From the NCBI RefSeq assembly GCF_020510565.1, contig NZ_CP075189.1, positions 4,082,501 through 4,146,500 on the forward strand: DNA of 64,000 bases. The letters run 5' to 3'. This document shows positions 1 through 64,000 of the stretch, in pieces; the stretch's first letter is position 1; each line of letters starts with the position of its first letter. Source of the DNA: Ferribacterium limneticum. Its GTDB lineage: Bacteria > Pseudomonadota > Gammaproteobacteria > Burkholderiales > Rhodocyclaceae. A model generated the notes under the pieces. It was not told where the DNA came from. It ran no database searches and saw nothing but the letters and a program-made list of their open reading frames with translations. The position numbers and the translations under genes were made by a program.

Positions 1-1
1 G

Positions 2-769
2 ATGCGCGGCCACGACGCGGTGATCAACCTGGTCGGCGTCCTGCACAGCCGCGATGTCGTCCTGCCCTACAGCCGCGATTTCGCCAACGCCCACGTCGAA
101 CTGCCGAAAAAGATCGTTGCCGCCTGCAAGGCCAGCGGTGTCCGCCGTCTGGTGCACATGAGCGCCCTCAATGCCGACCCCAAGGGCCCGTCCGAATACC
201 TGCGCTCCAAGGGCGACGGCGAAGCCATCGTGCGCGCCGCCCAGGGTGAGCTGGACATCACCGTCTTCCGTCCATCGGTCATTTTCGGCCTCGGCGATTC
301 CTTCCTGTCGATGTTCGCCAGCATCCTGAAAAAAGTCCCGTTCTTCCCGCTCGGTTTCGGCCAGGCCCGCTTTCAGCCGGTGTGGGCTGCCGATGTCGCC
401 GATGCCTTCGTCGATAGCCTGAACGATGTCGCCACCTACGGCCAAGTCTACGAACTGGTTGGCCCGAAGACCTACACGCTGCGCGAACTGGTCGACTACG
501 CCAAGGAACTGGCCGGCAGCACGGCCACCATCATTCCCTTGTCCGAAGGCTGGGCTTACCTGCAGGCCGGCCTGATGTGGCTGGCACCGAGCCCGATGCT
601 GTCGCCGGACAACCTACGCTCGATGGAAAAGGATAGCGTGGCCGAAGCCGGCAGCAAGCAGCCGGCCAACTGGCACCCGACGGCGCTCGAAGCCATCGCG
701 CCGACCTACGTTGCGCTCAACACGCCGAAGGGCAAGCTCAACAGCTTCCGCTATCGCGCCGGTCGCTGA
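2..769 (+). CDS. NAD(P)-binding epimerase/NDUFA9-like protein, 5' truncated by window edge
   Basis: C-terminal 255 residues of an atypical extended short-chain dehydrogenase of the complex I NDUFA9-like group. The Rossmann N-terminus with its GxxGxxG motif lies before the window. What remains shows the INLVGVLH strand, a VHMSALNA segment, a SKGDGEAIVR segment where classical SDRs have YxxxK (here with S in place of Y), and a FRPSVIFG strand. Such proteins are thought to act on quinone- or lipid-linked substrates, but the bacterial role is unsettled. It ends 16 bp before the cca start, so the two are probably co-transcribed. Confidence 0.8.
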   Translation: MRGHDAVINLVGVLHSRDVVLPYSRDFANAHVELPKKIVAACKASGVRRLVHMSALNADPKGPSEYLRSKGDGEAIVRAAQGELDITVFRPSVIFGLGDSFLSMFASILKKVPFFPLGFGQARFQPVWAADVADAFVDSLNDVATYGQVYELVGPKTYTLRELVDYAKELAGSTATIIPLSEGWAYLQAGLMWLAPSPMLSPDNLRSMEKDSVAEAGSKQPANWHPTALEAIAPTYVALNTPKGKLNSFRYRAGR

Positions 770-785
770 ACCCGCGCTGTCGACT

Positions 786-2021
786 GTGCAGATTTTCATC
801 GTTGGCGGCGCCGTCCGCGATGAACTGCTTGGCCGGCCGAATGCCGACCGCGACTACGTCATCGTCGGCGCCACCCCGGAACTCCTGCTCACGCAGGGTT
901 TCCGGCCGGTCGGCAAGGATTTCCCGGTATTCCTCCATCCGCAAACCCAGGAGGAGTACGCGCTGGCCCGCACCGAACGCAAGAGCGGGCGCGGCTACCA
1001 CGGCTTCACGTTCCACGCCGCGCCCGACGTTACGCTCGAAGAGGATCTCGCCCGCCGCGATCTGACCATCAATGCCATGGCCAAAGCGGCCGACGGCACC
1101 CTGATCGACCCTTTCCACGGTCAACGGGATTTATCGGCCAAAATCCTAAGGCATGTTGGCCCGGCTTTTGCCGAAGATCCCGTGCGCATTCTGCGCATCG
1201 CCCGCTTTGCCGCCCGCTTCAGCGACTTTTCGGTAGCCCCGGAAACGCTGGCGCTGATGCGCGACATGGTGGCCAGCGGCGAAGTCGATCACCTGGTCGC
1301 CGAACGCGTCTGGCAGGAGCTGGCCAAGGGCTTGATGGAAGACAGGCCGTCGCGGATGTTCGAAGTGCTGCGCGACTGTGGCGCCCTGGCCCGACTACTG
1401 CCCGAACTCGATGTCCTGTTCGGTGTGCCGCAACGGGCCGATTACCACCCCGAAATCGACACCGGCATCCACACCATGATGGTCGTCGATCAGTCGGCAA
1501 AACGCGGCTTTGCCTTGCCGGTGCGCTTTGCCGCGCTGACCCACGACCTCGGCAAGGGCACGACGCCAGCCGACATCCTGCCACGCCATATCGGGCATGA
1601 GGAACGCAGCGTGAACCTCAGCGAAAAGCTGTGTGCCCGCCTGCGCGTGCCCAGCGACTGTCGCGATCTCGCGCTGATCATGGCCCGCTATCACGGCAAC
1701 GTTCATCGCGCCGCCGACCTCAAGGCCAGCACCATCGTCACGCTGTTCGAAAAAACCGATGCCTTTCGCCGGCCGGAACGTTTCCAGCAGTTGCTCGACG
1801 CCTGCCTGTGCGACTACACCGGCCGACTGGGCTGGGAAAACCGCCCCTACGACAGCCCACGCTACCTGCTCTCGGCATTGGCTGCGGTCAACGCCGTCGA
1901 AGCCGGAAAAATCGCGCTGGCCTGTACCGACAAGGCCAAAATTCCGGAGCGCATTTACGCGGCACGGGTCAATGCGCTCAAGCTGCTGTTAAATGACTCG
2001 GGAGAGCAGCCAGAGCAATAA
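786..2021 (+). CDS. cca: Multifunctional CCA tRNA nucleotidyltransferase
   Basis: Adds or repairs the 3' CCA of tRNA. About 411 residues, matching the E. coli-type enzyme. The N-terminus reads VGGAVRDELLG (nucleotide-binding GGxVRD motif), followed by a DRDYVIVGA segment with the metal-binding acidic residues and the RRDLTINAMA motif. The C-terminal half carries an HD phosphohydrolase domain (THDLGKGTTP, residues about 260-275), as in the gammaproteobacterial/betaproteobacterial form with 2',3'-cyclic phosphodiesterase activity. I place the start at a GTG giving VQIFIVGG, because an upstream ATG would add about 25 residues overlapping the preceding gene. The 3' end overlaps a convergent DUF2905 gene. 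Confidence 0.95.
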   Translation: MQIFIVGGAVRDELLGRPNADRDYVIVGATPELLLTQGFRPVGKDFPVFLHPQTQEEYALARTERKSGRGYHGFTFHAAPDVTLEEDLARRDLTINAMAKAADGTLIDPFHGQRDLSAKILRHVGPAFAEDPVRILRIARFAARFSDFSVAPETLALMRDMVASGEVDHLVAERVWQELAKGLMEDRPSRMFEVLRDCGALARLLPELDVLFGVPQRADYHPEIDTGIHTMMVVDQSAKRGFALPVRFAALTHDLGKGTTPADILPRHIGHEERSVNLSEKLCARLRVPSDCRDLALIMARYHGNVHRAADLKASTIVTLFEKTDAFRRPERFQQLLDACLCDYTGRLGWENRPYDSPRYLLSALAAVNAVEAGKIALACTDKAKIPERIYAARVNALKLLLNDSGEQPEQ

Positions 2022-2186
2022 CGAAAAAATAATCGTGGTCGCCACCGGAAACGTGTAACTTCGACCACGAAAGCGGAATGCGAAATCCCCCGGCAATTTG
2101 CCGAACCGAACGAAGCGCACCAGATGCGGGCCGATGATGCCCAGCAAAAAAATCGCTACCACCAGCGTCAAAATCCACTTCAGCAT
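1989..2186 (-). CDS. DUF2905 family small membrane protein
   Basis: A 65-residue protein with two hydrophobic helices (WILTLVVAIFLLGIIG near the N-terminus and a C-terminal ATTIIFSLLLWLL) separated by the family signature KLPGDFAFRFRG. DUF2905 proteins are widespread, always tiny and of unknown function. I use the ATG giving MLKWIL, since upstream codons add a non-conserved leader. It converges on cca with a 33 bp overlap. Confidence 0.8.
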   Translation of the reverse strand: MLKWILTLVVAIFLLGIIGPHLVRFVRFGKLPGDFAFRFRGRSYTFPVATTIIFSLLLWLLSRVI

Positions 2187-2246
2187 TTGCCTTGCACCGC
2201 AGGGTGAAAGCCGCATTAAATCACGCCTCACCCTGAACAGAGCCCC

Positions 2247-3053
2247 ATGCTAAAAACTCAAATCGTCGAAGGCCTCGAAGTCTTCTCCTGCCTGCCTTCC
2301 CGCAAGACCACCAAACCGGCGCTGCTCTTCGTGCACGGCGCCTTTGCCGGCGGCTGGATGTGGACCGAAACCTTCATGCCCTTTCTCGCCAAGGCCGGCT
2401 ACCCCTGCTACGCCCTGTCACTGCGCGGCCACGCCGGCAGTGAGGGGCACGAGTACATCAACTCGCATTCGGTTGGCGATTACGTCGATGACGTCAAGAC
2501 CATAGTCGATTGGCTGGGCACAACACCTGTCCTGATCGGTCATTCAATGGGTGGCTTCATTGTCCAGAAATATCTTGAACATCGCGAAGCACCGGCCGTT
2601 GCCCTGATCTGCTCGGTACCGCCGCAAGGCCTGATCGCCTCCCAGTTCCATCTGATGTTCAATAAGCCGCAGTTGTTCCAGGAAATCAATCAGATCATGG
2701 ATGGTAAATACACCGATACCGGCACGCTGCGCGAGGCGCTGTTTGCCGGTGAGGTCGATGAAACCATGCTGGCCGCCTGGCTGAGCCGGATGCAGCCGGA
2801 GTCGCACCGTGCGCTATGGGACATGTCGATGTTCAGCCTGCCCAACCTCTACGCCATGCATCGCCCACCGATGCTGATCCTCGGCGCCGAAGACGACGTC
2901 CTGGTACCCGCCTTCCTGGTCCAGACCACCGGACAAACCTACGGCGAACACGTCCATATTTTCCGCAACATGGGCCATGCCGTAACCCACGAAAAAGAAT
3001 GGCCGCTCGTCGCGGCCAGCTTGCGTGACTGGCTGGACGAAATCAAACCTTGA
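2247..3053 (+). CDS. Alpha/beta hydrolase
   Basis: A 268-residue cytosolic alpha/beta hydrolase. The oxyanion segment LLFVHGAFAGGW lies near residues 27-38. The nucleophile elbow is GHSMGG (about residue 97), the acid is in LILGAEDDVLVP and the catalytic His in NMGHAVTHEKEW. There is no signal peptide. The substrate cannot be told from sequence; esterase, lipase or C-C hydrolase are all possible. It starts 60 bp after the DUF2905 start on the other strand, so the two genes share a divergent promoter region. Confidence 0.85.
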   Translation: MLKTQIVEGLEVFSCLPSRKTTKPALLFVHGAFAGGWMWTETFMPFLAKAGYPCYALSLRGHAGSEGHEYINSHSVGDYVDDVKTIVDWLGTTPVLIGHSMGGFIVQKYLEHREAPAVALICSVPPQGLIASQFHLMFNKPQLFQEINQIMDGKYTDTGTLREALFAGEVDETMLAAWLSRMQPESHRALWDMSMFSLPNLYAMHRPPMLILGAEDDVLVPAFLVQTTGQTYGEHVHIFRNMGHAVTHEKEWPLVAASLRDWLDEIKP

Positions 3054-3234
3054 CGTCGACCGAGTTGCCCAGGTTTGGCGGGTTGTTCGAGACTTGCGGC
3101 AAGGCTTCCAGCAACTGGGCCGCATTTTGTGCCTGAATGTCGATCGCCTTCTTGAGAACGGCCGTATTGGCCGCATCCCTGATCTCCACTGGCGACATGG
3201 CAGAGGTCAAACCACTTACAGAAGAAACATCCAT
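3043..3234 (-). CDS. YjfB-like putative motility protein
   Basis: A 63-residue protein starting MDVSSVSGLTSAMS and ending with NPPNLGNSVDVKV. This fits the small YjfB family (called putative motility proteins because members sit near flagellar genes), which has a short N-terminal region, an amphipathic helix (AANTAVLKKAIDIQAQNAAQLLEAL) and a Pro/Gly tail. A GGAG ribosome-binding site stands about 9 bp upstream of the chosen ATG. No flagellar gene is in this window, so a motility role is only inferred from the family. Confidence 0.7.
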   Translation of the reverse strand: MDVSSVSGLTSAMSPVEIRDAANTAVLKKAIDIQAQNAAQLLEALPQVSNNPPNLGNSVDVKV

Positions 3235-3297
3235 CTTGCGCTCACTCCAATTCGGACACATTATTAGTCCACTGTAGTCCAACTATTTGCCAATTCA

Positions 3298-4272
3298 ATG
3301 AGCAATTCCGAAAAACCCGGACCGCTGTCAGTCATCCTCGAAGCCATCCGCGCCAAGCGTGAGCGCAAGACGGGCACTGGCCAGGATATTGCCGATCTGG
3401 AAGCCTCGCTGATCGCGGACATCGAAGCCTTCGACCTGGATGCCGCCGAACGGCGTGCCCGCAGGGAATACCTGGCCAACTCGGGCGCCGGCATGACCGA
3501 TCCGACACTGGTATTTCCCGAGATTGCCCCGACCAGACCAGCAGCGAAACCCGTCCAAGCCCCACCAATCCAAGCAAAGGCACCCGAGCCAGAGGCGAAA
3601 AAAGAAAGCGCCCCCGAACTCGGCAGCAGCTTCCTTGATCAGTTACGGCAACGGGCCGAAGTACGGCAACGGGAAATCCATAGCGCCCTGGCCGAACGCA
3701 CTTCGATCAACGAGGCCATTGATCAGGCGCTCAAGCATCTCTTTTTCTATCTGCACGAGCTGGTCCAGCAACTCAACATCATCAAACCGGATATCCCGCG
3801 TGATTACCCGTTGATCGAACAGTTCGAACTGAAACAGCTTGTCTGGCAGGAAGGCTTTGCCGATTACCGGACCCAGTCACAAAGCGCCGGAGCGCTGGTC
3901 GAACTGGTTACCTTTTCCTACCACCTGAACGCTAGCAACACACTGCATATCGAACGCGATGGTCCCTCGGTGGAACGCTTCCGGGCCATGCTTTTCGACT
4001 TCGGCCTGCCGTTCACCTACAAGGAATTCAAAAACGAGCGCAGTTATGTCGAACGCGCCGAGTTTGAAATCCGCAGCGATGTCAGCGTCAGCGCCCGCTG
4101 GCGGGCCGATTTTTCGAAGGGCGTCATCGTCCTTGAAACGCGTAATCTCGAACGACTGGGTAGCGCCGTCTACAGCCTTCGGCCACAAGTCGTCGACCAG
4201 GCATTGCTCGACGATTTCGGCCGCCTGATCCTCGGTCAGCCCAACCGCTTCCGCGAACTGGCCAAGCGCTAA
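3298..4272 (+). CDS. Conserved hypothetical protein
   Basis: A 324-residue protein that I do not recognise. Residues 1-60 are a charged helical segment and about 75-105 are a Pro/Ala/Lys-rich linker. About 115-165 form a predicted helical region with HLFFYLHELVQQLNIIKPDIPRDYPL, and the remaining half is mixed alpha/beta with many aromatic and charged residues. It has no signal peptide, membrane segment or cofactor motif. The layout (linker plus C-terminal globular domain) suggests a cytosolic adaptor. Its ATG is 63 bp from the divergent YjfB-like start. Confidence 0.75.
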   Translation: MSNSEKPGPLSVILEAIRAKRERKTGTGQDIADLEASLIADIEAFDLDAAERRARREYLANSGAGMTDPTLVFPEIAPTRPAAKPVQAPPIQAKAPEPEAKKESAPELGSSFLDQLRQRAEVRQREIHSALAERTSINEAIDQALKHLFFYLHELVQQLNIIKPDIPRDYPLIEQFELKQLVWQEGFADYRTQSQSAGALVELVTFSYHLNASNTLHIERDGPSVERFRAMLFDFGLPFTYKEFKNERSYVERAEFEIRSDVSVSARWRADFSKGVIVLETRNLERLGSAVYSLRPQVVDQALLDDFGRLILGQPNRFRELAKR

Positions 4273-4276
4273 TCAG

Positions 4277-5437
4277 CTACAAACGCCGGCTCTGGTCGCC
4301 GTTGGCAAAGCCGAGAAGCGCTTCGTCCAGGCCGCGGCCGATGGCGATCACCTTGAATAGCTCGCCCATTTCGTGCGGCATCAGCAACTTGCCGACGGCG
4401 CCTGCCGCCCGGATGTATTCTGGCGTTGCGTGCGGAATGCCGGCCAGACAATCGAGAATCCCGCAATTGAGCAAGAACTGTCCCTGACTGGCATACCCCA
4501 ATAATTCCAGTCCGCTGGCGTGGGCCGCTGCAATAATTGCCGTGAAATCGACGTGGACCGTGACGTCCTGCAAACCCGGCAAATAGAACGGGTCGGGATG
4601 CGCGTGGTGGCGGTAATGGCACATAAGGGTTCCACGCCCCCGTTGCTGATGATAGAACTCGCGACGCGGGAAGCCATAGTCGATCAGCAACAGCGCCCCC
4701 TTGCTCAGGCGATGCCCCCATTCCGCCGCCCAGGCCCGTGCGGCAAGGCTGATTTCGCTCTCGAAACCCGGCGGCAGGCTGCATTGCTCGCCAATTTCCT
4801 CGGCGGCAGCGAGCAGAGCACCGCTTGCCGGGCGCTCATTCCACCTGAAACTGCCGCCTTCATCGACGACAACACCGCGCTCGAAAACCCCTTGGTCTCG
4901 CCAGGCAACGATGTGCGCCGGCATGGCGTCGAGCAGTTCGTTGGCGACAACAACCCCCGAAAACTGCTCCGGCAGGCGATCCAGCCATTCAACCCGCGAC
5001 AGCAGATGCGGCACGGCCGCTGCGATCGTTTCCTGCTGCCGCTGGCGCAGGTCGGCCGACAAATCAAGAATGAAATAGCGCTCCGGCAATGCTTCCGCTT
5101 TCTCCAGAGCAAGCAGTAAATCAGCGGCCAAACGGCCTGAGCCGGCACCCACCTCAAGCACCGCCGGAACCGATGCAGCCATGACTTGGGCGACCTGCCG
5201 GGCAAGCGCCAGCCCGAATAACGCAGTCATCTCAGGGGCGGTGATGAAATCGCCAGCCGCCCCGAACTTGCGCGCTCCGGCCGCGTAATAGCCTAGCCCT
5301 GGCGCGTAGAGCAGTTGTTCCATGAAACGGGCAAAGGAAAGCCAACCGCCCGCAGCAGATATTTCCTCGACAAGGGTTTGCTGCAGGCGCTGACTGTGAG
5401 CAAGCGCCTCCGGTGCGGGAATCGGCAGGTTGTTCAT
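4277..5437 (-). CDS. MidA/NDUFAF7-family SAM-dependent methyltransferase
   Basis: A 386-residue protein of the DUF185 family. The SAM-binding motif is VLEVGAGSGRLAADLL (about residues 105-120), preceded by the family hallmark GDFITAPEMTALFG. Other signatures are NELLDAMP, GALLLIDYGFPRREFYHQQR and MCHYRHHAHPDPFYLPGLQDVTVHVDF. In mitochondria the relative NDUFAF7 methylates an arginine of a complex I subunit; the bacterial target is unknown. I start at ATG giving MNNLPIP rather than 11 residues upstream. It converges on the preceding gene with a 4 bp gap. Confidence 0.9.
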   Translation of the reverse strand: MNNLPIPAPEALAHSQRLQQTLVEEISAAGGWLSFARFMEQLLYAPGLGYYAAGARKFGAAGDFITAPEMTALFGLALARQVAQVMAASVPAVLEVGAGSGRLAADLLLALEKAEALPERYFILDLSADLRQRQQETIAAAVPHLLSRVEWLDRLPEQFSGVVVANELLDAMPAHIVAWRDQGVFERGVVVDEGGSFRWNERPASGALLAAAEEIGEQCSLPPGFESEISLAARAWAAEWGHRLSKGALLLIDYGFPRREFYHQQRGRGTLMCHYRHHAHPDPFYLPGLQDVTVHVDFTAIIAAAHASGLELLGYASQGQFLLNCGILDCLAGIPHATPEYIRAAGAVGKLLMPHEMGELFKVIAIGRGLDEALLGFANGDQSRRL

Positions 5438-5532
5438 GGCAAGTTCAAAAAGTGTCAATTTTAAGGCCACTACGCGAATTTCACGGCAGCCTATGCTATT
5501 TTTGCATTCTGCATCAAAGGAGGAGACTGACC

Positions 5533-6675
5533 TTGCGCGTCAAACAAATAATCAATCGGAAGCCAACCGATCTGGCTGTTGCGCTGGACACCTTGAAAGA
5601 TCCCGCGGCGGACCTGCTGCTAATCTTCGGCAGCATCGAACACTTCAGTTTTCCGGGATTCCACGAGTCAATCCACCGTGCATTTCCCGAAGCCTTGCTG
5701 CTCGGTTGTTCAACGGCTGGCGAAATCACGTCGGCTGGTGTTGATGACGGATCCTGCACCATCACTGCCATCAAATTCGACCAAACCCGCCTCAATCAGG
5801 GCAGCACACGGCTGGCCGGCATGGAGGACTCCTTCGCGGCCGGCGAGAGACTGGGCAAACAGATTGTGGCGGCCGATCTCAAAGCCGTCCTCGTTTTCGG
5901 GCCTGGCGTACAAATCAACGGTAGCGCCCTGGTCAATGGCATTACCAGCATAATTGGCAACGCCATTCCGATTACCGGTGGTCTGGCCGGTGACGGCGGG
6001 GCGTTCAAGGAAACATTCACCATTGGCCCGGACGGCGTGGCCAACGACCACATCGTCGCACTTGGTCTGGGTGGCGATGGACTGCGCTTCGGCCACGGCT
6101 CCTTCGGTGGCTGGGAGCCTTTCGGGCCAGCCCGCAAGGTGACGCGCTGCGACGGCAATATCCTGCATGAACTGGACGGCGAGCCGGCACTCGAAATTTA
6201 CCGACGCTACTTGGGCGAGCACGCCAAGGGACTGCCGGCATCGGGGCTGCTTTTCCCCTTCGCCATGCTCGGCGAAGACCATAGCGCGGTCGGTTTGATC
6301 CGCACCATTCTCGGCATCGACGAAGCCAGCGGCAGCCTGATCCTGGCTGGCGAGATCGACCCGGATGGCTATTTGCGCCTGATGCACGCCAGCACCGACA
6401 AACTGGTTAGCGGTGCAGAATCGGCAGCGGAAGCGGCTGCCGCCATGCTGCAAAACAGCGGCGAAAGTCTGGCCATTCTGGTCAGCTGCGTCGGGCGAAA
6501 ACTGGTCATGGGCAACCGTGTTGACGAAGAAGTCGAGGCTGTCGGCGAGGTATTCGGCCAGGCTGGCACACTGACGGGCTTCTACTCCTACGGAGAAATC
6601 AGCCCGTTCGCACCCGGCGCATCGTGCAAATTGCACAATCAGACAATGACCATCACCTGCCTGAGTGAGGCCTGA
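5533..6675 (+). CDS. FIST-domain signal transduction protein
   Basis: A protein of about 380 residues with FIST_N (about 20-215; hallmarks LLLGCSTAGEI and ITGGLAGDG) and FIST_C (about 220-360; YGEISPF near the end). FIST proteins are intracellular sensory modules, proposed to bind small ligands such as amino acids, and are often encoded next to histidine kinases or chemoreceptors. A near-perfect ribosome-binding site (AAAGGAGGAG) lies 7 bp before a TTG, which sets the start; the longer upstream reading overlaps the divergent methyltransferase gene. It ends 10 bp before the ATG of the hybrid kinase, so the two very probably work together. Confidence 0.9.
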   Translation: MRVKQIINRKPTDLAVALDTLKDPAADLLLIFGSIEHFSFPGFHESIHRAFPEALLLGCSTAGEITSAGVDDGSCTITAIKFDQTRLNQGSTRLAGMEDSFAAGERLGKQIVAADLKAVLVFGPGVQINGSALVNGITSIIGNAIPITGGLAGDGGAFKETFTIGPDGVANDHIVALGLGGDGLRFGHGSFGGWEPFGPARKVTRCDGNILHELDGEPALEIYRRYLGEHAKGLPASGLLFPFAMLGEDHSAVGLIRTILGIDEASGSLILAGEIDPDGYLRLMHASTDKLVSGAESAAEAAAAMLQNSGESLAILVSCVGRKLVMGNRVDEEVEAVGEVFGQAGTLTGFYSYGEISPFAPGASCKLHNQTMTITCLSEA

Positions 6676-6685
6676 CCCAAACCGC

Positions 6686-9442
6686 ATGCAAAAAGCGCTT
6701 CTCCGGCAACTCAAACGCAGCCTTGGGATCGGAAACGAGGCTGAACTGGCTGCGTTGCTGCATTCGATGAGCAACGCAGCGACGACGGCGGATCCAGCCT
6801 TGCGGGCCGCCCTGGAAGGCTTTGGCGACTTCCTTGCGCGCGTCGACGGCAGCTACGAGCAATACGAGCGCGATCTTGATTTGCGTACCCGCAGCCTGGA
6901 AATATCCTCGTCCGAACTCTCGGACAGCAACGAGAAACTGCGTCTGTCGCTGGCTGACCGCGAAAATGCGCTGCGTTCCTTGCGAAAAACGGTCCGGCAT
7001 TTGTTGCCGGACGATGATCGAAGCGATCACACCGATACGTTTGCCGATGAAGATATCGCCGAACTCTCCAAGCGAATCGCCTCAATGGTCGCGGAAAGCG
7101 AGCACGGCCGACGTGAGCTGGCGACCCAGAAATTCGCCCTCGACCAGCATGCGATCGTCAGCATCACTGACACCGCCGGCACGATTTTGTATGCCAACGA
7201 TCGTTTTTGCGACATCAGCGGTTACGCCCGCGAAGAACTTCTTGGGCGCAACCACCGCATCATCAATTCCGGCACGCATCCGCCAGAAATGTTCCGCGAC
7301 ATGTGGCAAACCATCTCGCTTGGCCAAGTCTGGCGGGGCGAGGTCTGCAACCGGGCGCGTGGCGGCAATCTGTACTGGGTGAACGCCACCATTGTCCCGC
7401 TGCTGAATGCCGCGGGAGAGCCCGAGCGCCATATTGCCATCCGGACTGACATCACCGATCGCAAACGCATCGAGGCACAACTGTCAGAGCAGTTGCATCT
7501 GGTCGAGGAGTTGATCGAGGCCATCCCGCTGCCGGTTTACCTGAAAGATGATGCCGGACGCTATGTTCGCCTGAACCGCGCTTTCGAATTGTTCTTCCAT
7601 ATCAAGCGCGATGCCATCATCGGCCACACGCTGAACGACCTCCTGCCACCGGAAGATGCCCGCCTGCATACGGAAAAAGATGCCGAGCTGTTTGCCAGCA
7701 AAGGAATGCAATCTTATGAGGCCTCGGTGCACAGCCGGGATGGGATCATTCACGATACGGTCTATCGCAAAGCAGCACTGACCCACCGCGATGGCAGCGT
7801 TTCCGGATTGCTCGGTGTCATCGTCGACATCACCGAGCGAAAACGGGCCGAGATTGAGGTCCTGCGTGCCAAGGAAGCAGCAGAAGCAGCAAGCCGGGCG
7901 AAAAGCGATTTTCTCGCCAACATGAGTCACGAAATTCGTACACCGATGAACGGCGTCATCGGGATGACCGATTTGGTGCTGGAAACAGCCTTAACCTCGG
8001 AGCAACGCGAATATCTGAACATTGCGAAGTCTTCAGCTGAGTCGCTGCTCACCATCATCAACGACATTCTCGATTTTTCGAAAATCGAAGCCGGCAAACT
8101 GCTCGTCGAGGAGATTTCCTTCGATCTGTATCGCCTCATCGCCGAAGTCCTCAAGCCCCTGGCCTTACGCGCCCACGAAAAGGGAATCGAGCTGCTCAGC
8201 GAAATACTTCACGATGTGCCCCGCTACGTCCTGGGCGACCCCAGTCGTATCCGGCAGGTGCTGGTCAATCTGATCGGCAATGCCATCAAGTTCACGAACC
8301 ATGGGGAAATCGTCCTGCGCACCGAGCTGACGCAATTGCAGGAAGGTCACGCAGTCGTCCATTTTGCCGTGCGCGACACGGGCATCGGCATCGCTCCCGA
8401 CAAGCAGGAACTGATTTTTGACGCCTTCTCACAAGAAGATACTTCAACGACACGAAAGTATGGCGGTACCGGGCTTGGCCTATCGATTTGTCGTCATCTG
8501 GTCGAACTCATGGGTGGCCGGATGTGGCTGCTCAGCGAGGCAGGCAAAGGCAGTACGTTCCACTTTTCGGTACAACTTAAAGTCTCGGAGCAGGCAAGCC
8601 CGGCCATTGGCAGCGAGGTCGACTTGCTCGGCCGACGCATCCTTATTGTGGACGACAACGCAACCAACCGACGCATTCTGAGCGGCATGCTCAGCTTGCT
8701 GAAAGCCATCCCCAGCGACGTCGATTCTGCGCAGGCTGCACTCACCTTGATGCAAGAGGGCAACACGGATTTCGATTGCATCCTGCTCGATGCACAAATG
8801 CCCCGGATGGACGGTTATGAACTGGCCAGCCGCCTGCGCGCAACCCACAAAAATCTGCCGCCGATGTTGATGCTCTCATCCGGAGCCCTGCGCGGCGATG
8901 CCCAACGCTGCCAGGAAGCCGGAATCGCCGGATTTTTCTCCAAACCCATTTCACTCGACGAATTGCATGCGGCACTTGGGCGCCTGTTCGACAACGCAGC
9001 CCCCGCCATGCACTCGACCGGAAAACCGCTGGTCACCCGCCATTCGTTGCGGGAAGCGCGGCGCGCCCTGAATATCCTGCTGGTCGAAGATCATCCGACC
9101 AATCAGAAACTTGCCCTCGGCCTGCTCGGCAAATGGGGGCACGAAGCCACGCTGGCGCTAAACGGTCAGGAAGCGCTCGATATTCTGGCGACCATGTCCT
9201 TCGATGTGATCCTGATGGACATGCAGATGCCGGTCATGGGTGGCATCGAAGCAACGCAACGAATCCGGGCCCGCGAGGCTGATCGTCACCTGCCGCGCAC
9301 ACCGATCATCGCCATGACTGCCGCCGCCATGCAGGAGGACCGTGACGCCTGCCTGGCGGCCGGCATGGACGACTATCTTTCCAAGCCGATCAGGGTCAAG
9401 GAGTTGCAGGAAAAATTGCAGACTTTTGGTGGAAACCACTGA
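6686..9442 (+). CDS. PAS-containing hybrid sensor histidine kinase / double response regulator
   Basis: About 918 residues with no membrane segment, so it is cytosolic. Order: N-terminal coiled coil (about 60-145), PAS with PAC (about 150-265), second PAS/PAC (about 275-395), HisKA with phospho-acceptor His near 415 in [11 protein letters not shown], HATPase_c ([12 protein letters not shown]), and two receiver domains (about 650-770 and 795-915). Both receivers keep the acceptor Asp (LLDAQMP and LMDMQMP) and the Lys in SKPI. There is no Hpt domain, so phosphotransfer to a separate Hpt is expected. A GTG 21 bp upstream is an alternative start. The FIST gene just upstream is the likely input partner. 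Confidence 0.92.
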
Positions 9443-9494
9443 TTCAACGCAGAATTTTTTCGTCCGACTGGTGACACAAGGTAAACTGGCGATC

Positions 9495-9531
9495 TTTTGC
9501 GTTTTACGCAATAAATCCGGTTGACCGTAGG
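9495..9531 (-). repeat. Degenerate copy of the 37-bp dispersed repeat (reverse)
   Basis: Only the outer half is well kept (ATCCGGTTGACCGTAGG); the inner half is replaced by other AT-rich sequence. It lies between the hybrid kinase and ttcA, 43 bp before the ttcA start. Assigned by comparison with the full copies at 22.6, 30.5 and 37.1 kb. Confidence 0.55.
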
Positions 9532-9574
9532 AATCACGCTACATGGTCAGTCCACCGCCCTTTTTCCTTGCCCC

Positions 9575-10438
9575 ATGACCCAATCGAACAACCTGCAAAA
9601 GCTGCGCAAATATCTGGAAGGCCGTACCGGCAAAGCGATCATCGACTACAACATGATCGAGGATGGCGATACGGTGCTCGTCTGTGTTTCCGGGGGCAAG
9701 GATTCCTACACGCTGCTCGCCATGCTGATGGCGCTGCAAAAGCGCGCGCCGGTCAAATTCCGCCTGGTCGCCATGAATCTCGATCAGAAGCAGCCCGGCT
9801 TTCCCGCTGACATCCTGCCCCGCTATTTCGAATCGATCGGTATCGAGCATCGGATTGTTGAAGCCGACACCTATTCAGTCGTCAAGGAAAAGATTCCCGA
9901 AGGAAAAACCACCTGCTCGCTCTGTTCGCGACTCCGCCGTGGCGTCATCTACCGAACCGCCAAGGAACTGGGCGCCAACAAGATTGCCCTCGGCCATCAT
10001 CGCGATGACATGGTCCATACGCTCTTTCTCAACATGCTCTTCGGCGGCAAGCTCAAGGCCATGCCGCCGAAACTCGTCACCGACGACAAGGCGCATGTCG
10101 TCATCCGGCCCCTGGCCTATTGCGCCGAGTCCGATATCGCCAAATTCGCCCGCGGCATGGAATTTCCGATCATCCCCTGTAACCTGTGCGGCTCGCAGGA
10201 CAACCTGCAGCGCCAGAAGATCCGGGAAATGATGCAGGATTGGGACAAGCGCTATCCAGGTCGTACCGAATCCGTATTTACCGCCATGCAAAATGTCGTT
10301 CCCTCCCACCTGGCTGATGGCGACCTATTTGATTTTCGCGGACTGACGCTGGACACCCCGGTCGCGGAGGGCGATATTGCATTTGACCTCCCGGAAATGC
10401 CGATCAGCGGGACCATCCCGATAAGCCTTTCGGCATAA
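9575..10438 (+). CDS. ttcA: tRNA 2-thiocytidine(32) synthetase TtcA
   Basis: Thiolates cytidine 32 in tRNA using an iron-sulfur cluster. It is 287 residues long. The PP-loop ATP pyrophosphatase motif [11 protein letters not shown] is at about residue 41, and two CxxC pairs ([11 protein letters not shown] and PCNLCGSQ) provide the cluster and sulfur-transfer cysteines. [26 protein letters not shown] is typical of the family. The chosen ATG gives [17 protein letters not shown]; the longer upstream reading runs into the degenerate repeat copy. Confidence 0.95.
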
Positions 10439-10500
10439 TGCAGAAGCAGCGCGATCAACATATAATGAGCAGTCGTTTATTCATGGACTCCAGGTAGACA

Positions 10501-11403
10501 ATGAGTGCCACGCAACGAAAACTGATTGTGATGTTCGCCGATGTCTCCGGCAGTACCGCGCTTTTCGAGCGTCTTGGAGACAAAGAGGCAATGCATGCAG
10601 TTGAACGTTGCCTCAAGCGCATGAAGCGCTCCATCGATGGCTACAAGGGCAAGACTATCCAGGTGGTCGGTGACGAGTTGCTTGGTGCGTTTGAAACTGC
10701 GGAAGATGCCTGCCAGGCGGCCATTGACATGCAGCAGCGGATTGCCGACCTGCCGCCCGTTTCTGGCCTGAAATTGACTATCCGCATTGGCTTGCACTGC
10801 GGCGAAGTGTTGGACGATGGCAAAAAACTCACCGGATCGGCTGTTTCAACGGCCGCCCGTATTGCGGGGATTGCCCGACGCGACCAGATTTTGTGCAGTT
10901 CACTTCTCGTCGAGGCCCTGGCCGAACCAAGCTTCATTTCTGCCAATCCCGTCCCCGAACTAGGTAGCGTTCCAGAAGACGGCGAAGCTCTGGCACTTTT
11001 CCAGATCAACTGGCCGAACTATCAGGGTGCCACCGCGAATTCAGCGCACTCGGCTTTCGGCCCAAGCAGCGCCGTCCCCGTCGACCGACTTTGTGTTCGC
11101 CATCGCGGCAAGGCTTTTTTGCTTGACGACAAGACCCCGGTCCTGACCATCGGCCGTGATCTTGGCTGCAAACTGATCATCGATGATCGCAAAGCCTCCC
11201 GGCAACACGCACGGGTTGAAAGGCGGGGTGATGGCTTCTATCTGGTCGACACCAGCACAAATGGCTGCTTTGTCACGCTCTCAGGACGCCAGGAAGTCAT
11301 GGTCCGGCGCCATGAAATTCAACTCGAAAGTCGTGGCCAGATCAGTTTTGGCAATTCAGGCAACGATCCTTTGGCCGATATCGCCGAGTTCGAGCACCTG
11401 TAA
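10501..11403 (+). CDS. Class III nucleotidyl cyclase domain fused to an FHA domain
   Basis: A 300-residue soluble protein. The N-terminal cyclase homology domain (residues about 8-165) has the metal-binding start VMFADVSGSTALFERLGD and a second conserved stretch IGLHCGEVLDDG. The C-terminal FHA domain (about 195-295) shows LTIGRDLGCKLIIDDRKASRQHARVE and STNGCFV, which bind phosphothreonine. The combination suggests nucleotide signalling recruited by a phosphorylated partner. Substrate-specifying residues cannot be read confidently, so cAMP production is not assured. A TATAAT hexamer about 35-40 bp upstream could be its -10 box. Confidence 0.88.
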   Translation: MSATQRKLIVMFADVSGSTALFERLGDKEAMHAVERCLKRMKRSIDGYKGKTIQVVGDELLGAFETAEDACQAAIDMQQRIADLPPVSGLKLTIRIGLHCGEVLDDGKKLTGSAVSTAARIAGIARRDQILCSSLLVEALAEPSFISANPVPELGSVPEDGEALALFQINWPNYQGATANSAHSAFGPSSAVPVDRLCVRHRGKAFLLDDKTPVLTIGRDLGCKLIIDDRKASRQHARVERRGDGFYLVDTSTNGCFVTLSGRQEVMVRRHEIQLESRGQISFGNSGNDPLADIAEFEHL

Positions 11404-11408
11404 ACGAA

Positions 11409-11434
11409 AATCGGCCATCCGCAGATGGCCGATT
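11409..11434. terminator. Bidirectional terminator-like hairpin
   Basis: Perfect 11-bp stem AATCGGCCATC / GATGGCCGATT with a 4-base loop, between the convergent cyclase-FHA and PsiF genes. An A-run on the left acts as a U-run for the minus strand; the plus strand lacks a clear U-run. Confidence 0.7.
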
Positions 11435-11452
11435 GCTCCCTGAGCAAGTTGG

Positions 11453-11710
11453 TTACTTGGCGGCAGCGTCAGCAGTGCACTTCTTCATGAAGCTGTTCTT
11501 GGCAGCGCCAGCCAGTTTCTTTTCCTTGGCTGTGGCAGCACAAGCTTCGTTTTCAGGAGCGGCGCCGGCATCCTTGGTGCACTTCTTCATGAAGCTGTTC
11601 TTGGCGGCACCCGCCAGCTTTTTCTCGGCGGCCTTCGCGGCACAATCATCAGTGGCGTAGGCGGTCGAAGCAGCAAAAGCAACAATCAACAGACCGATCA
11701 ATTTCTTCAT
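11453..11710 (-). CDS. PsiF repeat-containing secreted protein
   Basis: An 85-residue protein with a signal peptide (MKKLIGLLIVAFAASTAYA) and two near-identical PsiF repeats, each ending KKLAGAAKNSFMKKC. E. coli PsiF is phosphate-starvation induced, but its function is unknown. The paired cysteines and basic repeats suit a small disulfide-bonded periplasmic protein. A GAGGGG ribosome-binding site lies upstream of the ATG. It is downstream of hprK with a 47 bp gap. Confidence 0.85.
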   Translation of the reverse strand: MKKLIGLLIVAFAASTAYATDDCAAKAAEKKLAGAAKNSFMKKCTKDAGAAPENEACAATAKEKKLAGAAKNSFMKKCTADAAAK

Positions 11711-11757
11711 TGGATGTCCCCTCAATAAGGTTGAAAAGCCGAAGCACTATCGGCCAT

Positions 11758-12693
11758 TCATGCGTCATCGTCAAGCATCGTGCGCTGCTGACGATCCATG
11801 AAATCCTGCATGCTGTCGATTCCGCGAAATTGAAGAATCGTGTTGCGTACGGCCGCTTCGAGCAGCACTGCGAGGTTGCGTCCGGCGGCCACGGGAATCA
11901 CCACCTTGCGGATCGGAACACCCAAGACTTCATGCGTTTGGGCATCCAGCGGCAGACGTGGCGCATCGGCCGCGGTCGATGTTTTCTGTAGATGCACAAT
12001 CAGCTTGAGCTTCATTTTCCGGCGTGACGCAGTTTCGCCAAAAATCGTCCGGATATTGAGCAAACCGAGCCCGCGCACCTCGAGAAAGTCACGCAGCATT
12101 CCGGGGCAGCGGCCTTCGATGGTGGTTGGCGCAATACGGGCCATTTCGACGACATCATCAGCAACCAGCCCGTGCCCCCGGGAGATTAACTCCAGCGCCA
12201 GTTCCGACTTGCCTACACCGGAATCTCCGGTAATCAGGATGCCCATGCCCAGGACATCCATGAAAACACCGTGGAGGCTTACCGTATCGGCCAGACGAGC
12301 CGACAGATAGATGCGCAACAGGTCGATGATGGCCGAACACGGCTTGGGCGAGAAAATCAGCGGGGTCGTCAATTGGGTACAGGTTTCGACCACCAATGGC
12401 GGTGGCGTCAGCCCGTCAGCGACGATCACCGCGGGCGGTTGTGCACCGAGCAGATCGCCAAGCATTTGTGCGAAACGACGCTCGCCAATGCGCATGGCCC
12501 ATTCGTATTCGGCAAGGCCAAGAACCTGCAGACGTTCCGGGTGAATGATATTGATGTGACCAACCAGATCGGCGCCATAGTTGTTGGAGCCCTTGATCTC
12601 GATACGACGGTCGGCCTGCGGAACAACGTTCCAGTTCAGCAGCAGCTTTTCGCGATTGTCCTCGTAAAGCTGAACCAGGCTTACGTGGCGCAC
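11758..12693 (-). CDS. hprK: HPr kinase/phosphorylase
   Basis: Phosphorylates and dephosphorylates HPr on serine, here as part of a regulatory PTS without sugar permeases. It is 311 residues, the usual length. The Walker A motif GDSGVGKSELALELI is at about residues 153-167 and the family signature EVRGLGLLNIRTIFG at about 204-218. The catalytic H of the LISRGHGLVADD region is present. It follows ptsN by 9 bp, so the two regulators are made together. Downstream PTS genes (HPr, EI) are not in this window. Confidence 0.95.
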   Translation of the reverse strand: MRHVSLVQLYEDNREKLLLNWNVVPQADRRIEIKGSNNYGADLVGHINIIHPERLQVLGLAEYEWAMRIGERRFAQMLGDLLGAQPPAVIVADGLTPPPLVVETCTQLTTPLIFSPKPCSAIIDLLRIYLSARLADTVSLHGVFMDVLGMGILITGDSGVGKSELALELISRGHGLVADDVVEMARIAPTTIEGRCPGMLRDFLEVRGLGLLNIRTIFGETASRRKMKLKLIVHLQKTSTAADAPRLPLDAQTHEVLGVPIRKVVIPVAAGRNLAVLLEAAVRNTILQFRGIDSMQDFMDRQQRTMLDDDA

Positions 12694-12702
12694 GAACTAA
12701 AC

Positions 12703-13149
12703 TCAGCCCTGAAACAGAGCAACAACAGCCGCAGCGTCGGGAGCGACGTGCAATTTTTCGCGGAATGCGCGATCAGAAAAATTCTGGGCCAACTCCGAAA
12801 GTATCTGCAAATGCTGCTCAGTCGCCTGCTCGGGAACCAATAGAACGAAGAGCAGATCAACGGGGCGACCATCGGGTGAATCGAACGGTACCGGGGTTGC
12901 CAGACGCAGGAATGCGCCAACAGCTTGTTTCAGCCCCTTGATTCGACCATGGGGAATCGCCACACCCTGGCCCAAACCGGTGGAACCGAGCTTTTCGCGG
13001 GCGAACAGGCTATCGAAAATGATCGATCGGGCAAGACCCAGTCGATTTTCGAAGAGCATGCCTGCCTGCTCGAAGACCCGCTTCTTGCTGCTGGCTTCAA
13101 GATCGAGCAGAACCTGATCGGTTGATAGAAGATTGGTTAAGGGGTTCAT
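12703..13149 (-). CDS. ptsN: PTS IIA-like nitrogen regulatory protein
   Basis: EIIA(Ntr), the terminal phosphoacceptor of the nitrogen PTS, which in other proteobacteria modulates potassium transport, stringent response and envelope functions. It is 148 residues, with the active His in GVAIPHGRIKGL (about residue 66) and the family's VDLLFVLLVPEQATEQHLQILSELA helix. Encoded downstream of rpoN and hpf as in most proteobacteria, but a terminator-like hairpin separates it from hpf. Confidence 0.94.
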   Translation of the reverse strand: MNPLTNLLSTDQVLLDLEASSKKRVFEQAGMLFENRLGLARSIIFDSLFAREKLGSTGLGQGVAIPHGRIKGLKQAVGAFLRLATPVPFDSPDGRPVDLLFVLLVPEQATEQHLQILSELAQNFSDRAFREKLHVAPDAAAVVALFQG

Positions 13150-13160
13150 AGGGAAGGTGA

Positions 13161-13195
13161 GAAAAACAAAGGCCGCAACCGGTTACGGTGCGGCC
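13161..13195 (-). terminator. Intrinsic terminator/attenuator between hpf and ptsN
   Basis: Reading the minus strand, a GGCCGCA-type 7-bp stem with an inner CCGG stem is followed by TTTGTTTTTC. It begins about 10 bp after the hpf stop and ends just before ptsN, so it probably reduces read-through from rpoN-hpf into ptsN-hprK. Confidence 0.7.
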
Positions 13196-13205
13196 CGTTC
13201 AGCGC

Positions 13206-13532
13206 TTATTCAGCGACGGTATGCAGCCCGGGCTTGTCACCGCGATGGTGGTCCTGGACCTTTTGCTTGTACTTCTGAACCTGACGGTCCAGTTTGTCGA
13301 ACAAGGCATCGATAGCGGCATAGAGATCGTCACCGGACTCTTCGACGTGGATGTCCTTACCCGGTACGTGAAGGGTGACTTCGCCTTTTTGCTTGAGCTT
13401 TTCAACCGACAAAACGACGCTGACGCCGGTTACCTTGTCAAAATGGCGGATCACCGGATCCAGCTTGTTTTCAACGTATTCACGAAGGGCCGGGGTAACT
13501 TCAATATGGTGACCACTAATCTGCAGATTCAC
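13206..13532 (-). CDS. hpf: Ribosome hibernation-promoting factor
   Basis: A 108-residue member of the HPF/RaiA family, which binds the 30S subunit at the decoding site and favours inactive ribosome dimers. Signatures: [24 protein letters not shown] at the start and a [29 protein letters not shown] helix. It is the short form, lacking the long C-terminal dimerisation domain. It lies 15 bp downstream of rpoN. Confidence 0.93.
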
Positions 13533-13547
13533 TTTTATCTCCTCTCT

Positions 13548-15020
13548 CTACAGGGTCTTGCGTAAATTGACCGGTGGGATGTTGAGCGACTCGCGGTATT
13601 TTGCAACCGTCCGTCGGGCAACTACGATTCCCTGCTGGCCTAGTATTTCGGATAATTGACTATCCGACAAGGGCTTCTTGCCATCCTCGGCCGAGATCAA
13701 CTGCTTGATCAGCGCCCGGATGGCCGTAGCAGAACAGGCACCACCGGTATCGGTGGAGACATGACTGCCGAAGAAGTATTTGAGTTCGAAGATACCGCGC
13801 GGCGTCGCCATGTATTTCTGGCTGGTGACGCGCGATACGGTCGACTCGTGCAAACCGAGAATGTCAGCGATTTCGCGCAAAACCAGCGGGCGCATCGCAA
13901 CTTCTCCGTGTTCAAAGAACTGACGCTGACGATCAACGATGGCCTGCGTCACACGATGAATTGTCTCAAAACGCTGCTGAACATTTTTAATCAGCCAGCG
14001 AGCTTCCTGCAACTGAGTGGACAGGTGGCCATTGCCACGCCGCTGCTTCGAAAGAATTTCGGCGTAAAGACGGTTGATGCGCAGGCGCGGATAAGCATCG
14101 GGATTGATGTACGCAGTCCACTTCCCCTTGAGCTTCTTTACGATCACGTCCGGCGTGATGTAGCGGGCTTCGATCTGGGAAAAGCGTGAGGCCGGTCGCG
14201 GATTCAGGCCGGTAATCACCGATTGCGCGGCCTTCAGCGACTCATCATCGCAGCCGGTCAGGCGGCGGATCTTGGCGAAATCGCGGGCAGCCAGCAGTTC
14301 CAGGTGCTTCTGGACGATGGTCAGCGCGAGATCGCGGACCTCACAACTGCCCGGCAGGGCTTTGAGTTGCAGGGCCAGGCATTCCTGGAGGTTGCGGGCA
14401 CCAATGCCGACCGGGTCGAAATTCTGGATGTGATGCAGCGCAATTTCCAGTTCTTCGATTTCAATTTCGTATTCCGGTGGCAGCGTTTCCCAGAGTTCTT
14501 CCAAGGTAGCCGACAGGTAGCCATCGTCATCGAGGGCCTCAATCAGGAAACGGACCAGGCTTCGGTCGCGTTCCGAAACCTGGGTCATCCCCAGTTGCCA
14601 GCCGAGATGATCGCGCAGGCTGATCGTCGTGCCGTGAATGTCCTGCGAATCGCTGTCGTCGTCTTCGTCGCGCCCGGCCCCGGTGAAGGTGCCGGCATCG
14701 GCGGCCCAACGGTCGTCATCGACATCGGAGGGAGCTGACGGAACGTCCTGCTCGCGGTCGTCGCGTGCATCGCGCTCTTCGCGCTCAGCCTTTTGTTCGC
14801 GCTCGCCCTCACTGGTTTGCGGTGAGTCGAATTGCTGAGCACTGGAAAATGCCTCGCCGCCCTGCTCGTCCTCGCGCTCCAGCATTGGATTCTCGAGCAG
14901 ATAACGCTCGATTTCCTGCTGCATTTCGATTGTCGACAGCTGTAGCAGTTTGATTGACTGCTGCAGCTGAGGCGTCAGCGCCAAATGTTGGGAGAGTTTT
15001 AGCTGGAGTGCCGGCTTCAT
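13548..15020 (-). CDS. rpoN: RNA polymerase sigma-54 factor
   Basis: Directs RNA polymerase to -24/-12 promoters with enhancer-binding activators. 490 residues. Region I is the Gln-rich MKPALQLKLSQHLALTPQLQQSIKLLQLS, region II is acidic (about 60-125), the core-binding domain follows, and the RpoN box ARRTVAKYRESLNIPP is near the C-terminus. A helix-turn-helix segment (LREIADILGLHESTVSRVTS) is intact. It is 27 bp downstream of lptB. Confidence 0.96.
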   Translation of the reverse strand: MKPALQLKLSQHLALTPQLQQSIKLLQLSTIEMQQEIERYLLENPMLEREDEQGGEAFSSAQQFDSPQTSEGEREQKAEREERDARDDREQDVPSAPSDVDDDRWAADAGTFTGAGRDEDDDSDSQDIHGTTISLRDHLGWQLGMTQVSERDRSLVRFLIEALDDDGYLSATLEELWETLPPEYEIEIEELEIALHHIQNFDPVGIGARNLQECLALQLKALPGSCEVRDLALTIVQKHLELLAARDFAKIRRLTGCDDESLKAAQSVITGLNPRPASRFSQIEARYITPDVIVKKLKGKWTAYINPDAYPRLRINRLYAEILSKQRRGNGHLSTQLQEARWLIKNVQQRFETIHRVTQAIVDRQRQFFEHGEVAMRPLVLREIADILGLHESTVSRVTSQKYMATPRGIFELKYFFGSHVSTDTGGACSATAIRALIKQLISAEDGKKPLSDSQLSEILGQQGIVVARRTVAKYRESLNIPPVNLRKTL

Positions 15021-15047
15021 CGGTTGGGGTCGGTTTCTATTTTCCGG

Positions 15048-15782
15048 TCAGAGCTTGAAGTGCTCGCCGAGATAAACCTTGCGTACGCTTTCATTATCAA
15101 CGATTTCGTCCGGCCGTCCAGCCGCCAGCACGTTTCCGGCGTTGATAATGTACGCGTGGTCGCAAATGCCCAGCGTCTCGCGGACGTTGTGGTCAGTAAT
15201 CAGGACGCCGATTCCGCGCTCCTTGAGGAAGCGGATAATTTTCTGGATTTCGAGTACGGCGATCGGATCGACGCCGGCAAATGGCTCGTCGAGCAGGATG
15301 AAACGCGGATTGGTCGCCAGCGCGCGGGCGATTTCGACGCGCCGCCGCTCGCCGCCCGACAGGGCCGAGGCATTGACGTGGCGGACATGGCTGACGTGCA
15401 ACTCGGCCAGCAGTCCCTCGAGGCGATCGTTCAGCTCGGCTTCGGGCAAATTGAGCAGCTCGAGTATGGCCCGGATGTTTTCCTCGACGTTGAGCTTGCG
15501 GAAAACCGAGGCTTCCTGCGGCAGATAGGACAGGCCAAGCCTCGCCCGGCTATGCATGGGCAGATGGGTCAGGCGATTGTCGTCGATGTAAACCTCGCCG
15601 CCATCCGCAGCGACCAGCCCGACGATCATGTAGAAACAGGTGGTCTTGCCAGCACCATTCGGGCCGAGCAGACCGACGACTTCACCGGACTTGACCTCGA
15701 AAGAGACATCCTCGACGACAGTGCGCGCCTTGTAGCGCTTCTTGAGGTTGTGGGCCGAGAGTTTGGCCGCCGACATGTTCAT
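15048..15782 (-). CDS. lptB: LPS export ABC transporter ATP-binding protein LptB
   Basis: ATPase of the LptB2FGC lipopolysaccharide exporter at the inner membrane. 244 residues with Walker [13 protein letters not shown]-loop [10 protein letters not shown], signature [15 protein letters not shown], Walker [14 protein letters not shown] and the switch His in [11 protein letters not shown]. The usual upstream genes lptC and lptA are missing here; instead recX ends with a 4-bp ATGA overlap on the lptB start. The other Lpt genes must be elsewhere. Confidence 0.95.
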
Positions 15783-16210
15783 TCATCCACTCCCTGCATG
15801 GCCCGCCGAATGGCATCGTTGGAAAAACCACGATATTGCAGGAAACGCATCTGTTTGCCACGCTCTTCGGCGGTTTCCGGCGGTCGACCGAACTTTTTGG
15901 CCCAAATTACCCGGCAGCGCTCGGTTTCATCACCGGCTTCGGGCAGGGCCGTGGCGATGTCGGCGTCGCTGACGCCTTGCTGGCGCAATTCCTGGCGCAG
16001 GCGCGCATCGCCGTAACGTCGTCCCCGCACAGCAACCCGTTGGGTAGCGTAGCGGCAATCCGAGAGCAGTCGCTCGGCTTGCAGGGTATCGAGCACAGCC
16101 GACAGCTCTTCCGCCGATTCGGCATGCGGGGCGAGCTTGGCCTGCAAGCCGGCCCGGCTATAATCACGCCGGGTCAGCAATTGCAGGGCGCGGACGCGCA
16201 GGTCAGGCAT
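15779..16210 (-). CDS. recX: Regulatory protein RecX
   Basis: Modulator that binds and limits RecA filaments. 143 residues, all helical three-helix repeats: [51 protein letters not shown], and C-terminal [20 protein letters not shown]. The start overlaps the recA stop by 8 bp, so RecX production is probably coupled to recA translation. The 3' end overlaps lptB by 4 bp, putting an SOS regulator and an essential envelope gene in one transcript. Confidence 0.93.
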
Positions 16211-17231
16211 CCGCCGCAGCCGCCTTGGTCGGCTTGATGACGGTGGTGCTGGCCACTTCGCGGATCTTCGCTTCGATTTCCTGGGCGATTTCCGGGTGCG
16301 ACTTCAGAAATTCGCGGGAATTGTCCTTGCCCTGGCCGATCTTCTCGCCCTTGTAGGAATACCAGGCGCCGGATTTTTCGACCAGCTTGTGGGCAACGCC
16401 CATTTCGACCACTTCGCCCTGACGGGAAATGCCTTCGCCGTAGAGAATGTCGAAGATGGCTTCGCGGAAGGGCGGGGCGACCTTGTTCTTGACGACCTTG
16501 ACCTTGGTTTCGCTGCCGATGACTTCGTCGCCCTTCTTGATCGCACCAATGCGGCGGATGTCGAGGCGAACCGAAGCGTAGAACTTGAGCGCGTTGCCGC
16601 CGGTCGTCGTTTCCGGCGAACCGAACATGACGCCGATTTTCATTCGGATCTGGTTGATGAAGATGACCAGCGTATTGGTCTTCTTGATGTTGGCGGTGAG
16701 CTTGCGCAGGGCCTGGCTCATCAGACGGGCATGCAGGCCGACCATCTGGTCGCCCATTTCGCCTTCGATTTCAGCGCGCGGCGTGAGGGCGGCGACCGAG
16801 TCGATGACGATGATGTCGACCGAGCCGGAACGAACCAGCATGTCGGCGATTTCAAGGGCCTGTTCGCCGGTATCGGGCTGCGAGATCAGCAGGTCGCCGA
16901 CGCTGACGCCGAGCTTCTGGGCGTATTGCGGATCGAGCGCATGTTCGGCGTCGATGAAGGCGGCAACGCCGCCGAGCTTTTGCATTTCGGCAACGACCTG
17001 CAGACAGAGCGTGGTCTTGCCGGAAGATTCCGGACCGTAGATTTCAACGACGCGGCCGCGTGGCAGGCCGCCGACGCCCAGCGCAATGTCCAGACCGAGC
17101 GAGCCGGTAGACACGACTTGAATGCCTTCGTCGATTTCGGCGTCGCCCATCTTCATGATGGAGCCTTTGCCAAACTGCTTTTCGATCTGTTGCAGCGCTG
17201 CGGCGAGCGCCTTTGCCTTGTTGTCGTCCAT
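16203..17231 (-). CDS. recA: Recombinase RecA
   Basis: Forms the ATP-dependent filament on single-stranded DNA for recombination and LexA cleavage. 342 residues, starting [23 protein letters not shown]. Walker A is [10 protein letters not shown], Walker B region is [14 protein letters not shown], loop L2 is [19 protein letters not shown]. The chosen ATG has GAGGTAA 7 bp upstream; an earlier in-frame codon would add 40 unconserved residues. A consensus LexA box lies about 175 bp upstream. Confidence 0.97.
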
Positions 17232-17405
17232 GGTGTTACCTCGGAAATTTGAGCGGATTATGGCACAGGGGCCAAAGATGGAATAGAAATTGCTGCGTTT
17301 GATCGACAGGCTGATTGTTCCGGATATGCCATCGGCAGCTGTCAATTTCACTGATTACACGGAGCAGACGAGGTATATTCCCAGCCCGCTCCGCCATTAC
17401 TTAAA

Positions 17406-17425
17406 TACTGTGTATAAACACAGTA
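17406..17425. promoter_or_regulatory. LexA (SOS) operator
   Basis: CTGTGTATAAACACAG matches the CTGT-N8-ACAG LexA consensus exactly and is extended by TA on each side. It lies between divergent recA and a small secreted-protein gene, ending 8 bp before the latter's ATG and about 175 bp from the recA start. It could repress either or both. Confidence 0.8.
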
Positions 17426-17433
17426 CATTTACC

Positions 17434-17670
17434 ATGACCGCTTGGCAAGAAAATTCTGCATTCAAATCAAGGCTTGGCAAGCTGCTGCTCTGTATTTGGC
17501 TGGCCGTCAATGCGCCGCAGAGTTTCGCCAAACCAGCGCCGTGGTACTGGTGGGCGAGCAAGACGACCGACCACCGGGTCTGCGCGCAGACTTCGCCCGG
17601 TCCCGGCTGGTTTCGCGAGAGCACGGCGTTCCAGGACAGCGGCTGCAGTATTCGGGTGAAGGCATTTTGA
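17434..17670 (+). CDS. Small secreted protein, putatively SOS-controlled
   Basis: A 78-residue protein with a basic start, a hydrophobic stretch LGKLLLCIWLAVNAPQSFA that looks like a cleavable signal peptide, and a mature part of about 45 residues rich in Trp and with two Cys (PWYWWASK, VCAQTSPGPGWF, DSGCSIRVK). The pattern resembles small betaproteobacterial secreted proteins of unknown function. Its ATG is 8 bp downstream of the LexA box, with no clear Shine-Dalgarno. Its TGA overlaps the TTG start of the pseudouridine synthase (TTGA), suggesting coupled translation. Confidence 0.65.
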   Translation: MTAWQENSAFKSRLGKLLLCIWLAVNAPQSFAKPAPWYWWASKTTDHRVCAQTSPGPGWFRESTAFQDSGCSIRVKAF

Positions 17671-18320
17671 CGGCCTATTTGCCGCCGCCCGACAACGGTT
17701 TGGCCATCATTCATGTCGATAATGAAATCATCGTTGTCGACAAACCGGCCGGGCTGCTCTCCGTGCCGGGGCGCGGGGAGGGCATGGACGATTGCCTGGC
17801 ATCGCGTGTGCAGGCCAGGTTTCCGGATGCGCTGATTGCCCATCGCCTCGACATGTCGACCTCCGGCCTGCTCGTTCTGGCCCGCGGCGCCGAAATGCAC
17901 CGGCAGCTATCGCGTTTTTTCCGCGAGCGCCAGATCGACAAACGTTACGTCGCCGTCGTTCAAGGGCTGATGGCTGACGATGCCGGCGAGGTTGAGCTGC
18001 CGTTGATTTGTGACTGGCCGAACCGGCCGCGGCAAAAGGTCGATTTCGAGATCGGCAAGCCGTCGCTGACCCGTTTTCGCGTCGTCAGCCGCGATCCGGA
18101 CGCCAACACGACACGGGTCGAACTGGAACCGATCACCGGCCGCTCGCACCAGCTACGCGTCCATATGGCCTCGCTCGGCCACCCGATTCTCGGCGACGAT
18201 CTCTATGGTGGCGAGGCGACCGCGCTGGCGGATCGACTGCTCCTGCACGCCATGGATTTGGGCCTGTTTCACCCGTTGACCGCAGCAGCCATCCAATTTC
18301 ATTCCGACGCCCCGTTTTGA
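17667..18320 (+). CDS. RluA-family pseudouridine synthase
   Basis: A 217-residue single-domain enzyme, matching the size of E. coli RluA (23S rRNA U746 / tRNA U32), with no S4 domain. The catalytic motif is HRLDMSTSGLLVLARG (Asp near residue 55), preceded by IIVVDKPAGLLSVPGRG, and the end shows ELEPITGRSHQLRVHMASLGHPILGDDLYG. I choose TTG at the overlap with the upstream gene because the N-terminus then matches RluA; further upstream the frame is unconserved. Target position is inferred from family only. Confidence 0.85.
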   Translation: MTAYLPPPDNGLAIIHVDNEIIVVDKPAGLLSVPGRGEGMDDCLASRVQARFPDALIAHRLDMSTSGLLVLARGAEMHRQLSRFFRERQIDKRYVAVVQGLMADDAGEVELPLICDWPNRPRQKVDFEIGKPSLTRFRVVSRDPDANTTRVELEPITGRSHQLRVHMASLGHPILGDDLYGGEATALADRLLLHAMDLGLFHPLTAAAIQFHSDAPF

Positions 18321-18350
18321 CGCTGCGAAACCGCGCAACGACCGTATAAT

Positions 18351-18387
18351 TTTCGCGTTTTGAACCTTTTTTCCGGTTGACCGTACG
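18351..18387 (-). repeat. 37-bp dispersed repeat, diverged copy (reverse)
   Basis: Keeps TTTTTTCCGGTTGACCGTA; the inner half is diverged (GTTTTGAACC in place of TTTTTGGCC). It ends 3 bp before the ATG of the symporter gene, so it occupies that gene's leader. Confidence 0.7.
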
Positions 18388-18390
18388 ATC

Positions 18391-19932
18391 ATGCTGATCT
18401 GGTTCGTCGTCCTCTACCTGATGGTTTCCATCGGCATCGGCCTCTTTGCCGCGACCCGCGTCCATAGCGCCAAGGATTTCGCCGTGGCCGGCCGCCATCT
18501 GCCGCTGCCGGTCGTCACCGCCACCGTCTTCGCCACCTGGTTTGGCGCCGAAGCAGTGTTCGGCGTTTCCGCCACCTTCGTCAAGGACGGCCTGACCGGC
18601 GTTGTCGCCGACCCCTTCGGCTCGTCGATGTGTTTGATCATCGCCGGCGTTTTCTTCTCGCGGAAGCTCTACAAGCTCAACATCCTGACCCTGGGCGACT
18701 ATTTCCGCCTGCGCTACAACCGCACGGTCGAAGTGCTGACCACGCTGTGCATCGTCGCTTCCTATCTCGGCTGGGTATCGGCCCAGATCAAGGCGCTCGG
18801 GCTGGTCTTCAACGTCGTCACCGCTGGCTATGTCAGCCAGACAGCGGGCATGATCCTCGGCGCCGCCATCGTGCTCACCTACACCACCTTCGGCGGCATG
18901 CTCTCGGTGGCCATCCTCGATTTCGTGCAGATGGGCGTCATCATGGGCGGCATGCTGTACATCGGCTACGTCGTCTCCGGCCTGACCGGCGGCGTCGAAC
19001 TGGTCATCAACCACGCCTCGGCGGCCGGCAAGCTCGACTTTTTCCCTCCGCCCGACCCCTGGCTGTGGCTGACCTTCCTCGGCGCCTGGATCACCATGAT
19101 GCTCGGCTCGATCCCGCAGCAGGACGTCTTCCAGCGCATCACCTCGGCCAAGAGCCAGCGCATCGCGCTGTGGGGCTCGATTCTCGGTGCCACTATCTAT
19201 TTCTGTTTCACCTTCGTGCCAATGTTCATCGCCTACTCGGCGACGCTGATCGACCCCGAACTGTTCAACGGCCTGATGCAGACCGACTCGCAACTCGTCC
19301 TGCCGACGCTGGTCCTCAACCACACGCCGGTCTTCGCCCAGGCCATCTTCTTCGGCGCCGTGCTGTCGGCCATTATGAGCTGCTCGTCAGCCACGCTGCT
19401 GGCCCCCTCGGTCGCCTTCTCGGAAAACATCGTGCGCGGCTTCTACCCGCACATGGGCGACCACCAGTTCCTGCGTGTCATGCGCGGCTCCATCATCGTC
19501 TTCGCCGGCATCGTCCTCGGCTTCGCGCTGTATTCCAACGCCAGCATTTTCAAGATGGTCGAAAACGCCTACAAGATCACGCTGGCCGGCGCCTTCGTGC
19601 CGCTCTTCTTCGGCGCCTTCTGGAAACGGGCGACGACGCAGGGTGCGCTGGCTGCCATTTTCGGCGGGCTGTCGTCGTGGATCCTGATCGAAGTGCTGGT
19701 CAGCACGGCCGGCCAGGGCAACGGCCAGTACGCCTACGCGCTGGCTGGCGCAGGCCAGTTGGTGCCGCCGCAACTCATCGGGTTGTCCGTCAGCATCATC
19801 GGCATGATCGCCGGGTCGCTGTTGCCACAATGGGTCGGCCATCGGCTGCCGCATGAAGACATCCATGAAGCCCTGCACCACCGGGCAGCGGCGGAAACCC
19901 ACCACGCGACGGAACATCCGCACCGCCATTAA
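18391..19932 (+). CDS. Sodium:solute symporter family protein
   Basis: A 513-residue integral membrane protein of the SSS family with about 13 predicted helices. The N-terminus has the typical start VVLYLMVSIGIGLFAATRVHSAKDFAVAGRHLP, followed by TWFGAEAVFGVSATF. The C-terminus is a short His-rich cytosolic tail (HEDIHEALHHRAAAETHHATEHPHRH, partial quotation avoided beyond this region) that may bind metal. The substrate cannot be assigned; relatives carry proline, pantothenate or carboxylates. The 37-bp repeat abuts the start codon. Confidence 0.9.
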   Translation: MLIWFVVLYLMVSIGIGLFAATRVHSAKDFAVAGRHLPLPVVTATVFATWFGAEAVFGVSATFVKDGLTGVVADPFGSSMCLIIAGVFFSRKLYKLNILTLGDYFRLRYNRTVEVLTTLCIVASYLGWVSAQIKALGLVFNVVTAGYVSQTAGMILGAAIVLTYTTFGGMLSVAILDFVQMGVIMGGMLYIGYVVSGLTGGVELVINHASAAGKLDFFPPPDPWLWLTFLGAWITMMLGSIPQQDVFQRITSAKSQRIALWGSILGATIYFCFTFVPMFIAYSATLIDPELFNGLMQTDSQLVLPTLVLNHTPVFAQAIFFGAVLSAIMSCSSATLLAPSVAFSENIVRGFYPHMGDHQFLRVMRGSIIVFAGIVLGFALYSNASIFKMVENAYKITLAGAFVPLFFGAFWKRATTQGALAAIFGGLSSWILIEVLVSTAGQGNGQYAYALAGAGQLVPPQLIGLSVSIIGMIAGSLLPQWVGHRLPHEDIHEALHHRAAAETHHATEHPHRH

Positions 19933-20068
19933 GCCAGCACGAAACAGGCGGACCCTCAGGATTTTCCTGACAGTGTGACCAAACGTCAGCCGAAAACCCC
20001 GTACGCCGCCATCATTGTCACGACACATAAGGGCTGACGGGCCGGCCAATCGCCCCTAAAATCAGGCC

Positions 20069-21127
20069 ATGCCTCATCATGGTCGTGGCCCCATCCTGCT
20101 TTCCCGCTACCTGGCGCTCGCCTGGTGCGGGCTGGTCGTCTATGGCAGCCTGCATCCGTTTACCGGCTGGCGCGATACCGGCGTGTCGCCGATTGCCTTT
20201 CTCGAAGGCGGCTGGCCACGTTACTGGACGGTCTTCGATCTCGCAGCAAACGTCGCGGTCTACCTGCCACTCGGCTTCTTTTTGACGCTGGCGTTGAGCA
20301 GCCTGCCCTGGCGTTTCACTGCCCTGATCCTCGCCGTGCTACTCACCGGCAGCGTCAGTTTCGGTCTCGAAACAGTGCAGACCTGGCTCCCCTCGCGCGT
20401 GCCGTCCAACCTCGACCTCGCCTGCAACACGCTGGGCGGATTGCTCGGTGCGCTGTGGGCGCAACACGTCGGACCGCGCGTCTTCGCCCGCATCGCCGCG
20501 CTGGAACACCGGCTGATCGCCCCCATCCCGCACGCCGAACTGGGCCTGACCTTGCTCGGCCTGTGGCTGCTCGTGCCGCTGTCGCCGGAAACGCTGCTCT
20601 TCGGGGCCGGCGATGTCCGGCAGATTTTCGGGTTGACCGGGGCCGTTCCCTTCGCCGCCGAGAGTTTCGTCATGATCGAGGCCAGCATCACCGCCTTCAA
20701 CGTCGTCGCCGTCGGCCTGATCGTCCGCATGCTGTGTGCGCGGCTACTCTTCGCCTACCTCATCGTGCCGCTCTTCCTGCTTCTCTGTCTGGTCATCAGC
20801 ACGGTCTCTGCCGCCGTTCTGGTCAGCCCGGCCGATTCGCTGGCCTGGCTGACGCCGGGCGCTAAGCTCGGGCTGGCTGTTGGTACCGGCATCCTCGCCG
20901 TCGTGCTCGCCCTGCCGGCAACGCCGCGCCTGATGATCGCCGCGCTGGCCCTGATGGCCGGTACTGTGCTGGTCAACATGGCACCGCCCAACCCCTATTC
21001 GGAAGCGGCACTGGCCGTCTGGCGGCAGGGACACTTTCTCAATTTCAATGGCCTGACGCGCCTGCTCGCTACCCTATGGCCCTTCCTGACCCTGCCTTTC
21101 CTCTTCCTGACGACGCGCCGGACCTAG
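20069..21127 (+). CDS. VanZ-like membrane protein
   Basis: A 352-residue membrane protein. The N-terminal third is a VanZ domain (GSLHPFTGW, FDLAANVAVYLPLGFFLTLAL, VSFGLETVQTWLPSRVPSNLDLACNTLGGLLGA). The rest has several further hydrophobic helices without a recognised domain. VanZ confers low-level teicoplanin resistance in enterococci, but most bacterial homologues have unknown roles. The P-type ATPase gene starts 52 bp before this gene ends, in another frame. Confidence 0.85.
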   Translation: MPHHGRGPILLSRYLALAWCGLVVYGSLHPFTGWRDTGVSPIAFLEGGWPRYWTVFDLAANVAVYLPLGFFLTLALSSLPWRFTALILAVLLTGSVSFGLETVQTWLPSRVPSNLDLACNTLGGLLGALWAQHVGPRVFARIAALEHRLIAPIPHAELGLTLLGLWLLVPLSPETLLFGAGDVRQIFGLTGAVPFAAESFVMIEASITAFNVVAVGLIVRMLCARLLFAYLIVPLFLLLCLVISTVSAAVLVSPADSLAWLTPGAKLGLAVGTGILAVVLALPATPRLMIAALALMAGTVLVNMAPPNPYSEAALAVWRQGHFLNFNGLTRLLATLWPFLTLPFLFLTTRRT

Positions 21128-23778
21128 CCTGGCATGCCGACACCGTCGAAGCGGCCGCCCGGCGGCTGGGGGTCGATCACGCGGCCGGCCTGGATGATGG
21201 CGAAGCAGCCGCTCGACTCACCCGTCACGGCCCCAACCGCCTGACCGAACGCCCCGGCAAGCCGGCCTGGCGCCGCTTCGCCGAGCAGGTCATGCAACCG
21301 CTCGTGCTCGTGCTCATCGCGGCCGGCGCGATCACCGCCGCCCTCGGCGAAGTCGTGGACGCCAGCGTGATTTTCGGCGTCGTCGTGGTCAATGCCCTCA
21401 TCGGCTACTGGCAGGAGGCCAAGGCCGAAGGGGCCCTGGCCGCCCTGGCGCAAAGTGTGGCGACGCCGGTCACCGTCCGCCGCGGCGGGCATCGCCTGCA
21501 GCTCGACGCAACGCAACTGGTCCCCGGCGACATCGTCCTGCTCGCCGCCGGCGACCGCATTCCGGCCGACCTCCGACTGATCCAGCAACACGAGCTGCAT
21601 ACCGACGACTCGATGCTGACCGGCGAATCGCAGCCCGTCACCAAAAATGTCGCCACGCTGCACGCCGACACCATGCTCGCCGACCGCCTCAACATGGCCT
21701 ACGCCGGCACCACGGTGGTGGCCGGGCAGGGCAGCGGGCTGGTCATCGCCACCGGCGACGCCACCGAAACCGGGCGCATCGCCGGCCTGATCGCCGCCGC
21801 GCCCGACCTGGTCACGCCGCTGACGCGCAAGATGGCACGCTTTTCCAACTGGCTGCTGTGGGCCATCGGTGGGCTGGCCCTGCTCACCGTTGGCGTCGGG
21901 CTGGCCCGCGGCGGCTCGGCTTTCGACATGTTCATCGCCGCCGTGGCACTCGCCGTCGGCGCCATTCCGGAAGGTCTGCCGGCCGCCGTCACCGTCACGC
22001 TGGCTATCGGCGTTGCCCGCATGGCCAAACGGAGGGCCATCATCCGCCACCTGCCGGCCGTTGAAACGCTGGGCAGCACGACCGTCATCTGCTCCGACAA
22101 GACAGGCACGCTGACCGAAAATGCCATGACTGTCCGCGTCCTGTGGTGCGCCGGCGAGGGCTATGCCATCGGGGGCCACGGCTACAACCCGGAAGGGGCC
22201 ATCAGCCACGACGAAATGCCGGCCGACATCGACGGCGCGCTGCGCGAAGCCCTGATCGCCGGCGCGCTGTGCAACGACGCCTCGCTGCGCCACGAGCACG
22301 GCCAATGGAAGATCACCGGTGACCCGACCGAGGCCGCGCTGATCGTCGCCGCGCGCAAGGGCAAGCTGGACGAGCACACGCTGGGCGCGCTTTTTCCGCG
22401 GCGCGACGTCCTGCCTTTCGACGCCACCCGGCAATTCATGGCCACCGCCCACGAGGGCGACGGGCCGGGCGTTGTCTACGTCAAGGGTGCGCTCGAACGC
22501 CTGCTGCCGCTGTGCGTCGATCAGCTGTCGGCCAACGGCCAGCCGCTCCCTTTCGACCACGCTGCCATCGAGAAAATCGCCCATGCCTACGCCGAACAGG
22601 GCATGCGCGTCCTCCTGCTGGCCCGGCGAAATTTCAATTTTGGCCAAAATTTCCGGTTGACCGTGGAAGGCATCGAAAAGCTGACCCTGATCGGCCTTGT
22701 CGGCATGATCGACCCGCCCCGCAAGGCGGCCATCGGCGCCATCCGCAACTGTCATTCGGCCGGCGTGCGGGTCAAGATGATTACCGGCGACCACGCCGTC
22801 ACGGCGCTCGCCATCGCCCGCCAGATCGGCCTCAACGCCGAGCGGGCGCTGACCGGCCGCCAACTGGCCCTCCTCGACGACAGCGCGCTGGGCGAAGCCG
22901 CCCACAGCGTCGACGTCTTCGCCCGCGTCGAACCGGAACAAAAGCTACGCCTCGTCCGCGCCCTGCAGGCCCGCGGAGAAGTCGTCGCGATGACTGGCGA
23001 CGGCGTCAATGACGCGCCGGCGTTGAAACAGGCCGACATCGGCATCGCCATGGGCCTGGCCGGCACCGAAGTCGCCAAGGAGGCGGCGGCCATGGTCCTC
23101 ACCGACGACAACTTCGCCAGCATCGAGGCGGCCGTCGAGGAGGGCCGCGGCGTCTGGGACAACCTCGTCAAGTTCATCACGTGGACGCTGCCGACCAACT
23201 TCGGCGAAGGCCTCGTCATCGTCGCCGCCATTCTTTTCGGCAGCACGCTGCCCATCACCCCGCTGCAGATCCTCTGGATCAACATGACCACCGCCGTGCT
23301 CCTCGGCCTGCCGCTCGCCTTCGAACCGATCGAGCGCGGCATCATGCGCCGCCCGCCACGCCGGCAGGCCCAGCCGGTGCTCGACACCGCGCTGATCCGC
23401 CGCATCGTGCTCGTCTCTTTCCTGCTACTGGCCGGCGCCTTCGGCCTCTTCCTGCGCGAACTCGAACAGGGCCACAGCCTGGCCGAAGCGCGCACCGTCG
23501 CCGTCAATGTCTTCGTCGCCGTCGAGGCGGCCTACCTTTTCAATTGCCGCTCGCTGAGCGGCGGCTTCTGGCAGCAGGGCCTTTTTTCGAACCCGTGGAT
23601 CTGGGCCGGCATCGCCAGCATGGCCGCCCTGCAAGGCGCGCTGACCTATCTGCCGGCCATGAACGCCGCTTTCGGTACGGCACCCATCGGCCTCGCCGAA
23701 TGGGCAACGATCCTCGCCGTCGGGCTGGCCAGTGCACTGATCGTCGGGCTGGAAAAACGCGTGTCGCGCCGGGGCTGA
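21076..23778 (+). CDS. Cation-transporting P-type ATPase (P2 type)
   Basis: A 900-residue pump. N-terminal cation-ATPase domain (TRHGPNRLTERPGKPAWRRF), A-domain motif LTGESQPV, membrane motif PEGLPAAVTV, phosphorylation site SDKTGTLTENAM (Asp near 342), nucleotide domain KGALERLL, MTGDGVNDAPALKQADIGIAMG and a six-helix C-terminal domain. The PEGLP motif and overall length fit P2A/P2B pumps for calcium, with manganese or sodium also possible. In-frame sequence from the 37-bp repeat encodes residues about 519-531 (NFNFGQNFRLTVE) in a variable linker before the conserved GLVGMIDPPRKAA. Confidence 0.92.
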   Translation: MALPDPAFPLPDDAPDLAWHADTVEAAARRLGVDHAAGLDDGEAAARLTRHGPNRLTERPGKPAWRRFAEQVMQPLVLVLIAAGAITAALGEVVDASVIFGVVVVNALIGYWQEAKAEGALAALAQSVATPVTVRRGGHRLQLDATQLVPGDIVLLAAGDRIPADLRLIQQHELHTDDSMLTGESQPVTKNVATLHADTMLADRLNMAYAGTTVVAGQGSGLVIATGDATETGRIAGLIAAAPDLVTPLTRKMARFSNWLLWAIGGLALLTVGVGLARGGSAFDMFIAAVALAVGAIPEGLPAAVTVTLAIGVARMAKRRAIIRHLPAVETLGSTTVICSDKTGTLTENAMTVRVLWCAGEGYAIGGHGYNPEGAISHDEMPADIDGALREALIAGALCNDASLRHEHGQWKITGDPTEAALIVAARKGKLDEHTLGALFPRRDVLPFDATRQFMATAHEGDGPGVVYVKGALERLLPLCVDQLSANGQPLPFDHAAIEKIAHAYAEQGMRVLLLARRNFNFGQNFRLTVEGIEKLTLIGLVGMIDPPRKAAIGAIRNCHSAGVRVKMITGDHAVTALAIARQIGLNAERALTGRQLALLDDSALGEAAHSVDVFARVEPEQKLRLVRALQARGEVVAMTGDGVNDAPALKQADIGIAMGLAGTEVAKEAAAMVLTDDNFASIEAAVEEGRGVWDNLVKFITWTLPTNFGEGLVIVAAILFGSTLPITPLQILWINMTTAVLLGLPLAFEPIERGIMRRPPRRQAQPVLDTALIRRIVLVSFLLLAGAFGLFLRELEQGHSLAEARTVAVNVFVAVEAAYLFNCRSLSGGFWQQGLFSNPWIWAGIASMAALQGALTYLPAMNAAFGTAPIGLAEWATILAVGLASALIVGLEKRVSRRG
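22631..22667 (-). repeat. 37-bp dispersed repeat, full copy inside P-type ATPase gene (reverse)
   Basis: Complete unit: ATTTC, then TTTTGGCCAAAA, then TTTCCGGTTGACCGTGG. It adds no stop or frameshift and is read as NFNFGQNFRLTVE in the host protein, the same frame used by the copies at 55.6 and 60.2 kb. Confidence 0.9.
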
Positions 23779-23796
23779 GTAGCGGCGAAGCGCCCC

Positions 23797-24159
23797 TTAC
23801 TTGGCCGGCTTGCTGTCGATCAGGCGATGGAAAGCTTCATGGACGTCGAACAAGCTCGCATCGATTTCGCCCTTACCGTCCTGGCAGACCTTGCTCAGAG
23901 CGCCGACTGAGGGGCTCAATGCGGACGCGTCGGTTGAGCTGATTTTCCCGGCCAGCACGACCATCTCCGGCGCCTTGGCGCAAGCATTGCGGGAGCGCTC
24001 CGGCCCCGGCCGCGCATGCCAGACGGGCGCCAGAACGGCGTGAAAGGCGTCGACGTCCTTGGCCAGACGATGGTGGGGATGATGAGTCTCCTCGGCACCC
24101 ACCGCCAGACTCCAACTGGCCGCCACAAGCAGGCCGATCAAACCGCAAAATTTCGTCAC
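23797..24159 (-). CDS. Hypothetical periplasmic protein
   Basis: A 120-residue protein with a signal peptide (LIGLLVAASWSLAVGA) followed by a His-rich stretch EETHHPHHRLAKDVDAFHAVLAPVWHARPG. The rest is helical with two Cys (NACAKAPEM and SKVCQDGKGE) spaced for a disulfide. I do not recognise a named family. The His-rich mature N-terminus and closeness to a cation pump suggest metal handling, but this is only suggestive. It converges on the ATPase gene. Confidence 0.7.
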   Translation of the reverse strand: MTKFCGLIGLLVAASWSLAVGAEETHHPHHRLAKDVDAFHAVLAPVWHARPGPERSRNACAKAPEMVVLAGKISSTDASALSPSVGALSKVCQDGKGEIDASLFDVHEAFHRLIDSKPAK

Positions 24160-24238
24160 CTAGATTTTCCCCGCATCAAAAGCCTGTCGCGCAGGCAGCG
24201 CGCCGGAGCATAGCAAATTCGCCGCAGCGGAAGGCAGG

Positions 24239-24275
24239 CGCACGGTCAACCGGAAAAATCGACCAAAATCGAAAT
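24239..24275 (+). repeat. 37-bp dispersed repeat (forward)
   Basis: CACGGTCAACCGGAAAAA, then GACCAAAATC and GAAAT. It lies between divergent genes and is followed after 10 bp by a parS-like palindrome. Confidence 0.9.
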
Positions 24276-24285
24276 TCCCGGCCAC

Positions 24286-24299
24286 GTTCCACGTGAAAC
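24286..24299. promoter_or_regulatory. parS-like ParB binding site
   Basis: GTTCCACGTGAAAC matches the 14-bp core of the bacterial chromosomal parS consensus TGTTNCACGTGAAACA exactly; only the outermost bases differ. It is intergenic, 39 bp before the ferredoxin gene. Confidence 0.8.
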
Positions 24300-24338
24300 T
24301 GCCTCGCCTATAATGCGGGTCTGCACAGGAGACCCCGC

Positions 24339-24647
24339 ATGAGCTACTTCAAACATCACGTTTTCGTCTGCACCAACCAGCGCGAGGCTGGCGAGCAGTG
24401 CTGCAACAGCGTCGGCGGTTCCGACATGTTCGCCTACGCCAAGGACCGCATCGGTGCGCTCAAGCTGAACGGCGCTGGCGCCGTGCGCATCAACAAGGCC
24501 GGCTGCCTCGGCCGCTGCGACAACGGCCCGGTCATGGTCGTGTACCCCGAAGAAACCTGGTATTCCTTCATCGACAAGGAAGACGTCGAGGAAATCATTC
24601 AGGAACACCTGGTCGGCGGCAAAGTTGTCGAACGCCTGAAGATCTGA
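24339..24647 (+). CDS. Thioredoxin-like [2Fe-2S] ferredoxin
   Basis: A 102-residue soluble protein with the Cys pattern of thioredoxin-like [2Fe-2S] ferredoxins: HVFVCTNQREAGEQCC near the N-terminus and NKAGCLGRCDNGPVMVVYPE in the second half. Such proteins carry a cluster for electron transfer in varied pathways. It has a GGAG element 6 bp before the ATG, a likely -10 (TATAAT at 24309) and is followed after 3 bp by a hydrolase gene, forming an operon with the downstream ABC ATPase. Confidence 0.9.
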   Translation: MSYFKHHVFVCTNQREAGEQCCNSVGGSDMFAYAKDRIGALKLNGAGAVRINKAGCLGRCDNGPVMVVYPEETWYSFIDKEDVEEIIQEHLVGGKVVERLKI

Positions 24648-24650
24648 GCC

Positions 24651-25289
24651 ATGCGCGCCCCCGAAGAGAAACTCCTGATTGACGGCCCGGTCGGCAAGAT
24701 CGAGGTCATCATGGAGCGCCCGGATGCCCCCAAGGGCATCGCGCTGATCGCCCACCCGCACCCGATGGGCGGCGGCGCCAACACCAACAAGGTCGCCTAC
24801 ACGCTGGCCCGTACCTTCGTCAGCCTCGGCTACGCCGCCTTCCGCCCAAATTTCCGTGGCGTCGGCGGCAGCGAAGGCGTGCATGACGAAGGCCACGGTG
24901 AAGTCGACGACCTGCTCGCCGTACTCGAAGACGCCAAGTGCCGTTGCGGCAACCTGCCCGTCGCCCTGGCCGGCTTCTCGTTTGGCGCCTTCTGCCAGAC
25001 CCGCGTTGCCAAGCGCCTCGTCGACGCCGGCCACCCGGCTCAGCGCCTCGTGCTGGTCGGCACCGCCGCCGGCCACGTCGAAGGCAGCCGCCAGTACGAC
25101 ACCGAAGCCGTGCCGCACGACACCATCGTCATCCACGGCGCCGACGACACGCTGGTGCCGCCGGCCAACGTCTACGCCTGGGCCTTGCCGCTCGACCTGC
25201 CGGTCGTCGTCGTACCCGGCGCCGATCACTTCTTCCACCGTCGCCTGCATCTGATCCGCGACATCGTGACCCGCGCATGGCGGCACTGA
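24651..25289 (+). CDS. Alpha/beta hydrolase
   Basis: A 212-residue hydrolase of the short type. The [22 protein letters not shown] segment and [13 protein letters not shown] precede the nucleophile elbow GFSFGA (Ser near residue 106). The acid is in [11 protein letters not shown] and the His in [13 protein letters not shown]. It has no signal peptide. Relatives are often annotated as dienelactone-hydrolase-like; the substrate is unknown. The stop overlaps the start of the ABC ATPase by 13 bp. Confidence 0.85.
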
Positions 25290-26194
25290 AAGCCAGCCAA
25301 CTTCGCAAGACCTACGGCGACAGCGAAGTCGTCGCCGGGCTATCGTTCGCCGTCGAACCGGGCACCTGCTTCGGCCTGCTCGGCCCGAACGGCGCCGGCA
25401 AGACGACGACGCTGCGCCTCTGCCTCGGACTGACCGGGCCGGACAGCGGCCAAATCACGCTCAACGGCCACGTCATTCCCGACGACGCCCAGGCAGCGCG
25501 GGCGCGCATCGGCGTCGTGCCGCAATTCGACAACCTCGACCCCGATTTCACCTGCGCCGAAAACCTGCTCGTCTTCGGCCGCTACTTCGGGCTCAAGGAC
25601 GCCGACATCCGGGCCAAAATCCCGCAGCTGCTTGAATTCGCCGGCCTGTCGAGCAAGGCCGGCGCCCGTTTGTCGACGCTGTCCGGCGGCATGAAACGCC
25701 GGCTGACGCTGGCCCGGGCGATGGTCAACGACCCCGACATCATCTTCCTCGACGAGCCGACCACCGGCCTCGACCCGCAGGCCCGCCACCTGATCTGGGA
25801 ACGCCTCAAGCAACTCAAATCGGCCGGCAAGACGCTGATTCTGACCACCCATTTCATGGACGAGGCCGAACGCCTGTGCGACACGCTGATCGTCATCGAC
25901 CACGGCCGCAAGATCGCCGAAGGCAGCCCGCGCCAGCTCATCGCCGAGCAGATCGAACCGCAGGTCGTCGAGGTTTTCGACGAATCCCACGGTCAACTGG
26001 AAAATTTCGTCAAAAATCAAAAGCACCTCGCCGAGCGCGTTGAAACCAGCGGCGAAACCGCTTTCTTCTACTGCCGCGAGCCGCACGAACTACTGGCCCG
26101 ACTGGCCGACGCCGATGGCCTGCGCTACGTGCATCGCGCCTCCAACCTCGAAGACGTTTTCATCAAGCTGACCGGCCGCGAACTGCGCGACTGA
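25277..26194 (+). CDS. NodI-like ABC transporter ATP-binding protein
   Basis: A 305-residue ATPase with Walker [18 protein letters not shown]-loop [13 protein letters not shown], signature [15 protein letters not shown], Walker [14 protein letters not shown] and H-loop [12 protein letters not shown]. The long C-terminal extension fits the NodI/daunorubicin-resistance type, paired with ABC-2 permeases. The matching NodJ-like permease is 4.3 kb downstream on the same strand instead of adjacent. A diverged repeat copy encodes part of the C-terminal region ([13 protein letters not shown]). Confidence 0.9.
25986..26022 (+). repeat. 37-bp dispersed repeat, diverged copy inside ABC ATPase gene (forward)
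   Basis: CCCACGGTCAACTGGAAAA followed by GTCAAAAATCAAAA: one change in the outer half, several in the inner half. It has the same length and no frameshift, and is read in a different frame from the other genic copies. Confidence 0.6.
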
Positions 26195-26287
26195 ACCCGA
26201 CGCAAAACGCCCCGTCAGCCAGGAAACGAGACCGATCCGCTGCCTTGGCAGTCGCCCACGGAAACGCCAAGCTCATGTTTCTCCTGG

Positions 26288-26303
26288 ATATTTTCCAAAA
26301 TAT
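26288..26303. promoter_or_regulatory. AT-rich inverted repeat overlapping a possible -10 box
   Basis: Arms ATATTTT and AAAATAT separated by CC, with TATGCTAGAAT overlapping the right arm as a possible -10 element. It lies 37 bp before the start of the downstream secreted-protein gene and could be an operator. No -35 of good quality is visible. Confidence 0.35.
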
Positions 26304-26339
26304 GCTAGAATGGAACATTGGCTTGGTTTGGAAATCGCA

Positions 26340-26954
26340 ATGCGTTGGTTGATGGTCGCGGCAGTGTTCGCATTCTCGGCAGTGGAAGTAAGTGCCTCGG
26401 AACAGGTTTCCGACGAGGCAACGTCCGTCGTCGACATGTCCGTAGCCGCCCAGGGCGTCACCATCTCGGCCATTCCGATGCCGCCACGAGCCATCAAGGA
26501 GCTGACGCTCGAAGAATCGGACCGCTTGCGCGCCGCCAAAAAGGCACGCATCGAGGCGCGCCTCGCCAAGAAAAAGGCAGCGACCGTCCTCATGCTGAGC
26601 CGCACCGAGCGCCGCCAGGTCGCGTTGCTGAGCGCCAGCACGCACGCCGGCGAGCCACAGATTTTCACCTACGATCCGAACGACAACTATCAGGGCGGCC
26701 TCGACGAACTCGACCTGCACCGTTCGTTCAATCGCCCCAAAGTCGTCGATGAAACGGCCAGCGAAGAAGCCGAGCGCGATGAAGTGCCCGGCCACATCCG
26801 GCTCCGCCTGATGGTGGCGCGACTCAAGGCAGTCGAAGCCCACGCCCTGAGCCAGGTGCCGGATACCGACGAAGGGCTGCCCGATTCAGTCCTGCTCCGC
26901 CTCAAGGAAGCACGCCTGAAAGCCGTCGAGGCGCATCAGCGCAAATTCGGCTGA
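26340..26954 (+). CDS. Hypothetical secreted protein with internal RLKAVEAH repeats
   Basis: A 204-residue protein with a signal peptide (MRWLMVAAVFAFSAVEVSA), a long basic/Ala-rich helix (about residues 55-90), and two copies of an ARLKAVEAH motif near residues 165 and 195. I do not recognise a family. The start at MRWLMV gives a complete signal peptide. Preceding sequence has an AT-rich inverted repeat. It lies between the ABC ATPase and a convergent HAD gene. Confidence 0.7.
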   Translation: MRWLMVAAVFAFSAVEVSASEQVSDEATSVVDMSVAAQGVTISAIPMPPRAIKELTLEESDRLRAAKKARIEARLAKKKAATVLMLSRTERRQVALLSASTHAGEPQIFTYDPNDNYQGGLDELDLHRSFNRPKVVDETASEEAERDEVPGHIRLRLMVARLKAVEAHALSQVPDTDEGLPDSVLLRLKEARLKAVEAHQRKFG

Positions 26955-26963
26955 TTTTCCAGC

Positions 26964-27731
26964 TCAGCCGAGCAGGGCGTCGACCACAGCAGAAAAATCA
27001 TCGTAAATCGCCGCCGGACGAATGTCCGGATGCGCGTCGTCGCCGGCCCGGAATTTCCCCGTCCGCACCAGAATCCCCGGAATACCCGCCGCCTGCGCAC
27101 CACCGATGTCATCGCTCAGATCGTCGCCGATCAGCACCGCCTGAGCCGGCGCGATACCCAGTTCGGCCAGCGCCGCATTGAAGAAAGCCGGTGCCGGCTT
27201 GCCGGTAATTTCAGCCGTGATCCCGGCCGAATACTCCAGCCCGGCGACGAAAGCGCCCATATCCAGCGACAGCCCGTCGGGCTCCATGAAATAGCGATTG
27301 CGCGCCATCGCCACGAGCGGCAGGCCTTCCATGAGCAGGCGGAAAGCATGGTTGAGGATCGGATAGGTGAAATGCGTGCCCATGTCGCCAAGCACGACGA
27401 CATTGGGCTCGGGATCGTTTTCCCCCATTTCGGCGGCGATATCGGGGTGTATCAGCCACAGCGGGCGCAGCCCCCGGCTACGGACCAGCGTTCGCGCCGC
27501 CAGCGCCGCCGTCTGAATCTCGCTGGCGGCCAAGGTGAAACCCATGCGCTGCAACTTGGCGAAGAGGATGGTACTGGGCGTCCGTGTCGTGTTGGTCAAA
27601 AAACGTAGCGGCAGCCCCGACATCCGCAGCCGGTCGAGCGCCCGCACCGCCCCCGGCAATGCCTCATCCCCGGTGTGGAGGACGCCGGCCAGATCGATCA
27701 ATACCGCTTTCGGTGAAATTGTCGGTGCCAT
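26964..27731 (-). CDS. HAD-superfamily subfamily IIA hydrolase (LHPP-like)
   Basis: A 255-residue phosphatase. Motif I is LIDLAGVLHTGDEALPGA, motif II FLTNTTRTPS, the cap domain lies between, and motif III/IV is GKPAPAFFNAALAELG...LIGDDLSDDIGGAQAAG. The second motif I Asp is replaced (DLAG for DxDG), which is common in the LHPP (phospholysine/phosphohistidine phosphatase) group. I start at ATG with AGAGG 9 bp upstream; a GTG 9 bp earlier is an alternative. Confidence 0.88.
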   Translation of the reverse strand: MAPTISPKAVLIDLAGVLHTGDEALPGAVRALDRLRMSGLPLRFLTNTTRTPSTILFAKLQRMGFTLAASEIQTAALAARTLVRSRGLRPLWLIHPDIAAEMGENDPEPNVVVLGDMGTHFTYPILNHAFRLLMEGLPLVAMARNRYFMEPDGLSLDMGAFVAGLEYSAGITAEITGKPAPAFFNAALAELGIAPAQAVLIGDDLSDDIGGAQAAGIPGILVRTGKFRAGDDAHPDIRPAAIYDDFSAVVDALLG

Positions 27732-27861
27732 CTCCGCCACCTCTGAAAAGTTTTGACAGTGTTCGATTATCGTTTTTGGCTAAAGTTTAGGGCGATGTCA
27801 ATCTGCCCCCCTCTGACACCGCCACCACTCACGAACACTCTAATGGGACGCCGGGGAATGG

Positions 27862-28839
27862 CTATGCCTTGCCATCACGCACATCAAGTATTTCTCCCGG
27901 CTTGTATCGTTCGCAATAAACCTCAATACCGAGCTTCATTAGCAATGCTGTCGCCGGAACGGCCACAGCTTTCACAGCAAATCCTAGATCAACGAGAGCT
28001 GCGGAGACTACGATTGCGTAGTACTTCTTGCTAAGTACCTGCGCCATACCGTTTGTATACCAAGCCTTATAGATTTCGCTCTGCGGATCGCATAGTGACT
28101 TCCAGATCACCAATTTCAGGGATGCAAAAAAACTGCGCCCTTGCTCTATCTTCTGTTGCGTATGAACAGGCGATGGAAGATACAAAATCTCCACCATTGT
28201 TAGTTGCTTCCTTGCTGCGCGGTCCACACGATAAACGAACTCCAAAACCTCTCGAGGAAGCGCCGAAGCAATCTGCGCATACAACTCTTCGTCCGTTTTA
28301 GTTTTAACCGCTTCGATAGCGTCAGCATCAACAGCATCTGGTATCAGTGTTTCGTACGCACAGTCTTTTACAGCAGAAATATAGCTTTCAAGTTGATACC
28401 TGGCTGTGACGTTCTCAATGAATTGCCGCCGACGTGCAGCATCTTTAATTGTTTTTCCCTTCAGCACCTTCTCGATTAATGGCTCTGCTTCGGAAATTTT
28501 CTTCTGTCGAAGAAGGCAAACAACAAGCAATGCGGTTGCCTCAAGGTGAACTTTAGTGCTCATGGCAGTTTTTGCGCGTATTCCACGAAAACCAGCTTCA
28601 GCAGTTAGTAGTTCGCCCGCGTTCAGTGCGGCCTCAAACAGCCATGTCTTTGAACGCATCAACCGAGTTTCGTGACCTGTTGATCGCAACACACTCTGGA
28701 TATCAGCGGCAACTGCTTTTGCTCGCTTGTAATCTGCCGAATAAACGGCAGCCCTCAAGCCTGGCTCAAGAATTCCGAGACGAGCCTTTTGTAAATCAGT
28801 CAGGGGAGGAGGTTTAACCATAGCATCAATAAGGCTCAA
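27862..28839 (-). CDS. Hypothetical protein, AT-rich orphan gene
   Basis: A 325-residue protein that I do not recognise. Residues 15-160 look like helical TPR-type pairs (LQKARLGILEPGLRAAVYSADYKRAKAVAADI and similar, shown in part). The C-terminal third has a hydrophobic region (IVVSAALVDLGFAVKAVAVPATALLM). Its base composition is visibly more AT-rich than all neighbours and its codon use is mixed, suggesting recent transfer. It sits in the insert splitting the ABC exporter genes. No transposase or flanking repeat was found. Confidence 0.7.
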   Translation of the reverse strand: MSLIDAMVKPPPLTDLQKARLGILEPGLRAAVYSADYKRAKAVAADIQSVLRSTGHETRLMRSKTWLFEAALNAGELLTAEAGFRGIRAKTAMSTKVHLEATALLVVCLLRQKKISEAEPLIEKVLKGKTIKDAARRRQFIENVTARYQLESYISAVKDCAYETLIPDAVDADAIEAVKTKTDEELYAQIASALPREVLEFVYRVDRAARKQLTMVEILYLPSPVHTQQKIEQGRSFFASLKLVIWKSLCDPQSEIYKAWYTNGMAQVLSKKYYAIVVSAALVDLGFAVKAVAVPATALLMKLGIEVYCERYKPGEILDVRDGKA

Positions 28840-28878
28840 GTGAAGAATAGGACATCATGTTCGATTCGAAGCCACACA

Positions 28879-30420
28879 TCATGCCCCGCCGTGCCGGTCC
28901 TGCCGCTGCACCAGCGCCCGGACGGCGCGGGGCGCCGGGTTTTCGCGATCCTTCAACAAGCCGTGCAGACACGAAGGATTGGCGCGGGCGCCGCTAGCCT
29001 GATAGTCAGCAAGCAGCGTCTGGCGAGCACTTTCCTTTTCCATTCCGGTCACGCCGGTCAGGAAATCGAACAGGCTATCGACCAGCATTTCCGGCGTCAG
29101 ACGGCTGGTCTGGCCGGTGCCCTGCCATAGCCAGTCGGCGAAGGCGAGGAAGGCATTGAAGGGTGAAGGGCCAGCGAGCAGGATGGGCAGGGTTTGCGGG
29201 AAGCGGCCGGAGTTGGCGAGCAGATCCCAGTAGCGGGCAAGGCGGGTGAAGCGCTCGACGGTCGGCGCGTCGACCACGGCAGTTTGGCGGACGGTGTAGG
29301 GCGGTTCTGCGTCGTAGACCATGCCGTGAGCCACACTGTGCCGGGCGATCGGCGTGCCGCGCAGGCGTTTGAGGACGCCGAGCTGGATTTCGTGCGGGCG
29401 GATGGCGTAGAGGCGGTCGAAACCTTCGGCGAAGCTGGCCAGCGTTTCACCGGGCAGGCCGAAAATGAGATCGGTGTGCAGGTGGGCGTGGCTGTGATTG
29501 ACCAGCCAGTCGAGGTTTTCGCAGGTCTTGGCGTTGTCCTGCCGACGTGAAATGGCCTGCTGAACCTCCGGGTTGAAGGTCTGGATGCCGACTTCGAACT
29601 GCAGCACGCCGGGCGGGAAGCGGGCGATCATGTCTTTCAGGCGTTCCGGCAGGTGATCGGGAATCACCTCGAAATGCAGGAAGAGATCCGGCGTCAGGCG
29701 GTCGAAGAAGAATTGCAGGATGGTCAGCGAGCTGTCGATCTTGAGATTGAAGGTCCGGTCGACGAACTTGAAATTGCGCGCCCCGCGCTCGTAGAGCGTT
29801 TCCAGCGCGGCGAGGAAGCGCTCTTGCTCGAAAGCCCAGGCCGTCTTGTCGAGCGAACTGAGACAGAACTCGCACTTGAACGGGCAGCCGCGCGAGGCTT
29901 CGACGTAGAGCAGCCGATGCGCGAGATCGTCGGCGCTGAACTCGGCGTAGGGCAGGGCGATGTCGGCCAGCGCCGGCTGCTCGCCGGGGATCACTTTCAT
30001 GAGCGGCGGCGGCCCGTCGAGCAGGGCGCGGCACAGTTTCGGAAAACTCACGTCGCCCCAGCCGGTGATCAGGTGATCGGCCAGCCGGACGATTTCCTGA
30101 TCTGCCCATTCGTAACTGACTTCCGGCCCGCCGAGGACGATTTTCAGCGCTGGCCGCGCCTGCTTTAGCTGGCGGACGACCTCGGTCGTTTGCACGACGT
30201 TCCAGATATAAACGCCGAAACCGATGATCTGCGGTTCCTCGGCGAGCAGCGCAGCGACGATTTCCGCCACCGGCCGGGCGATAGTGAATTCGCGCAGGAC
30301 AGCCCGTTCGCGCAGCCCGGCGCCGCCATGCCGCTCCATGTTAGCCAGCAAGTAGCGCAGGCCGAGCGAGGCGTGGATGTATTTGGCGTTGAGCGTGCTC
30401 AGGATGATGGCGGGCGGCAT
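28879..30420 (-). CDS. B12-binding radical SAM protein (DUF4080 type)
   Basis: A 513-residue enzyme. The N-terminal B12-binding-like domain (about 1-140) includes IGFGVYIWNVVQT and VLGGPEVSYEW. The radical SAM core has the CxxxCxxC motif in ASRGCPFKCEFCLSS. The C-terminal domain resembles DUF4080. The substrate is unknown; homologues are widespread in proteobacteria as a single-gene locus. It diverges from the ABC permease gene, with a 37-bp repeat in the gap. Confidence 0.9.
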   Translation of the reverse strand: MPPAIILSTLNAKYIHASLGLRYLLANMERHGGAGLRERAVLREFTIARPVAEIVAALLAEEPQIIGFGVYIWNVVQTTEVVRQLKQARPALKIVLGGPEVSYEWADQEIVRLADHLITGWGDVSFPKLCRALLDGPPPLMKVIPGEQPALADIALPYAEFSADDLAHRLLYVEASRGCPFKCEFCLSSLDKTAWAFEQERFLAALETLYERGARNFKFVDRTFNLKIDSSLTILQFFFDRLTPDLFLHFEVIPDHLPERLKDMIARFPPGVLQFEVGIQTFNPEVQQAISRRQDNAKTCENLDWLVNHSHAHLHTDLIFGLPGETLASFAEGFDRLYAIRPHEIQLGVLKRLRGTPIARHSVAHGMVYDAEPPYTVRQTAVVDAPTVERFTRLARYWDLLANSGRFPQTLPILLAGPSPFNAFLAFADWLWQGTGQTSRLTPEMLVDSLFDFLTGVTGMEKESARQTLLADYQASGARANPSCLHGLLKDRENPAPRAVRALVQRQDRHGGA

Positions 30421-30461
30421 TTCGCCATTTTGACAGCTTCGCCGAGGCCATCCGAAGTGAT

Positions 30462-30498
30462 CCCACGGTCAACCGGAAAAAATGGCAAAAATCGAAAT
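30462..30498 (+). repeat. 37-bp dispersed repeat, full copy (forward)
   Basis: CCCACGGTCAACCGGAAAAA, then TGGCAAAAATC and GAAAT. It is intergenic between divergent radical SAM and ABC permease genes. Confidence 0.92.
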
Positions 30499-30545
30499 CG
30501 ACAGGGCACAGAACTTAAACGCTAGCGTCTTGGACAGAGGCTAAA

Positions 30546-31346
30546 ATGCGTCTTCCGTTTCATTCGCTCCGCCCCATGCTGCCTCAACCCTCCCTGCTCG
30601 GCTGGCTTCCCGTCTGGCAACGCAATTTCCTGGTCTGGCGCAAGCTTGCCCTGCCGTCCATCCTCGGCAACCTGGCCGACCCGCTGATCTACATGCTCGG
30701 CCTCGGCTACGGGCTGGGTGCCATGCTGCCCAGCATCGAAGGCCAGCCCTACGTCGCCTTCCTGGCCGCCGGCACGGTCTGCGCCTCGACCATGAATGCC
30801 GCCACCTTCGAGGCCCTGTACTCGGCCTTTTCGCGCATGCACGTCCAGAAAACCTGGGAAGCCATCCTCAACACGCCGCTCGGGCTGGGCGATGTCGTCG
30901 CCGGTGAACTGTTCTGGGCGGCGACCAAATCGCTGTTCTCGGGCGCTGCCATTCTCGTCGTCATCACCGGCATGGGCCTGACCAACGGCCCGCTCATGCT
31001 CTGGGCACTGCCGGCCATCGTCCTCACCGGGCTGGCCTTCGCCGCCCTCGGCCTGATCTGGAACGCGCTGGCCCCGTCCTACGATTTCTTCATGTACTAC
31101 TTCACGCTGTTCATCACGCCGATGACGCTCATTTCCGGCGTTTTCTTCCCGACCGACCAGCTGCCCGGCTGGCTGGCGCTGATCGGCGGCTGGCTGCCGC
31201 TGGCCCAGGGCGTCGCGCTGGTTCGCCCGCTGCTCGCCGGCCAGATCCCGGCCGACGCCCTGATCCACATCATGGCGCTGCTCGCCACCGCCGGCATAGC
31301 CTTCACCATCGCCCTCCACCTGACCCGCCGCCGCCTGCTCAAGTAG
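30546..31346 (+). CDS. NodJ-like ABC-2 transporter permease
   Basis: A 266-residue ABC-2 permease with six predicted helices. Typical segments: PSILGNLADPLIYMLGLGYGLG, LAAGTVCASTMNAATFE and MTLISGVFFPTDQLPGWL. NodJ-type permeases pair with NodI-type ATPases to export lipids or oligosaccharides, so the ATPase gene at 25.3-26.2 kb is the probable partner. GAGG stands 5 bp before the first ATG; a second ATG 30 bp downstream is possible. It is followed by cutA after 9 bp. Confidence 0.9.
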   Translation: MRLPFHSLRPMLPQPSLLGWLPVWQRNFLVWRKLALPSILGNLADPLIYMLGLGYGLGAMLPSIEGQPYVAFLAAGTVCASTMNAATFEALYSAFSRMHVQKTWEAILNTPLGLGDVVAGELFWAATKSLFSGAAILVVITGMGLTNGPLMLWALPAIVLTGLAFAALGLIWNALAPSYDFFMYYFTLFITPMTLISGVFFPTDQLPGWLALIGGWLPLAQGVALVRPLLAGQIPADALIHIMALLATAGIAFTIALHLTRRRLLK

Positions 31347-31355
31347 AATCCACTA

Positions 31356-31673
31356 ATGGAAACCCTGCTCGTCATCACCAACTGCCCGGACGAAGAAACC
31401 GCCAACGCCATCGCGCTCGCCGCGGTTGAAGAAAAACTGGCCGCCTGCGTGAACATCCTGCCGCGGGTCCAGTCGGTCTATCGCTGGCAGGGCAAGGTCG
31501 AATCGGCCTCCGAAATTCCGCTTTTTTTCAAGTCGACCGTAGCAAGCTACCCGGCGCTCGAAGCCAGAATCCGCGAACTCCATCCCTACGAGCTGCCCGA
31601 AATCATCGCCCTGCCGCTCAGCCACGGCTTCCCGGCCTACCTGAACTGGGTGGCAGCAGAAACGATCCAATGA
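31356..31673 (+). CDS. cutA: Divalent cation tolerance protein CutA
   Basis: A 105-residue trimeric cytosolic protein of the CutA1 family. Signatures: VITNCPDEETANAIA, LAACVNILPRVQSVYRWQGKVE and LHPYELPEIIALPLSHGFPAYLNWV. Linked genetically to copper tolerance in E. coli although its mechanism is unclear. Its TGA overlaps the dsbD start (ATGA), the same cutA-dsbD arrangement seen in enterobacteria. Confidence 0.95.
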   Translation: METLLVITNCPDEETANAIALAAVEEKLAACVNILPRVQSVYRWQGKVESASEIPLFFKSTVASYPALEARIRELHPYELPEIIALPLSHGFPAYLNWVAAETIQ

Positions 31674-33430
31674 CCATGCGCCTCCTGTTCCTCGTTTTCG
31701 CCTTTTTCCTCTCGCTCGCCCACGCCGAGGAATTCCTCGACCCGGCCGTTGCCTTCAAGCCCTCGGTCAAGGCGCTCGACGGCCAGACGCTCGAAATCAG
31801 CTACGAAATCGCCAAGGGCTACTACCTCTACCGCGACAAATTCCGTTTCACCGTCGACGGCGAAACGGCCCCCCTCGGCACGCCGACCTTCCCCAAGGGC
31901 AAGGAGCACGACGACGAGAATTTTGGCAAGGTCGAGGTCTATTACAAGACCGTCGCCATCCGCGTCCCGGTCGAGCGCATGTCCTCCGGCCCGTTGCCGC
32001 TGAAACTCAACGTCACCTCGCAAGGTTGCGCCGATGCCGGCGTCTGCTATCCGCCGCAAACCCAGCCGCTCAGCGTCGAACTGCCCGACCCGGCCAGCGC
32101 ACCGCCAGCCTCGACGGCGCCGGCAGAAGGCGACGAAAGCGGCCAGATCGCCGCCACGCTCAAAAACGCCGGCTTCTGGACCAGCCTCGCCTTCTTCTTC
32201 ATCGCCGGCCTCGGCCTGTCGCTGACCCCCTGCGTCTTCCCGATGATCCCCATCCTGTCCGGCATCATCGCCGGGCAGGGCCACAAGAACTCCCACGCCC
32301 GCGGCTTCGCGCTGTCCTTGGCCTACGTCCTCGGCATGGCCGTCACCTACGCCGCGGCCGGCGTCGCGGCCGGCCTGAGCGGCACGCTGATTTCCGCCGC
32401 GCTGCAAAACCCCTGGGTGCTCGGCAGCTTCGCACTGGTTTTCGTCGTGCTCTCGTTCTCGATGTTCGGCTTCTACGAGCTGCAATTGCCAACCGCACTG
32501 CAAAGCAAGTTGTCGGAAGAATCCGGCCACCTGCAGGGCGGGCGCGGCATCGGCGTTTTCCTGATGGGCGCGCTGTCGGCGCTCATCGTCGGACCCTGCG
32601 TCGCGGCGCCGCTGGCCGGTGCGCTGCTTTATATCGGGCAGACCGGCGACGCTGTGTTCGGTGGCGCCGCGCTGTTCGTCATGGCGCTTGGCATGGGGGC
32701 GCCGCTCATCGCTGTCGGCATTGCCGGCGGTTCCCTGCTGCCCAAGACCGGACCGTGGATGGAAGGCGTCAAGAAGGCTTTCGGCGTGCTGCTGCTGGCC
32801 ACCGCCGTCTGGCTCGTTTCGCCGGTCATTCCAGCCGTGGCATCCATGCTCGCCTGGGCGACGCTGCTCATCATCCCGGCCATCTACCTCCACGCCCTCG
32901 ACCCACTGCCGCCGCACGCCAAGGGCTGGCACCGTTTCTGGAAGGGTATCGGCATCGTCATGTTGCTAACCGGCGCCGCGCTGCTCATCGGTGCGCTAGC
33001 CGGTGGCCGCGACCCGCTGCAACCGCTGGCCGGGCTACGCGGACAGGCGGTCGCCGCCGAAGAGAAAAGGCTGCCGTTCGAACGCGTTGCATCGGTGGCC
33101 GATCTGGAAGCCCGAATCAAAGCCGCCGGCAAGCCGGTCATGCTCGATTTCTACGCCGACTGGTGCGTCTCGTGCAAGGAAATGGAGCGTTTCACCTTCT
33201 CCGACCCCGCTATTCGGGCCAAACTGGCTGGTTTCACGCTGTTGCAGGCCGATGTCACGGCCAATTCGGACGACGACAAGGCTTTATTGGCCAAATTCAA
33301 GCTGTTTGGCCCGCCGGGCATCATTTTCTACGATGCCAAAGGCCAGGAAAACAAGGCCGTGCGCATTGTCGGCTTTCAGGATGCGGCGCAGTTCATGAAA
33401 TCCCTGCAGCAGACCGCGACAGCCGGCTAG
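31670..33430 (+). CDS. dsbD: Thiol:disulfide interchange protein DsbD
   Basis: Moves electrons from cytosolic thioredoxin to the periplasm. 586 residues: signal peptide (LLFLVFAFFLSLAHA), N-terminal DsbD-alpha domain with GCADAGVCYPP, eight-helix membrane domain with the cysteines in LTPCVFPMIPIL and VGPCVAAPLAG, and a C-terminal thioredoxin-like domain with DWCVSCKEME. All six redox cysteines are present. A second ATG 6 bp downstream is an alternative start. It converges on the PAP2 gene with a 4 bp overlap. Confidence 0.95.
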   Translation: MTMRLLFLVFAFFLSLAHAEEFLDPAVAFKPSVKALDGQTLEISYEIAKGYYLYRDKFRFTVDGETAPLGTPTFPKGKEHDDENFGKVEVYYKTVAIRVPVERMSSGPLPLKLNVTSQGCADAGVCYPPQTQPLSVELPDPASAPPASTAPAEGDESGQIAATLKNAGFWTSLAFFFIAGLGLSLTPCVFPMIPILSGIIAGQGHKNSHARGFALSLAYVLGMAVTYAAAGVAAGLSGTLISAALQNPWVLGSFALVFVVLSFSMFGFYELQLPTALQSKLSEESGHLQGGRGIGVFLMGALSALIVGPCVAAPLAGALLYIGQTGDAVFGGAALFVMALGMGAPLIAVGIAGGSLLPKTGPWMEGVKKAFGVLLLATAVWLVSPVIPAVASMLAWATLLIIPAIYLHALDPLPPHAKGWHRFWKGIGIVMLLTGAALLIGALAGGRDPLQPLAGLRGQAVAAEEKRLPFERVASVADLEARIKAAGKPVMLDFYADWCVSCKEMERFTFSDPAIRAKLAGFTLLQADVTANSDDDKALLAKFKLFGPPGIIFYDAKGQENKAVRIVGFQDAAQFMKSLQQTATAG

Positions 33431-34143
33431 ATTTTTTGCAGTTTGGCCCGGCCCTGCGCGTGGCGCAGGCCAAGAATACCGAACACCGCGCCCACCACGG
33501 CGCCGGCCACGACATCGATGACCACATGCTGGCGCGTCGCCACGGTCGACCACAAAATCGCCAGACAATGCAGCCAGATCAGCCAGCGCAGGGCCTGCGG
33601 GGCGGAGATCGTTGTCACCAGGCGGTCAAGCCAAATCGCCGCAAACACCGCCGAGGCGACATGCAACGACGGGCAGGCGTTGCCACTGGCATCGACGTCC
33701 TTGATGATCGCCATTTCCGGATAGAGCCTCCAGTCGATGCCGGCCGGCGGAACGGCGGTGGGGAAGGCCCAGAAAATGGCCAGGCAGAACAGGCACATCG
33801 CCGCCATCCACAGGCCGAACAGCGCCAGTATCCGGAATTCCCTGAACAGTGCGGCCGGCAGCGAGGCGTAAACCCACAGCGAGGCATAGACCGGAAAAGC
33901 CAGCGCCGTGACGGGAATCCACTGGTCGACGACGGTCAGCGGCATCAGCGTGGCCGGGAACAGCGGGTTGCGCAATATCCCGAAATAAGCCCAGAAAAAG
34001 GCCAGCATGAAGAGCATCGTGCCGACTGCCTTGAGCGGCCACAGAAAGATCATCCGGGATGCAATCTGCCGGATCCAGTGCGGTTCGTGGAACAGGTGCA
34101 TTGATGGCTCGAAAGAAGGCAATTGGGAGTAGCGCGCCGCCAT
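33427..34143 (-). CDS. PAP2-superfamily membrane phosphatase
   Basis: About 238 residues with six predicted helices. The C-terminal half carries PAP2-type motifs: CPSLHVASAVFAA (motif with SxxxH-like spacing) and TRQHVVIDVVAGAVVGAVFG (the catalytic HxxxD). Inositolphosphotransferase/Aur1-like PAP2 enzymes act on lipid phosphates. The start is uncertain: ATGs at three nearby positions, none with a strong ribosome-binding site. It is divergent from the aryl polyene ACP gene and may belong to that locus. Confidence 0.8.
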   Translation of the reverse strand: MAARYSQLPSFEPSMHLFHEPHWIRQIASRMIFLWPLKAVGTMLFMLAFFWAYFGILRNPLFPATLMPLTVVDQWIPVTALAFPVYASLWVYASLPAALFREFRILALFGLWMAAMCLFCLAIFWAFPTAVPPAGIDWRLYPEMAIIKDVDASGNACPSLHVASAVFAAIWLDRLVTTISAPQALRWLIWLHCLAILWSTVATRQHVVIDVVAGAVVGAVFGILGLRHAQGRAKLQKI

Positions 34144-34245
34144 GGTAGCAAATCGCATTTCTGGCGCCCGGGAACGATACTCCAGCGCAAGAGTATGGGG
34201 GGAAACCTTTGGAAAACATGGGCTTTCAGCTAAAATCGCGGGTCT

Positions 34246-34485
34246 ATGGAATCCATTGGCCTGATTCGCGATTTTCTCAAGGACCGCCTCGGCGTCGAGC
34301 CGGAAAATGTCGTTCCCGGCGCCGTGCTGGCTGAGCTTGGCGTGGACTCGCTGATGATGCTCGAACTGATGTTCGAGTTCGAGGATCGCTTCGGCATCAA
34401 GCTGTCTCGCGACATCAAAACTCCCCGGACCGTTGGCGAGATGGTTGCGCTGATGGACGGGCTGATCGCCCAGTCGAAGAGCTGA
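34246..34485 (+). CDS. Acyl carrier protein
   Basis: A 79-residue carrier with the phosphopantetheine site LAELGVDSLMMLELMFEFED (Ser near residue 35). First gene of the plus-strand aryl polyene arm, 3 bp before a ketosynthase gene. It resembles the carriers encoded in pairs in aryl polyene clusters, which hold the growing aromatic polyene. A possible promoter lies in the 102 bp gap to the divergent PAP2 gene. Confidence 0.92.
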   Translation: MESIGLIRDFLKDRLGVEPENVVPGAVLAELGVDSLMMLELMFEFEDRFGIKLSRDIKTPRTVGEMVALMDGLIAQSKS

Positions 34486-34488
34486 GCC

Positions 34489-35739
34489 ATGAGCCAGCGG
34501 CGGGTGGCGATTACTGGCCTTGGGCTGGTCAGCCCTTATGGCGGCGACCTCACGGATTTCTTCAGTCGCCTGTGCGCCGGTCAATCGGCCGTCGGCTACC
34601 TGCTGACCGACGACGTTCCGCGACCGCTGTCGATGCCTTTCGTCAGTTGTCCCGCTTTCGATCCCGATGTCGCGCTCGGCAAGCCGCTGGCCAGCATGAT
34701 GGACCGCTTCGCCCAGTTCGCCATGGCTGCCGCCTTCAGCGCCTGGGACGATGCCGGCCTGCCGCGCAAGAACGAAGCTGAAAACCGCGACGACTGGGGC
34801 GTTGCCTGGGGCACCGCCCTCGGCGGCACGATGGCCTACGAAAAGGGCTACCGCGAGCTTTGGCAGAAGGGCCGCGAACGGCTGTCGCCGCTGACCGTCC
34901 TGCTCGGCATGAACAGTTCGGCCAACGCCCACATTTCGATCCAGCTCGGGCTGGGCGGCGTCAGCATGAGCCACACAGTCGCCTGCGCCTCGTCGGCCAT
35001 TGCCATCGGCGAAGCTTTCCGCCGCGTGCGCAGCGGTGAAGCAACGGTCATGCTGACCGGCGGCTCCGATGTGCCACAGGCCTACGGCGTTGCCCGCGCT
35101 TGGGAAGCCCTGCGCGTCATGGCGCCGGGCGATGCCGAGACTTCGGCCACTGCCTGCAAGCCATTTTCGGCCGAGCGCCGCGGCCTGGTGCTGGGCGAGG
35201 GCGGGGCGGCCCTGGTCCTTGAAGACTGGGACCATGCCGTCGCCCGCGGCGCCCGCATTCACGGCGAGATCGTCGGCTACGGCACGACCTGCGACCATAG
35301 CCATCTCGTCCGCCCGGAAGCCGCTGGCCAGATCCGCGCCATCCAGCTCACGCTCGCCGACGCCGGCCTGAGCGCCGCCGACATCGATTACGTCAACGCC
35401 CACGGCACGGCGACGGCCGAAGGCGACCCGGTTGAAGTTGCCGCCCTGAAAGCCGTTTTCGCCGAGCGCGCGGCAAGCCTGCCGGTCAGCGCCACCAAGT
35501 CGATGCACGGCCACATGCTCGGCGGCTCGGCGGCCATCGAAGCCATCGTCACCGTCCTCGCCCTGCGCGACGGGTCGATTCCGCCGACCGCCCATCTTGG
35601 CACCCTCGACCCGGACTGCACCGGCGTCGACCACGTGGCGACGGCCCGCCACGGCCAACCGCTGCGCGCCGCGCTGTCCAATTCCTTCGCTTTTGGCGGC
35701 AGCAACGCGGTCCTCGCGTTCCGCGCCGTCGACCTGTAA
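34489..35739 (+). CDS. Beta-ketoacyl-ACP synthase
   Basis: A 416-residue FabF-like condensing enzyme. The catalytic triad is intact: Cys in TVACASSAIAIG, His in NAHGTATAEGDPVE and His in KSMHGHMLGGSAAIEA. It ends with NSFAFGGSNAVLAF. In aryl polyene systems one ketosynthase extends the polyene and another makes the lipid portion; which role this one has is not clear. It is sandwiched between two ACP genes. Confidence 0.92.
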   Translation: MSQRRVAITGLGLVSPYGGDLTDFFSRLCAGQSAVGYLLTDDVPRPLSMPFVSCPAFDPDVALGKPLASMMDRFAQFAMAAAFSAWDDAGLPRKNEAENRDDWGVAWGTALGGTMAYEKGYRELWQKGRERLSPLTVLLGMNSSANAHISIQLGLGGVSMSHTVACASSAIAIGEAFRRVRSGEATVMLTGGSDVPQAYGVARAWEALRVMAPGDAETSATACKPFSAERRGLVLGEGGAALVLEDWDHAVARGARIHGEIVGYGTTCDHSHLVRPEAAGQIRAIQLTLADAGLSAADIDYVNAHGTATAEGDPVEVAALKAVFAERAASLPVSATKSMHGHMLGGSAAIEAIVTVLALRDGSIPPTAHLGTLDPDCTGVDHVATARHGQPLRAALSNSFAFGGSNAVLAFRAVDL

Positions 35740-35757
35740 CCCCACGGAAGCACCGCC

Positions 35758-36042
35758 ATGTCTGAAGCCATTTCGCCGGAAATCATCGAAGCTCTGTTGC
35801 CGGAGGTTGCCGAGCTGATCGTCACGGCACTCAACCTCGACGTGCCGCCGGCCGACATCGAAGCGGATGCGCCGCTGTTCGGCGACGGCCTCGGTCTCGA
35901 CTCGATCGACGTGCTCGAAATCGCCCTGGTCATTTCAAAAAAATACGGCTTCCAGCTCAAGTCGGACAACGAGGACAACCTGCGCATCTTCTCGTCGCTG
36001 CGCGCCCTGTCCGCCCACATCGCCTCCCAGCGGACCAAATGA
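35758..36042 (+). CDS. Acyl carrier protein (second)
   Basis: A 94-residue carrier with the site GDGLGLDSIDVLEIALVI (Ser near residue 45) and FabF/aryl-polyene-type C-terminus (NEDNLRIFSSLRALSAHI). Second carrier of the cluster. The stop overlaps the next gene by 4 bp. A clear ribosome-binding site (GGAAGCACC region) precedes the ATG. Confidence 0.92.
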   Translation: MSEAISPEIIEALLPEVAELIVTALNLDVPPADIEADAPLFGDGLGLDSIDVLEIALVISKKYGFQLKSDNEDNLRIFSSLRALSAHIASQRTK

Positions 36043-36734
36043 GCCTGTCCCCGGGCCAGCTGCTGCGCGGCCTGGCCGTCGTCGTCTTTCTCGCAATCTG
36101 GGCCTTCCTGGCCCACACCGGCAGCGCCGGCGAAGGTTCCGGCGATCTCTCGGTACTCCTTGGCGTCGCCCCCATAGGCGCTGCCCTCGGCCTGCTGCTC
36201 TGGCGCAGCAGCCACGTGCTGCTGACCGGCGCCGGCATTCTCGCCATGCTCGGCGGGCTGGCCTGGTATTGGCCGACCCTGCGCGAAAACATCGCGCTGC
36301 TTTTTTTCATCCAGCACCTCGGCACCAACCTGGCGCTCGGCGCGCTGTTCGGGCGCAGCCTGCTCGGCGACGGCGAAGCACTGATCACTCAGCTTGCCCG
36401 GGCGGTGCATGAAGCCAATCTGTCCGAACTCAAGCGCCGCTACACGCGCCAGGCGACGCTGGCGTGGACCCTGTTTTTCCTCGGCAATGCGCTCATTTCG
36501 GCCGTCCTCTGGCTACTCGCGCCACACACCGTCTGGTCGATCTACGCCAACCTGCTGTCGGCGCCACTGCTCGGCGCCATGTTCATCGGCGAACACATCT
36601 GGCGGCTCAAGGCCCTGCCACCCGACGAGCGGCCGAGCATCGCCCAGGTCGTCAGCGCCTACCGCATGCGCAGCCAGCAGAAAGCGTCCGCCGCCGATCT
36701 CGAAACACCGCAGCCACCCGCCAATCCGTCATGA
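36039..36734 (+). CDS. COG4648-type membrane protein of aryl polyene cluster
   Basis: A 231-residue membrane protein with about six helices, including FFIQHLGTNLALGALFGRSLL and WTLFFLGNALISAVLWLLAPHTVWSIYANLLSAPLLGAMF (partial). It matches the COG4648 family that is found almost only beside ACP and AMP-ligase genes in aryl polyene clusters. Function is unknown; a scaffold or transport role at the inner membrane is inferred from context. It overlaps both neighbours by 4 bp. Confidence 0.8.
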   Translation: MSLSPGQLLRGLAVVVFLAIWAFLAHTGSAGEGSGDLSVLLGVAPIGAALGLLLWRSSHVLLTGAGILAMLGGLAWYWPTLRENIALLFFIQHLGTNLALGALFGRSLLGDGEALITQLARAVHEANLSELKRRYTRQATLAWTLFFLGNALISAVLWLLAPHTVWSIYANLLSAPLLGAMFIGEHIWRLKALPPDERPSIAQVVSAYRMRSQQKASAADLETPQPPANPS

Positions 36735-38098
36735 ACATGGTTCCACTGCTCGCCCACGGCGACCTCGACGCCGTTTTTGCCTGGTCGGCCGACGGCCCGA
36801 TCAGCGTTGGCGACTACCTGGCCGATGCCCACTGGCTGGCCGAACAACTGCCGGCCACCGGCTATCTGCTCAACCTCTGCCACGACCGTTACCGCTTTGC
36901 CGTCGGCTTCGCGGCCGGCTTGCTGCGCGGCATGACCAGCCTGCAACCCTCGTCGCAATCAGCGGAAACCTTCCGCCGCCTGCAGACCGAGTACGCCGGG
37001 CTGGTTTGCCTGTGCGACGGTGCCGCCGATACGCTTGACCTGCCACGCCTTGATTTCCCGGCCGATTCTTCGTGCATTCCCACGGTCAACCGGAAAAAAG
37101 GGCCAAAAACGAAATCGGCCATCCCCGAGTTTCCCGCCGATCATCTTGCCGCCATTCTGTTCACCTCCGGTTCCACCGGCCTGCCGCAGGCCCAGCGCAA
37201 GACCTGGGGCAAACTCGTCGCCAACGGCCGGGCCGAAGCCGTCGCCCTCGGCCTCGACCGCCGGCCGCACGCCATCGTCGGCACCGTGCCGGTCCAGCAC
37301 AGCTACGGCTTCGAATCGACCTTCCTGCTCGCCCTGCACGGCGGCTGCGCCTTCTGGGCCGGCAAGCCGTTCTATCCGCAGGACATCGCCGGCGCACTGG
37401 CCGCCGTGCCGCAGCCGCGCCTGCTCGTCACCACGCCTTTCCACCTCTCGGCGCTGCTCTCGGCCGAAATCGAGCTGCCGCCCGTCGACCTGCTGCTCTC
37501 GGCCACCGCGCCGCTATCGACGACGCTGGCCGCTCAAGCTGAAGCTCACACCGGCGCGCCGATGCACGAAATCTACGGCTCGACCGAATCCGGCCAGCTG
37601 GCCAGCCGGCGCACCACAGCCGGCGCGGAGTGGACCCTGCTGCCCGGCGTCCGGCTCGAGCAGGACGGCGACGACACCATCGCCTGCGACGGTCACGTTG
37701 AAGGCCGCGTCACGCTCTCCGACCTCATCGAACTGCTGCCCGATCACCGCTTCCTGCTCCATGGCCGCCACGCCGATCTGGTCAACATCGCCGGCAAGCG
37801 CACCTCGCTGGCCTACCTCAACCACCAGCTCGGCGCCGTTCCCGGCGTCGTCGATGGCGCCTTCTTCCTGCCCGACGAGGAAGGCCCGGACGGCATCACG
37901 CGCCTCACCGCCTTCGTCGTCGCCCCCGGCCTAACTTCCCGCCAAGTCAGCGTCGAACTGCGCCAGCGCATTGACGCCATCTTCCTGCCCCGGCCGCTCG
38001 TCCTCGTCGACAAACTGCCGCGCAACAGTACCGGCAAATTGCCGCGCGGCGATCTGCAGGCGCTCTACGCCGAGAAAGTCAGCCATGGCGGACGCTGA
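36731..38098 (+). CDS. AMP-dependent acyl/aryl ligase
   Basis: A 455-residue adenylating enzyme. The P-loop A3 motif is ILFTSGSTGLPQ (about residue 138), followed by HSYGFESTFLLALHGG, IYGSTESGQLASR and LLHGRHADLVNIAGKR; the C-terminal Lys is in LPRNSTGKLPRGDL. In aryl polyene pathways such ligases activate an aromatic acid (here probably hydroxybenzoate) and load it on an ACP. A full 37-bp repeat lies in frame, encoding residues about 117-129 (TVNRKKGPKTKS) in the linker just before the A3 motif. Confidence 0.9.
   Translation: MNMVPLLAHGDLDAVFAWSADGPISVGDYLADAHWLAEQLPATGYLLNLCHDRYRFAVGFAAGLLRGMTSLQPSSQSAETFRRLQTEYAGLVCLCDGAADTLDLPRLDFPADSSCIPTVNRKKGPKTKSAIPEFPADHLAAILFTSGSTGLPQAQRKTWGKLVANGRAEAVALGLDRRPHAIVGTVPVQHSYGFESTFLLALHGGCAFWAGKPFYPQDIAGALAAVPQPRLLVTTPFHLSALLSAEIELPPVDLLLSATAPLSTTLAAQAEAHTGAPMHEIYGSTESGQLASRRTTAGAEWTLLPGVRLEQDGDDTIACDGHVEGRVTLSDLIELLPDHRFLLHGRHADLVNIAGKRTSLAYLNHQLGAVPGVVDGAFFLPDEEGPDGITRLTAFVVAPGLTSRQVSVELRQRIDAIFLPRPLVLVDKLPRNSTGKLPRGDLQALYAEKVSHGGR
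37079..37115 (+). repeat. 37-bp dispersed repeat, full copy inside AMP ligase gene (forward)
   Basis: CCCACGGTCAACCGGAAAAA, then GGGCCAAAAAC and GAAAT. It is read as PTVNRKKGPKTK within the ligase, with no frameshift. Confidence 0.93.
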
Positions 38099-38390
38099 AT
38101 ATCGCTGGCTGGTCCCAGCCGACCATCCGGCCTTCGCCGGCCATTTTCCCGGACGGCCCATCGTGCCTGGCGTTGTGTTGCTCGACCGTGCCATCCTGTT
38201 CGCCGAAGAAATGCTCGGTAAGCCGGGCCTCAACTGGCAGGTCGGCAACGCCAAATTTTTCAGCCCGGTCGGCCCTGAGGAAGCGCTTACTTTCTCGCTA
38301 ACCACCAAGCCAAGAGGGGCCATTTCTTTCATCGTGCGTGCCGCCGAGCGCGACGTCGCCTCCGGCAGCCTGACCGCCACCGCGCCATGA
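38085..38390 (+). CDS. Hotdog-fold 3-hydroxyacyl-ACP dehydratase (HFPG type)
   Basis: A 101-residue protein with the FabZ/FabA catalytic signature AGHFPGRPIVPGVVLLDRAI, providing the active His. It is shorter than FabZ (about 145), typical of aryl polyene dehydratases that act as a heterodimer with a second hotdog protein. The likely partner is encoded at 50.1-50.5 kb. It overlaps the AMP ligase by 14 bp and the next gene by 4 bp. Confidence 0.85.
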   Translation: MADAEYRWLVPADHPAFAGHFPGRPIVPGVVLLDRAILFAEEMLGKPGLNWQVGNAKFFSPVGPEEALTFSLTTKPRGAISFIVRAAERDVASGSLTATAP

Positions 38391-39298
38391 GCCGGAAAGA
38401 GCCGACCGACGCCGACTGGATGCGCCAGCAGGAACGCAGCAATCTCGCCATCCTCAGGCTCATGGTGTGGATCTCGCTGACCTTCGGCCGCGCCGTCGGC
38501 CGCCTCGTCCTCTACGGCATCGCCGCCTATTTCGTCCTCTTCTCGCCGCGTGCCCGCCGCTGCAGCCGCGACTACCTGCATCTGGCGCTCAACCGCTGGG
38601 CCGAGTGGTCGGACGGTTTCCGCCATGTTTTCAGCTTCGCGAGCACGATCCACGATCGGATCTATCTGCTCAACGACCGTTTCGACCTGTTCGACATTGA
38701 AATTATCGGCAACGAAGCCGTGCAGAAAGTGGCCGCCGAGCACCCCGGCGCCTTGCTGATCGGCGCCCATCTCGGCAGCTTCGAAGTCCTGCGCGCCGTC
38801 GGGCGAGGGCAGCAGGGCCTCAAGGTGGCGATGATGATGTACGAGGAAAACGCCCGCAAAATCAATTCGACGCTCGAAGCGATCAACCCGGCGGCCAGTC
38901 AGGACATCATCGCGCTCGGCCGCATGGATTCGATGCTGCAGGCCCGCGACCGACTCGACGAGGGTTACCTCGTCGGCATGCTGGCCGACCGCGGGCTGGG
39001 CGACGATGCCACGGTCGACTGCGATTTTCTCGGCAAACCGGCGCCGTTCCCGCTCGGCCCCTTCCGCATGGCCGCCATGCTGCGCCGCCCGGTTTTCTTC
39101 ATGACCGGCCTCTATCTGGGCGGCAACCGCTACCAGTTGCATTTCGAACCGCTGGCCGATTTTTCGCAGACGACGCGTGAAGAACGCGACATGGCGATCC
39201 ACGCCGCCATGCAACACTACGCCGACCGCCTGACCCATTATTGCCATCTGGCGCCATACAACTGGTTCAACTTCTTCGATTTCTGGCAGAAAAAATGA
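38387..39298 (+). CDS. LpxL/HtrB-like acyltransferase
   Basis: A 303-residue LPLAT-family acyltransferase with an N-terminal membrane anchor (LVLYGIAAYFVLFS). The catalytic HX4E motif is in GAHLGSFEVLRA, and GMLADRGLGDD follows. In aryl polyene clusters such enzymes attach the finished polyene to a lipid or to another acyl group. Overlaps both neighbours by 4 bp in a tightly packed operon. Confidence 0.88.
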   Translation: MSRKEPTDADWMRQQERSNLAILRLMVWISLTFGRAVGRLVLYGIAAYFVLFSPRARRCSRDYLHLALNRWAEWSDGFRHVFSFASTIHDRIYLLNDRFDLFDIEIIGNEAVQKVAAEHPGALLIGAHLGSFEVLRAVGRGQQGLKVAMMMYEENARKINSTLEAINPAASQDIIALGRMDSMLQARDRLDEGYLVGMLADRGLGDDATVDCDFLGKPAPFPLGPFRMAAMLRRPVFFMTGLYLGGNRYQLHFEPLADFSQTTREERDMAIHAAMQHYADRLTHYCHLAPYNWFNFFDFWQKK

Positions 39299-39864
39299 TC
39301 AAACGTCTCCTCGGCTGTCTTTTTCTGTTGATTCTGGCCCTGCCGGCCTCGGCCGCCTTCGATGTCGGCCAGCTCATGACCGACCTCGCCAGGAACAAGG
39401 GTGGCAAGGCCAAATTCACCGAGAAGAAATACATCTCGCTGCTCGACAAGCCCGTCGTATCGTCGGGGGAAATGAGTTATACGGCGCCCGACCGCCTTGA
39501 AAAACGGACGCTGGTGCCCAAGGTGGAAACGCTGCTGCTCGACAAGGACATCCTGTCGATCGAGCGCGAGAAGCAGAAACTCAGCATCAATCTGGCCAAC
39601 CAGCCGGAAGCGCTGGCCTTTGTCGACAGCATCCGCGGCACGCTTTCCGGCAACCGGGCGGCGCTCGAGAAAAACTATGCTCTGCATTTATCGGGCAATG
39701 CCGACAAGTGGGTGCTCACACTGCTACCCAGCGACCAGAAAATCTCGGCGCTGGTCCTGCGCATAACGGTCAGCGGCAGCCGGGGTCTGGTCCGCAGCAT
39801 CGAGTACCTGCAGGCCGACGGTGACCGCTCGGTGCTCAATATGGAGCCGATCGAAACCAAATGA
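39295..39864 (+). CDS. LolA-like outer membrane lipoprotein carrier
   Basis: A 189-residue periplasmic protein with a signal peptide (LGCLFLLILALPASA) and the LolA-like beta-sheet fold (GKAKFTEKKYISLLDKPVVSSGEMSY...). Aryl polyene clusters usually encode such a carrier, proposed to ferry the lipid pigment across the periplasm. The canonical lolA gene should lie elsewhere. It overlaps the LPLAT and MMPL genes by 4 bp each. Confidence 0.88.
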   Translation: MIKRLLGCLFLLILALPASAAFDVGQLMTDLARNKGGKAKFTEKKYISLLDKPVVSSGEMSYTAPDRLEKRTLVPKVETLLLDKDILSIEREKQKLSINLANQPEALAFVDSIRGTLSGNRAALEKNYALHLSGNADKWVLTLLPSDQKISALVLRITVSGSRGLVRSIEYLQADGDRSVLNMEPIETK

Positions 39865-42188
39865 GCGCGGCGGCCCGTGCTTTCCTGATCTGGCTGCTGG
39901 CCATGCTGGCCGGCGCCATCGTCGTCTGGAACAGCCATTTTTCGGCCGACATGTCCTTCTTCCTGCCGGGCCGGCCGAGCGCGGCGCAGCAGGTGCTGGT
40001 CGACCAGTTGAAGGAAGGTGTCGTCACCCGCCTGCTCATGGTCGCCATCGCAGGCGGCGATGCGGCACAGCGGGCGGCGGCATCGCGCCAGTTGCGCGGT
40101 CGACTGGAAAAATTGCCCGAATTTGTCGCCATCCAGAACGGCCAGGCCGGCAGCCTCGATGCCGACCGCGACTTCCTGTTCCGCCACCGCTACCTGCTCA
40201 GCCCGGCCGTCAAGCCCGAACGCTTCACCGTCGACGGCCTCCGGGCCAGCATCGCCAATAGTGTCGATCTGCTCGCCTCGCCGGCCGGCATGATGATCAA
40301 GCCCTTGTTGCCGCGCGACCCGACCGGCGAAATGATCGAACTGCTCTCCGGCCTCAACGCCGGCGCCCAGCCCAATACGCAGGAAGGCGTCTGGGCCTCG
40401 CGCGACGGCCAACGGGCCATGCTGCTGATCCAGAGCGCCGCCCTCGGCTCCGATACCGACGCCCAGGAACAGGCGATCGCCACCATCCGCAGCCAGTTTG
40501 CCGAAAGCGCCCAATACGCCGGCTTCAGCGACGCGCGGATCGTGATTTCCGGCCCAGGCGTCTTCGCCGTCACATCGCGCGAAACGATCAAGAGCGAAGT
40601 CAGCAAGCTGTCATCGATCAGCACGCTGGCCATCATTGCCGTACTGTTCTTCGTCTATCGCTCGGCCCGGCTGCTCAGCCTCGGCCTGCTGCCCGTGGTC
40701 AGCGGGGCGCTGGCCGGCATCGTCGCCGTCAGCCTGGCCTACGGCACGGTTTTCGGCATCACCGTCGGCTTCGGCTCGGCGCTGATCGGCGAGGCGGTCG
40801 ATTACTCGATTTATTATTTCGTCCAGTCCGGCCGGCTCGGCGCGGCCGAATGGCGGGCGCGCTTCTGGCCGACCATCCGTTTGGGCGTGCTGACCTCAGT
40901 TTGCGGCTTCGCCGCACTGCTCTTTTCCGGCTTCCCCGGCCTCGCCCAGCTCGGCCTCTATTCGCTGAGCGGCGTGCTGACCGCCGCGCTGGTCACCCGT
41001 TTCATCCTGCCGGCGCTGGCCGGCAACGATCATCCGGTCCGCGACCTGAGCCACCTCGCCCCGCCGCTCAAGCAGGGCATCCGGGTGTTGCAAGGCCTGC
41101 GCTGGCCAGTCATTCTGCTCACCGCCGCGGCGCTAACCGTCCTCGTCATCGACCGCCACCAGCTCTGGCACCCGAACCTGTCAGCCCTGAGCACGGTCAG
41201 CGCCGAAGACTCGGCCACCGACATGGCGCTGCGCGCCGACATCGGCGCCCCGGATTCACGCTACATGGCCGTTATCACCGCACCGGACCGCGAAGCCGCG
41301 CTGCAGGCAGCCGAACGGGCCGGGCAGCAGCTCGACGCGCTGGTGGCAAAGGGCATCATCGGCGGCTACGACAGCCCGGCCCGCTTCCTGCCCAGCCAGG
41401 CCACGCAGGCCGCCCGCCGGGCCAGTCTGCCAGCCAGCGACGAACTGGCGGCGCGTCTGCAATTGGCGCAGGCCGATTCCCCGCTCGCTGCCAACAAGCT
41501 CGCCCCCTTCCTCGACGAAGTCGCCAAGGCGAAAGAGCAGGGTGCCATCACCCGCGAAACGCTCAACGGCACGAGTCTGGCGCTCGCCGTCGACTCGCTG
41601 CTCATGCAACGGCCAAACGGCTGGAGCGTGCTGCTGCCGCTGCGCCCGCCAGCCGGCGTCAAGGGCGTGGACATCGAGCCGGTGCGCGCCAAACTGGCCG
41701 GCAGCGGCGCGCTGTTCATCGACATGAAGTTCGAATTCGACCGCCTCTACAACGATTATCTCGACGAGGCAACGCTGCTCTCGCTGGCCGGCTTCGCCGC
41801 CATCGTCGCGCTGCTCGCCGTCACGCTGCGCTCCCCCCGCCGGCTCGGCGCCGTCCTGCTGCCGCTGCTCCTCGCCGTCATCCTGGTCATCGCCGGGGTG
41901 CATCTGGCCGGCGAACAGCTGCACCTCATGCACCTGATCGGCATGCTGCTGATCGTCGCCGTCGGCTCAAATTACGCGCTGTTCTTCGACCGGGCCGGCA
42001 AGGAACACCGGCTCGATGCGCCGACGCTGGCCTCGATGGCCATCGCCAACCTGACCACCGCCATCGGCTTCGGCACGCTCGCCCTGTCCAGCGTGCCGGT
42101 CCTGCACGCTGTCGGCATTACGGTTGGCCCGGGCGCCGTGCTGGCCTTGTTACTGGCGGCCTGTTTTTCGGAGCGCGAAGGTGAATAG
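39861..42188 (+). CDS. MMPL/RND-family exporter
   Basis: A 775-residue protein with two repeats of one helix, a large periplasmic domain and five helices (first TM cluster about residues 245-400, second about 630-770). Segments: GFGSALIGEAVDYSIYYFVQSGR and LLIVAVGSNYALFFDRAGKE. This is the inner-membrane pump expected to flip or export the aryl polyene lipid. Twelve or so helices are predicted in all. Confidence 0.9.
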   Translation: MSAAARAFLIWLLAMLAGAIVVWNSHFSADMSFFLPGRPSAAQQVLVDQLKEGVVTRLLMVAIAGGDAAQRAAASRQLRGRLEKLPEFVAIQNGQAGSLDADRDFLFRHRYLLSPAVKPERFTVDGLRASIANSVDLLASPAGMMIKPLLPRDPTGEMIELLSGLNAGAQPNTQEGVWASRDGQRAMLLIQSAALGSDTDAQEQAIATIRSQFAESAQYAGFSDARIVISGPGVFAVTSRETIKSEVSKLSSISTLAIIAVLFFVYRSARLLSLGLLPVVSGALAGIVAVSLAYGTVFGITVGFGSALIGEAVDYSIYYFVQSGRLGAAEWRARFWPTIRLGVLTSVCGFAALLFSGFPGLAQLGLYSLSGVLTAALVTRFILPALAGNDHPVRDLSHLAPPLKQGIRVLQGLRWPVILLTAAALTVLVIDRHQLWHPNLSALSTVSAEDSATDMALRADIGAPDSRYMAVITAPDREAALQAAERAGQQLDALVAKGIIGGYDSPARFLPSQATQAARRASLPASDELAARLQLAQADSPLAANKLAPFLDEVAKAKEQGAITRETLNGTSLALAVDSLLMQRPNGWSVLLPLRPPAGVKGVDIEPVRAKLAGSGALFIDMKFEFDRLYNDYLDEATLLSLAGFAAIVALLAVTLRSPRRLGAVLLPLLLAVILVIAGVHLAGEQLHLMHLIGMLLIVAVGSNYALFFDRAGKEHRLDAPTLASMAIANLTTAIGFGTLALSSVPVLHAVGITVGPGAVLALLLAACFSEREGE

Positions 42189-42195
42189 CCCGCTT

Positions 42196-42232
42196 CCCAC
42201 GGTCAACCCGAAAAAACGGCCAAAAATGAAAT
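42196..42232 (+). repeat. 37-bp dispersed repeat, full copy (forward)
   Basis: CCCACGGTCAACCCGAAAAA, then CGGCCAAAAATGAAAT. It starts 7 bp after the MMPL stop and is followed after 5 bp by a parS site. Confidence 0.93.
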
Positions 42233-42237
42233 CTCAC

Positions 42238-42251
42238 GTTTCACGTGAAAC
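42238..42251. promoter_or_regulatory. parS-like ParB binding site
   Basis: GTTTCACGTGAAAC, a perfect palindrome that equals the parS core. It sits between the MMPL and hydrolase genes, 6 bp before the hydrolase ATG, and directly follows a repeat copy. Confidence 0.82.
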
Positions 42252-42257
42252 CGCCGC

Positions 42258-42902
42258 ATGAGCGCCGCGCTCCGCACCCTGCGCCATGACGGCGGCGGCG
42301 ACAACCTTCTCGTCCTGCTCCCCGGCGCCTACATGACGCCCGAGCACTTCGCCGACAACGGCTTTTTCGCCGACGCCGCCGTGCGCCACCTCAAGCTCGA
42401 CATCGTCGCCGTCGACCTCGGCCTCGATGCCGTGTCGAGCGGCGACGCGCTGCCCGCCGTCATCGAACAGATTCTGATCCCGGCCCGCGCTCAGTATCGG
42501 CAAGTCTGGCTCGGCGGCATCTCGCTCGGCGGCCTGCTCGCGTTGTGCCTTAACGCCGATCATCCCGGCCTCGTCGATGGTCTTTGCCTGATCGCGCCGT
42601 ACCCCGGCAGCCGGCTGACCACCAACGCCATCAAGCGGGCCGGCGGCCTCGACATCTGGGAGCCAACCGAAGTCGACCTGACCGACCCCGAGTTCCGCGC
42701 CTACAACTGGCTCAAAGCGCCGCCGGCCGCTTTCCCCGTCTTCGTCGGCTACGGAACGGAGGACCGCTTCGCCGAAGGCATGCGAGACATCGCCGACCGC
42801 TTCCCGCCCGCCGCCCGCTGTGGCCTGCCGGGCGACCACGACTGGCCAGTCTGGCGCGATTTGTGGGAACATTTTCTCAACCTTGGCCACTTCGCCACCT
42901 GA
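42258..42902 (+). CDS. Alpha/beta hydrolase
   Basis: A 214-residue cytosolic hydrolase with the nucleophile motif GGISLGGLLAL (Ser near residue 82), an acid in VGYGTEDRFAEG and a His in LPGDHDWPVWRDLW. Position in the aryl polyene arm suggests a thioesterase or editing role, but no family assignment is certain. Its ATG has no Shine-Dalgarno of note; the parS palindrome occupies that position. Confidence 0.82.
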   Translation: MSAALRTLRHDGGGDNLLVLLPGAYMTPEHFADNGFFADAAVRHLKLDIVAVDLGLDAVSSGDALPAVIEQILIPARAQYRQVWLGGISLGGLLALCLNADHPGLVDGLCLIAPYPGSRLTTNAIKRAGGLDIWEPTEVDLTDPEFRAYNWLKAPPAAFPVFVGYGTEDRFAEGMRDIADRFPPAARCGLPGDHDWPVWRDLWEHFLNLGHFAT

Positions 42903-42903
42903 C

Positions 42904-43704
42904 ATGTCGACGCGCTGGAAACCGACCTTCGCCATCAAAGCCACCTTCGCCGTGCATGCCGCGGCGGCTGTCGGCTGCGTGTTGGCACCGTCGCTGTGGC
43001 CGTGGGCCCTCGGCATGCTGGTCATCAACCACGCCATCATCACCACCGCCGGCCTGCTGCCGCGCACGACCCTGCTCGGCCCCAACCTGACCAGCCTGCC
43101 GGATGATGCCGTCGCCCGCCGCGAAGTCGCCATCACCATCGATGATGGCCCTGACCCGGAAGTCACGCCGCGCGTCCTCGACCTGCTCGACGCCGCCAAC
43201 GCCAAGGCCACGTTCTTCTGCATCGGCTGGCGCGCCCGCGACAACCCAGCGTTGTGCCGCGAAATCGTCGCCCGCGGCCATCGCATCGAGAACCATGGCG
43301 ACTCGCATTCCAAGGTCTTCGCCTTCTTCGGCCCGGGCCGCATGAAAGCCGACATCGCCGCAGCGCAAGCCACCTTCGCCGACATCACCGGCCAGACGCC
43401 GCGCTATTTCCGCGCCACGGCCGGCCTGCGCAACCCTTTCCTCGACGCCGTGCTGCACAAGCTCGACCTCAAGCTGGCGAGCTGGACGCGCCGCTCCTAC
43501 GACACGCGCTGCGGCGACGCGGAAACTGTTTTCCGGCGCCTGAGCCGCGACCTCGGCCCGGGCGACATCCTGCTCCTGCACGACGGCCACGCCGCCCGCA
43601 CACCGGATGGTCAGCCGGTCATCCTCGCCGTGCTGCCTCGCCTGATCACCGCGCTGCGCCAACATTCACTCAACCCCGTCACCTTGCCCGACGCCACCTC
43701 ATGA
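42904..43704 (+). CDS. Polysaccharide deacetylase family protein
   Basis: A 266-residue NodB-domain protein. The N-terminus has two hydrophobic helices anchoring it in the membrane; the catalytic motif ITIDDGPDPEVTPRVL and metal-binding HGDSHSK are intact, with GDILLLHDGHA near the end. It probably removes acetyl groups from a sugar or amino sugar. In the aryl polyene context this could act on a glycan head group. Starts 1 bp after the hydrolase stop; overlaps the methyltransferase by 4 bp. Confidence 0.88.
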   Translation: MSTRWKPTFAIKATFAVHAAAAVGCVLAPSLWPWALGMLVINHAIITTAGLLPRTTLLGPNLTSLPDDAVARREVAITIDDGPDPEVTPRVLDLLDAANAKATFFCIGWRARDNPALCREIVARGHRIENHGDSHSKVFAFFGPGRMKADIAAAQATFADITGQTPRYFRATAGLRNPFLDAVLHKLDLKLASWTRRSYDTRCGDAETVFRRLSRDLGPGDILLLHDGHAARTPDGQPVILAVLPRLITALRQHSLNPVTLPDATS

Positions 43705-44423
43705 CCAAGCGTTTCCTGCGCACCCTGCTCGACGAAGCCAGCCGCCCCTTCATCGGCGGCGGCCATTTCGCCTACCACTATTCGCGCGGCAAGCTGTCCT
43801 CCGACAGCATCTTCCGCGAGATCCTCAAGCGCGGCCTGTTCCCGGCCGAAGGCCGTTACCTCGACCTCGGCTGCGGTCAGGGCAGTCTGTTTTCGTGGCT
43901 GCTCGCCGCCCGCAAACTGTACGACGCCGGTAACTGGCCGAAGGGCTGGCCGGCCGCGCCCAAGGCGCTGAGCCTGCGCGGCATCGAACTCATGCAGAAG
44001 GACGTTGACCGTGCTGCCAAGGCTTTCGGCGCCGACCACCCGATCCTGCGCATAGAGCAGGGCGACATGACCAAGGCCGATTTCGGCCAGGCCGACGTCA
44101 TCACCATCCTCGACGCCCTGCATTATTTCGACCACGCCCACCAGAAGGACGTGATCAAGCGCATACGCGCCGCGCTGCCACCGGGCGGCCTGTTCCTGAC
44201 CCGCGTCGGCGATGCCTCGGCCGGGCTGCCTTACCACCTGTGCAATTGGGTCGATCACGCCGTCACTTTCGCGCGCGGCCACCGCCTGCCACGCCTCTAT
44301 TGCCGGCCGCTCGCCGAGTGGATCGCCTTGCTTGAAAGCCTTGGTTTCACGGTCGAAACCGACCCGATGAACGACATCAAGCCCTTCGCCAACGTCATGC
44401 TGGTCTGCCGCGTTCCGGCCTAA
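43701..44423 (+). CDS. Class I SAM-dependent methyltransferase
   Basis: A 240-residue methyltransferase. Motif I is YLDLGCGQGSLFSWLL, and GDMTKADFGQADVITILDALHYF holds the acidic and motif II residues. Aryl polyenes are often O-methylated on the aromatic head, so this is a candidate for that step. It is part of the tight operon with the deacetylase gene (4-bp overlap). Confidence 0.88.
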   Translation: MTKRFLRTLLDEASRPFIGGGHFAYHYSRGKLSSDSIFREILKRGLFPAEGRYLDLGCGQGSLFSWLLAARKLYDAGNWPKGWPAAPKALSLRGIELMQKDVDRAAKAFGADHPILRIEQGDMTKADFGQADVITILDALHYFDHAHQKDVIKRIRAALPPGGLFLTRVGDASAGLPYHLCNWVDHAVTFARGHRLPRLYCRPLAEWIALLESLGFTVETDPMNDIKPFANVMLVCRVPA

Positions 44424-44427
44424 CGCC

Positions 44428-45609
44428 ATGCGTTTCAGCCGTCCGGCCATCCTCACCGCTTTCCTGCTGGCCACGCTGGCCGGCTGCTCGCTGTTCGAGG
44501 AAGGCGAGGAAGAGGGCAGCGCATTGCCGTCCGACATGGCGCGCCGGGCCGATGGCAAGACGGCCACGGCCTGGCCGACCTCGCTGGCCGAAGCCGACGT
44601 CAAAAAACGCATCGTCCGCCTGATCCCTGCTTACGCCAAAGACCGCCAGGGCTGGGCCGACGACCTGCACACCGCTTTCAGGACGCTGGAAGTGCCGCAC
44701 GCGACGCAAACCTATTGCGCCGCCATCGCCATCATCGAGCAAGAATCGAGCTTCCAGGCCGACCCCAGCGTGCCCGGCCTGCCCAACATCGTGCGCCGCG
44801 AACTCGAAAGCCGGGCTGGGCGTTACGGCGTGCCATTGCTGCTCGTCAACGCCGCGCTGAGCAAGAAATCGCCCGACGGCAAGAGCTACAACGAGCGCAT
44901 CGACGCACTGAAAACCGAAAAGCAGGTCAATGCCCTGTTCGAGGACATGACCGGCGAGTTGCCCTTCGGCCGCCAATTGTTCGCCGACTACAACCCGATA
45001 CGCACCGGCGGGCCGATGCAGGTCAGCATCGAATTCGCCACGCAGCAGGTCAGGGAACGCGACTACCCGTACTCGATCCCGAAGAAAATTCGTGACGAGG
45101 TGTTCACGCGGCGCGGCGGCGTTTATTTCGGCAGCGCCATCCTGCTCGATTACGAAGTGCCCTACGACAGCATCGTCTACCGCTTCGCCGATTTCAACGC
45201 CGGCCGCTACAGCAGCCGCAATGCCGCCTTCCAGCTGGCGCTCGGCAAGCTCGCCGGCAAGCCGCTGGCGCCGGATGGCGACCTGCTGCGCTACGAGGAC
45301 GGCAAACCAGCCTCGGTCCCGAGCAGCGTTGAGGAAGCCGCCATCGGCATTGCCGCCAAGCTCGACATGAGCCGCCCGCAAATCCGCCGCGACCTGCTCC
45401 TCGAAAAATCTCCGGCTTTCGGCCGCAGCCCCTTGTTCAACCGGGTCTTCGAACTGGCCGAACGCAATGGCCGCCCCATCGCCCGGCAAGCCATGCCGCA
45501 AATCGACCTCAAAAGTCCGAAAATCAGCCGCAAGCTGACCACCGAATGGTTCGCCAAGCGGGTGGAAGGGCGCTACCGGACCTGTCTGGGCCGGAGCAGC
45601 GGCAAGTAG
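44428..45609 (+). CDS. DUF1615 lipoprotein
   Basis: A 393-residue lipoprotein with signal peptide and lipobox LATLAGC (Cys near 20). The body is DUF1615 (AAIAIIEQESSFQADPSVPGLP; YEVPYDSIVYRFADFNAGRYSSRNAAFQ), with a slightly lysozyme-like ESSF segment. Function unknown. It may belong to the aryl polyene operon because it starts 4 bp after the methyltransferase stop. Confidence 0.85.
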   Translation: MRFSRPAILTAFLLATLAGCSLFEEGEEEGSALPSDMARRADGKTATAWPTSLAEADVKKRIVRLIPAYAKDRQGWADDLHTAFRTLEVPHATQTYCAAIAIIEQESSFQADPSVPGLPNIVRRELESRAGRYGVPLLLVNAALSKKSPDGKSYNERIDALKTEKQVNALFEDMTGELPFGRQLFADYNPIRTGGPMQVSIEFATQQVRERDYPYSIPKKIRDEVFTRRGGVYFGSAILLDYEVPYDSIVYRFADFNAGRYSSRNAAFQLALGKLAGKPLAPDGDLLRYEDGKPASVPSSVEEAAIGIAAKLDMSRPQIRRDLLLEKSPAFGRSPLFNRVFELAERNGRPIARQAMPQIDLKSPKISRKLTTEWFAKRVEGRYRTCLGRSSGK

Positions 45610-45615
45610 CCGACT

Positions 45616-45652
45616 GCCACGGTCAACCGGAAAAATTACCCAAAATCGAAAT
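45616..45652 (+). repeat. 37-bp dispersed repeat, full copy (forward)
   Basis: GCCACGGTCAACCGGAAAAA, then TACCCAAAATC and GAAAT. It fills the whole gap between the convergent lipoprotein and Dcu genes and ends on the Dcu stop codon. Confidence 0.92.
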
Positions 45653-46977
45653 CAGAAATACATCTGCGCCAGCGAGTAGGCGACGATGGTCGACACGATG
45701 ACGCCGATCCAGCCGGGAATCATGAAGCTGTGGTTGAGCAGGTATTTGCCGATGCGCGTCGTACCGCTGCGGTCCATGTTGATCGCCGCCAGATCGCTCG
45801 GGTAGAAGGCGAAGAAGAAGTAGGCGTAGCAGGAGGGCATGAGACCGAGCAGCAGTTGCGGGCTGAGGCCGAGGGCGAGGCCGAAGGGCAGCATGATGGT
45901 CAGCGTCGCCGCCTGGCTCTTGACGAAGGCGGAGACGGCGAACATGGCCAAGGCGAAGGTCCAGGGCGCGTACTCAACCATGGCCTTGATGTTTTCAACG
46001 AGGAAAGCCTCGTTGGCCTTGACGAAGGTGTCGCTCATCCAGGCAATCCCGAAGATCGAGACGACGGCGATCATGCCGGCCGTGAACACTTCCGACTTGG
46101 CGATGGCCGCCGCCTTGACGTCGGCCGCGAAGAGGATGAAGGCGCCGAAGGCGAGCATGACGAGCTGCACGACGGTGGTCATCGGAATCGGCTTGCCCTT
46201 GGCCAATGGCAGCACGCTGGGATAGAGGGCGAGGGCAACGATGGTCAGGATGCCGGTGAAGAAGAGCACGACCGACAGCCGGGCCGACTTGGGTAGCGTC
46301 TTGTCGAGCGTCGTTACCGACATGTCGACCGTGGCGCGGAAATCCGGGTCCTGCATGCGCTCCAGGAACTCAGGATCCTTGTCGAGATCGAGGCCGCGCT
46401 TCACGCTCCAGAAGGCCGCCGCCAGCACGCCGATCAGGCCGGCCGGCAGGGTGACCATCAGGATCTGGGCCAGCGTCACCGGCGCATCGGTCTTCGCCGT
46501 CATCGCCAGAAAGGTGGTCACGGCCGCCGCCACCGGGCTGGCCGTGATGCCCATTTGCGAGGCGACGCTGGAAATCGCCATCGGCCGTTCCGGGCGGATT
46601 TTGGTCTTCAGCGCCACGTCGGCAATCACCGGCAGCAGCGAATAGACGGCATGGCCGGTACCGACGCAGACGGTCAGCAGAAAGGTGGAGAGCGGTGCCA
46701 GAATCGTGATCTGTTGCGGATGCCTGCGCATCAGGCGCTCGGCCTGCTGGACCAGCCAGTCGAGACCGCCGGCCACCTGCAAGGTCGCCGACGCAGTGAC
46801 CACGGCGAGAATAATGAGCATGACGGTAATCGGCGGCTCGGATGGTGCAACGCGGAAACCGAAACTGAGCACCGCGACGCCCAGCCCGCCAATCAGGCCA
46901 AGCGCCACCCCGCCGCGCCGGATACCGATCAGGATAGCGGTCAAAACCAGGGCAAACTGAATCCAGAAATCAAACAT
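45652..46977 (-). CDS. Anaerobic C4-dicarboxylate transporter (Dcu family)
   Basis: A 441-residue membrane protein with about ten to twelve helices. Signatures fit DcuA/DcuB: VLTAILIGIRRGGVALGLIGGLGVAVL, VCVGTGHAVYSLLPVIADVALK, and TRIGKYLLNHSFMIPGWIGV at the C-terminus. These carriers exchange fumarate or succinate under anaerobiosis, which suits a facultative anaerobe. AAGGGG precedes the chosen ATG. It is inserted between two arms of the aryl polyene cluster and not obviously related to it. Confidence 0.92.
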   Translation of the reverse strand: MFDFWIQFALVLTAILIGIRRGGVALGLIGGLGVAVLSFGFRVAPSEPPITVMLIILAVVTASATLQVAGGLDWLVQQAERLMRRHPQQITILAPLSTFLLTVCVGTGHAVYSLLPVIADVALKTKIRPERPMAISSVASQMGITASPVAAAVTTFLAMTAKTDAPVTLAQILMVTLPAGLIGVLAAAFWSVKRGLDLDKDPEFLERMQDPDFRATVDMSVTTLDKTLPKSARLSVVLFFTGILTIVALALYPSVLPLAKGKPIPMTTVVQLVMLAFGAFILFAADVKAAAIAKSEVFTAGMIAVVSIFGIAWMSDTFVKANEAFLVENIKAMVEYAPWTFALAMFAVSAFVKSQAATLTIMLPFGLALGLSPQLLLGLMPSCYAYFFFAFYPSDLAAINMDRSGTTRIGKYLLNHSFMIPGWIGVIVSTIVAYSLAQMYF

Positions 46978-47088
46978 GATGTTCCCCTTAAGCAAACTCT
47001 TATATGCTGCAACGCAGCAATTTCAGCTCACTATGCCACAGGGGAATGGGCGACAGAAGGCGGTCTGCCGGGTAAATCTACGCGGAAG

Positions 47089-47102
47089 TTGACCTGCATC
47101 AG
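47089..47102. promoter_or_regulatory. Possible FNR/ANR box upstream of dcu gene
   Basis: TTGACCTGCATCAG resembles TTGAT-N4-ATCAA with two mismatches. It is about 112 bp upstream of the Dcu start, and FNR control would fit an anaerobic transporter. No convincing -10 element at the right spacing was seen. Confidence 0.3.
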
Positions 47103-47116
47103 CCAAAGCAAGACTT

Positions 47117-47153
47117 GCCACGGTCAACCCGAAAAATGGGCCAAAAATGAAAT
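47117..47153 (+). repeat. 37-bp dispersed repeat, full copy (forward)
   Basis: GCCACGGTCAACCCGAAAAA, then TGGGCCAAAAATGAAAT. It is intergenic, 6 bp from the end of the minus-strand hydrolase gene and about 140 bp upstream of the Dcu start. Confidence 0.93.
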
Positions 47154-47159
47154 CCGGAA

Positions 47160-47951
47160 TCAGCGACCCAGCATCCAGCCGGCGATCTGGCCAACCACTT
47201 CGCCCTCAATGCCATTGAAGCCGTGATAGGCCATCGCCTCGCACGGATCACCCCGGCTGACACCAGCGCGGAAGGACAGCAACTGCTGGCGCGGCAAGGC
47301 ACTGAGCTTCTGCATCAGACTAGGTATTTCGCCGTAGGCGCAATGGCTACAACCATCCAGCTCATGATGCGCGACGAGCACCGGAATGCTCAGCTTTTCC
47401 AGCGCCATGCTTGGCACCGCCGGCGCCTTCGGGTCGGTCAGGATGGTCGAGGTCAGGACCAGACCATCCGGCCCGTCGGCCCGACTCAGGCGCGTCGCCA
47501 CCGCGGCAATCGACTGCGTTCCCCGGCTGGTCCCGACCAGCCACACCGGCAAGCCCGCTTGCTGGCGCACCCAGGCGATCACCGCCTGGACATCCGCCAC
47601 ATGCTCCGGCCCCTGGCGATTGCCGGCCAGAAAGGGCGGCGACTGGCGATCCGACGGCGCATCGATCACTACCGTCAGCAAGCCCTGATCGACAAACAGC
47701 TGTCGGCTGCGAATCAGGAAATTCCCCTTGCCCCAGCCAAAAGAGCCATCCGGCACAATCTGCAAACCGCCATGTCCGCCGGCGAAGAGAATGACCGCCG
47801 CCTTGGGTGAGGGCGGGGCGAGCACCAGCAGGCGCTGCGTGACGCCGGCGCGGGTCGGGATATCAACGACCTTGGATTCGGTTTGGCCATAGGCCAGAGA
47901 CACGAAAAACAATAAGGCCAGGCCACACCAGTTTTTGAGTAGATCTCGCAT
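47160..47951 (-). CDS. Secreted alpha/beta hydrolase-like protein
   Basis: About 263 residues with a signal peptide (WCGLALLFFVSLAYG), then an alpha/beta fold with FAGGHGGLQI, a nucleophile-like GTSRGTQSIAAVATRL (Ser in GTSRG) and HELDGCSHCAYG. Similar proteins in proteobacteria are uncharacterised. A purine-rich stretch (GAAGGGAA) precedes the chosen ATG; another ATG 6 bp upstream is possible. It diverges from the ketosynthase gene. Confidence 0.78.
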   Translation of the reverse strand: MRDLLKNWCGLALLFFVSLAYGQTESKVVDIPTRAGVTQRLLVLAPPSPKAAVILFAGGHGGLQIVPDGSFGWGKGNFLIRSRQLFVDQGLLTVVIDAPSDRQSPPFLAGNRQGPEHVADVQAVIAWVRQQAGLPVWLVGTSRGTQSIAAVATRLSRADGPDGLVLTSTILTDPKAPAVPSMALEKLSIPVLVAHHELDGCSHCAYGEIPSLMQKLSALPRQQLLSFRAGVSRGDPCEAMAYHGFNGIEGEVVGQIAGWMLGR

Positions 47952-48123
47952 CTTCATTTCCCTTCTTCCCGCGCTCAAAATCATAAGAAGTTCATGCGTC
48001 GACAAGCCAGTCGGGATTCATCCCTGACATACGAGCGGGCTGATCGACAGATAGGCAATCATGCCATCCATTTACAAGCGCCCCCTCTGCTAAAATCCAC
48101 GTCACCCCATTTCGAGCGCCACC

Positions 48124-49314
48124 GTGACCCCGCTGCTGCTTTCCGCCTACACCGCCACAACCTGCCTCGGGCGCGGGCTTGATGCCACGCGCGAGGCTTT
48201 GCGCAATGGGCGGAGCGGGTTGGTGCCATGCGCTTTCGAGACGGTGCAGCTCGATACCTGGATGGGCGAGGTGGCTGCGGTCGACGCCGAAAAGCTGCCG
48301 GAAGCGCTGGCCGCCTACGATTGCCGCAACAACCGGCTGACCCAGATGGGCCTGGAAACAGACGGTTTTGCCGACCGCGTGCGCGAGGCAATCGCCCGTT
48401 ATGGCAAGACACGCGTCGGCGTCTTCCTCGGCACCAGCACGGCCGGCATTTTGCAGACTGAGCTGGCCTATCGCCGGCGCGACCCGGAAACCGGTGCGTT
48501 GCCTGACGATTTCCACTACCGCACGACACATAATTCCTTCTCGCTGGCTGAATTCACCCGCGATTATTTCGGGCTGGAAGGCATGGCCATGGCCATTTCG
48601 ACCGCCTGTTCGTCGAGCGCCAAGGTGTTCGCCGCCGCGGCCCGCCAGCTCGCGCTCGGCAGCATCGACGCAGCCATCGTCGGCGGCGTCGATACGCTGT
48701 GCCTGACAACGCTCTATGGCTTCGCCTCGCTGCAATTGACCTCCGCCCAGCCGTGCCGCCCTTACGACGCGGCGCGCAACGGCATTTCGGTCGGCGAGGG
48801 CGCGGCGTTTGCGTTGCTTGAACGCTGCGAGCAACCGGCGCCGGGTTCGGTGCTGCTGCTCGGCACCGGCGAATCGAGCGACGCCTATCACATGTCTTCG
48901 CCGCACCCGGAAGGTCTGGGCGCGCGGATGGCCATGGAGGCCGCGCTGCGCTCGGCCGGATTGACGGCCGGCGACATTGACTACATCAACCTGCACGGTA
49001 CCTCGACGCCAGCCAATGATGCCGCCGAGGGCAAGGCCGTCAGCGCGCTGTTCGGTAACGGCGTCCCGTGCAGTTCGACCAAGGGTGCCACCGGCCACAC
49101 GCTGGGCGCCGCCGGGGCTGTCGAGGCAATCATCTGCGCCCTGACCCTGACCGACGGCTTCCTGCCCGGCAGCCCGGGCACCGAAAACGTCGATCCGGCC
49201 ATTCCTGTCGATTACCTGCTGCAAAGTCGCAACGGCAAAGTCAGCCGAGCCCTGAGCAATTCCTTCGGCTTCGGCGGCAGCAATTGCAGCCTGATCCTTG
49301 GAGTCGCCAAATGA
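48124..49314 (+). CDS. Beta-ketoacyl-ACP synthase (second)
   Basis: A 396-residue condensing enzyme starting with GTG (MTPLLLSAYTATTCLGRG). The triad is complete: Cys in STACSSSAKVFAAAA, His in NLHGTSTPAND and His in STKGATGHTLGAAG. In aryl polyene systems the ketosynthase paired with a chain-length factor builds the conjugated chain, and the next gene is such a partner, so this is the better candidate for polyene extension. It overlaps that gene by 4 bp. Confidence 0.92.
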   Translation: MTPLLLSAYTATTCLGRGLDATREALRNGRSGLVPCAFETVQLDTWMGEVAAVDAEKLPEALAAYDCRNNRLTQMGLETDGFADRVREAIARYGKTRVGVFLGTSTAGILQTELAYRRRDPETGALPDDFHYRTTHNSFSLAEFTRDYFGLEGMAMAISTACSSSAKVFAAAARQLALGSIDAAIVGGVDTLCLTTLYGFASLQLTSAQPCRPYDAARNGISVGEGAAFALLERCEQPAPGSVLLLGTGESSDAYHMSSPHPEGLGARMAMEAALRSAGLTAGDIDYINLHGTSTPANDAAEGKAVSALFGNGVPCSSTKGATGHTLGAAGAVEAIICALTLTDGFLPGSPGTENVDPAIPVDYLLQSRNGKVSRALSNSFGFGGSNCSLILGVAK

Positions 49315-50111
49315 GCCGCCCGCTGACCGCCTGGATCGAAGGCATCGGTTTCCTCGCCCCCGGCCTGCCCGACTGGCCGAGTGCCCGCGCCGTTTTGCGC
49401 GGCGAAACGCCGTTGACCGCAGCACCTTCCGTTTTGCCGGCACCGAGCATCCTGCCGCCGGCCGAACGCCGTCGGGCCAGCCGCGTCGTCAAGCTGACGC
49501 TGGCCGTCGGTCTCGAAGCCGCCGCCCACGCCGGCGCCGATGTCGCGACGCTGGCCACCGTCTTCTCCGCCTCGGGCGCCGACGGCCACAACTGCCACGC
49601 CCTGTGCGAGCAACTGGCCACCGACGACCGCCAGATTTCGCCGACCCGTTTCCACAATTCGGTGCATAACGCCGCCGCCGGTTACTGGGGCATCGCCACC
49701 GGCGCGATGGCGCCGTGCCAGGTCATCTGCGCCTACGACGCGAGCTTCGGCGCCGGCCTGATCGACGCCCTGGGGCAGGTCGTTCTCGACCGCCAGCCCA
49801 CACTTTTGATCGCCTACGACAGCGAATATCCCGAGCCGCTGTTTGCCAAGCGGCCAGTGCCGGATGTCGCCGGCGTCTCGCTGTTGCTGACACCGGAACG
49901 CAGTGAGCGCTCGCTCGCATCGATTTCCGTCACACCGGACACGAAGCTTGCCGAGCCGCTGGCCGACGCCGCGCTGGAAGCCCTGCGCGTCTCCATCCCG
50001 GCCCTGCGCGCCTTGCCGCTGCTGCAAAAACTGGCGCGCGGCGAAGCCGGCGAGATCTGCCTCGACTACCTGCCGCCGATGCAACTGAAGGTCGACATCA
50101 GGCTGTGCTAG
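49311..50111 (+). CDS. Chain-length-factor-like ketosynthase N-terminal protein
   Basis: A 266-residue protein equal to an isolated beta-ketoacyl synthase N-terminal-like half (PF13723 type). It keeps FHNSVHNAAAGYWGIATGA and CAYDASFGAGLIDALGQVVL, where the active Cys is replaced by Ser, so it should be catalytically inert and act as partner of the preceding ketosynthase. This truncated form is normal for aryl polyene chain-length factors. The stop overlaps the dehydratase GTG by 7 bp. Confidence 0.87.
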   Translation: MSRPLTAWIEGIGFLAPGLPDWPSARAVLRGETPLTAAPSVLPAPSILPPAERRRASRVVKLTLAVGLEAAAHAGADVATLATVFSASGADGHNCHALCEQLATDDRQISPTRFHNSVHNAAAGYWGIATGAMAPCQVICAYDASFGAGLIDALGQVVLDRQPTLLIAYDSEYPEPLFAKRPVPDVAGVSLLLTPERSERSLASISVTPDTKLAEPLADAALEALRVSIPALRALPLLQKLARGEAGEICLDYLPPMQLKVDIRLC

Positions 50112-50542
50112 ACAAAAGCTGGATCGCCGCCCACATCCCGCATCAAGGCAGCATGTGCCTGCTCGATGCGGTAAAGGAGTGGTCCGACTCGGCGATCACC
50201 TGCCGCGCCAGCAGCCACACCGACCCGGCCAATCCGCTGCGCGCCGAAGGGCGGCTGGGCGCCGCCAACGGCATCGAATACGCCGCGCAGGCCATGGCCA
50301 TCCACGGCGCGCTGATCGCCGGTGACGATGCCGCACCGCGCCAGGGCTACCTGACCAGCGTGCGCAGCGTCAGCCTGCATGTCGCCTGGCTCGACGACCT
50401 GCCGGGCGAACTCGACGTGCATGCCGAACGCCTGTCGGGCGACAGCAACAACATCCTCTACCAGTTCTCGCTCAGCCACGCCGGCCGCTGCCTGCTCGAA
50501 GGCCGCGCCGCCGTGGTGCTCGACGCTGCGGCGCTGGGCTGA
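50105..50542 (+). CDS. Hotdog-fold dehydratase partner (no HFPG motif)
   Basis: A 145-residue hotdog protein starting at GTG: MLDKSWIAAHIPHQGSMCLLDAV, then NGIEYAAQAMAIHGAL. It has no HFPGxPxxPG motif, whereas the 38.1-kb dehydratase does; the two probably form the mixed dehydratase known from aryl polyene pathways, each giving part of the active site. That pairing is inferred. Confidence 0.82.
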   Translation: MLDKSWIAAHIPHQGSMCLLDAVKEWSDSAITCRASSHTDPANPLRAEGRLGAANGIEYAAQAMAIHGALIAGDDAAPRQGYLTSVRSVSLHVAWLDDLPGELDVHAERLSGDSNNILYQFSLSHAGRCLLEGRAAVVLDAAALG

Positions 50543-50546
50543 GAAT

Positions 50547-50583
50547 CCCACGGTCAACCGGAAATAATGGCCAAAAAGGAAAT
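50547..50583 (+). repeat. 37-bp dispersed repeat, full copy (forward)
   Basis: CCCACGGTCAACCGGAAATA, then TGGCCAAAAAGGAAAT. It begins 5 bp after the dehydratase stop and ends 3 bp before the ketoreductase ATG, so its AAGGA is the likely ribosome-binding site of that gene. Confidence 0.93.
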
Positions 50584-50586
50584 CTC

Positions 50587-51306
50587 ATGAAACGTGCTCT
50601 CGTCACTGGCGGCAGCGGCGGCATCGGGGCTGCGATCTGCAAGCGTCTTGCGGCTCACGGCCATCACGTCATCGTCCACGCCAACCGTAGCCGCGAGAAG
50701 GCCGAAGCCGTCGTCGCCGAGATCGTTGCCGCCGGCGGCAGTGCCGAAGCCGTCGCCTTCGATGTCACCGAGCGCGCCGCAACAGCCGCCGCGCTGGAAA
50801 AGCTGCTCGAGCCGGGACCGATCCAGATTCTCGTCAACAACGCCGGCATCCACGCCGACGCCGTTTTCCCCGGCATGAGCGCCGAGCAGTGGCATTCGGT
50901 CGTCGATGTCTCGCTGAACGGCTTTTTCAATGTCACCCAGCCGCTGACCATGCCGATGATCCGCACGCGCTGGGGCCGCATCGTCAATATTTCGTCGATT
51001 GCCGGCATCACCGGCAACCGCGGCCAGGTCAATTACTCGGCCGCCAAGGGCGCCTTGCACGCAGCCAGCAAGTCGCTGGCGCTGGAACTGGCCAGCCGCG
51101 GCATCACGGTCAATGCCGTGGCGCCGGGCATCATCGCCACCGACATGATCGAGGGCACGTTCGACGCCGAGGCGATCAAGAATCTCGTGCCGATGAAGCG
51201 GGCCGGCAAACCGGAAGAAGTGGCCGACCTCGTCGCTTTCCTTGCTTCGGAAAAAGCCGCCTATATTTCCGGGCAGGTCATCTCGATCAACGGTGCGATG
51301 ATCTGA
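50587..51306 (+). CDS. 3-ketoacyl-ACP reductase (FabG-like SDR)
   Basis: A 239-residue short-chain dehydrogenase with TGGSGGIGAAIC (NADP-binding), NNAGIHAD, catalytic Ser in NISSIAGITGNRG and YSAAKGA (Tyr-Lys). It reduces the beta-keto group in each cycle of polyene extension. Last biosynthetic gene of the second plus-strand arm. Its leader is supplied by the 37-bp repeat. Confidence 0.92.
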   Translation: MKRALVTGGSGGIGAAICKRLAAHGHHVIVHANRSREKAEAVVAEIVAAGGSAEAVAFDVTERAATAAALEKLLEPGPIQILVNNAGIHADAVFPGMSAEQWHSVVDVSLNGFFNVTQPLTMPMIRTRWGRIVNISSIAGITGNRGQVNYSAAKGALHAASKSLALELASRGITVNAVAPGIIATDMIEGTFDAEAIKNLVPMKRAGKPEEVADLVAFLASEKAAYISGQVISINGAMI

Positions 51307-51399
51307 GGTCAGCCTTCGGGCCCGACAAATAATTCACCTTGCATGCGCCGGCCCGATGCCGGATGATCGGATTCAACCCGTCGCCTAGGAGAATCCGCC

Positions 51400-51837
51400 A
51401 TGCCTGATTTCTATCCCCGCGTTACCGCGAAAACATCGCCGGAGCCAAAAACAACGGCGCCGCTCGACTTTTTCCAGAACCCGCTCTCTGCCTGGCAATC
51501 ATTCCAGATGCCGCTATCCGGCGACGTCACGCAGGCGATCAATCCGTGGTCATGGACCTTTGGCTCAGCGACCAGCCAGCTCGGGCTGGTCAACATCAAC
51601 CTCGGGCGCAGCGGCAACCCGGAGATTGAGCAGGAAGTGCTCGATGAAGTCGGCAGCTACGGCAAGCAGCTCGGCTGCATCGGCGACGCGCTGGGCGTCC
51701 TCATCAAGCACGTCAAGCTGGACGAACTGGCGCCCGCCGAGCGCGATGCCATCACCAAGTTGCGCTTCCAGCTCGAGGCCATCGCGCAGATCAAGGCCGG
51801 CCACCGGACGGCGAAAAAGGTCACAAAACGCGCCTGA
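51400..51837 (+). CDS. Conserved hypothetical protein
   Basis: A 145-residue protein with a disordered N-terminus (about 1-35) and a helical C-terminal half NPEIEQEVLDEVGSYGKQLGCIGDALGVLI (partial), ending with a basic tail TAKKVTKRA. The central part resembles phasin-like or polyhydroxyalkanoate-associated helices, but I cannot assign it firmly. AGGAGA precedes the ATG. Probably not part of the aryl polyene pathway. Confidence 0.72.
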   Translation: MPDFYPRVTAKTSPEPKTTAPLDFFQNPLSAWQSFQMPLSGDVTQAINPWSWTFGSATSQLGLVNINLGRSGNPEIEQEVLDEVGSYGKQLGCIGDALGVLIKHVKLDELAPAERDAITKLRFQLEAIAQIKAGHRTAKKVTKRA

Positions 51838-51891
51838 TGGCGTTTGCCCGGGACTAGAATGAGGCTGCCGAAACCGTGAAGGAGGAGTCCC

Positions 51892-52146
51892 ATGAATCCC
51901 CCAAAAGACAGCTGCCTGAGCTTGCACGACGCGGCGCAGGCGCTTGCCGCCGGGCCGGATGCCCAGCACGATGTTGAAGTCGCCCTGGCCCACGCCATCG
52001 AGCACGGCGAGCTGCATGCCAATGTGAAGCGCTGGGCAACCGAGCAGTGGGAAGGACGGCAGTTGCCGGGCAATATCAACCGGCTGGAAACCTTCATCGA
52101 GCGCGCCGAACTGGATGCCTGGCAGCGCCGCCGCCAGCCGGCCTGA
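51892..52146 (+). CDS. Hypothetical small protein
   Basis: An 84-residue acidic helical protein: LSLHDAAQALAAGPDAQHDVEVALAHAI (partial) and WATEQWEGRQLPGNINRLETF. AAGGAGGAG lies 7 bp before the ATG, which strongly supports expression. I do not recognise the family. It is 54 bp downstream of the preceding hypothetical gene and converges on a thioredoxin gene. Confidence 0.72.
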   Translation: MNPPKDSCLSLHDAAQALAAGPDAQHDVEVALAHAIEHGELHANVKRWATEQWEGRQLPGNINRLETFIERAELDAWQRRRQPA

Positions 52147-52151
52147 ACGAT

Positions 52152-52466
52152 TCAGCCGGCGAGCAGTTCGCTGATTTCCCCGGTACTGGTTGGCCGGACG
52201 ACGCGGCCGATTTCCTGACCGTCGCGCATGAGGATCAGCGTCGGCCATAATTTCACGCGAAATGTCCGCCCGAGTCGACGGCCCGGGCCGTCCTCGACCT
52301 TGATGTGGCGGAATTCGTTGCCGCCCAAGGCGGCCTTGATGAAGGGCTGGGCGCCCTGGCAATGCGGGCACCAGTCGACGCCAAATTCGATGAGCAGCGA
52401 GCCGGGCAGGGCATCGATTTCGGCCCGGTCGGGCGCGGTTTCGGCGTAGTTGGCGACGTAGGCCAT
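52152..52466 (-). CDS. Thioredoxin-family protein
   Basis: A 104-residue cytosolic thioredoxin-like protein with active site GVDWCPHCQGAQPFI and the cis-Pro in KLWPTLILMRDG. The WCPHC site differs from WCGPC of canonical thioredoxin. It is encoded just downstream of a cation:proton antiporter on the same strand (10 bp gap). Confidence 0.88.
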   Translation of the reverse strand: MAYVANYAETAPDRAEIDALPGSLLIEFGVDWCPHCQGAQPFIKAALGGNEFRHIKVEDGPGRRLGRTFRVKLWPTLILMRDGQEIGRVVRPTSTGEISELLAG

Positions 52467-52476
52467 GGCTCTCTCC

Positions 52477-53676
52477 TCAGGCGGAACGCAGGATCAGTTC
52501 TTTCATTCGCGCCAGCTTCGGGGCGACCATGGGCACGGTCAGCATGGTGCTGACCACCGCCATGAGCAGCAGGGCGGTGAAGGTTTCGCTGGTGATGATC
52601 TGCTTGTCGAGCAGGATGTTGGCGAAAATGATCATGATCAGCGCCTTGGTCTGCAGCAGCCAGCCGATGATGCTGGCTTCGCCGGGTGCCCATTTGAGGA
52701 TGCGACCGGCGATCCGGACGCCGATCAGCTTTCCGCTGACCGAAGCAACGAGCAGCACGGCGGCGGCGATGAAGACGGCGGCGCCGCCGACATCCCAGTT
52801 GGTGCGCAGGCCGGTGGACAGGAAGAAGACCGGCATGATGACAAGCAACACATGGTGGCGCAGCAGGTCCATTTTTTCCTGGTCGAACCAGTCGGCTTCC
52901 ATGCTCGCCCCGGCCAGGAAGGCACCGACCATGAAGTGCAGGCCGGCCCAGTCGGCGCCGAAGGCGACGGCGGCGAGCCAGATCAGCGCGACATACCAGC
53001 GGTCGCGCTCGGCCAGCCGGACCATGAGTTTGTGGAAAAGCCAGGCAGCAACGACGAAGGCGACGAGGAAGCTGGCCTGGCGGCCAATGCGTTCCCAGTC
53101 CATGAGGATGAGCGCCAGCACGCCCCAGATCGCGATGTCGTCGAGGCTGGCGTAACGCAGGATGCGCTGGCCGATGGGCTGGCGCAGGATTTCGAGCTTT
53201 TCCATGAAGAGGATCAGGATGGGCAGGGCCGTCACCGCGCAGGCCATGCCGACGCCGACAACGAATTGCCAGGTCAGCGCCTTTGGCCCCATCCAGCCAT
53301 CGACGCTCAACATGAGCGCCGCTGCCGCGCAGCCGAAGAGCAGCGGTGTGCCGAGTGCCAAACCGGCCGTGGTGCCGCTTTCGCGGCGATGTGCCCAGGC
53401 TTTCCGGAGGTCGAGTTCGATGCCGGCGATCATGACGAAGAGCATGACCGCCCACCAGGCGATACCGTTCAACGACTGGATGACGGCCGGGTTGAAGACA
53501 AACTGGTAATACTCCGGGAAGGCCTTGCCGAGAATGCCCGGCCCGAGCAGGATGCCGGTGATGATCTGGACGACGACGAGCGGCGCGTAATAGTCGGTCT
53601 TGCCGAGCCGCCAGATCAGCCAGGGCACGGTGAAGATGATCGTCATGGCGATCAGGAAAATTTCAGTCGTATTCAT
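52477..53676 (-). CDS. CPA2-family cation:proton antiporter
   Basis: A 399-residue membrane protein with about twelve helices of the Na+/H+ (K+/H+) exchanger family. Segments: LVVVQIITGILLGPGILGKAFPEYY and AWWAVMLFVMIAGIELDLRKAW (with the conserved acidic pair region), then LRYASLDDIAIWGVLALIL. No TrkA-N or C-terminal regulatory domain is attached. Exchange specificity is not readable. Confidence 0.9.
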   Translation of the reverse strand: MNTTEIFLIAMTIIFTVPWLIWRLGKTDYYAPLVVVQIITGILLGPGILGKAFPEYYQFVFNPAVIQSLNGIAWWAVMLFVMIAGIELDLRKAWAHRRESGTTAGLALGTPLLFGCAAAALMLSVDGWMGPKALTWQFVVGVGMACAVTALPILILFMEKLEILRQPIGQRILRYASLDDIAIWGVLALILMDWERIGRQASFLVAFVVAAWLFHKLMVRLAERDRWYVALIWLAAVAFGADWAGLHFMVGAFLAGASMEADWFDQEKMDLLRHHVLLVIMPVFFLSTGLRTNWDVGGAAVFIAAAVLLVASVSGKLIGVRIAGRILKWAPGEASIIGWLLQTKALIMIIFANILLDKQIITSETFTALLLMAVVSTMLTVPMVAPKLARMKELILRSA

Positions 53677-53683
53677 GCTTTGT

Positions 53684-54832
53684 TCAGTGGCGGGCGGCCG
53701 CAGCAGCCTGGCGTTGATAAATGGCGGCCAGCAGGTCGGTCTGGGTCAGGACGCCGGCCAGGCGCTGGCTTTCGTCGAGCACAGGAATGATGACCGGATG
53801 GTCGGCCGAGGCCAGCAAGGCGGCAATTTCACTGACCGGGGTCGTCGTTTGGGCCCGGGCAAAGTGGTTGCTCATGATCTGCCCAACGACCTCGGGCTTG
53901 TCGGAATAAGCCGAGGGTGTAGCCCGCAGCAAGCGACGGATGTTGTCGCCGATACCCTGCTCGCCATCCGGCTCGACATGGCGCAGGAAGTTTTCCAGCG
54001 TCAGCACGCCGATCACCCGCTGACTGCGGTCGACCACCGGCAGTCCATGCAAATGGTTGGCCTGCATCAGGCCCCAGGCTTCATTGAGTTCGGTGGCGAA
54101 CTCGACGCTGATCGCCGGGGCCGACATGACCTCGCTGCAGATGCGTCGATCATGGCGCTGGTGGGCGTGCGTCGTCGCCAGATCGTAGATGCGCACCAGA
54201 TCGTCCTCGCTGATGTCGAGATAGGTATCGAGCTTTTCCAGCGCATGCTGAATGTCTTCGTGGCGGATGCTGCGGCGTACCGGCCTGTCCTTTTTGGCAA
54301 CCTGCGTGGCCGGCAGGCATTGCGGATAGCGCCGGCCGGGAATCAGATTGTTCACCACCAGCACGGCCATCAAGGCAGCGCCGACGTTAAGCAATGCCGT
54401 GAGCAGCGAGGTCGGTTGCTGCTGGGCGCTCAGGGCAAAGACGACGGCCATGGCGCCACCCGGCGGGTGAATGCAACGCAGCCAGGCCGTCACCCAGATG
54501 GCCAGGCCAAGCGCAACGCCGACGGCGAGAAAGGCCGGCGCAATCCACAGGCCGCAAAAATGGCCAATCAGCGCCGAGATGAACAGGCCGCCGGCCAGCG
54601 ACCACGGCTGGGCGAGGGGGCTGTGGGGCAGGGCGAAGAGAATGACGGAGCTGGCGCCAAGCGGGGCCAGCAGGTAGCTGATGCCAGGCCCGGCCGGCAG
54701 CACGGCAAGAATGCCTTGCATGAGGAGGATGCCGACCAGCCCGGCCAGCGCACTGAGCCAGCGTTCGCGCGGTGACAGCGCGGCAGCATCGGCGATCAGG
54801 TAACGCAGGGAAAACTGGCGCAGAGCGTTCAT
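53684..54832 (-). CDS. HPP-family membrane protein with two CBS domains
   Basis: A 382-residue protein. The N-terminal HPP domain (about 20-170) has four helices with the signature CIHPPGGAMAVVFAL and LLAPLGASSVILFALPHSPLAQP. The C-terminal half holds paired CBS domains (VMSAPAISVEFATELNEAWGLM and QIMSNHFARAQTTTPVSEIAALL), which sense adenine nucleotides. Some HPP proteins in plastids carry nitrite; bacterial role unknown. It is 7 bp upstream of the antiporter gene. Confidence 0.88.
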   Translation of the reverse strand: MNALRQFSLRYLIADAAALSPRERWLSALAGLVGILLMQGILAVLPAGPGISYLLAPLGASSVILFALPHSPLAQPWSLAGGLFISALIGHFCGLWIAPAFLAVGVALGLAIWVTAWLRCIHPPGGAMAVVFALSAQQQPTSLLTALLNVGAALMAVLVVNNLIPGRRYPQCLPATQVAKKDRPVRRSIRHEDIQHALEKLDTYLDISEDDLVRIYDLATTHAHQRHDRRICSEVMSAPAISVEFATELNEAWGLMQANHLHGLPVVDRSQRVIGVLTLENFLRHVEPDGEQGIGDNIRRLLRATPSAYSDKPEVVGQIMSNHFARAQTTTPVSEIAALLASADHPVIIPVLDESQRLAGVLTQTDLLAAIYQRQAAAAARH

Positions 54833-54841
54833 GGTCCGGGC

Positions 54842-55600
54842 TCAGCCGAACAATCGGCGGAGCAGCAACAGGGGTAAGCGGACCACAAAGCCGAGAAAAA
54901 GCCGGGTGTGCATCCAGGTCAGCAGCGTGTTGTCGCGCAGGTATTTGAAATGCGAGACGCCGCCCTCGTCGGCGCGGAAATAGCGCACCGGGGCGTCGAT
55001 GTTGAGCGGCCGGACGCCTGCCCAGCACAGGCGGACGACGGCTTCCGGATCGAAATCGAAGCGCCGCATGAAACGGTTGGTGCGCATGATTTTGATGAGC
55101 GGCAGGATCGGATAGACGCGGAAGCCGTAGAGCGAATCGCCAATGCCCATCCACAGCGTTTCGAGATTGGCCCAGCCGTTGGAAACCTTGCGGCCATTGA
55201 CGCGCAGCGCCGGTGCATCGGCGGCGAAGACCGGCTTGCCGAGCACCATCTTGTCCGGTTCGGCCTGCGAGGCGGCCATGAAGGCCGGGATCAGGTCGGC
55301 CGGGTGCTGGCCGTCAGAGTCCATGGTCAGGGCGTGAGAGAAGCCGGCGGCGGCGGCCAGCGTGATGCCTTCGAGCACAGCCGAGCCCTTGCCACGATTT
55401 TCCGGCAGGACGATGACTTTCAGGCCGTCATCGCCGGCCGCCATCACCTGCAGCTTTTCGGCGCTCCCGTCGGTGCTGCCATCGACCACGACCCACACCG
55501 GCGTCCATTGCGCCCGGGCGGCCTGCACGGTGGCCAGCACCTTGGGGCCGGGGTTGTAGCTGGGGATCAGGACGAGATGGGTTTTTGAAGCGGCGGACAT
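54842..55600 (-). CDS. Glycosyltransferase family 2
   Basis: A 252-residue GT-A enzyme. LVLIPSYNPGPKVLATVQAA, then VVVDGSTDGSAEKL and the metal-binding LTMDSDGQHPADLIPAF place it with dolichol-phosphate mannosyl-transferase-like GT2 enzymes. In xanthomonadin and related aryl polyene loci a glycosyltransferase of this type is present and is thought to decorate the lipid. No membrane helices are evident. Confidence 0.88.
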   Translation of the reverse strand: MSAASKTHLVLIPSYNPGPKVLATVQAARAQWTPVWVVVDGSTDGSAEKLQVMAAGDDGLKVIVLPENRGKGSAVLEGITLAAAAGFSHALTMDSDGQHPADLIPAFMAASQAEPDKMVLGKPVFAADAPALRVNGRKVSNGWANLETLWMGIGDSLYGFRVYPILPLIKIMRTNRFMRRFDFDPEAVVRLCWAGVRPLNIDAPVRYFRADEGGVSHFKYLRDNTLLTWMHTRLFLGFVVRLPLLLLRRLFG

Positions 55601-55623
55601 GGTGAAAAGGGTTCGGACAGGGT

Positions 55624-56406
55624 TCAGGCTGCGATTGCTACGGTCGACCGGAAATTTTGGCCAAATTCGAAATGGAAATAGGCGTCGAGTTCGGCAGTAA
55701 AAGTCTGGATGTTGGCTGGCGGCGGAAAACGGCGGCCGAGGCGGACCCGGCAGGTGAGCGGCAGTTCGGGGCGACGGAAGAGTGGCCAGGCCTTGCCGAG
55801 ATACGGGGTAGAAAATTCGATGAGCAGGGTCTGGACATCGACCTTGCTGCGGCTAGCGATCAGGCCGACGCTCGGCGAGCTGGCGCCAAAGGGAAAATCG
55901 AGCGTGCGCGAGCCTTCTGGGAAAATGACCAGATGGGCGCCTTGTTGCAACTCGTCGCGCGCCCCGAGAATCACATCGAGCGCCGCATCATTGCGGATGT
56001 AGCGGGCCAGTCGGGCGGCGGCGCCGAACAGCAGGTTGTCCATGAGCGCCGCCTTCATGACGCAGACGGCGTTGGGCAGCCGGGAGACGATCATCACGGC
56101 ATCAAGGAGGGAAGGGTGGTTGGCGGCAACGATGAGCGGCCCCTGGTCGCGCAGGCGGTCGATCTCGGCCAGGTCGAAACGACAGGCGCAGAAGACAGTA
56201 AGAATGCGCAGATAAAGCCGGAAACCCCATGAAATCGTGGCCCGGCCGACCGTTTGGCCGAGACGCCGGGGCAGCAGGAAATCAAGGACCAGCGCGCAAG
56301 GCAGCCAGATCAGGCAAAGCACGGCCAGCGAACCCAGACCGACGACCATGGCCAGGTACTCGTAGGCCATCCACAGGGGATTGCCTGCGCGCGGACGATC
56401 AGTCAT
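55624..56406 (-). CDS. 1-acyl-glycerol-3-phosphate-type acyltransferase
   Basis: A 260-residue PlsC-like acyltransferase. A membrane anchor (YLAMVVGLGSLAVLCLIWLPCALVLDFLL, partial) precedes the motif AANHPSLLDAVM (NHxSxxD) and FPEGSRTLDF. The last 13-14 residues (HFEFGQNFRSTVAIAA) are encoded by a diverged copy of the 37-bp repeat, which reaches almost to the stop codon, so the native C-terminus may have been replaced. It overlaps the MipA gene by 8 bp. Confidence 0.88.
   Translation of the reverse strand: MTDRPRAGNPLWMAYEYLAMVVGLGSLAVLCLIWLPCALVLDFLLPRRLGQTVGRATISWGFRLYLRILTVFCACRFDLAEIDRLRDQGPLIVAANHPSLLDAVMIVSRLPNAVCVMKAALMDNLLFGAAARLARYIRNDAALDVILGARDELQQGAHLVIFPEGSRTLDFPFGASSPSVGLIASRSKVDVQTLLIEFSTPYLGKAWPLFRRPELPLTCRVRLGRRFPPPANIQTFTAELDAYFHFEFGQNFRSTVAIAA
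55637..55673 (+). repeat. 37-bp dispersed repeat at end of acyltransferase gene (forward)
   Basis: GCTACGGTCGACCGGAAATT, then TTGGCCAAATTCGAAAT. The first palindrome is perfect here (CGGTCGACCG). It encodes the host protein's last residues in the same frame as the copies in the P-type ATPase and lipoprotein. Confidence 0.9.
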
Positions 56407-57247
56407 CGACCTTGACGCGGGTCGAGGACTCTCCGAAAACCCAGGTGAAGGCGACGCCGGCGGCGAAGTAATCCTTCTGGCGGACGAGCGGGCTGTTCTC
56501 GAAGGTGGCGCCGCTCAGGTTGTCATAGCGCACGAAGCCGCCGACCCAGTATTTCGGGAAGCGCTTGGACAGCGCGACGAGATACTGCATGCCGGCATAG
56601 CCCGCCTCGGCTTCATAGGCTGGGCGAACAGCCGTCGCGTACTGCGGGGCGACGGTGTAGTAGTAGGCGTGCTGGCGCTTGTCGCCGAACAGCGGGCCGG
56701 CCAGCATGCCGAGATTCCAGCCGGCCATGCCGGGGATATCGGTGATGTCCATGTTGAGCTTGGGATGGAAGACCCAGCCGATGCTCTTGGGCGAGCCTTC
56801 GACGGTTATGGCGGTGCGCAGCGGCAGGAGCAGTTTGACGAAGCGGGCGCGGTTTTCGGAACGCCAGAAGGTGACGTCCATTTGCGGACCGATCTCGAAG
56901 GTGCCTTTGAGGTCGGGCATGCCGGTGCGCGCCGAGATGTCGTCGCTGCTCACCGGTGGGGCGAGGGCCAGGCTGACAGTCAGGTCGAGCCGGTCGGAAT
57001 CGAAGAAGCTGCCGCGGATACCCTGGCGGTCGGCCTTGAAGAAATCGCCGTGGTAGGTGAAATGCGGCACCGGCATGAGGAAATTGTGGGTCTGGTCCGA
57101 GCCGCGATACGACGGGAAACTGAAGGCGGCAAGACCGGCCCCGACCTCCCACAGCGGCTGGTCGCCGGCGGCCTGCACGCCGCTTGCCATGGCGGCCAGA
57201 GTCAGTGCGGCGAGCGCGCCCTTGCTCAATTTTTTTGACGTGGCCAT
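56399..57247 (-). CDS. MipA/OmpV-family outer membrane protein
   Basis: A 282-residue protein with signal peptide (GALAALTLAAMASGVQA) and beta-barrel sequence typical of MipA/OmpV: EVGAGLAAFSFPSYRGSDQTHNFLMPVPHFTYHGDFFKADRQG (partial), C-terminal Phe-rich strand FAAGVAFTWVFGESS. Adjacent to the chorismatase and acyltransferase genes, it is a candidate outer-membrane partner for pigment localisation. I use the ATG; its first base is shared with the chorismatase stop. Confidence 0.87.
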   Translation of the reverse strand: MATSKKLSKGALAALTLAAMASGVQAAGDQPLWEVGAGLAAFSFPSYRGSDQTHNFLMPVPHFTYHGDFFKADRQGIRGSFFDSDRLDLTVSLALAPPVSSDDISARTGMPDLKGTFEIGPQMDVTFWRSENRARFVKLLLPLRTAITVEGSPKSIGWVFHPKLNMDITDIPGMAGWNLGMLAGPLFGDKRQHAYYYTVAPQYATAVRPAYEAEAGYAGMQYLVALSKRFPKYWVGGFVRYDNLSGATFENSPLVRQKDYFAAGVAFTWVFGESSTRVKVDD

Positions 57248-58251
57248 CAAGCTTCCTCCAGCGAATGTGAGGCCATCGCCTCGATTTCCAGCAACAGATC
57301 ATGCCGGCAGATATCGGCCTGCATGTAGACAATTTCCGCCTGACCGACCAGCGGCGCCAAGGTTTCGCGGATGACCCGGAAATCGGTGGCCTGGCGCACA
57401 TAGACGCGGTAGGAAAGATCCGTCAGCGCGTACGGCCCGGTGCGGCACTGAAGGTTGGCCTCGGCGACGACCGCCGCGACGTTGGCCATGGCCTCGCGAC
57501 TCTGCCCGGCGACGTCGCCCGGAAAAATCGTCTCGTGACCAACGATGCTCGCCGTACCGGAAATGAACAGGATTTCCTGGCCTTGCGGATAAACCAGCGC
57601 GCCACGCGAAAAGGTCGGGCTGCGCGGGCCGTAATCGGCCGGGTAGTTGTAGGCGCTGACCTGCCGCGGGTTCTCGAGCGGCACGGCGGGCGTCGCGCCG
57701 GCCATGAAGGCGATGCTGAGCGGGCTGCCGGCCAGGCCGATGGCGCAGGCGGCCGGCACGTTGCCGGTAGCGCCGCGATGGCATTCGAGAAAGGCATCCT
57801 GACGACCGATGTTGAACTGGCGGTAACGCTCCAGACCGTCGGTTTCCAGATTGATCGCCGACAGGTAATTCCAGACTCGCCACAGATGCGGCACCTGCTC
57901 GATGTCGAGCAGCCGGAAGATGCGGCGGTAGGCTTCCTCGCTGGCCGCCTGCAGGGGCGAGCCCTTTGCCGAGGCGGCGAAATCGGCTTCGTCGAGTTCG
58001 ATGACGCCGTAGAGCAGACCATCCGTGCGCCGCCAGACGATGCCCTCGCAGTGCCCGGCGATGACGGCCTGATCGCTCAGCCAGGTTTCATGGATGGCTG
58101 CGCTGGTGGCGCCGAGCAGTGGGGCAAATACCCGTTGCACGGGCCAGACCGGCACGGCGCCGCTGGGCGGCTCGCCAACCAGGGCACCACCAAGTTCGCT
58201 GCCGGTTTCACGTGAAACAGCAGACGGCGAGGAAACGAACTGGAGCGCCAC
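57247..58251 (-). CDS. Chorismatase / hydroxybenzoate synthase (XanB2-like)
   Basis: A 334-residue protein with a RidA-like C-terminal fold. Signatures match the XanB2/FkbO/Hyg5 chorismatases: LWRVWNYLSAINLETDGLER, FNIGRQDAFLECH, SAYNYPADYGPRSP and GTASIVGHETIFPGD. These convert chorismate to 3- and/or 4-hydroxybenzoate plus pyruvate; 3-hydroxybenzoate is the xanthomonadin starter. So the aromatic head here probably comes from chorismate rather than tyrosine via an ammonia lyase, and no ammonia-lyase gene is present in the window. The start is a GTG overlapping the upstream stop. A parS palindrome lies inside codons 12-16. Confidence 0.9.
   Translation of the reverse strand: MALQFVSSPSAVSRETGSELGGALVGEPPSGAVPVWPVQRVFAPLLGATSAAIHETWLSDQAVIAGHCEGIVWRRTDGLLYGVIELDEADFAASAKGSPLQAASEEAYRRIFRLLDIEQVPHLWRVWNYLSAINLETDGLERYRQFNIGRQDAFLECHRGATGNVPAACAIGLAGSPLSIAFMAGATPAVPLENPRQVSAYNYPADYGPRSPTFSRGALVYPQGQEILFISGTASIVGHETIFPGDVAGQSREAMANVAAVVAEANLQCRTGPYALTDLSYRVYVRQATDFRVIRETLAPLVGQAEIVYMQADICRHDLLLEIEAMASHSLEEA
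58205..58218. promoter_or_regulatory. parS-like ParB binding site inside coding sequence
   Basis: GTTTCACGTGAAAC, a perfect palindrome followed by A, so 15 of 16 positions fit the parS consensus. It lies in the chorismatase gene, where it is translated as VSRET near residue 12. Confidence 0.82.
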
Positions 58252-59585
58252 TATGCGTTGTAAACGACCGCGTCGTCGACCTTGCGAATGTTGAACTTAC
58301 GCCGCTTCCAGCCCATGTAGGCCTTCCTCGGTTGCATGATGCTGGCGATGTAATAAAGCATCTTGAAAGCAAAGATCGACGACCAAATCGGCGTCTTGCC
58401 GAAGATATCGCCGGCCAGCATCGACAGTACGGCCTCCTTGGCGCGGAAGAGGTTGCGCGGTCCCATGAAGAATTCGCGCATGACCGGGTTGGTCACGCGG
58501 TAAATGAACCACGAGAATTCCTTCGGGCCGTGTTTCATGAGCTTGTCGAAACGCTTGAGTGCGGCCGGCGCCTTGGCCGGGTTGCGCAGGCAGGTGTCGA
58601 TGGCCTCGGCAGCGATGACGCCACTGTTCATGGCGAGCAGCACGCCGGATGAAAACACCGGGTCGATGAAGGCATAGGCGTCACCGAGCATGACGTAGTT
58701 ATTGCCGTGATTGCGCTCGGAAACGTAGGAAAAGTTGCCGGTCGCCTCGATCTCGTTGATCAGCTTGGCATCCTTTAGACGCTCGGTCAGTTTCGGGCAC
58801 TGGGCGAAGCCGTCACGCAGGAATTGCTCAAGGCTGCGCTCGCCTTTGGTTTTCATGTAGTACGGCCAGGTCACCATACCGATGCTGGTGATGTCGTTCT
58901 GCATCGGGATGAACCAGAACCAGCCGTGCTCGAACCAGAAAATGGTGATGTTGCCTTCGGCGACGCCTTCGTGGCGCTTGCAGCCGGTGAAATGGCCGTA
59001 GATCGCCGAGCTGTTGTGCTTCGGGTTGCGGTGCTTGATCTGGAAGCGGTTGGCCAGGAAGGTGTCGCGGCCGGAAGCATCGACGACAAAGCGGGCCTGC
59101 CATTCGGTTTCGCGGCCGTCGTCGTGGATGGCGCGGACGGTAGCGGTGTTGTCGGGCAGGAATTCGACGGCCTTGGCCTTGCAGCCTTCATGCACTTCGA
59201 CGCCTTTTTTCGCGGCGTTGCGGATCAGGATGGTGTCGAACTGATCGCGCTTGACCTGGTAGGCGTGAGGCATGGACTTGTCCCAGGCTTCGGCGAAGAC
59301 AAAGACCGACGACATTTCATGGTTCGGCGACACAAACTCGGCTCCCGGCTTGTGCATGCCGATGGCCTTGACTTCTTCGGCGATGCCCATGCGCTCGAAG
59401 AGCGGCAGATTGGCCGGCAACAAGGATTCGCCGATATGAAAACGCGGGTGGTGCGCCTTTTCCAGCACCACCACTTTGTAGCCCTTTTCCGCCAGCATCG
59501 GCGCCACGGTACAACCGGCTGGCCCGCCGCCGATGACCAGCACATCGCACTGCTTGCGCTCCACTCCCTGCACTTGCTCCATCAT
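58251..59585 (-). CDS. Flavin-dependent halogenase-like oxidoreductase
   Basis: A 444-residue FAD-binding protein. The Rossmann start is CDVLVIGGGPAGCTVAPML, then the GESLLPANLPLFERMG stretch typical of halogenases and related hydroxylases. HGWFWFIPMQND fits the flavin-halogenase motif GWxWxIP. Xanthomonadins are brominated, so a halogenase here would fit; a ring-hydroxylase or reductase role remains possible. A Shine-Dalgarno AAGGG precedes the ATG. It is the first gene of the minus-strand arm and shares one base with the chorismatase GTG. Confidence 0.88.
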   Translation of the reverse strand: MMEQVQGVERKQCDVLVIGGGPAGCTVAPMLAEKGYKVVVLEKAHHPRFHIGESLLPANLPLFERMGIAEEVKAIGMHKPGAEFVSPNHEMSSVFVFAEAWDKSMPHAYQVKRDQFDTILIRNAAKKGVEVHEGCKAKAVEFLPDNTATVRAIHDDGRETEWQARFVVDASGRDTFLANRFQIKHRNPKHNSSAIYGHFTGCKRHEGVAEGNITIFWFEHGWFWFIPMQNDITSIGMVTWPYYMKTKGERSLEQFLRDGFAQCPKLTERLKDAKLINEIEATGNFSYVSERNHGNNYVMLGDAYAFIDPVFSSGVLLAMNSGVIAAEAIDTCLRNPAKAPAALKRFDKLMKHGPKEFSWFIYRVTNPVMREFFMGPRNLFRAKEAVLSMLAGDIFGKTPIWSSIFAFKMLYYIASIMQPRKAYMGWKRRKFNIRKVDDAVVYNA

Positions 59586-59620
59586 GGAAACCCTTAGTTT
59601 TTCTCTGTGGCGGCGATGAG

Positions 59621-60259
59621 TTATTTGCCTTTGTAGGTCATGTAGCCCACTGTTTCGGAATGGCCGTCGATCTTGCTGACGCTTCCCTTGGCCCAATACA
59701 CGTAATAGGGGCCGAAGCTCGACCACCAGTAGCGCCAGTAGGGACCGTCCAGGCGCGGATTTTCGTTGGTTTGCGGATGGCCGACCGCCATGATGACCTG
59801 TTCCTTGGTCATGCCCTTCATGAGCTGGCCCTTGGTGATCGCCGCCCGCACGGCCGGTGAAAACTTCGCCATCTTGACCTTCGGGTCATCGAGGACGACC
59901 AGCTTGTTGACCCACTGTTCAGTCGTTTCCTCGGCCCGGCCATAATCGTGACCGAGGCGATACGGCTTGCCTTCGACATCGATGTTGGCGCGATAACCGT
60001 CGATCTTCAAAACCCTGATCGGCGTCCCGGCCGGGATGAACGGCAATTGGGCCAGATTCGAGTCGCTGATCCAGTCGCCCGAGTAATGCAGGTTGCAGCA
60101 GGCGTATCCGGTACGGACGGCCGTTTCCTTTTTCGCCTCGGCGGCCGGCTTGCCGTCTTCCGGCCTGGTTTCGTTGCCCTTGCAGGCGCCCAGCGTCACG
60201 ACAACACAGGCTGCCACGGTCAACCGGAAAAAACAGCTAAAAATGAAATTTTCCTTCAT
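59621..60259 (-). CDS. Lipoprotein with repeat-derived signal peptide
   Basis: A 212-residue lipoprotein. The signal peptide MKENFIFSCFFRLTVAACVV plus lipobox TLGAC (Cys near 26) is followed by a mature domain with GMTKEQVIMAVGHPQTNENPRLD (SmpA/BamE-like beta motif with GMTKxxVxxxxGxP) and WRYWWSSFGPYYVYWAKG. Codons 4 to about 16 come from a full copy of the 37-bp repeat. Function unknown; the BamE-like pattern suggests outer-membrane attachment. It lies just upstream of the halogenase-like gene, with a 35 bp gap. Confidence 0.8.
   Translation of the reverse strand: MKENFIFSCFFRLTVAACVVVTLGACKGNETRPEDGKPAAEAKKETAVRTGYACCNLHYSGDWISDSNLAQLPFIPAGTPIRVLKIDGYRANIDVEGKPYRLGHDYGRAEETTEQWVNKLVVLDDPKVKMAKFSPAVRAAITKGQLMKGMTKEQVIMAVGHPQTNENPRLDGPYWRYWWSSFGPYYVYWAKGSVSKIDGHSETVGYMTYKGK
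60213..60249 (+). repeat. 37-bp dispersed repeat encoding a signal peptide (forward)
   Basis: GCCACGGTCAACCGGAAAAA, then ACAGCTAAAAATGAAAT. It supplies NFIFSCFFRLTVA of the lipoprotein's export signal. The GGCC of the core is replaced by AGCT, still a palindrome. Confidence 0.9.
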
Positions 60260-60297
60260 GTCAGTGCTCCCCGATGCCCATGACGAAAGACAGGCGA

Positions 60298-61944
60298 TTA
60301 TACCGCTGCCTGTACGGCTGGCGGCGTACAGCATGCCGAAGCTTCATAGACAACGGGAATGATCTGCTTGGCCGCATCGCGCCGCGTCAGCTTGACCGGC
60401 GACAGCGAGACGATGTTGTCGATCAGCAGCTCAGTCGATAGCTGCGGCTTGAGGCCGAGCGGCTGACGTGGATGCAGCTTGAATTCACGCGCCGCCTTTT
60501 CGAGCTGCTCCTTGTTGGAACTGAAGTAACGCGCCGCAGCGATGGTTTCCGGCAGATGTTTCAACACATGCCACAGGCTCCAGCGATGCTGCCACAGGCG
60601 CTTGGCGAAACGACGGCGATAACCCTTGCTGTCGTAGAAGCGTTTGACGTGCCAGTTGTACAGCGCATCCATCTCTTCACGTGACTTGAAACCTTCCGGC
60701 AGGTACACGAAATTCAGGCAGTTCATGAGACGCCAGTCCTCGACGAAATCGCCGGTCGGATCGTTGATGCACTCGTCCCAGATTGGGGCGCCGTGCAGCG
60801 GGCTGAACTTGGTCATGTTCATTTCATCGAGTTCGAGGGACAGGATGAAATCGCTGGTCGTTCGCACAGTTTCCGGTGTTTCTCCGGGCATGCCGAAAAT
60901 GAACAGGCCCTTGGCGCGCAATCCGGCGGCATGGATCGAGCGGACGGTTTCGCGCACCGCTTCGAGCGTGACGCCGGCCTTGTGCCGCTCCATCATTTCC
61001 GCATCAGCCGATTCGATCCCGATCGACACCATGAGCGCCCCGGCCAGTTTGAGCTTGGCCAGCATTTCATCCGAGGTATGGCCGGCCCGGATGGCGCAGT
61101 TGAACTGCATGCCCAGCGGCTTTTCGATCAACAGCTCGCACAAATCGAGGACGCGCTGTTTCTTGGCCGTGAACAGGTCGTCGTACATGTTGATGTGCCA
61201 GACACCGAAGTTGTCCCGCAAATACTTCATGTGGTCGTAGATGTACTGTGGCGAGTTGGTCTTGTAAGCCCGCTCGAACACCGTGCGGTCGCAGAACGAG
61301 CAGGTGTAGGGGCATCCGCGCGAGGTGATCATCGTCGCGCCATAGCGCTTTTCATAGGCAAACAGCGGCAGATGATAGGCGTGCGGAAAGCCGGCCAGCT
61401 TTTCATAAGCCGGGAAGGGCAGTTCGTCGAGGCTCGTGATGCGGTCGCGGCGCGGATTGGCGACGATCCCCCCGGCTTCGTTGCGCCAGATCAGGTTGCC
61501 GATCGACGCCAAGGGCTTGCCATCAGCCAGTTCGAGCATGGCGCCTTCGCCTTCGCCGATGACCAGAAAATCGATTTCCGGGAATTTTTCGAGGATGGGC
61601 GCGCCGAGCGACGAGACATGGACGTTGCCAAACACGATCTTGATTTCCGGCCGCCTTTCGCGGATATAGGCGGCGATTTCGAAGGCATCCATGAAGCCGG
61701 AAGTCGTCGCCGAAAAACCAACCATTTCCGGGTCGGTGGCCAGCACGATCTCGGCATTTTCGGCTGTCGTCGGCGGTGCATACGGGCCAAGACAGTCATG
61801 CAGTTGCACGCTATGCCCGAATTTTTCCAGCCATGAGGCCAGTTGCATGATGCCGATCGGGGGCATGCGGTTGGCCAGAACCGAAAAATCCGGTTGGCCG
61901 GGCACGAAATTGAAGCCGGCGGGATGAACAAGCGTGACGCGCAT
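60298..61944 (-). CDS. B12-binding radical SAM protein
   Basis: A 548-residue enzyme of the COG1032 group: B12-binding domain at the N-terminus (VGFSATTSGFMDAFEIAAYI, FGNVHVSSLGAPIL), radical SAM core with SRGCPYTCSFCDRTVF, and GIESADAEMMERHKAG in the core. It might methylate or rearrange a lipid, quinone or the aryl polyene product; position next to the lipoprotein gene is only weak evidence. No riboswitch is visible upstream. Confidence 0.9.
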   Translation of the reverse strand: MRVTLVHPAGFNFVPGQPDFSVLANRMPPIGIMQLASWLEKFGHSVQLHDCLGPYAPPTTAENAEIVLATDPEMVGFSATTSGFMDAFEIAAYIRERRPEIKIVFGNVHVSSLGAPILEKFPEIDFLVIGEGEGAMLELADGKPLASIGNLIWRNEAGGIVANPRRDRITSLDELPFPAYEKLAGFPHAYHLPLFAYEKRYGATMITSRGCPYTCSFCDRTVFERAYKTNSPQYIYDHMKYLRDNFGVWHINMYDDLFTAKKQRVLDLCELLIEKPLGMQFNCAIRAGHTSDEMLAKLKLAGALMVSIGIESADAEMMERHKAGVTLEAVRETVRSIHAAGLRAKGLFIFGMPGETPETVRTTSDFILSLELDEMNMTKFSPLHGAPIWDECINDPTGDFVEDWRLMNCLNFVYLPEGFKSREEMDALYNWHVKRFYDSKGYRRRFAKRLWQHRWSLWHVLKHLPETIAAARYFSSNKEQLEKAAREFKLHPRQPLGLKPQLSTELLIDNIVSLSPVKLTRRDAAKQIIPVVYEASACCTPPAVQAAV

Positions 61945-62014
61945 CGGGTTTCCTCAAACGAAGTGGCTGAATTTTATTTGAAAATGCCAGCTCACTTGAG
62001 TTCCGGAAAAAGTA

Positions 62015-62791
62015 TTACAAAAGCTTGAACGTATCCCAGCAAAATTTCACGATCAAGACAGAGACCGTGATCAGAAACAATTGGCGGATGAAGCCACTGC
62101 CATGCTTCAAGGCGAGACGCGTACCGATCATCGACCCCGTGACATTGGCCACGGCCATCGCGGCAGCCAGCAGCGCCAAAACATGGCCGTGGGGCAGGAA
62201 ATAGCTTAGGGCAGCGAGATTGGTTGCCACATTGACCACCTTGGCGGCGGCCGAAGCATGCAGAAAGTCGAAGCCAAAGAAGCGGACAAACAGGAAAATC
62301 AGAAAGCTACCGGTTCCCGGCCCAAAAAAGCCATCATAAAAACCGATAACTCCACCCAGCAGAATGGCAAAAACAAGCTCGCGATGGCCGGCATGGGTTG
62401 GTTTGTGAATCAATCCGAAATTCTTGCGTTTTAGCGTGTAGACCGCAGCAACGATCAACAACAACAAGATTAACGGCCGAACCACATCCTTGGGCAACCA
62501 GGCAACAACTGCCGCACCGAGGTAGGAAAAACCAAAAGCTGCAACAGCAGCCGGCAGGATGGTTCGCCATGGCATCACAACCTGCCGGGCGTAGCGCCAG
62601 GTCGCATTGGCCGTTCCAAAAACGCTGGCAAATTTGTTGGTGCCAAAAAGCGTCGCTGCCGACTCTCCTGGATGGATGGCAAACAGCGCGGGAATTTGAA
62701 TCAGTCCGCCACCGCCAACGACTGCATCAACAGCGCCAGCCATCAAGGCAGCAAACAACAAAACCACTATTTCCGGTGTGATGAAATCCAA
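62015..62791 (-). CDS. TSUP-family (TauE/SafE) permease
   Basis: A 258-residue membrane protein with about eight helices. The N-terminal repeat has AGAVDAVVGGGGLIQIPALF and the C-terminal repeat GVIGFYDGFFGPGTGSFLIFLFVRFFGFDFL (partial). Family members move sulfite, sulfoacetate or other organosulfur anions; the substrate here is unassigned. Flanked upstream by the AT-rich gene-free stretch. Confidence 0.9.
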   Translation of the reverse strand: MDFITPEIVVLLFAALMAGAVDAVVGGGGLIQIPALFAIHPGESAATLFGTNKFASVFGTANATWRYARQVVMPWRTILPAAVAAFGFSYLGAAVVAWLPKDVVRPLILLLLIVAAVYTLKRKNFGLIHKPTHAGHRELVFAILLGGVIGFYDGFFGPGTGSFLIFLFVRFFGFDFLHASAAAKVVNVATNLAALSYFLPHGHVLALLAAAMAVANVTGSMIGTRLALKHGSGFIRQLFLITVSVLIVKFCWDTFKLL

Positions 62792-62814
62792 GTTGCGGGT
62801 CCAAGTTTCAAGTT

Positions 62815-63060
62815 AGCGCGGTGTACAGGGTTTTTTATAATAACTATATGTAAACCTACTACTGAGAATAACTTAGCAACAAGTCTGTGGATAAATACAA
62901 ATTTTGTTTTATTTTCATAAACTTGAATACACTTTGTTTAGCTTGGTAACCCACTGGCTTGCCTGTGGATGGATTCCGGATAGTTTTTCGTTTTTTGAAA
63001 ACAGACGACTTGCCCACAATTGCTGGACAGCTTGTACACAGGCTTATCTACAGCCCCCAA
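62815..63060. other. Candidate replication origin region with DnaA-box-like sites
   Basis: The gap from 62792 to 63181 has no gene that I can support. It is strikingly AT-rich on its left side (TTTTTTATAATAACTATATG near 62830, and a run near 62895-62940). It contains one perfect DnaA box (TGTGGATAA, 62886-62894) and near-matches TGTGGATGG (62964), TTGCCCACA (63010), TTGTACACA (63032) and TTATCTACA (63044). AT-rich DNA beside clustered DnaA boxes, close to mnmE, is what an oriC looks like. The dnaA-adjacent origin may instead be beyond the right edge. Confidence 0.6.
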
Positions 63061-63110
63061 ACACGCTATCGATGCGGAATTCTGAACATTGCTTTGACCC
63101 AGAAATGCGA

Positions 63111-63131
63111 AACCCGGCGCAAGGCCGGGTT
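63111..63131. terminator. GC-rich hairpin (possible terminator)
   Basis: AACCCGGC and GCCGGGTT pair as an 8-bp stem around a 5-base loop, 50 bp past the end of the minus-strand small gene. There is no proper U-run, so termination strength is uncertain. Confidence 0.5.
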
Positions 63132-63181
63132 CATGGGTACTTTAAATTTTTCCTTGCTGCCCGTGCACCGGTGCAGAAAGA

Positions 63182-63526
63182 TCAAAGCTCTCGGTAGCCG
63201 ATGATCTGACTACCTTCAGCATCAAAGCTTGATGGAGAGGGGGTCTGTTTTCGTTCCGGCAAGATACTTTTGAGAAAATCCTCAGTAAGGAATTCCGAGG
63301 GATCGCGTGTACCGAGGACATATTCAGATCGACGGGCCGTAATGACAACGAAGGCGCTCGCTTCGATCTCATAGGCTGTCAGGTAGGAAGTCCGGATAAT
63401 CGAAGCCTGTGGGAAACGGGGGTTGGAACTGGCTACTTCTCCTTCAATACACGCAAGGTACTGTCCGTTTTCAGGCGCTTTCGCGTGAATGATTTTCCAA
63501 TGATTGAGTACGTTACGAGTATTCAT
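63182..63526 (-). CDS. Hypothetical protein
   Basis: A 114-residue soluble protein between mnmE and the candidate origin region. It has AKAPENGQYLACIEGEVASSN and ASAFVVITARRSEYVLGTRDPSEF, mixed alpha/beta, with no signal peptide or known motif. It could be a real conserved gene of unknown role. A long gene-like reading on the other strand of this stretch is not convincing. Confidence 0.6.
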   Translation of the reverse strand: MNTRNVLNHWKIIHAKAPENGQYLACIEGEVASSNPRFPQASIIRTSYLTAYEIEASAFVVITARRSEYVLGTRDPSEFLTEDFLKSILPERKQTPSPSSFDAEGSQIIGYREL

Positions 63527-63551
63527 TTGAAAGTCATGAAGTGAATAGTGG

Positions 63552-64000
63552 CTATTTTCCGATGCAGAACCGGCTGAAAATTACTCCCAGCAGGTCGTCT
63601 GCGGTGAATTCGCCGGTAATTTGGCCTAAATATTGTTGAGTCAGACGTAGTTCTTCGGCAAAAAGTTCGAGTGCTGGAAAACGTCCTTCGACAATATTTC
63701 GGGCTGTGGCGATATGTTCCTGGGCATCGGACAAGGCACGCAAATGGCGTTCACGGGCGATGAAAACGTCTTCAGCCTGATGCCACCCGGCGATGCGCAG
63801 CAACTCCCGGCGTAGCAGGTCTATCCCCTCACCAGAACGGGCAGACAGTGAAATTGCCGTGGTATCCGGTTCATCATGTCGTTCGGCCGGCGCGCCGGAG
63901 AGGTCGATCTTGTTGTAGATGGTGATTCGTTTGAGGTCTTCCGGCAGACGGGCGAGAATTTCGCGATCGGCGGCGCTTATGCCAGTTTGCGCATCAACCA
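63552..64000 (-). CDS. mnmE: tRNA modification GTPase MnmE, 5' part beyond window
   Basis: C-terminal 148 residues of MnmE (TrmE), which with MnmG makes 5-carboxymethylaminomethyl uridine in tRNA wobble positions. Seen here: the G4 motif ITIYNKIDLSG, then the helical domain with LELFAEELRLTQQYLGQITGEFTADDLLGVIFSRFCIGK, ending in the family-invariant FCIGK whose Cys is functionally required. The N-terminal domain and the rest of the G domain lie beyond the right edge. mnmE commonly sits beside yidC, rnpA, rpmH and the origin. Confidence 0.93.
   Translation of the reverse strand, partial: VDAQTGISAADREILARLPEDLKRITIYNKIDLSGAPAERHDEPDTTAISLSARSGEGIDLLRRELLRIAGWHQAEDVFIARERHLRALSDAQEHIATARNIVEGRFPALELFAEELRLTQQYLGQITGEFTADDLLGVIFSRFCIGK

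Follow-up and report, generated by a model that had tools for sequence, protein, structure and literature searches.

The 64-kb stretch of DNA analysed here (the window) carries 17 copies of a 38-bp directional element that, judging from its sequence and distribution, is likely to be a DNA uptake sequence. It would represent a third, probably independent, uptake-sequence system, maintained by biased uptake and recombination; according to PMC12616744, uptake sequences are known in Pasteurellaceae and Neisseriaceae only. The element has hundreds of copies above chance on both strands, arises by substitution, lies in genes with a frame preference, forms dialects and occurs alongside competence genes. 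Substitution origin, intragenic copies, dialects and absence from one mobile insertion are hallmarks of DNA uptake sequences. The initial annotation had reported no uptake signal that it recognised, and had set this reading aside only for that reason; our results favour a new signal of this kind.

Copies and consensus

All 13 copies that the initial annotation described were found in the window sequence, in the orientations given, and a 38-column profile yields 17 at a score of at least 14, with a further one at 13.3. Four of the 17 (1113, 18250, 31507 and 40092) were absent from the earlier list; they are weaker and all lie in predicted genes. The 17 copies are:

1113..1150, + strand, weaker intragenic site, uptake-sequence-like (score 41.5)
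9495..9532, - strand, intergenic site (39.9)
18250..18287, - strand, degenerate intragenic site (22.8)
18351..18388, - strand, intergenic site (37.8)
22631..22668, - strand, near-consensus site in a P-type ATPase gene (61.6; identical in G002)
24238..24275, + strand, intergenic site (47.8)
25985..26022, + strand, site in an ABC-transporter ATPase gene (52.1; kept in G002)
30461..30498, + strand, intergenic site with divergent genes on either side (60.6)
31507..31544, - strand, weaker intragenic site (32.2)
37078..37115, + strand, near-consensus site in an AMP-binding enzyme gene (61.0; kept in G002)
40092..40129, + strand, degenerate intragenic site (26.6; higher in G002, 33.7)
42195..42232, + strand, near-consensus intergenic site (61.1)
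45615..45652, + strand, site with convergent genes on either side, touching the edge of one of them (59.8)
47116..47153, + strand, intergenic site (60.4)
50546..50583, + strand, intergenic site (58.8)
55636..55673, + strand, site in the 3' end of an acyltransferase gene (55.5)
60212..60249, + strand, intergenic site (58.9)

With the same profile, 108 copies were found in 464 kb of the studied genome, G000 (positions 1-400000 plus the window), against none in the reversed sequence; the high-copy family proposed at the outset is therefore real, and extrapolation gives about 950 copies for the whole genome. A 34-base pattern matched 211 times genome-wide and the 14-base pattern CGGTCAACCNGAAA 430 times, each with a control of 0, while an 11-base pattern of the core, allowing a single mismatch, gave 18 matches in the window (1.99 expected).

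The consensus runs T-N-C-Y-(A/G)CGGTC(A/G)AC-CGG, followed by two A-tracts 11 bp apart and by GAAAT. ACGGTC is almost always preceded, at a distance of four bases, by a T (96% of copies in the profile), so the 38-bp element starts, on the + strand, one base upstream of the coordinate first given. The constant length noticed at first sight is generally upheld, although a few copies, such as G000:C1:74504, differ by 1 nt. The anatomy of two palindromes did not survive: the middle GGCC is variable, and what is conserved is the core, the A-tracts and GAAAT. The initial impression of an element resembling a protein-binding site is supported. The tracts are themselves constrained: among copies scoring at least 35 with pure A/T tracts, TpA was present in 9 of 74 first tracts (35 +/- 3 in column shuffles) and, for the second tract, in 2 of 74 (21 +/- 2.4).

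The mean density is about one site per 4.3 kb. Intervals below 1 kb are scarce (8 observed vs 22.1 +/- 3.8 simulated), and the overall coefficient of variation of the intervals is near 1, so the spacing is not even overall. A gap of 39.9 kb at 338-378 kb contains rpoB and rpoC, which led us to reject a foreign island there; it fits strong purifying selection. A polar motif of the KOPS or Chi type was also discarded, as there is no strand bias by replichore (211 forward and 219 reverse matches to the 14-base pattern genome-wide); among the places listed for the first 1.15 Mb from dnaA, a hand count gave 36 forward and 27 reverse.

A search of Rfam gave no match in the window at the gathering score, and for the site at 42195-42232 no plasmid or phage record aligned over 80% of its length (E values of 10 or less). 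Viral contigs contained no exact match to the G000-type pattern, on which ground a viral origin was rejected. One mobile insertion in G002 had no site in the 30.7 kb scanned, where 7.8 were expected.

Origin of the sites by substitution

Most gains and losses of the element between orthologous sequences are point substitutions that leave the length unchanged. We applied the gap test for point substitution rather than insertion that was used for uptake sequences in PMC1626085. In the gatB gene, 12 of 22 orthologues of the genus have ACGGTCRAC at identical codon positions, and there is no indel in the 14 codons at the site. The gatB site was found in 12 of 15 carriers of the element, whereas all 7 non-carriers lack it (Fisher 0.0007, with no correction for phylogeny); G005, a carrier by pattern count, is without it. 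The gatB tree is poorly resolved, with 5 of 23 inner branches starred. GatB is a conserved enzyme, and the site accompanies amino-acid changes in it.

G000 was also compared with G002 over 200 kb of the latter. Of 28 coding sites, 25 were kept and three were lost at the same length; 10 of 16 intergenic sites were kept and 6 of 16 lay in alignments with indels. Coding orthologues had the same length in 28 of 28 cases in G002 and in 18 of 22 in G024. Outside the element, 17 aligned copies showed little conservation. The copying of a fixed unit, as suggested initially, is thus contradicted by the substitutions seen in orthologues. Identity between G000 and G002 was about 0.89 at 0.2-2 kb from sites and 0.84 at 4-8 kb, a difference confounded by gene content.

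Carriers and dialects

By pattern count, the element is confined to one genus, apparently Azonexus/Dechloromonas. Of the 76 genomes of this genus, 44 have at least 8 matches and the other 32 have 0-6. The comparison with related genomes that was recommended at the outset also revealed dialects, CCACGGTCAAC, CACGGTCGAC and TTGCGGTCGAC being those of related species. CACGGTCGAC occurs 53 times in G011 (1.6 expected) and GTCGACCGCA 42 times in G020 (1.9 expected); the commonest core forms in G020 and G015 contain GCGGTC. In G024, a core is present at 14 of the 26 positions aligned to G000 sites, compared with 0.9% of random 38-mers. G000 always has A just ahead of the core at these 14 positions; G024 has G at 10 of them. 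Lineage dialects thus share the inner core and switch by point changes at orthologous positions, genome-wide and in parallel.

These data bear on the possibility that the element is bound by a genus-specific protein organising the nucleoid or the chromosome, one that acts on bent DNA and is of the SMC-loader or macrodomain type. Phased, mostly TpA-free A-tracts, genome-wide spread, few close neighbours and constant length would suit such a protein. However, the strand balance and mixed orientation, a site that goes with amino-acid changes in conserved GatB, a parallel genome-wide dialect change (10 of 14 cores) and the 32 of 76 congeners with 0-6 matches all argue against it, and we regard this explanation as unlikely.

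Position relative to genes

Comparing orientation and gene context, as had also been advised, showed that 58 of 108 sites in the 464 kb lie wholly in predicted genes, 33 on the strand of the gene and 25 on the opposite one, with no strong orientation preference. A reading-frame preference was observed in both groups (24 of 33 and 17 of 25 sites, respectively). Site density is 8-9 times greater outside genes than inside, and sites are concentrated between convergent genes (16 in 3.0 kb, of which 4 overlap the edge of a gene), while divergent, promoter-containing DNA is the poorest intergenic class (6 sites in 11.7 kb).

The excess between convergent genes could suggest a transcription terminator or an mRNA 3'-end element, but more than half of the sites are inside genes, in both orientations, the stem of a single site is only 3 bp by inspection, and a bias towards gene ends is also known for uptake sequences (PMC2346458); such a function is very improbable.

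A mobile or amplified repeat (REP/RAYT, MITE or copying of a fixed unit) would account for the high copy number and the patchy presence among species, yet it is contradicted by the same length of most coding orthologues and was rejected; moreover, there is little conservation outside the element, and an insertion of 37-38 bp would shift the reading frame, while 58 of 108 copies are in open genes. REP/BIME sequences with RAYT are, like this element, high-copy repeats denser between genes. They are palindromic units inserted extragenically, whereas our element has no hairpin pair, shows no empty-site insertion and is more than half intragenic with orthologues of the same length, in agreement with the initial view that it is not of the REP type. 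Finally, the regulatory site of a global transcription factor, which the higher density outside genes might recall, is hardly credible given the poverty of promoter regions, the copies inside genes, the 38-bp length and the dialect turnover.

Relationship with known uptake sequences

The closest parallel is the Apl-type USS of Pasteurellaceae, composed of ACAAGCGGTC, an A-then-T tract and AAAATTTTGCAAAT, with two AT segments (PMC1626085). Both share the inner core (A/G)CGGTC and have A-then-T tracts spaced by roughly one turn; segment 3, AAAATTTTGCAAAT, resembles AAAWTTGAAAT of the Azonexus element; and both have hundreds of copies on both strands, present in genes by substitution and varying in dialects. 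Unlike the Apl type, the Azonexus element occurs in another class (Betaproteobacteria) and family, is longer (38 bp, about one per 4.3 kb) and has seven bases, mostly CAACCGG, between CGGT and the first tract, while the first Apl AT segment lies just 3' of the core. The Hin type, AAGTGCGGT (PMC1626085, PMC7811141), likewise combines a GCGGT core with two A-tracts, but core prefix and spacing differ and its density is close to one per kb. Haemophilus and Neisseria both have one uptake sequence per kb, above the Azonexus value. In Haemophilus, A-tract shape has been associated with uptake (PMC1626085, PMC7811141). The element is not a Pasteurellaceae USS proper: it lacks the 9-bp core AAGTGCGGT or ACAAGCGGT, with only (A/G)CGGTC in common.

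The DUS of Neisseriaceae, ATGCCGTCTGAA and its dialects, read by the receptor ComP (PMC3630211), is similarly restricted to a family, with species dialects of a few bases, no general orientation bias and copies partly in genes; it differs in having no A-tracts, an unrelated core and a length of up to about 13 nt.

It is doubtful, though conceivable, that the Azonexus and Pasteurellaceae signals are read by related minor-pilin receptors, through deep homology or transfer, rather than being alike by convergence. The common GCGGTC, two A-tracts and TTTG(C)AAAT would then be explained by those related receptors. This would imply a self-DNA recognition code across beta- and gammaproteobacteria, and the 44 carriers among 76 Azonexus genomes, together with their dialects, would amount to a natural experiment revealing the receptor.

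Competence genes and proposed mechanism

Genes of the comEA, comEC and dprA families and pilin genes are present: a ComEC open frame of 833 aa with no stops, a ComEA-family match above its cut-off, DprA and a ComP_DUS-family pilin. Motif-free genomes encode these competence genes as well. An intact ComEC is present in several of them (for instance G013, G016 and G022), while the carrier G002 has a split one; ComEC therefore does not follow the motif and was discarded as a covarying gene. ComP_DUS-family pilins, compared over 16 genomes of the genus, were found in carriers and non-carriers with no association seen, and ComEA-family matches likewise occurred in both. Among the matches listed in open-licence PMC papers, there was no uptake or competence experiment for the genus and nothing relevant on the motif or on uptake sequences in the group.

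From these observations we infer uptake, a receptor, DNA bending and molecular drive as follows. A surface receptor of the type IV pilus uptake machine would bind the (A/G)CGGTC(A/G)AC core, and the phased, mostly TpA-free A-tracts could impose a rigid bend that helps to kink the DNA into the secretin. DNA with a good site would be taken up more often and recombined into the chromosome, so that mutations improving a site would spread by transformation, a molecular drive that may act in intergenic DNA and wherever the protein tolerates change. A shift in receptor specificity would convert the sites by point changes, giving rise to species dialects.

A third family with uptake sequences would show that self-DNA recognition has evolved repeatedly. 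With genomes that carry the element, genomes that do not, and several dialects, the genus may allow the receptor to be mapped, and the likeness to the Pasteurellaceae USS bears on why such signals include A-tracts.

Copy number, consensus and location of the element

All 13 copies reported in the window by the initial annotation were recovered, each in the orientation claimed (13/13). An iterated 38-column profile, built on 30 seed copies, was searched in 464 kb (positions 1-400000 plus the window) and returned 108 sites at a score of at least 14, compared with 0 in reversed DNA; 90 of them scored at least 35 and 18 between 14 and 35. Weaker scores (6-14) yielded 13 further sites, and the reversed control was again 0. 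Genome-wide, a long exact pattern matched 211 times and CGGTCAACCNGAAA 430 times, with no control match for either. The 38-bp element reads T N C Y A CGGTC A AC C G G, AAAWWW, N S S C C, AAAWWT and GAAAT, and its flanks are little conserved, apart from a slight A/T excess directly before the first T.

Genes were predicted with a home-made hexamer gene caller, and gene starts are uncertain. The 108 sites fell wholly in genes (58), between genes (41) or across an edge (9). Per-base density outside genes, counting edge sites there, was 8-9 times that inside. The densest class was the DNA between convergent genes (16 sites per 3.0 kb), and the sparsest intergenic class was that between divergent genes (6 per 11.7 kb). 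Inside genes one frame was strongly preferred, both on the same strand (24 of 33; binomial p 6e-6) and on the opposite one (17 of 25; binomial p 5e-4). The CV of all site intervals was near 1, and only 8 intervals were shorter than 1 kb, compared with 22.1 +/- 3.8 in simulations. Site density followed GC content (Spearman 0.63, 46 bins), and the longest site-free gap in positions 1-400000, of 39.9 kb (G000:C1:338151-378042), contains rpoB and rpoC. Separately, window positions ~2000-17000 have a lower GC content and one weak site only, and are possibly acquired DNA.

Other features of the window are three parS-like palindromes that match GTTTCACGTGAAAC, exactly in two cases and with one mismatch in the third, where 0.01 would be expected:
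24286-24299, parS-like palindrome
42238-42251, parS-like palindrome
58205-58218, parS-like palindrome
Two of the three lie less than 20 bp from an uptake-like site. Close inverted site pairs were seen elsewhere, in a CTSoil_121 MAG (L093, 532-737) and at G467:C1:1510854-1510892; they resemble the inverted USS and DUS pairs described as acting as terminators.

Distribution and dialects

With a dialect-blind pattern, 44 of 76 genus genomes had at least 8 matches (8-253; carriers) and 32 had 0-6 (non-carriers), as tallied by hand, with 0 control matches in every genome. Genomes outside the genus gave 0-3 matches in a draw of 150 from the family, spanning 68 genera, and at most 1 for the G000-type (F. 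limneticum) pattern in a draw of 300 from the order (control 0-1 in both draws). Among the 80 stretches listed of at least 120, the named records with the pattern were Azonexus, Dechloromonas and Azonexaceae/Rhodocyclaceae MAGs, which suggests Azonexus/Dechloromonas for the genus; others were MAGs labelled by class or phylum only.

Dialect words were found by unbiased 10-mer counts. The top 10-mer was CACGGTCGAC in G011 (53 in 200 kb vs 1.6 expected), GTCGACCGCA in G020 (42 vs 1.9) and TGCGGTCGAC or its reverse complement in G015 and G010. Logos anchored on CGGTCRAC presented both A-tracts at identical spacing in G011, G020 and G010. The tracts were weaker in the G015 and G024 logos, and that of G018 lacked them. 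The core with both tracts occurred 98 times per 400 kb in G000; in ~200 kb each it was found in G002 (47), G015 (26), G020 (37), G024 (26) and G011 (52), and also in G010 (18 in 128 kb) and G012 (13 in 100 kb). It was nearly absent from 200 kb each of G016 (1), G018 (0) and G022 (0); reversed controls gave 0-5. G024 holds a core at 14 of 26 aligned G000 sites, compared with 0.9% of random 38-mers. At these 14 positions the core is always preceded by A in G000, whereas 10 of the G024 cores are preceded by G.

Origin of the sites

The G000 genome was compared with 200 kb of G002 picked irrespective of sites (170 kb aligned, 87.8% identity). Within genes, 25 of 28 G000 sites were kept and 3 were lost with length unchanged. 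Between genes, 10 of 16 were kept and 6 lay in indel-bearing alignments, 4 of these being still present, shifted by one base. In the reverse comparison, 35 of 41 G002 sites were kept in G000 and 6 had indels. In gatB, ACGGTCRAC occupies the same codons in 12 of 22 genus sequences, and those 14 codons are indel-free. This site is present in 12/15 carriers vs 0/7 non-carriers (Fisher 0.0007, ignoring phylogeny); of the other three carriers, G002 and G014 have one mismatch each and G005 lacks it. The GatB residues there are E-A-(T/V/M)-(V/L) in the 7 non-carriers, E-S-T-V, Q-S-T-V or Q-L-T-V in carriers, and E-A-A-V in G005, a carrier by count. These comparisons point to an origin of the sites mostly by point substitution. 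The same kind of test is described in PMC1626085 as showing that Pasteurellaceae USSs are not insertions.

The comEC gene of G002 is split near codon 256-258 by ~33.7 kb (G002:C33, about 109608-143311; stretches L338 and L339), and the first long frame past the junction encodes a 598-aa serine recombinase; comEC may be the attachment site of an integrative element in the genus. The insertion had 0 sites in the 30.7 kb scanned vs 7.8 expected (P 0.0004), and the adjoining comEC piece had one. Viral contigs had no exact match to the G000-type pattern. As regards comEC elsewhere, the match at G018:C8 about 1085724 (L337) is limited to residues 256-466 within 20 kb, beginning at the codon where that of G002 is interrupted. 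In G019 and G008 the gene is in two pieces on separate contigs, which may be assembly breaks; the division in G019 is at a point similar to that of G002.

Relation to known uptake sequences and proposed mechanism

The Apl-type USS consists of ACAAGCGGTC, an A-then-T segment and AAAATTTTGCAAAT (PMC1626085). The Azonexus element also has (A/G)CGGTC, two tracts and TTTGAAAT, but carries seven bases, mostly CAACCGG, between CGGT and the first tract. By analogy, it is an element that would work like a USS, yet it is not a Pasteurellaceae USS, and we consider the likeness probably convergent. Dialects are also described for DUS (PMC3630211).

The two A/T tracts are spaced 11 bp apart. Among copies scoring at least 35 with pure A/T tracts, 9 of 74 first tracts and 2 of 74 second tracts contained TpA, where column shuffles gave 35 +/- 3 and 21 +/- 2.4, respectively. 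In addition, AAAAAA and AAATTT are exchanged for one another, even when a single site is compared in two related species (window 42195 vs G002). This interchange, together with the avoidance of TpA-bearing tracts, points to selection on DNA shape. In Haemophilus, uptake is associated with A-tract rigidity and bend (PMC7811141).

G000 encodes a full-length ComEC, a ComEA-family protein, DprA and a ComP_DUS-family pilin. Genes for ComEC, ComEA-family and ComP-type proteins are also present in genomes without the motif, which by analogy could be competent without specificity. Most competent bacteria lack sequence specificity.

We propose that uptake-biased transformation and molecular drive, described in PMC1939737, would maintain the sites. 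Such a drive would put sites on both strands, and their spread inside genes would be limited by what proteins tolerate. It would also explain their absence from rpoBC and from the G002 insertion, as well as the parallel change of dialects and the shape of the A-tracts.
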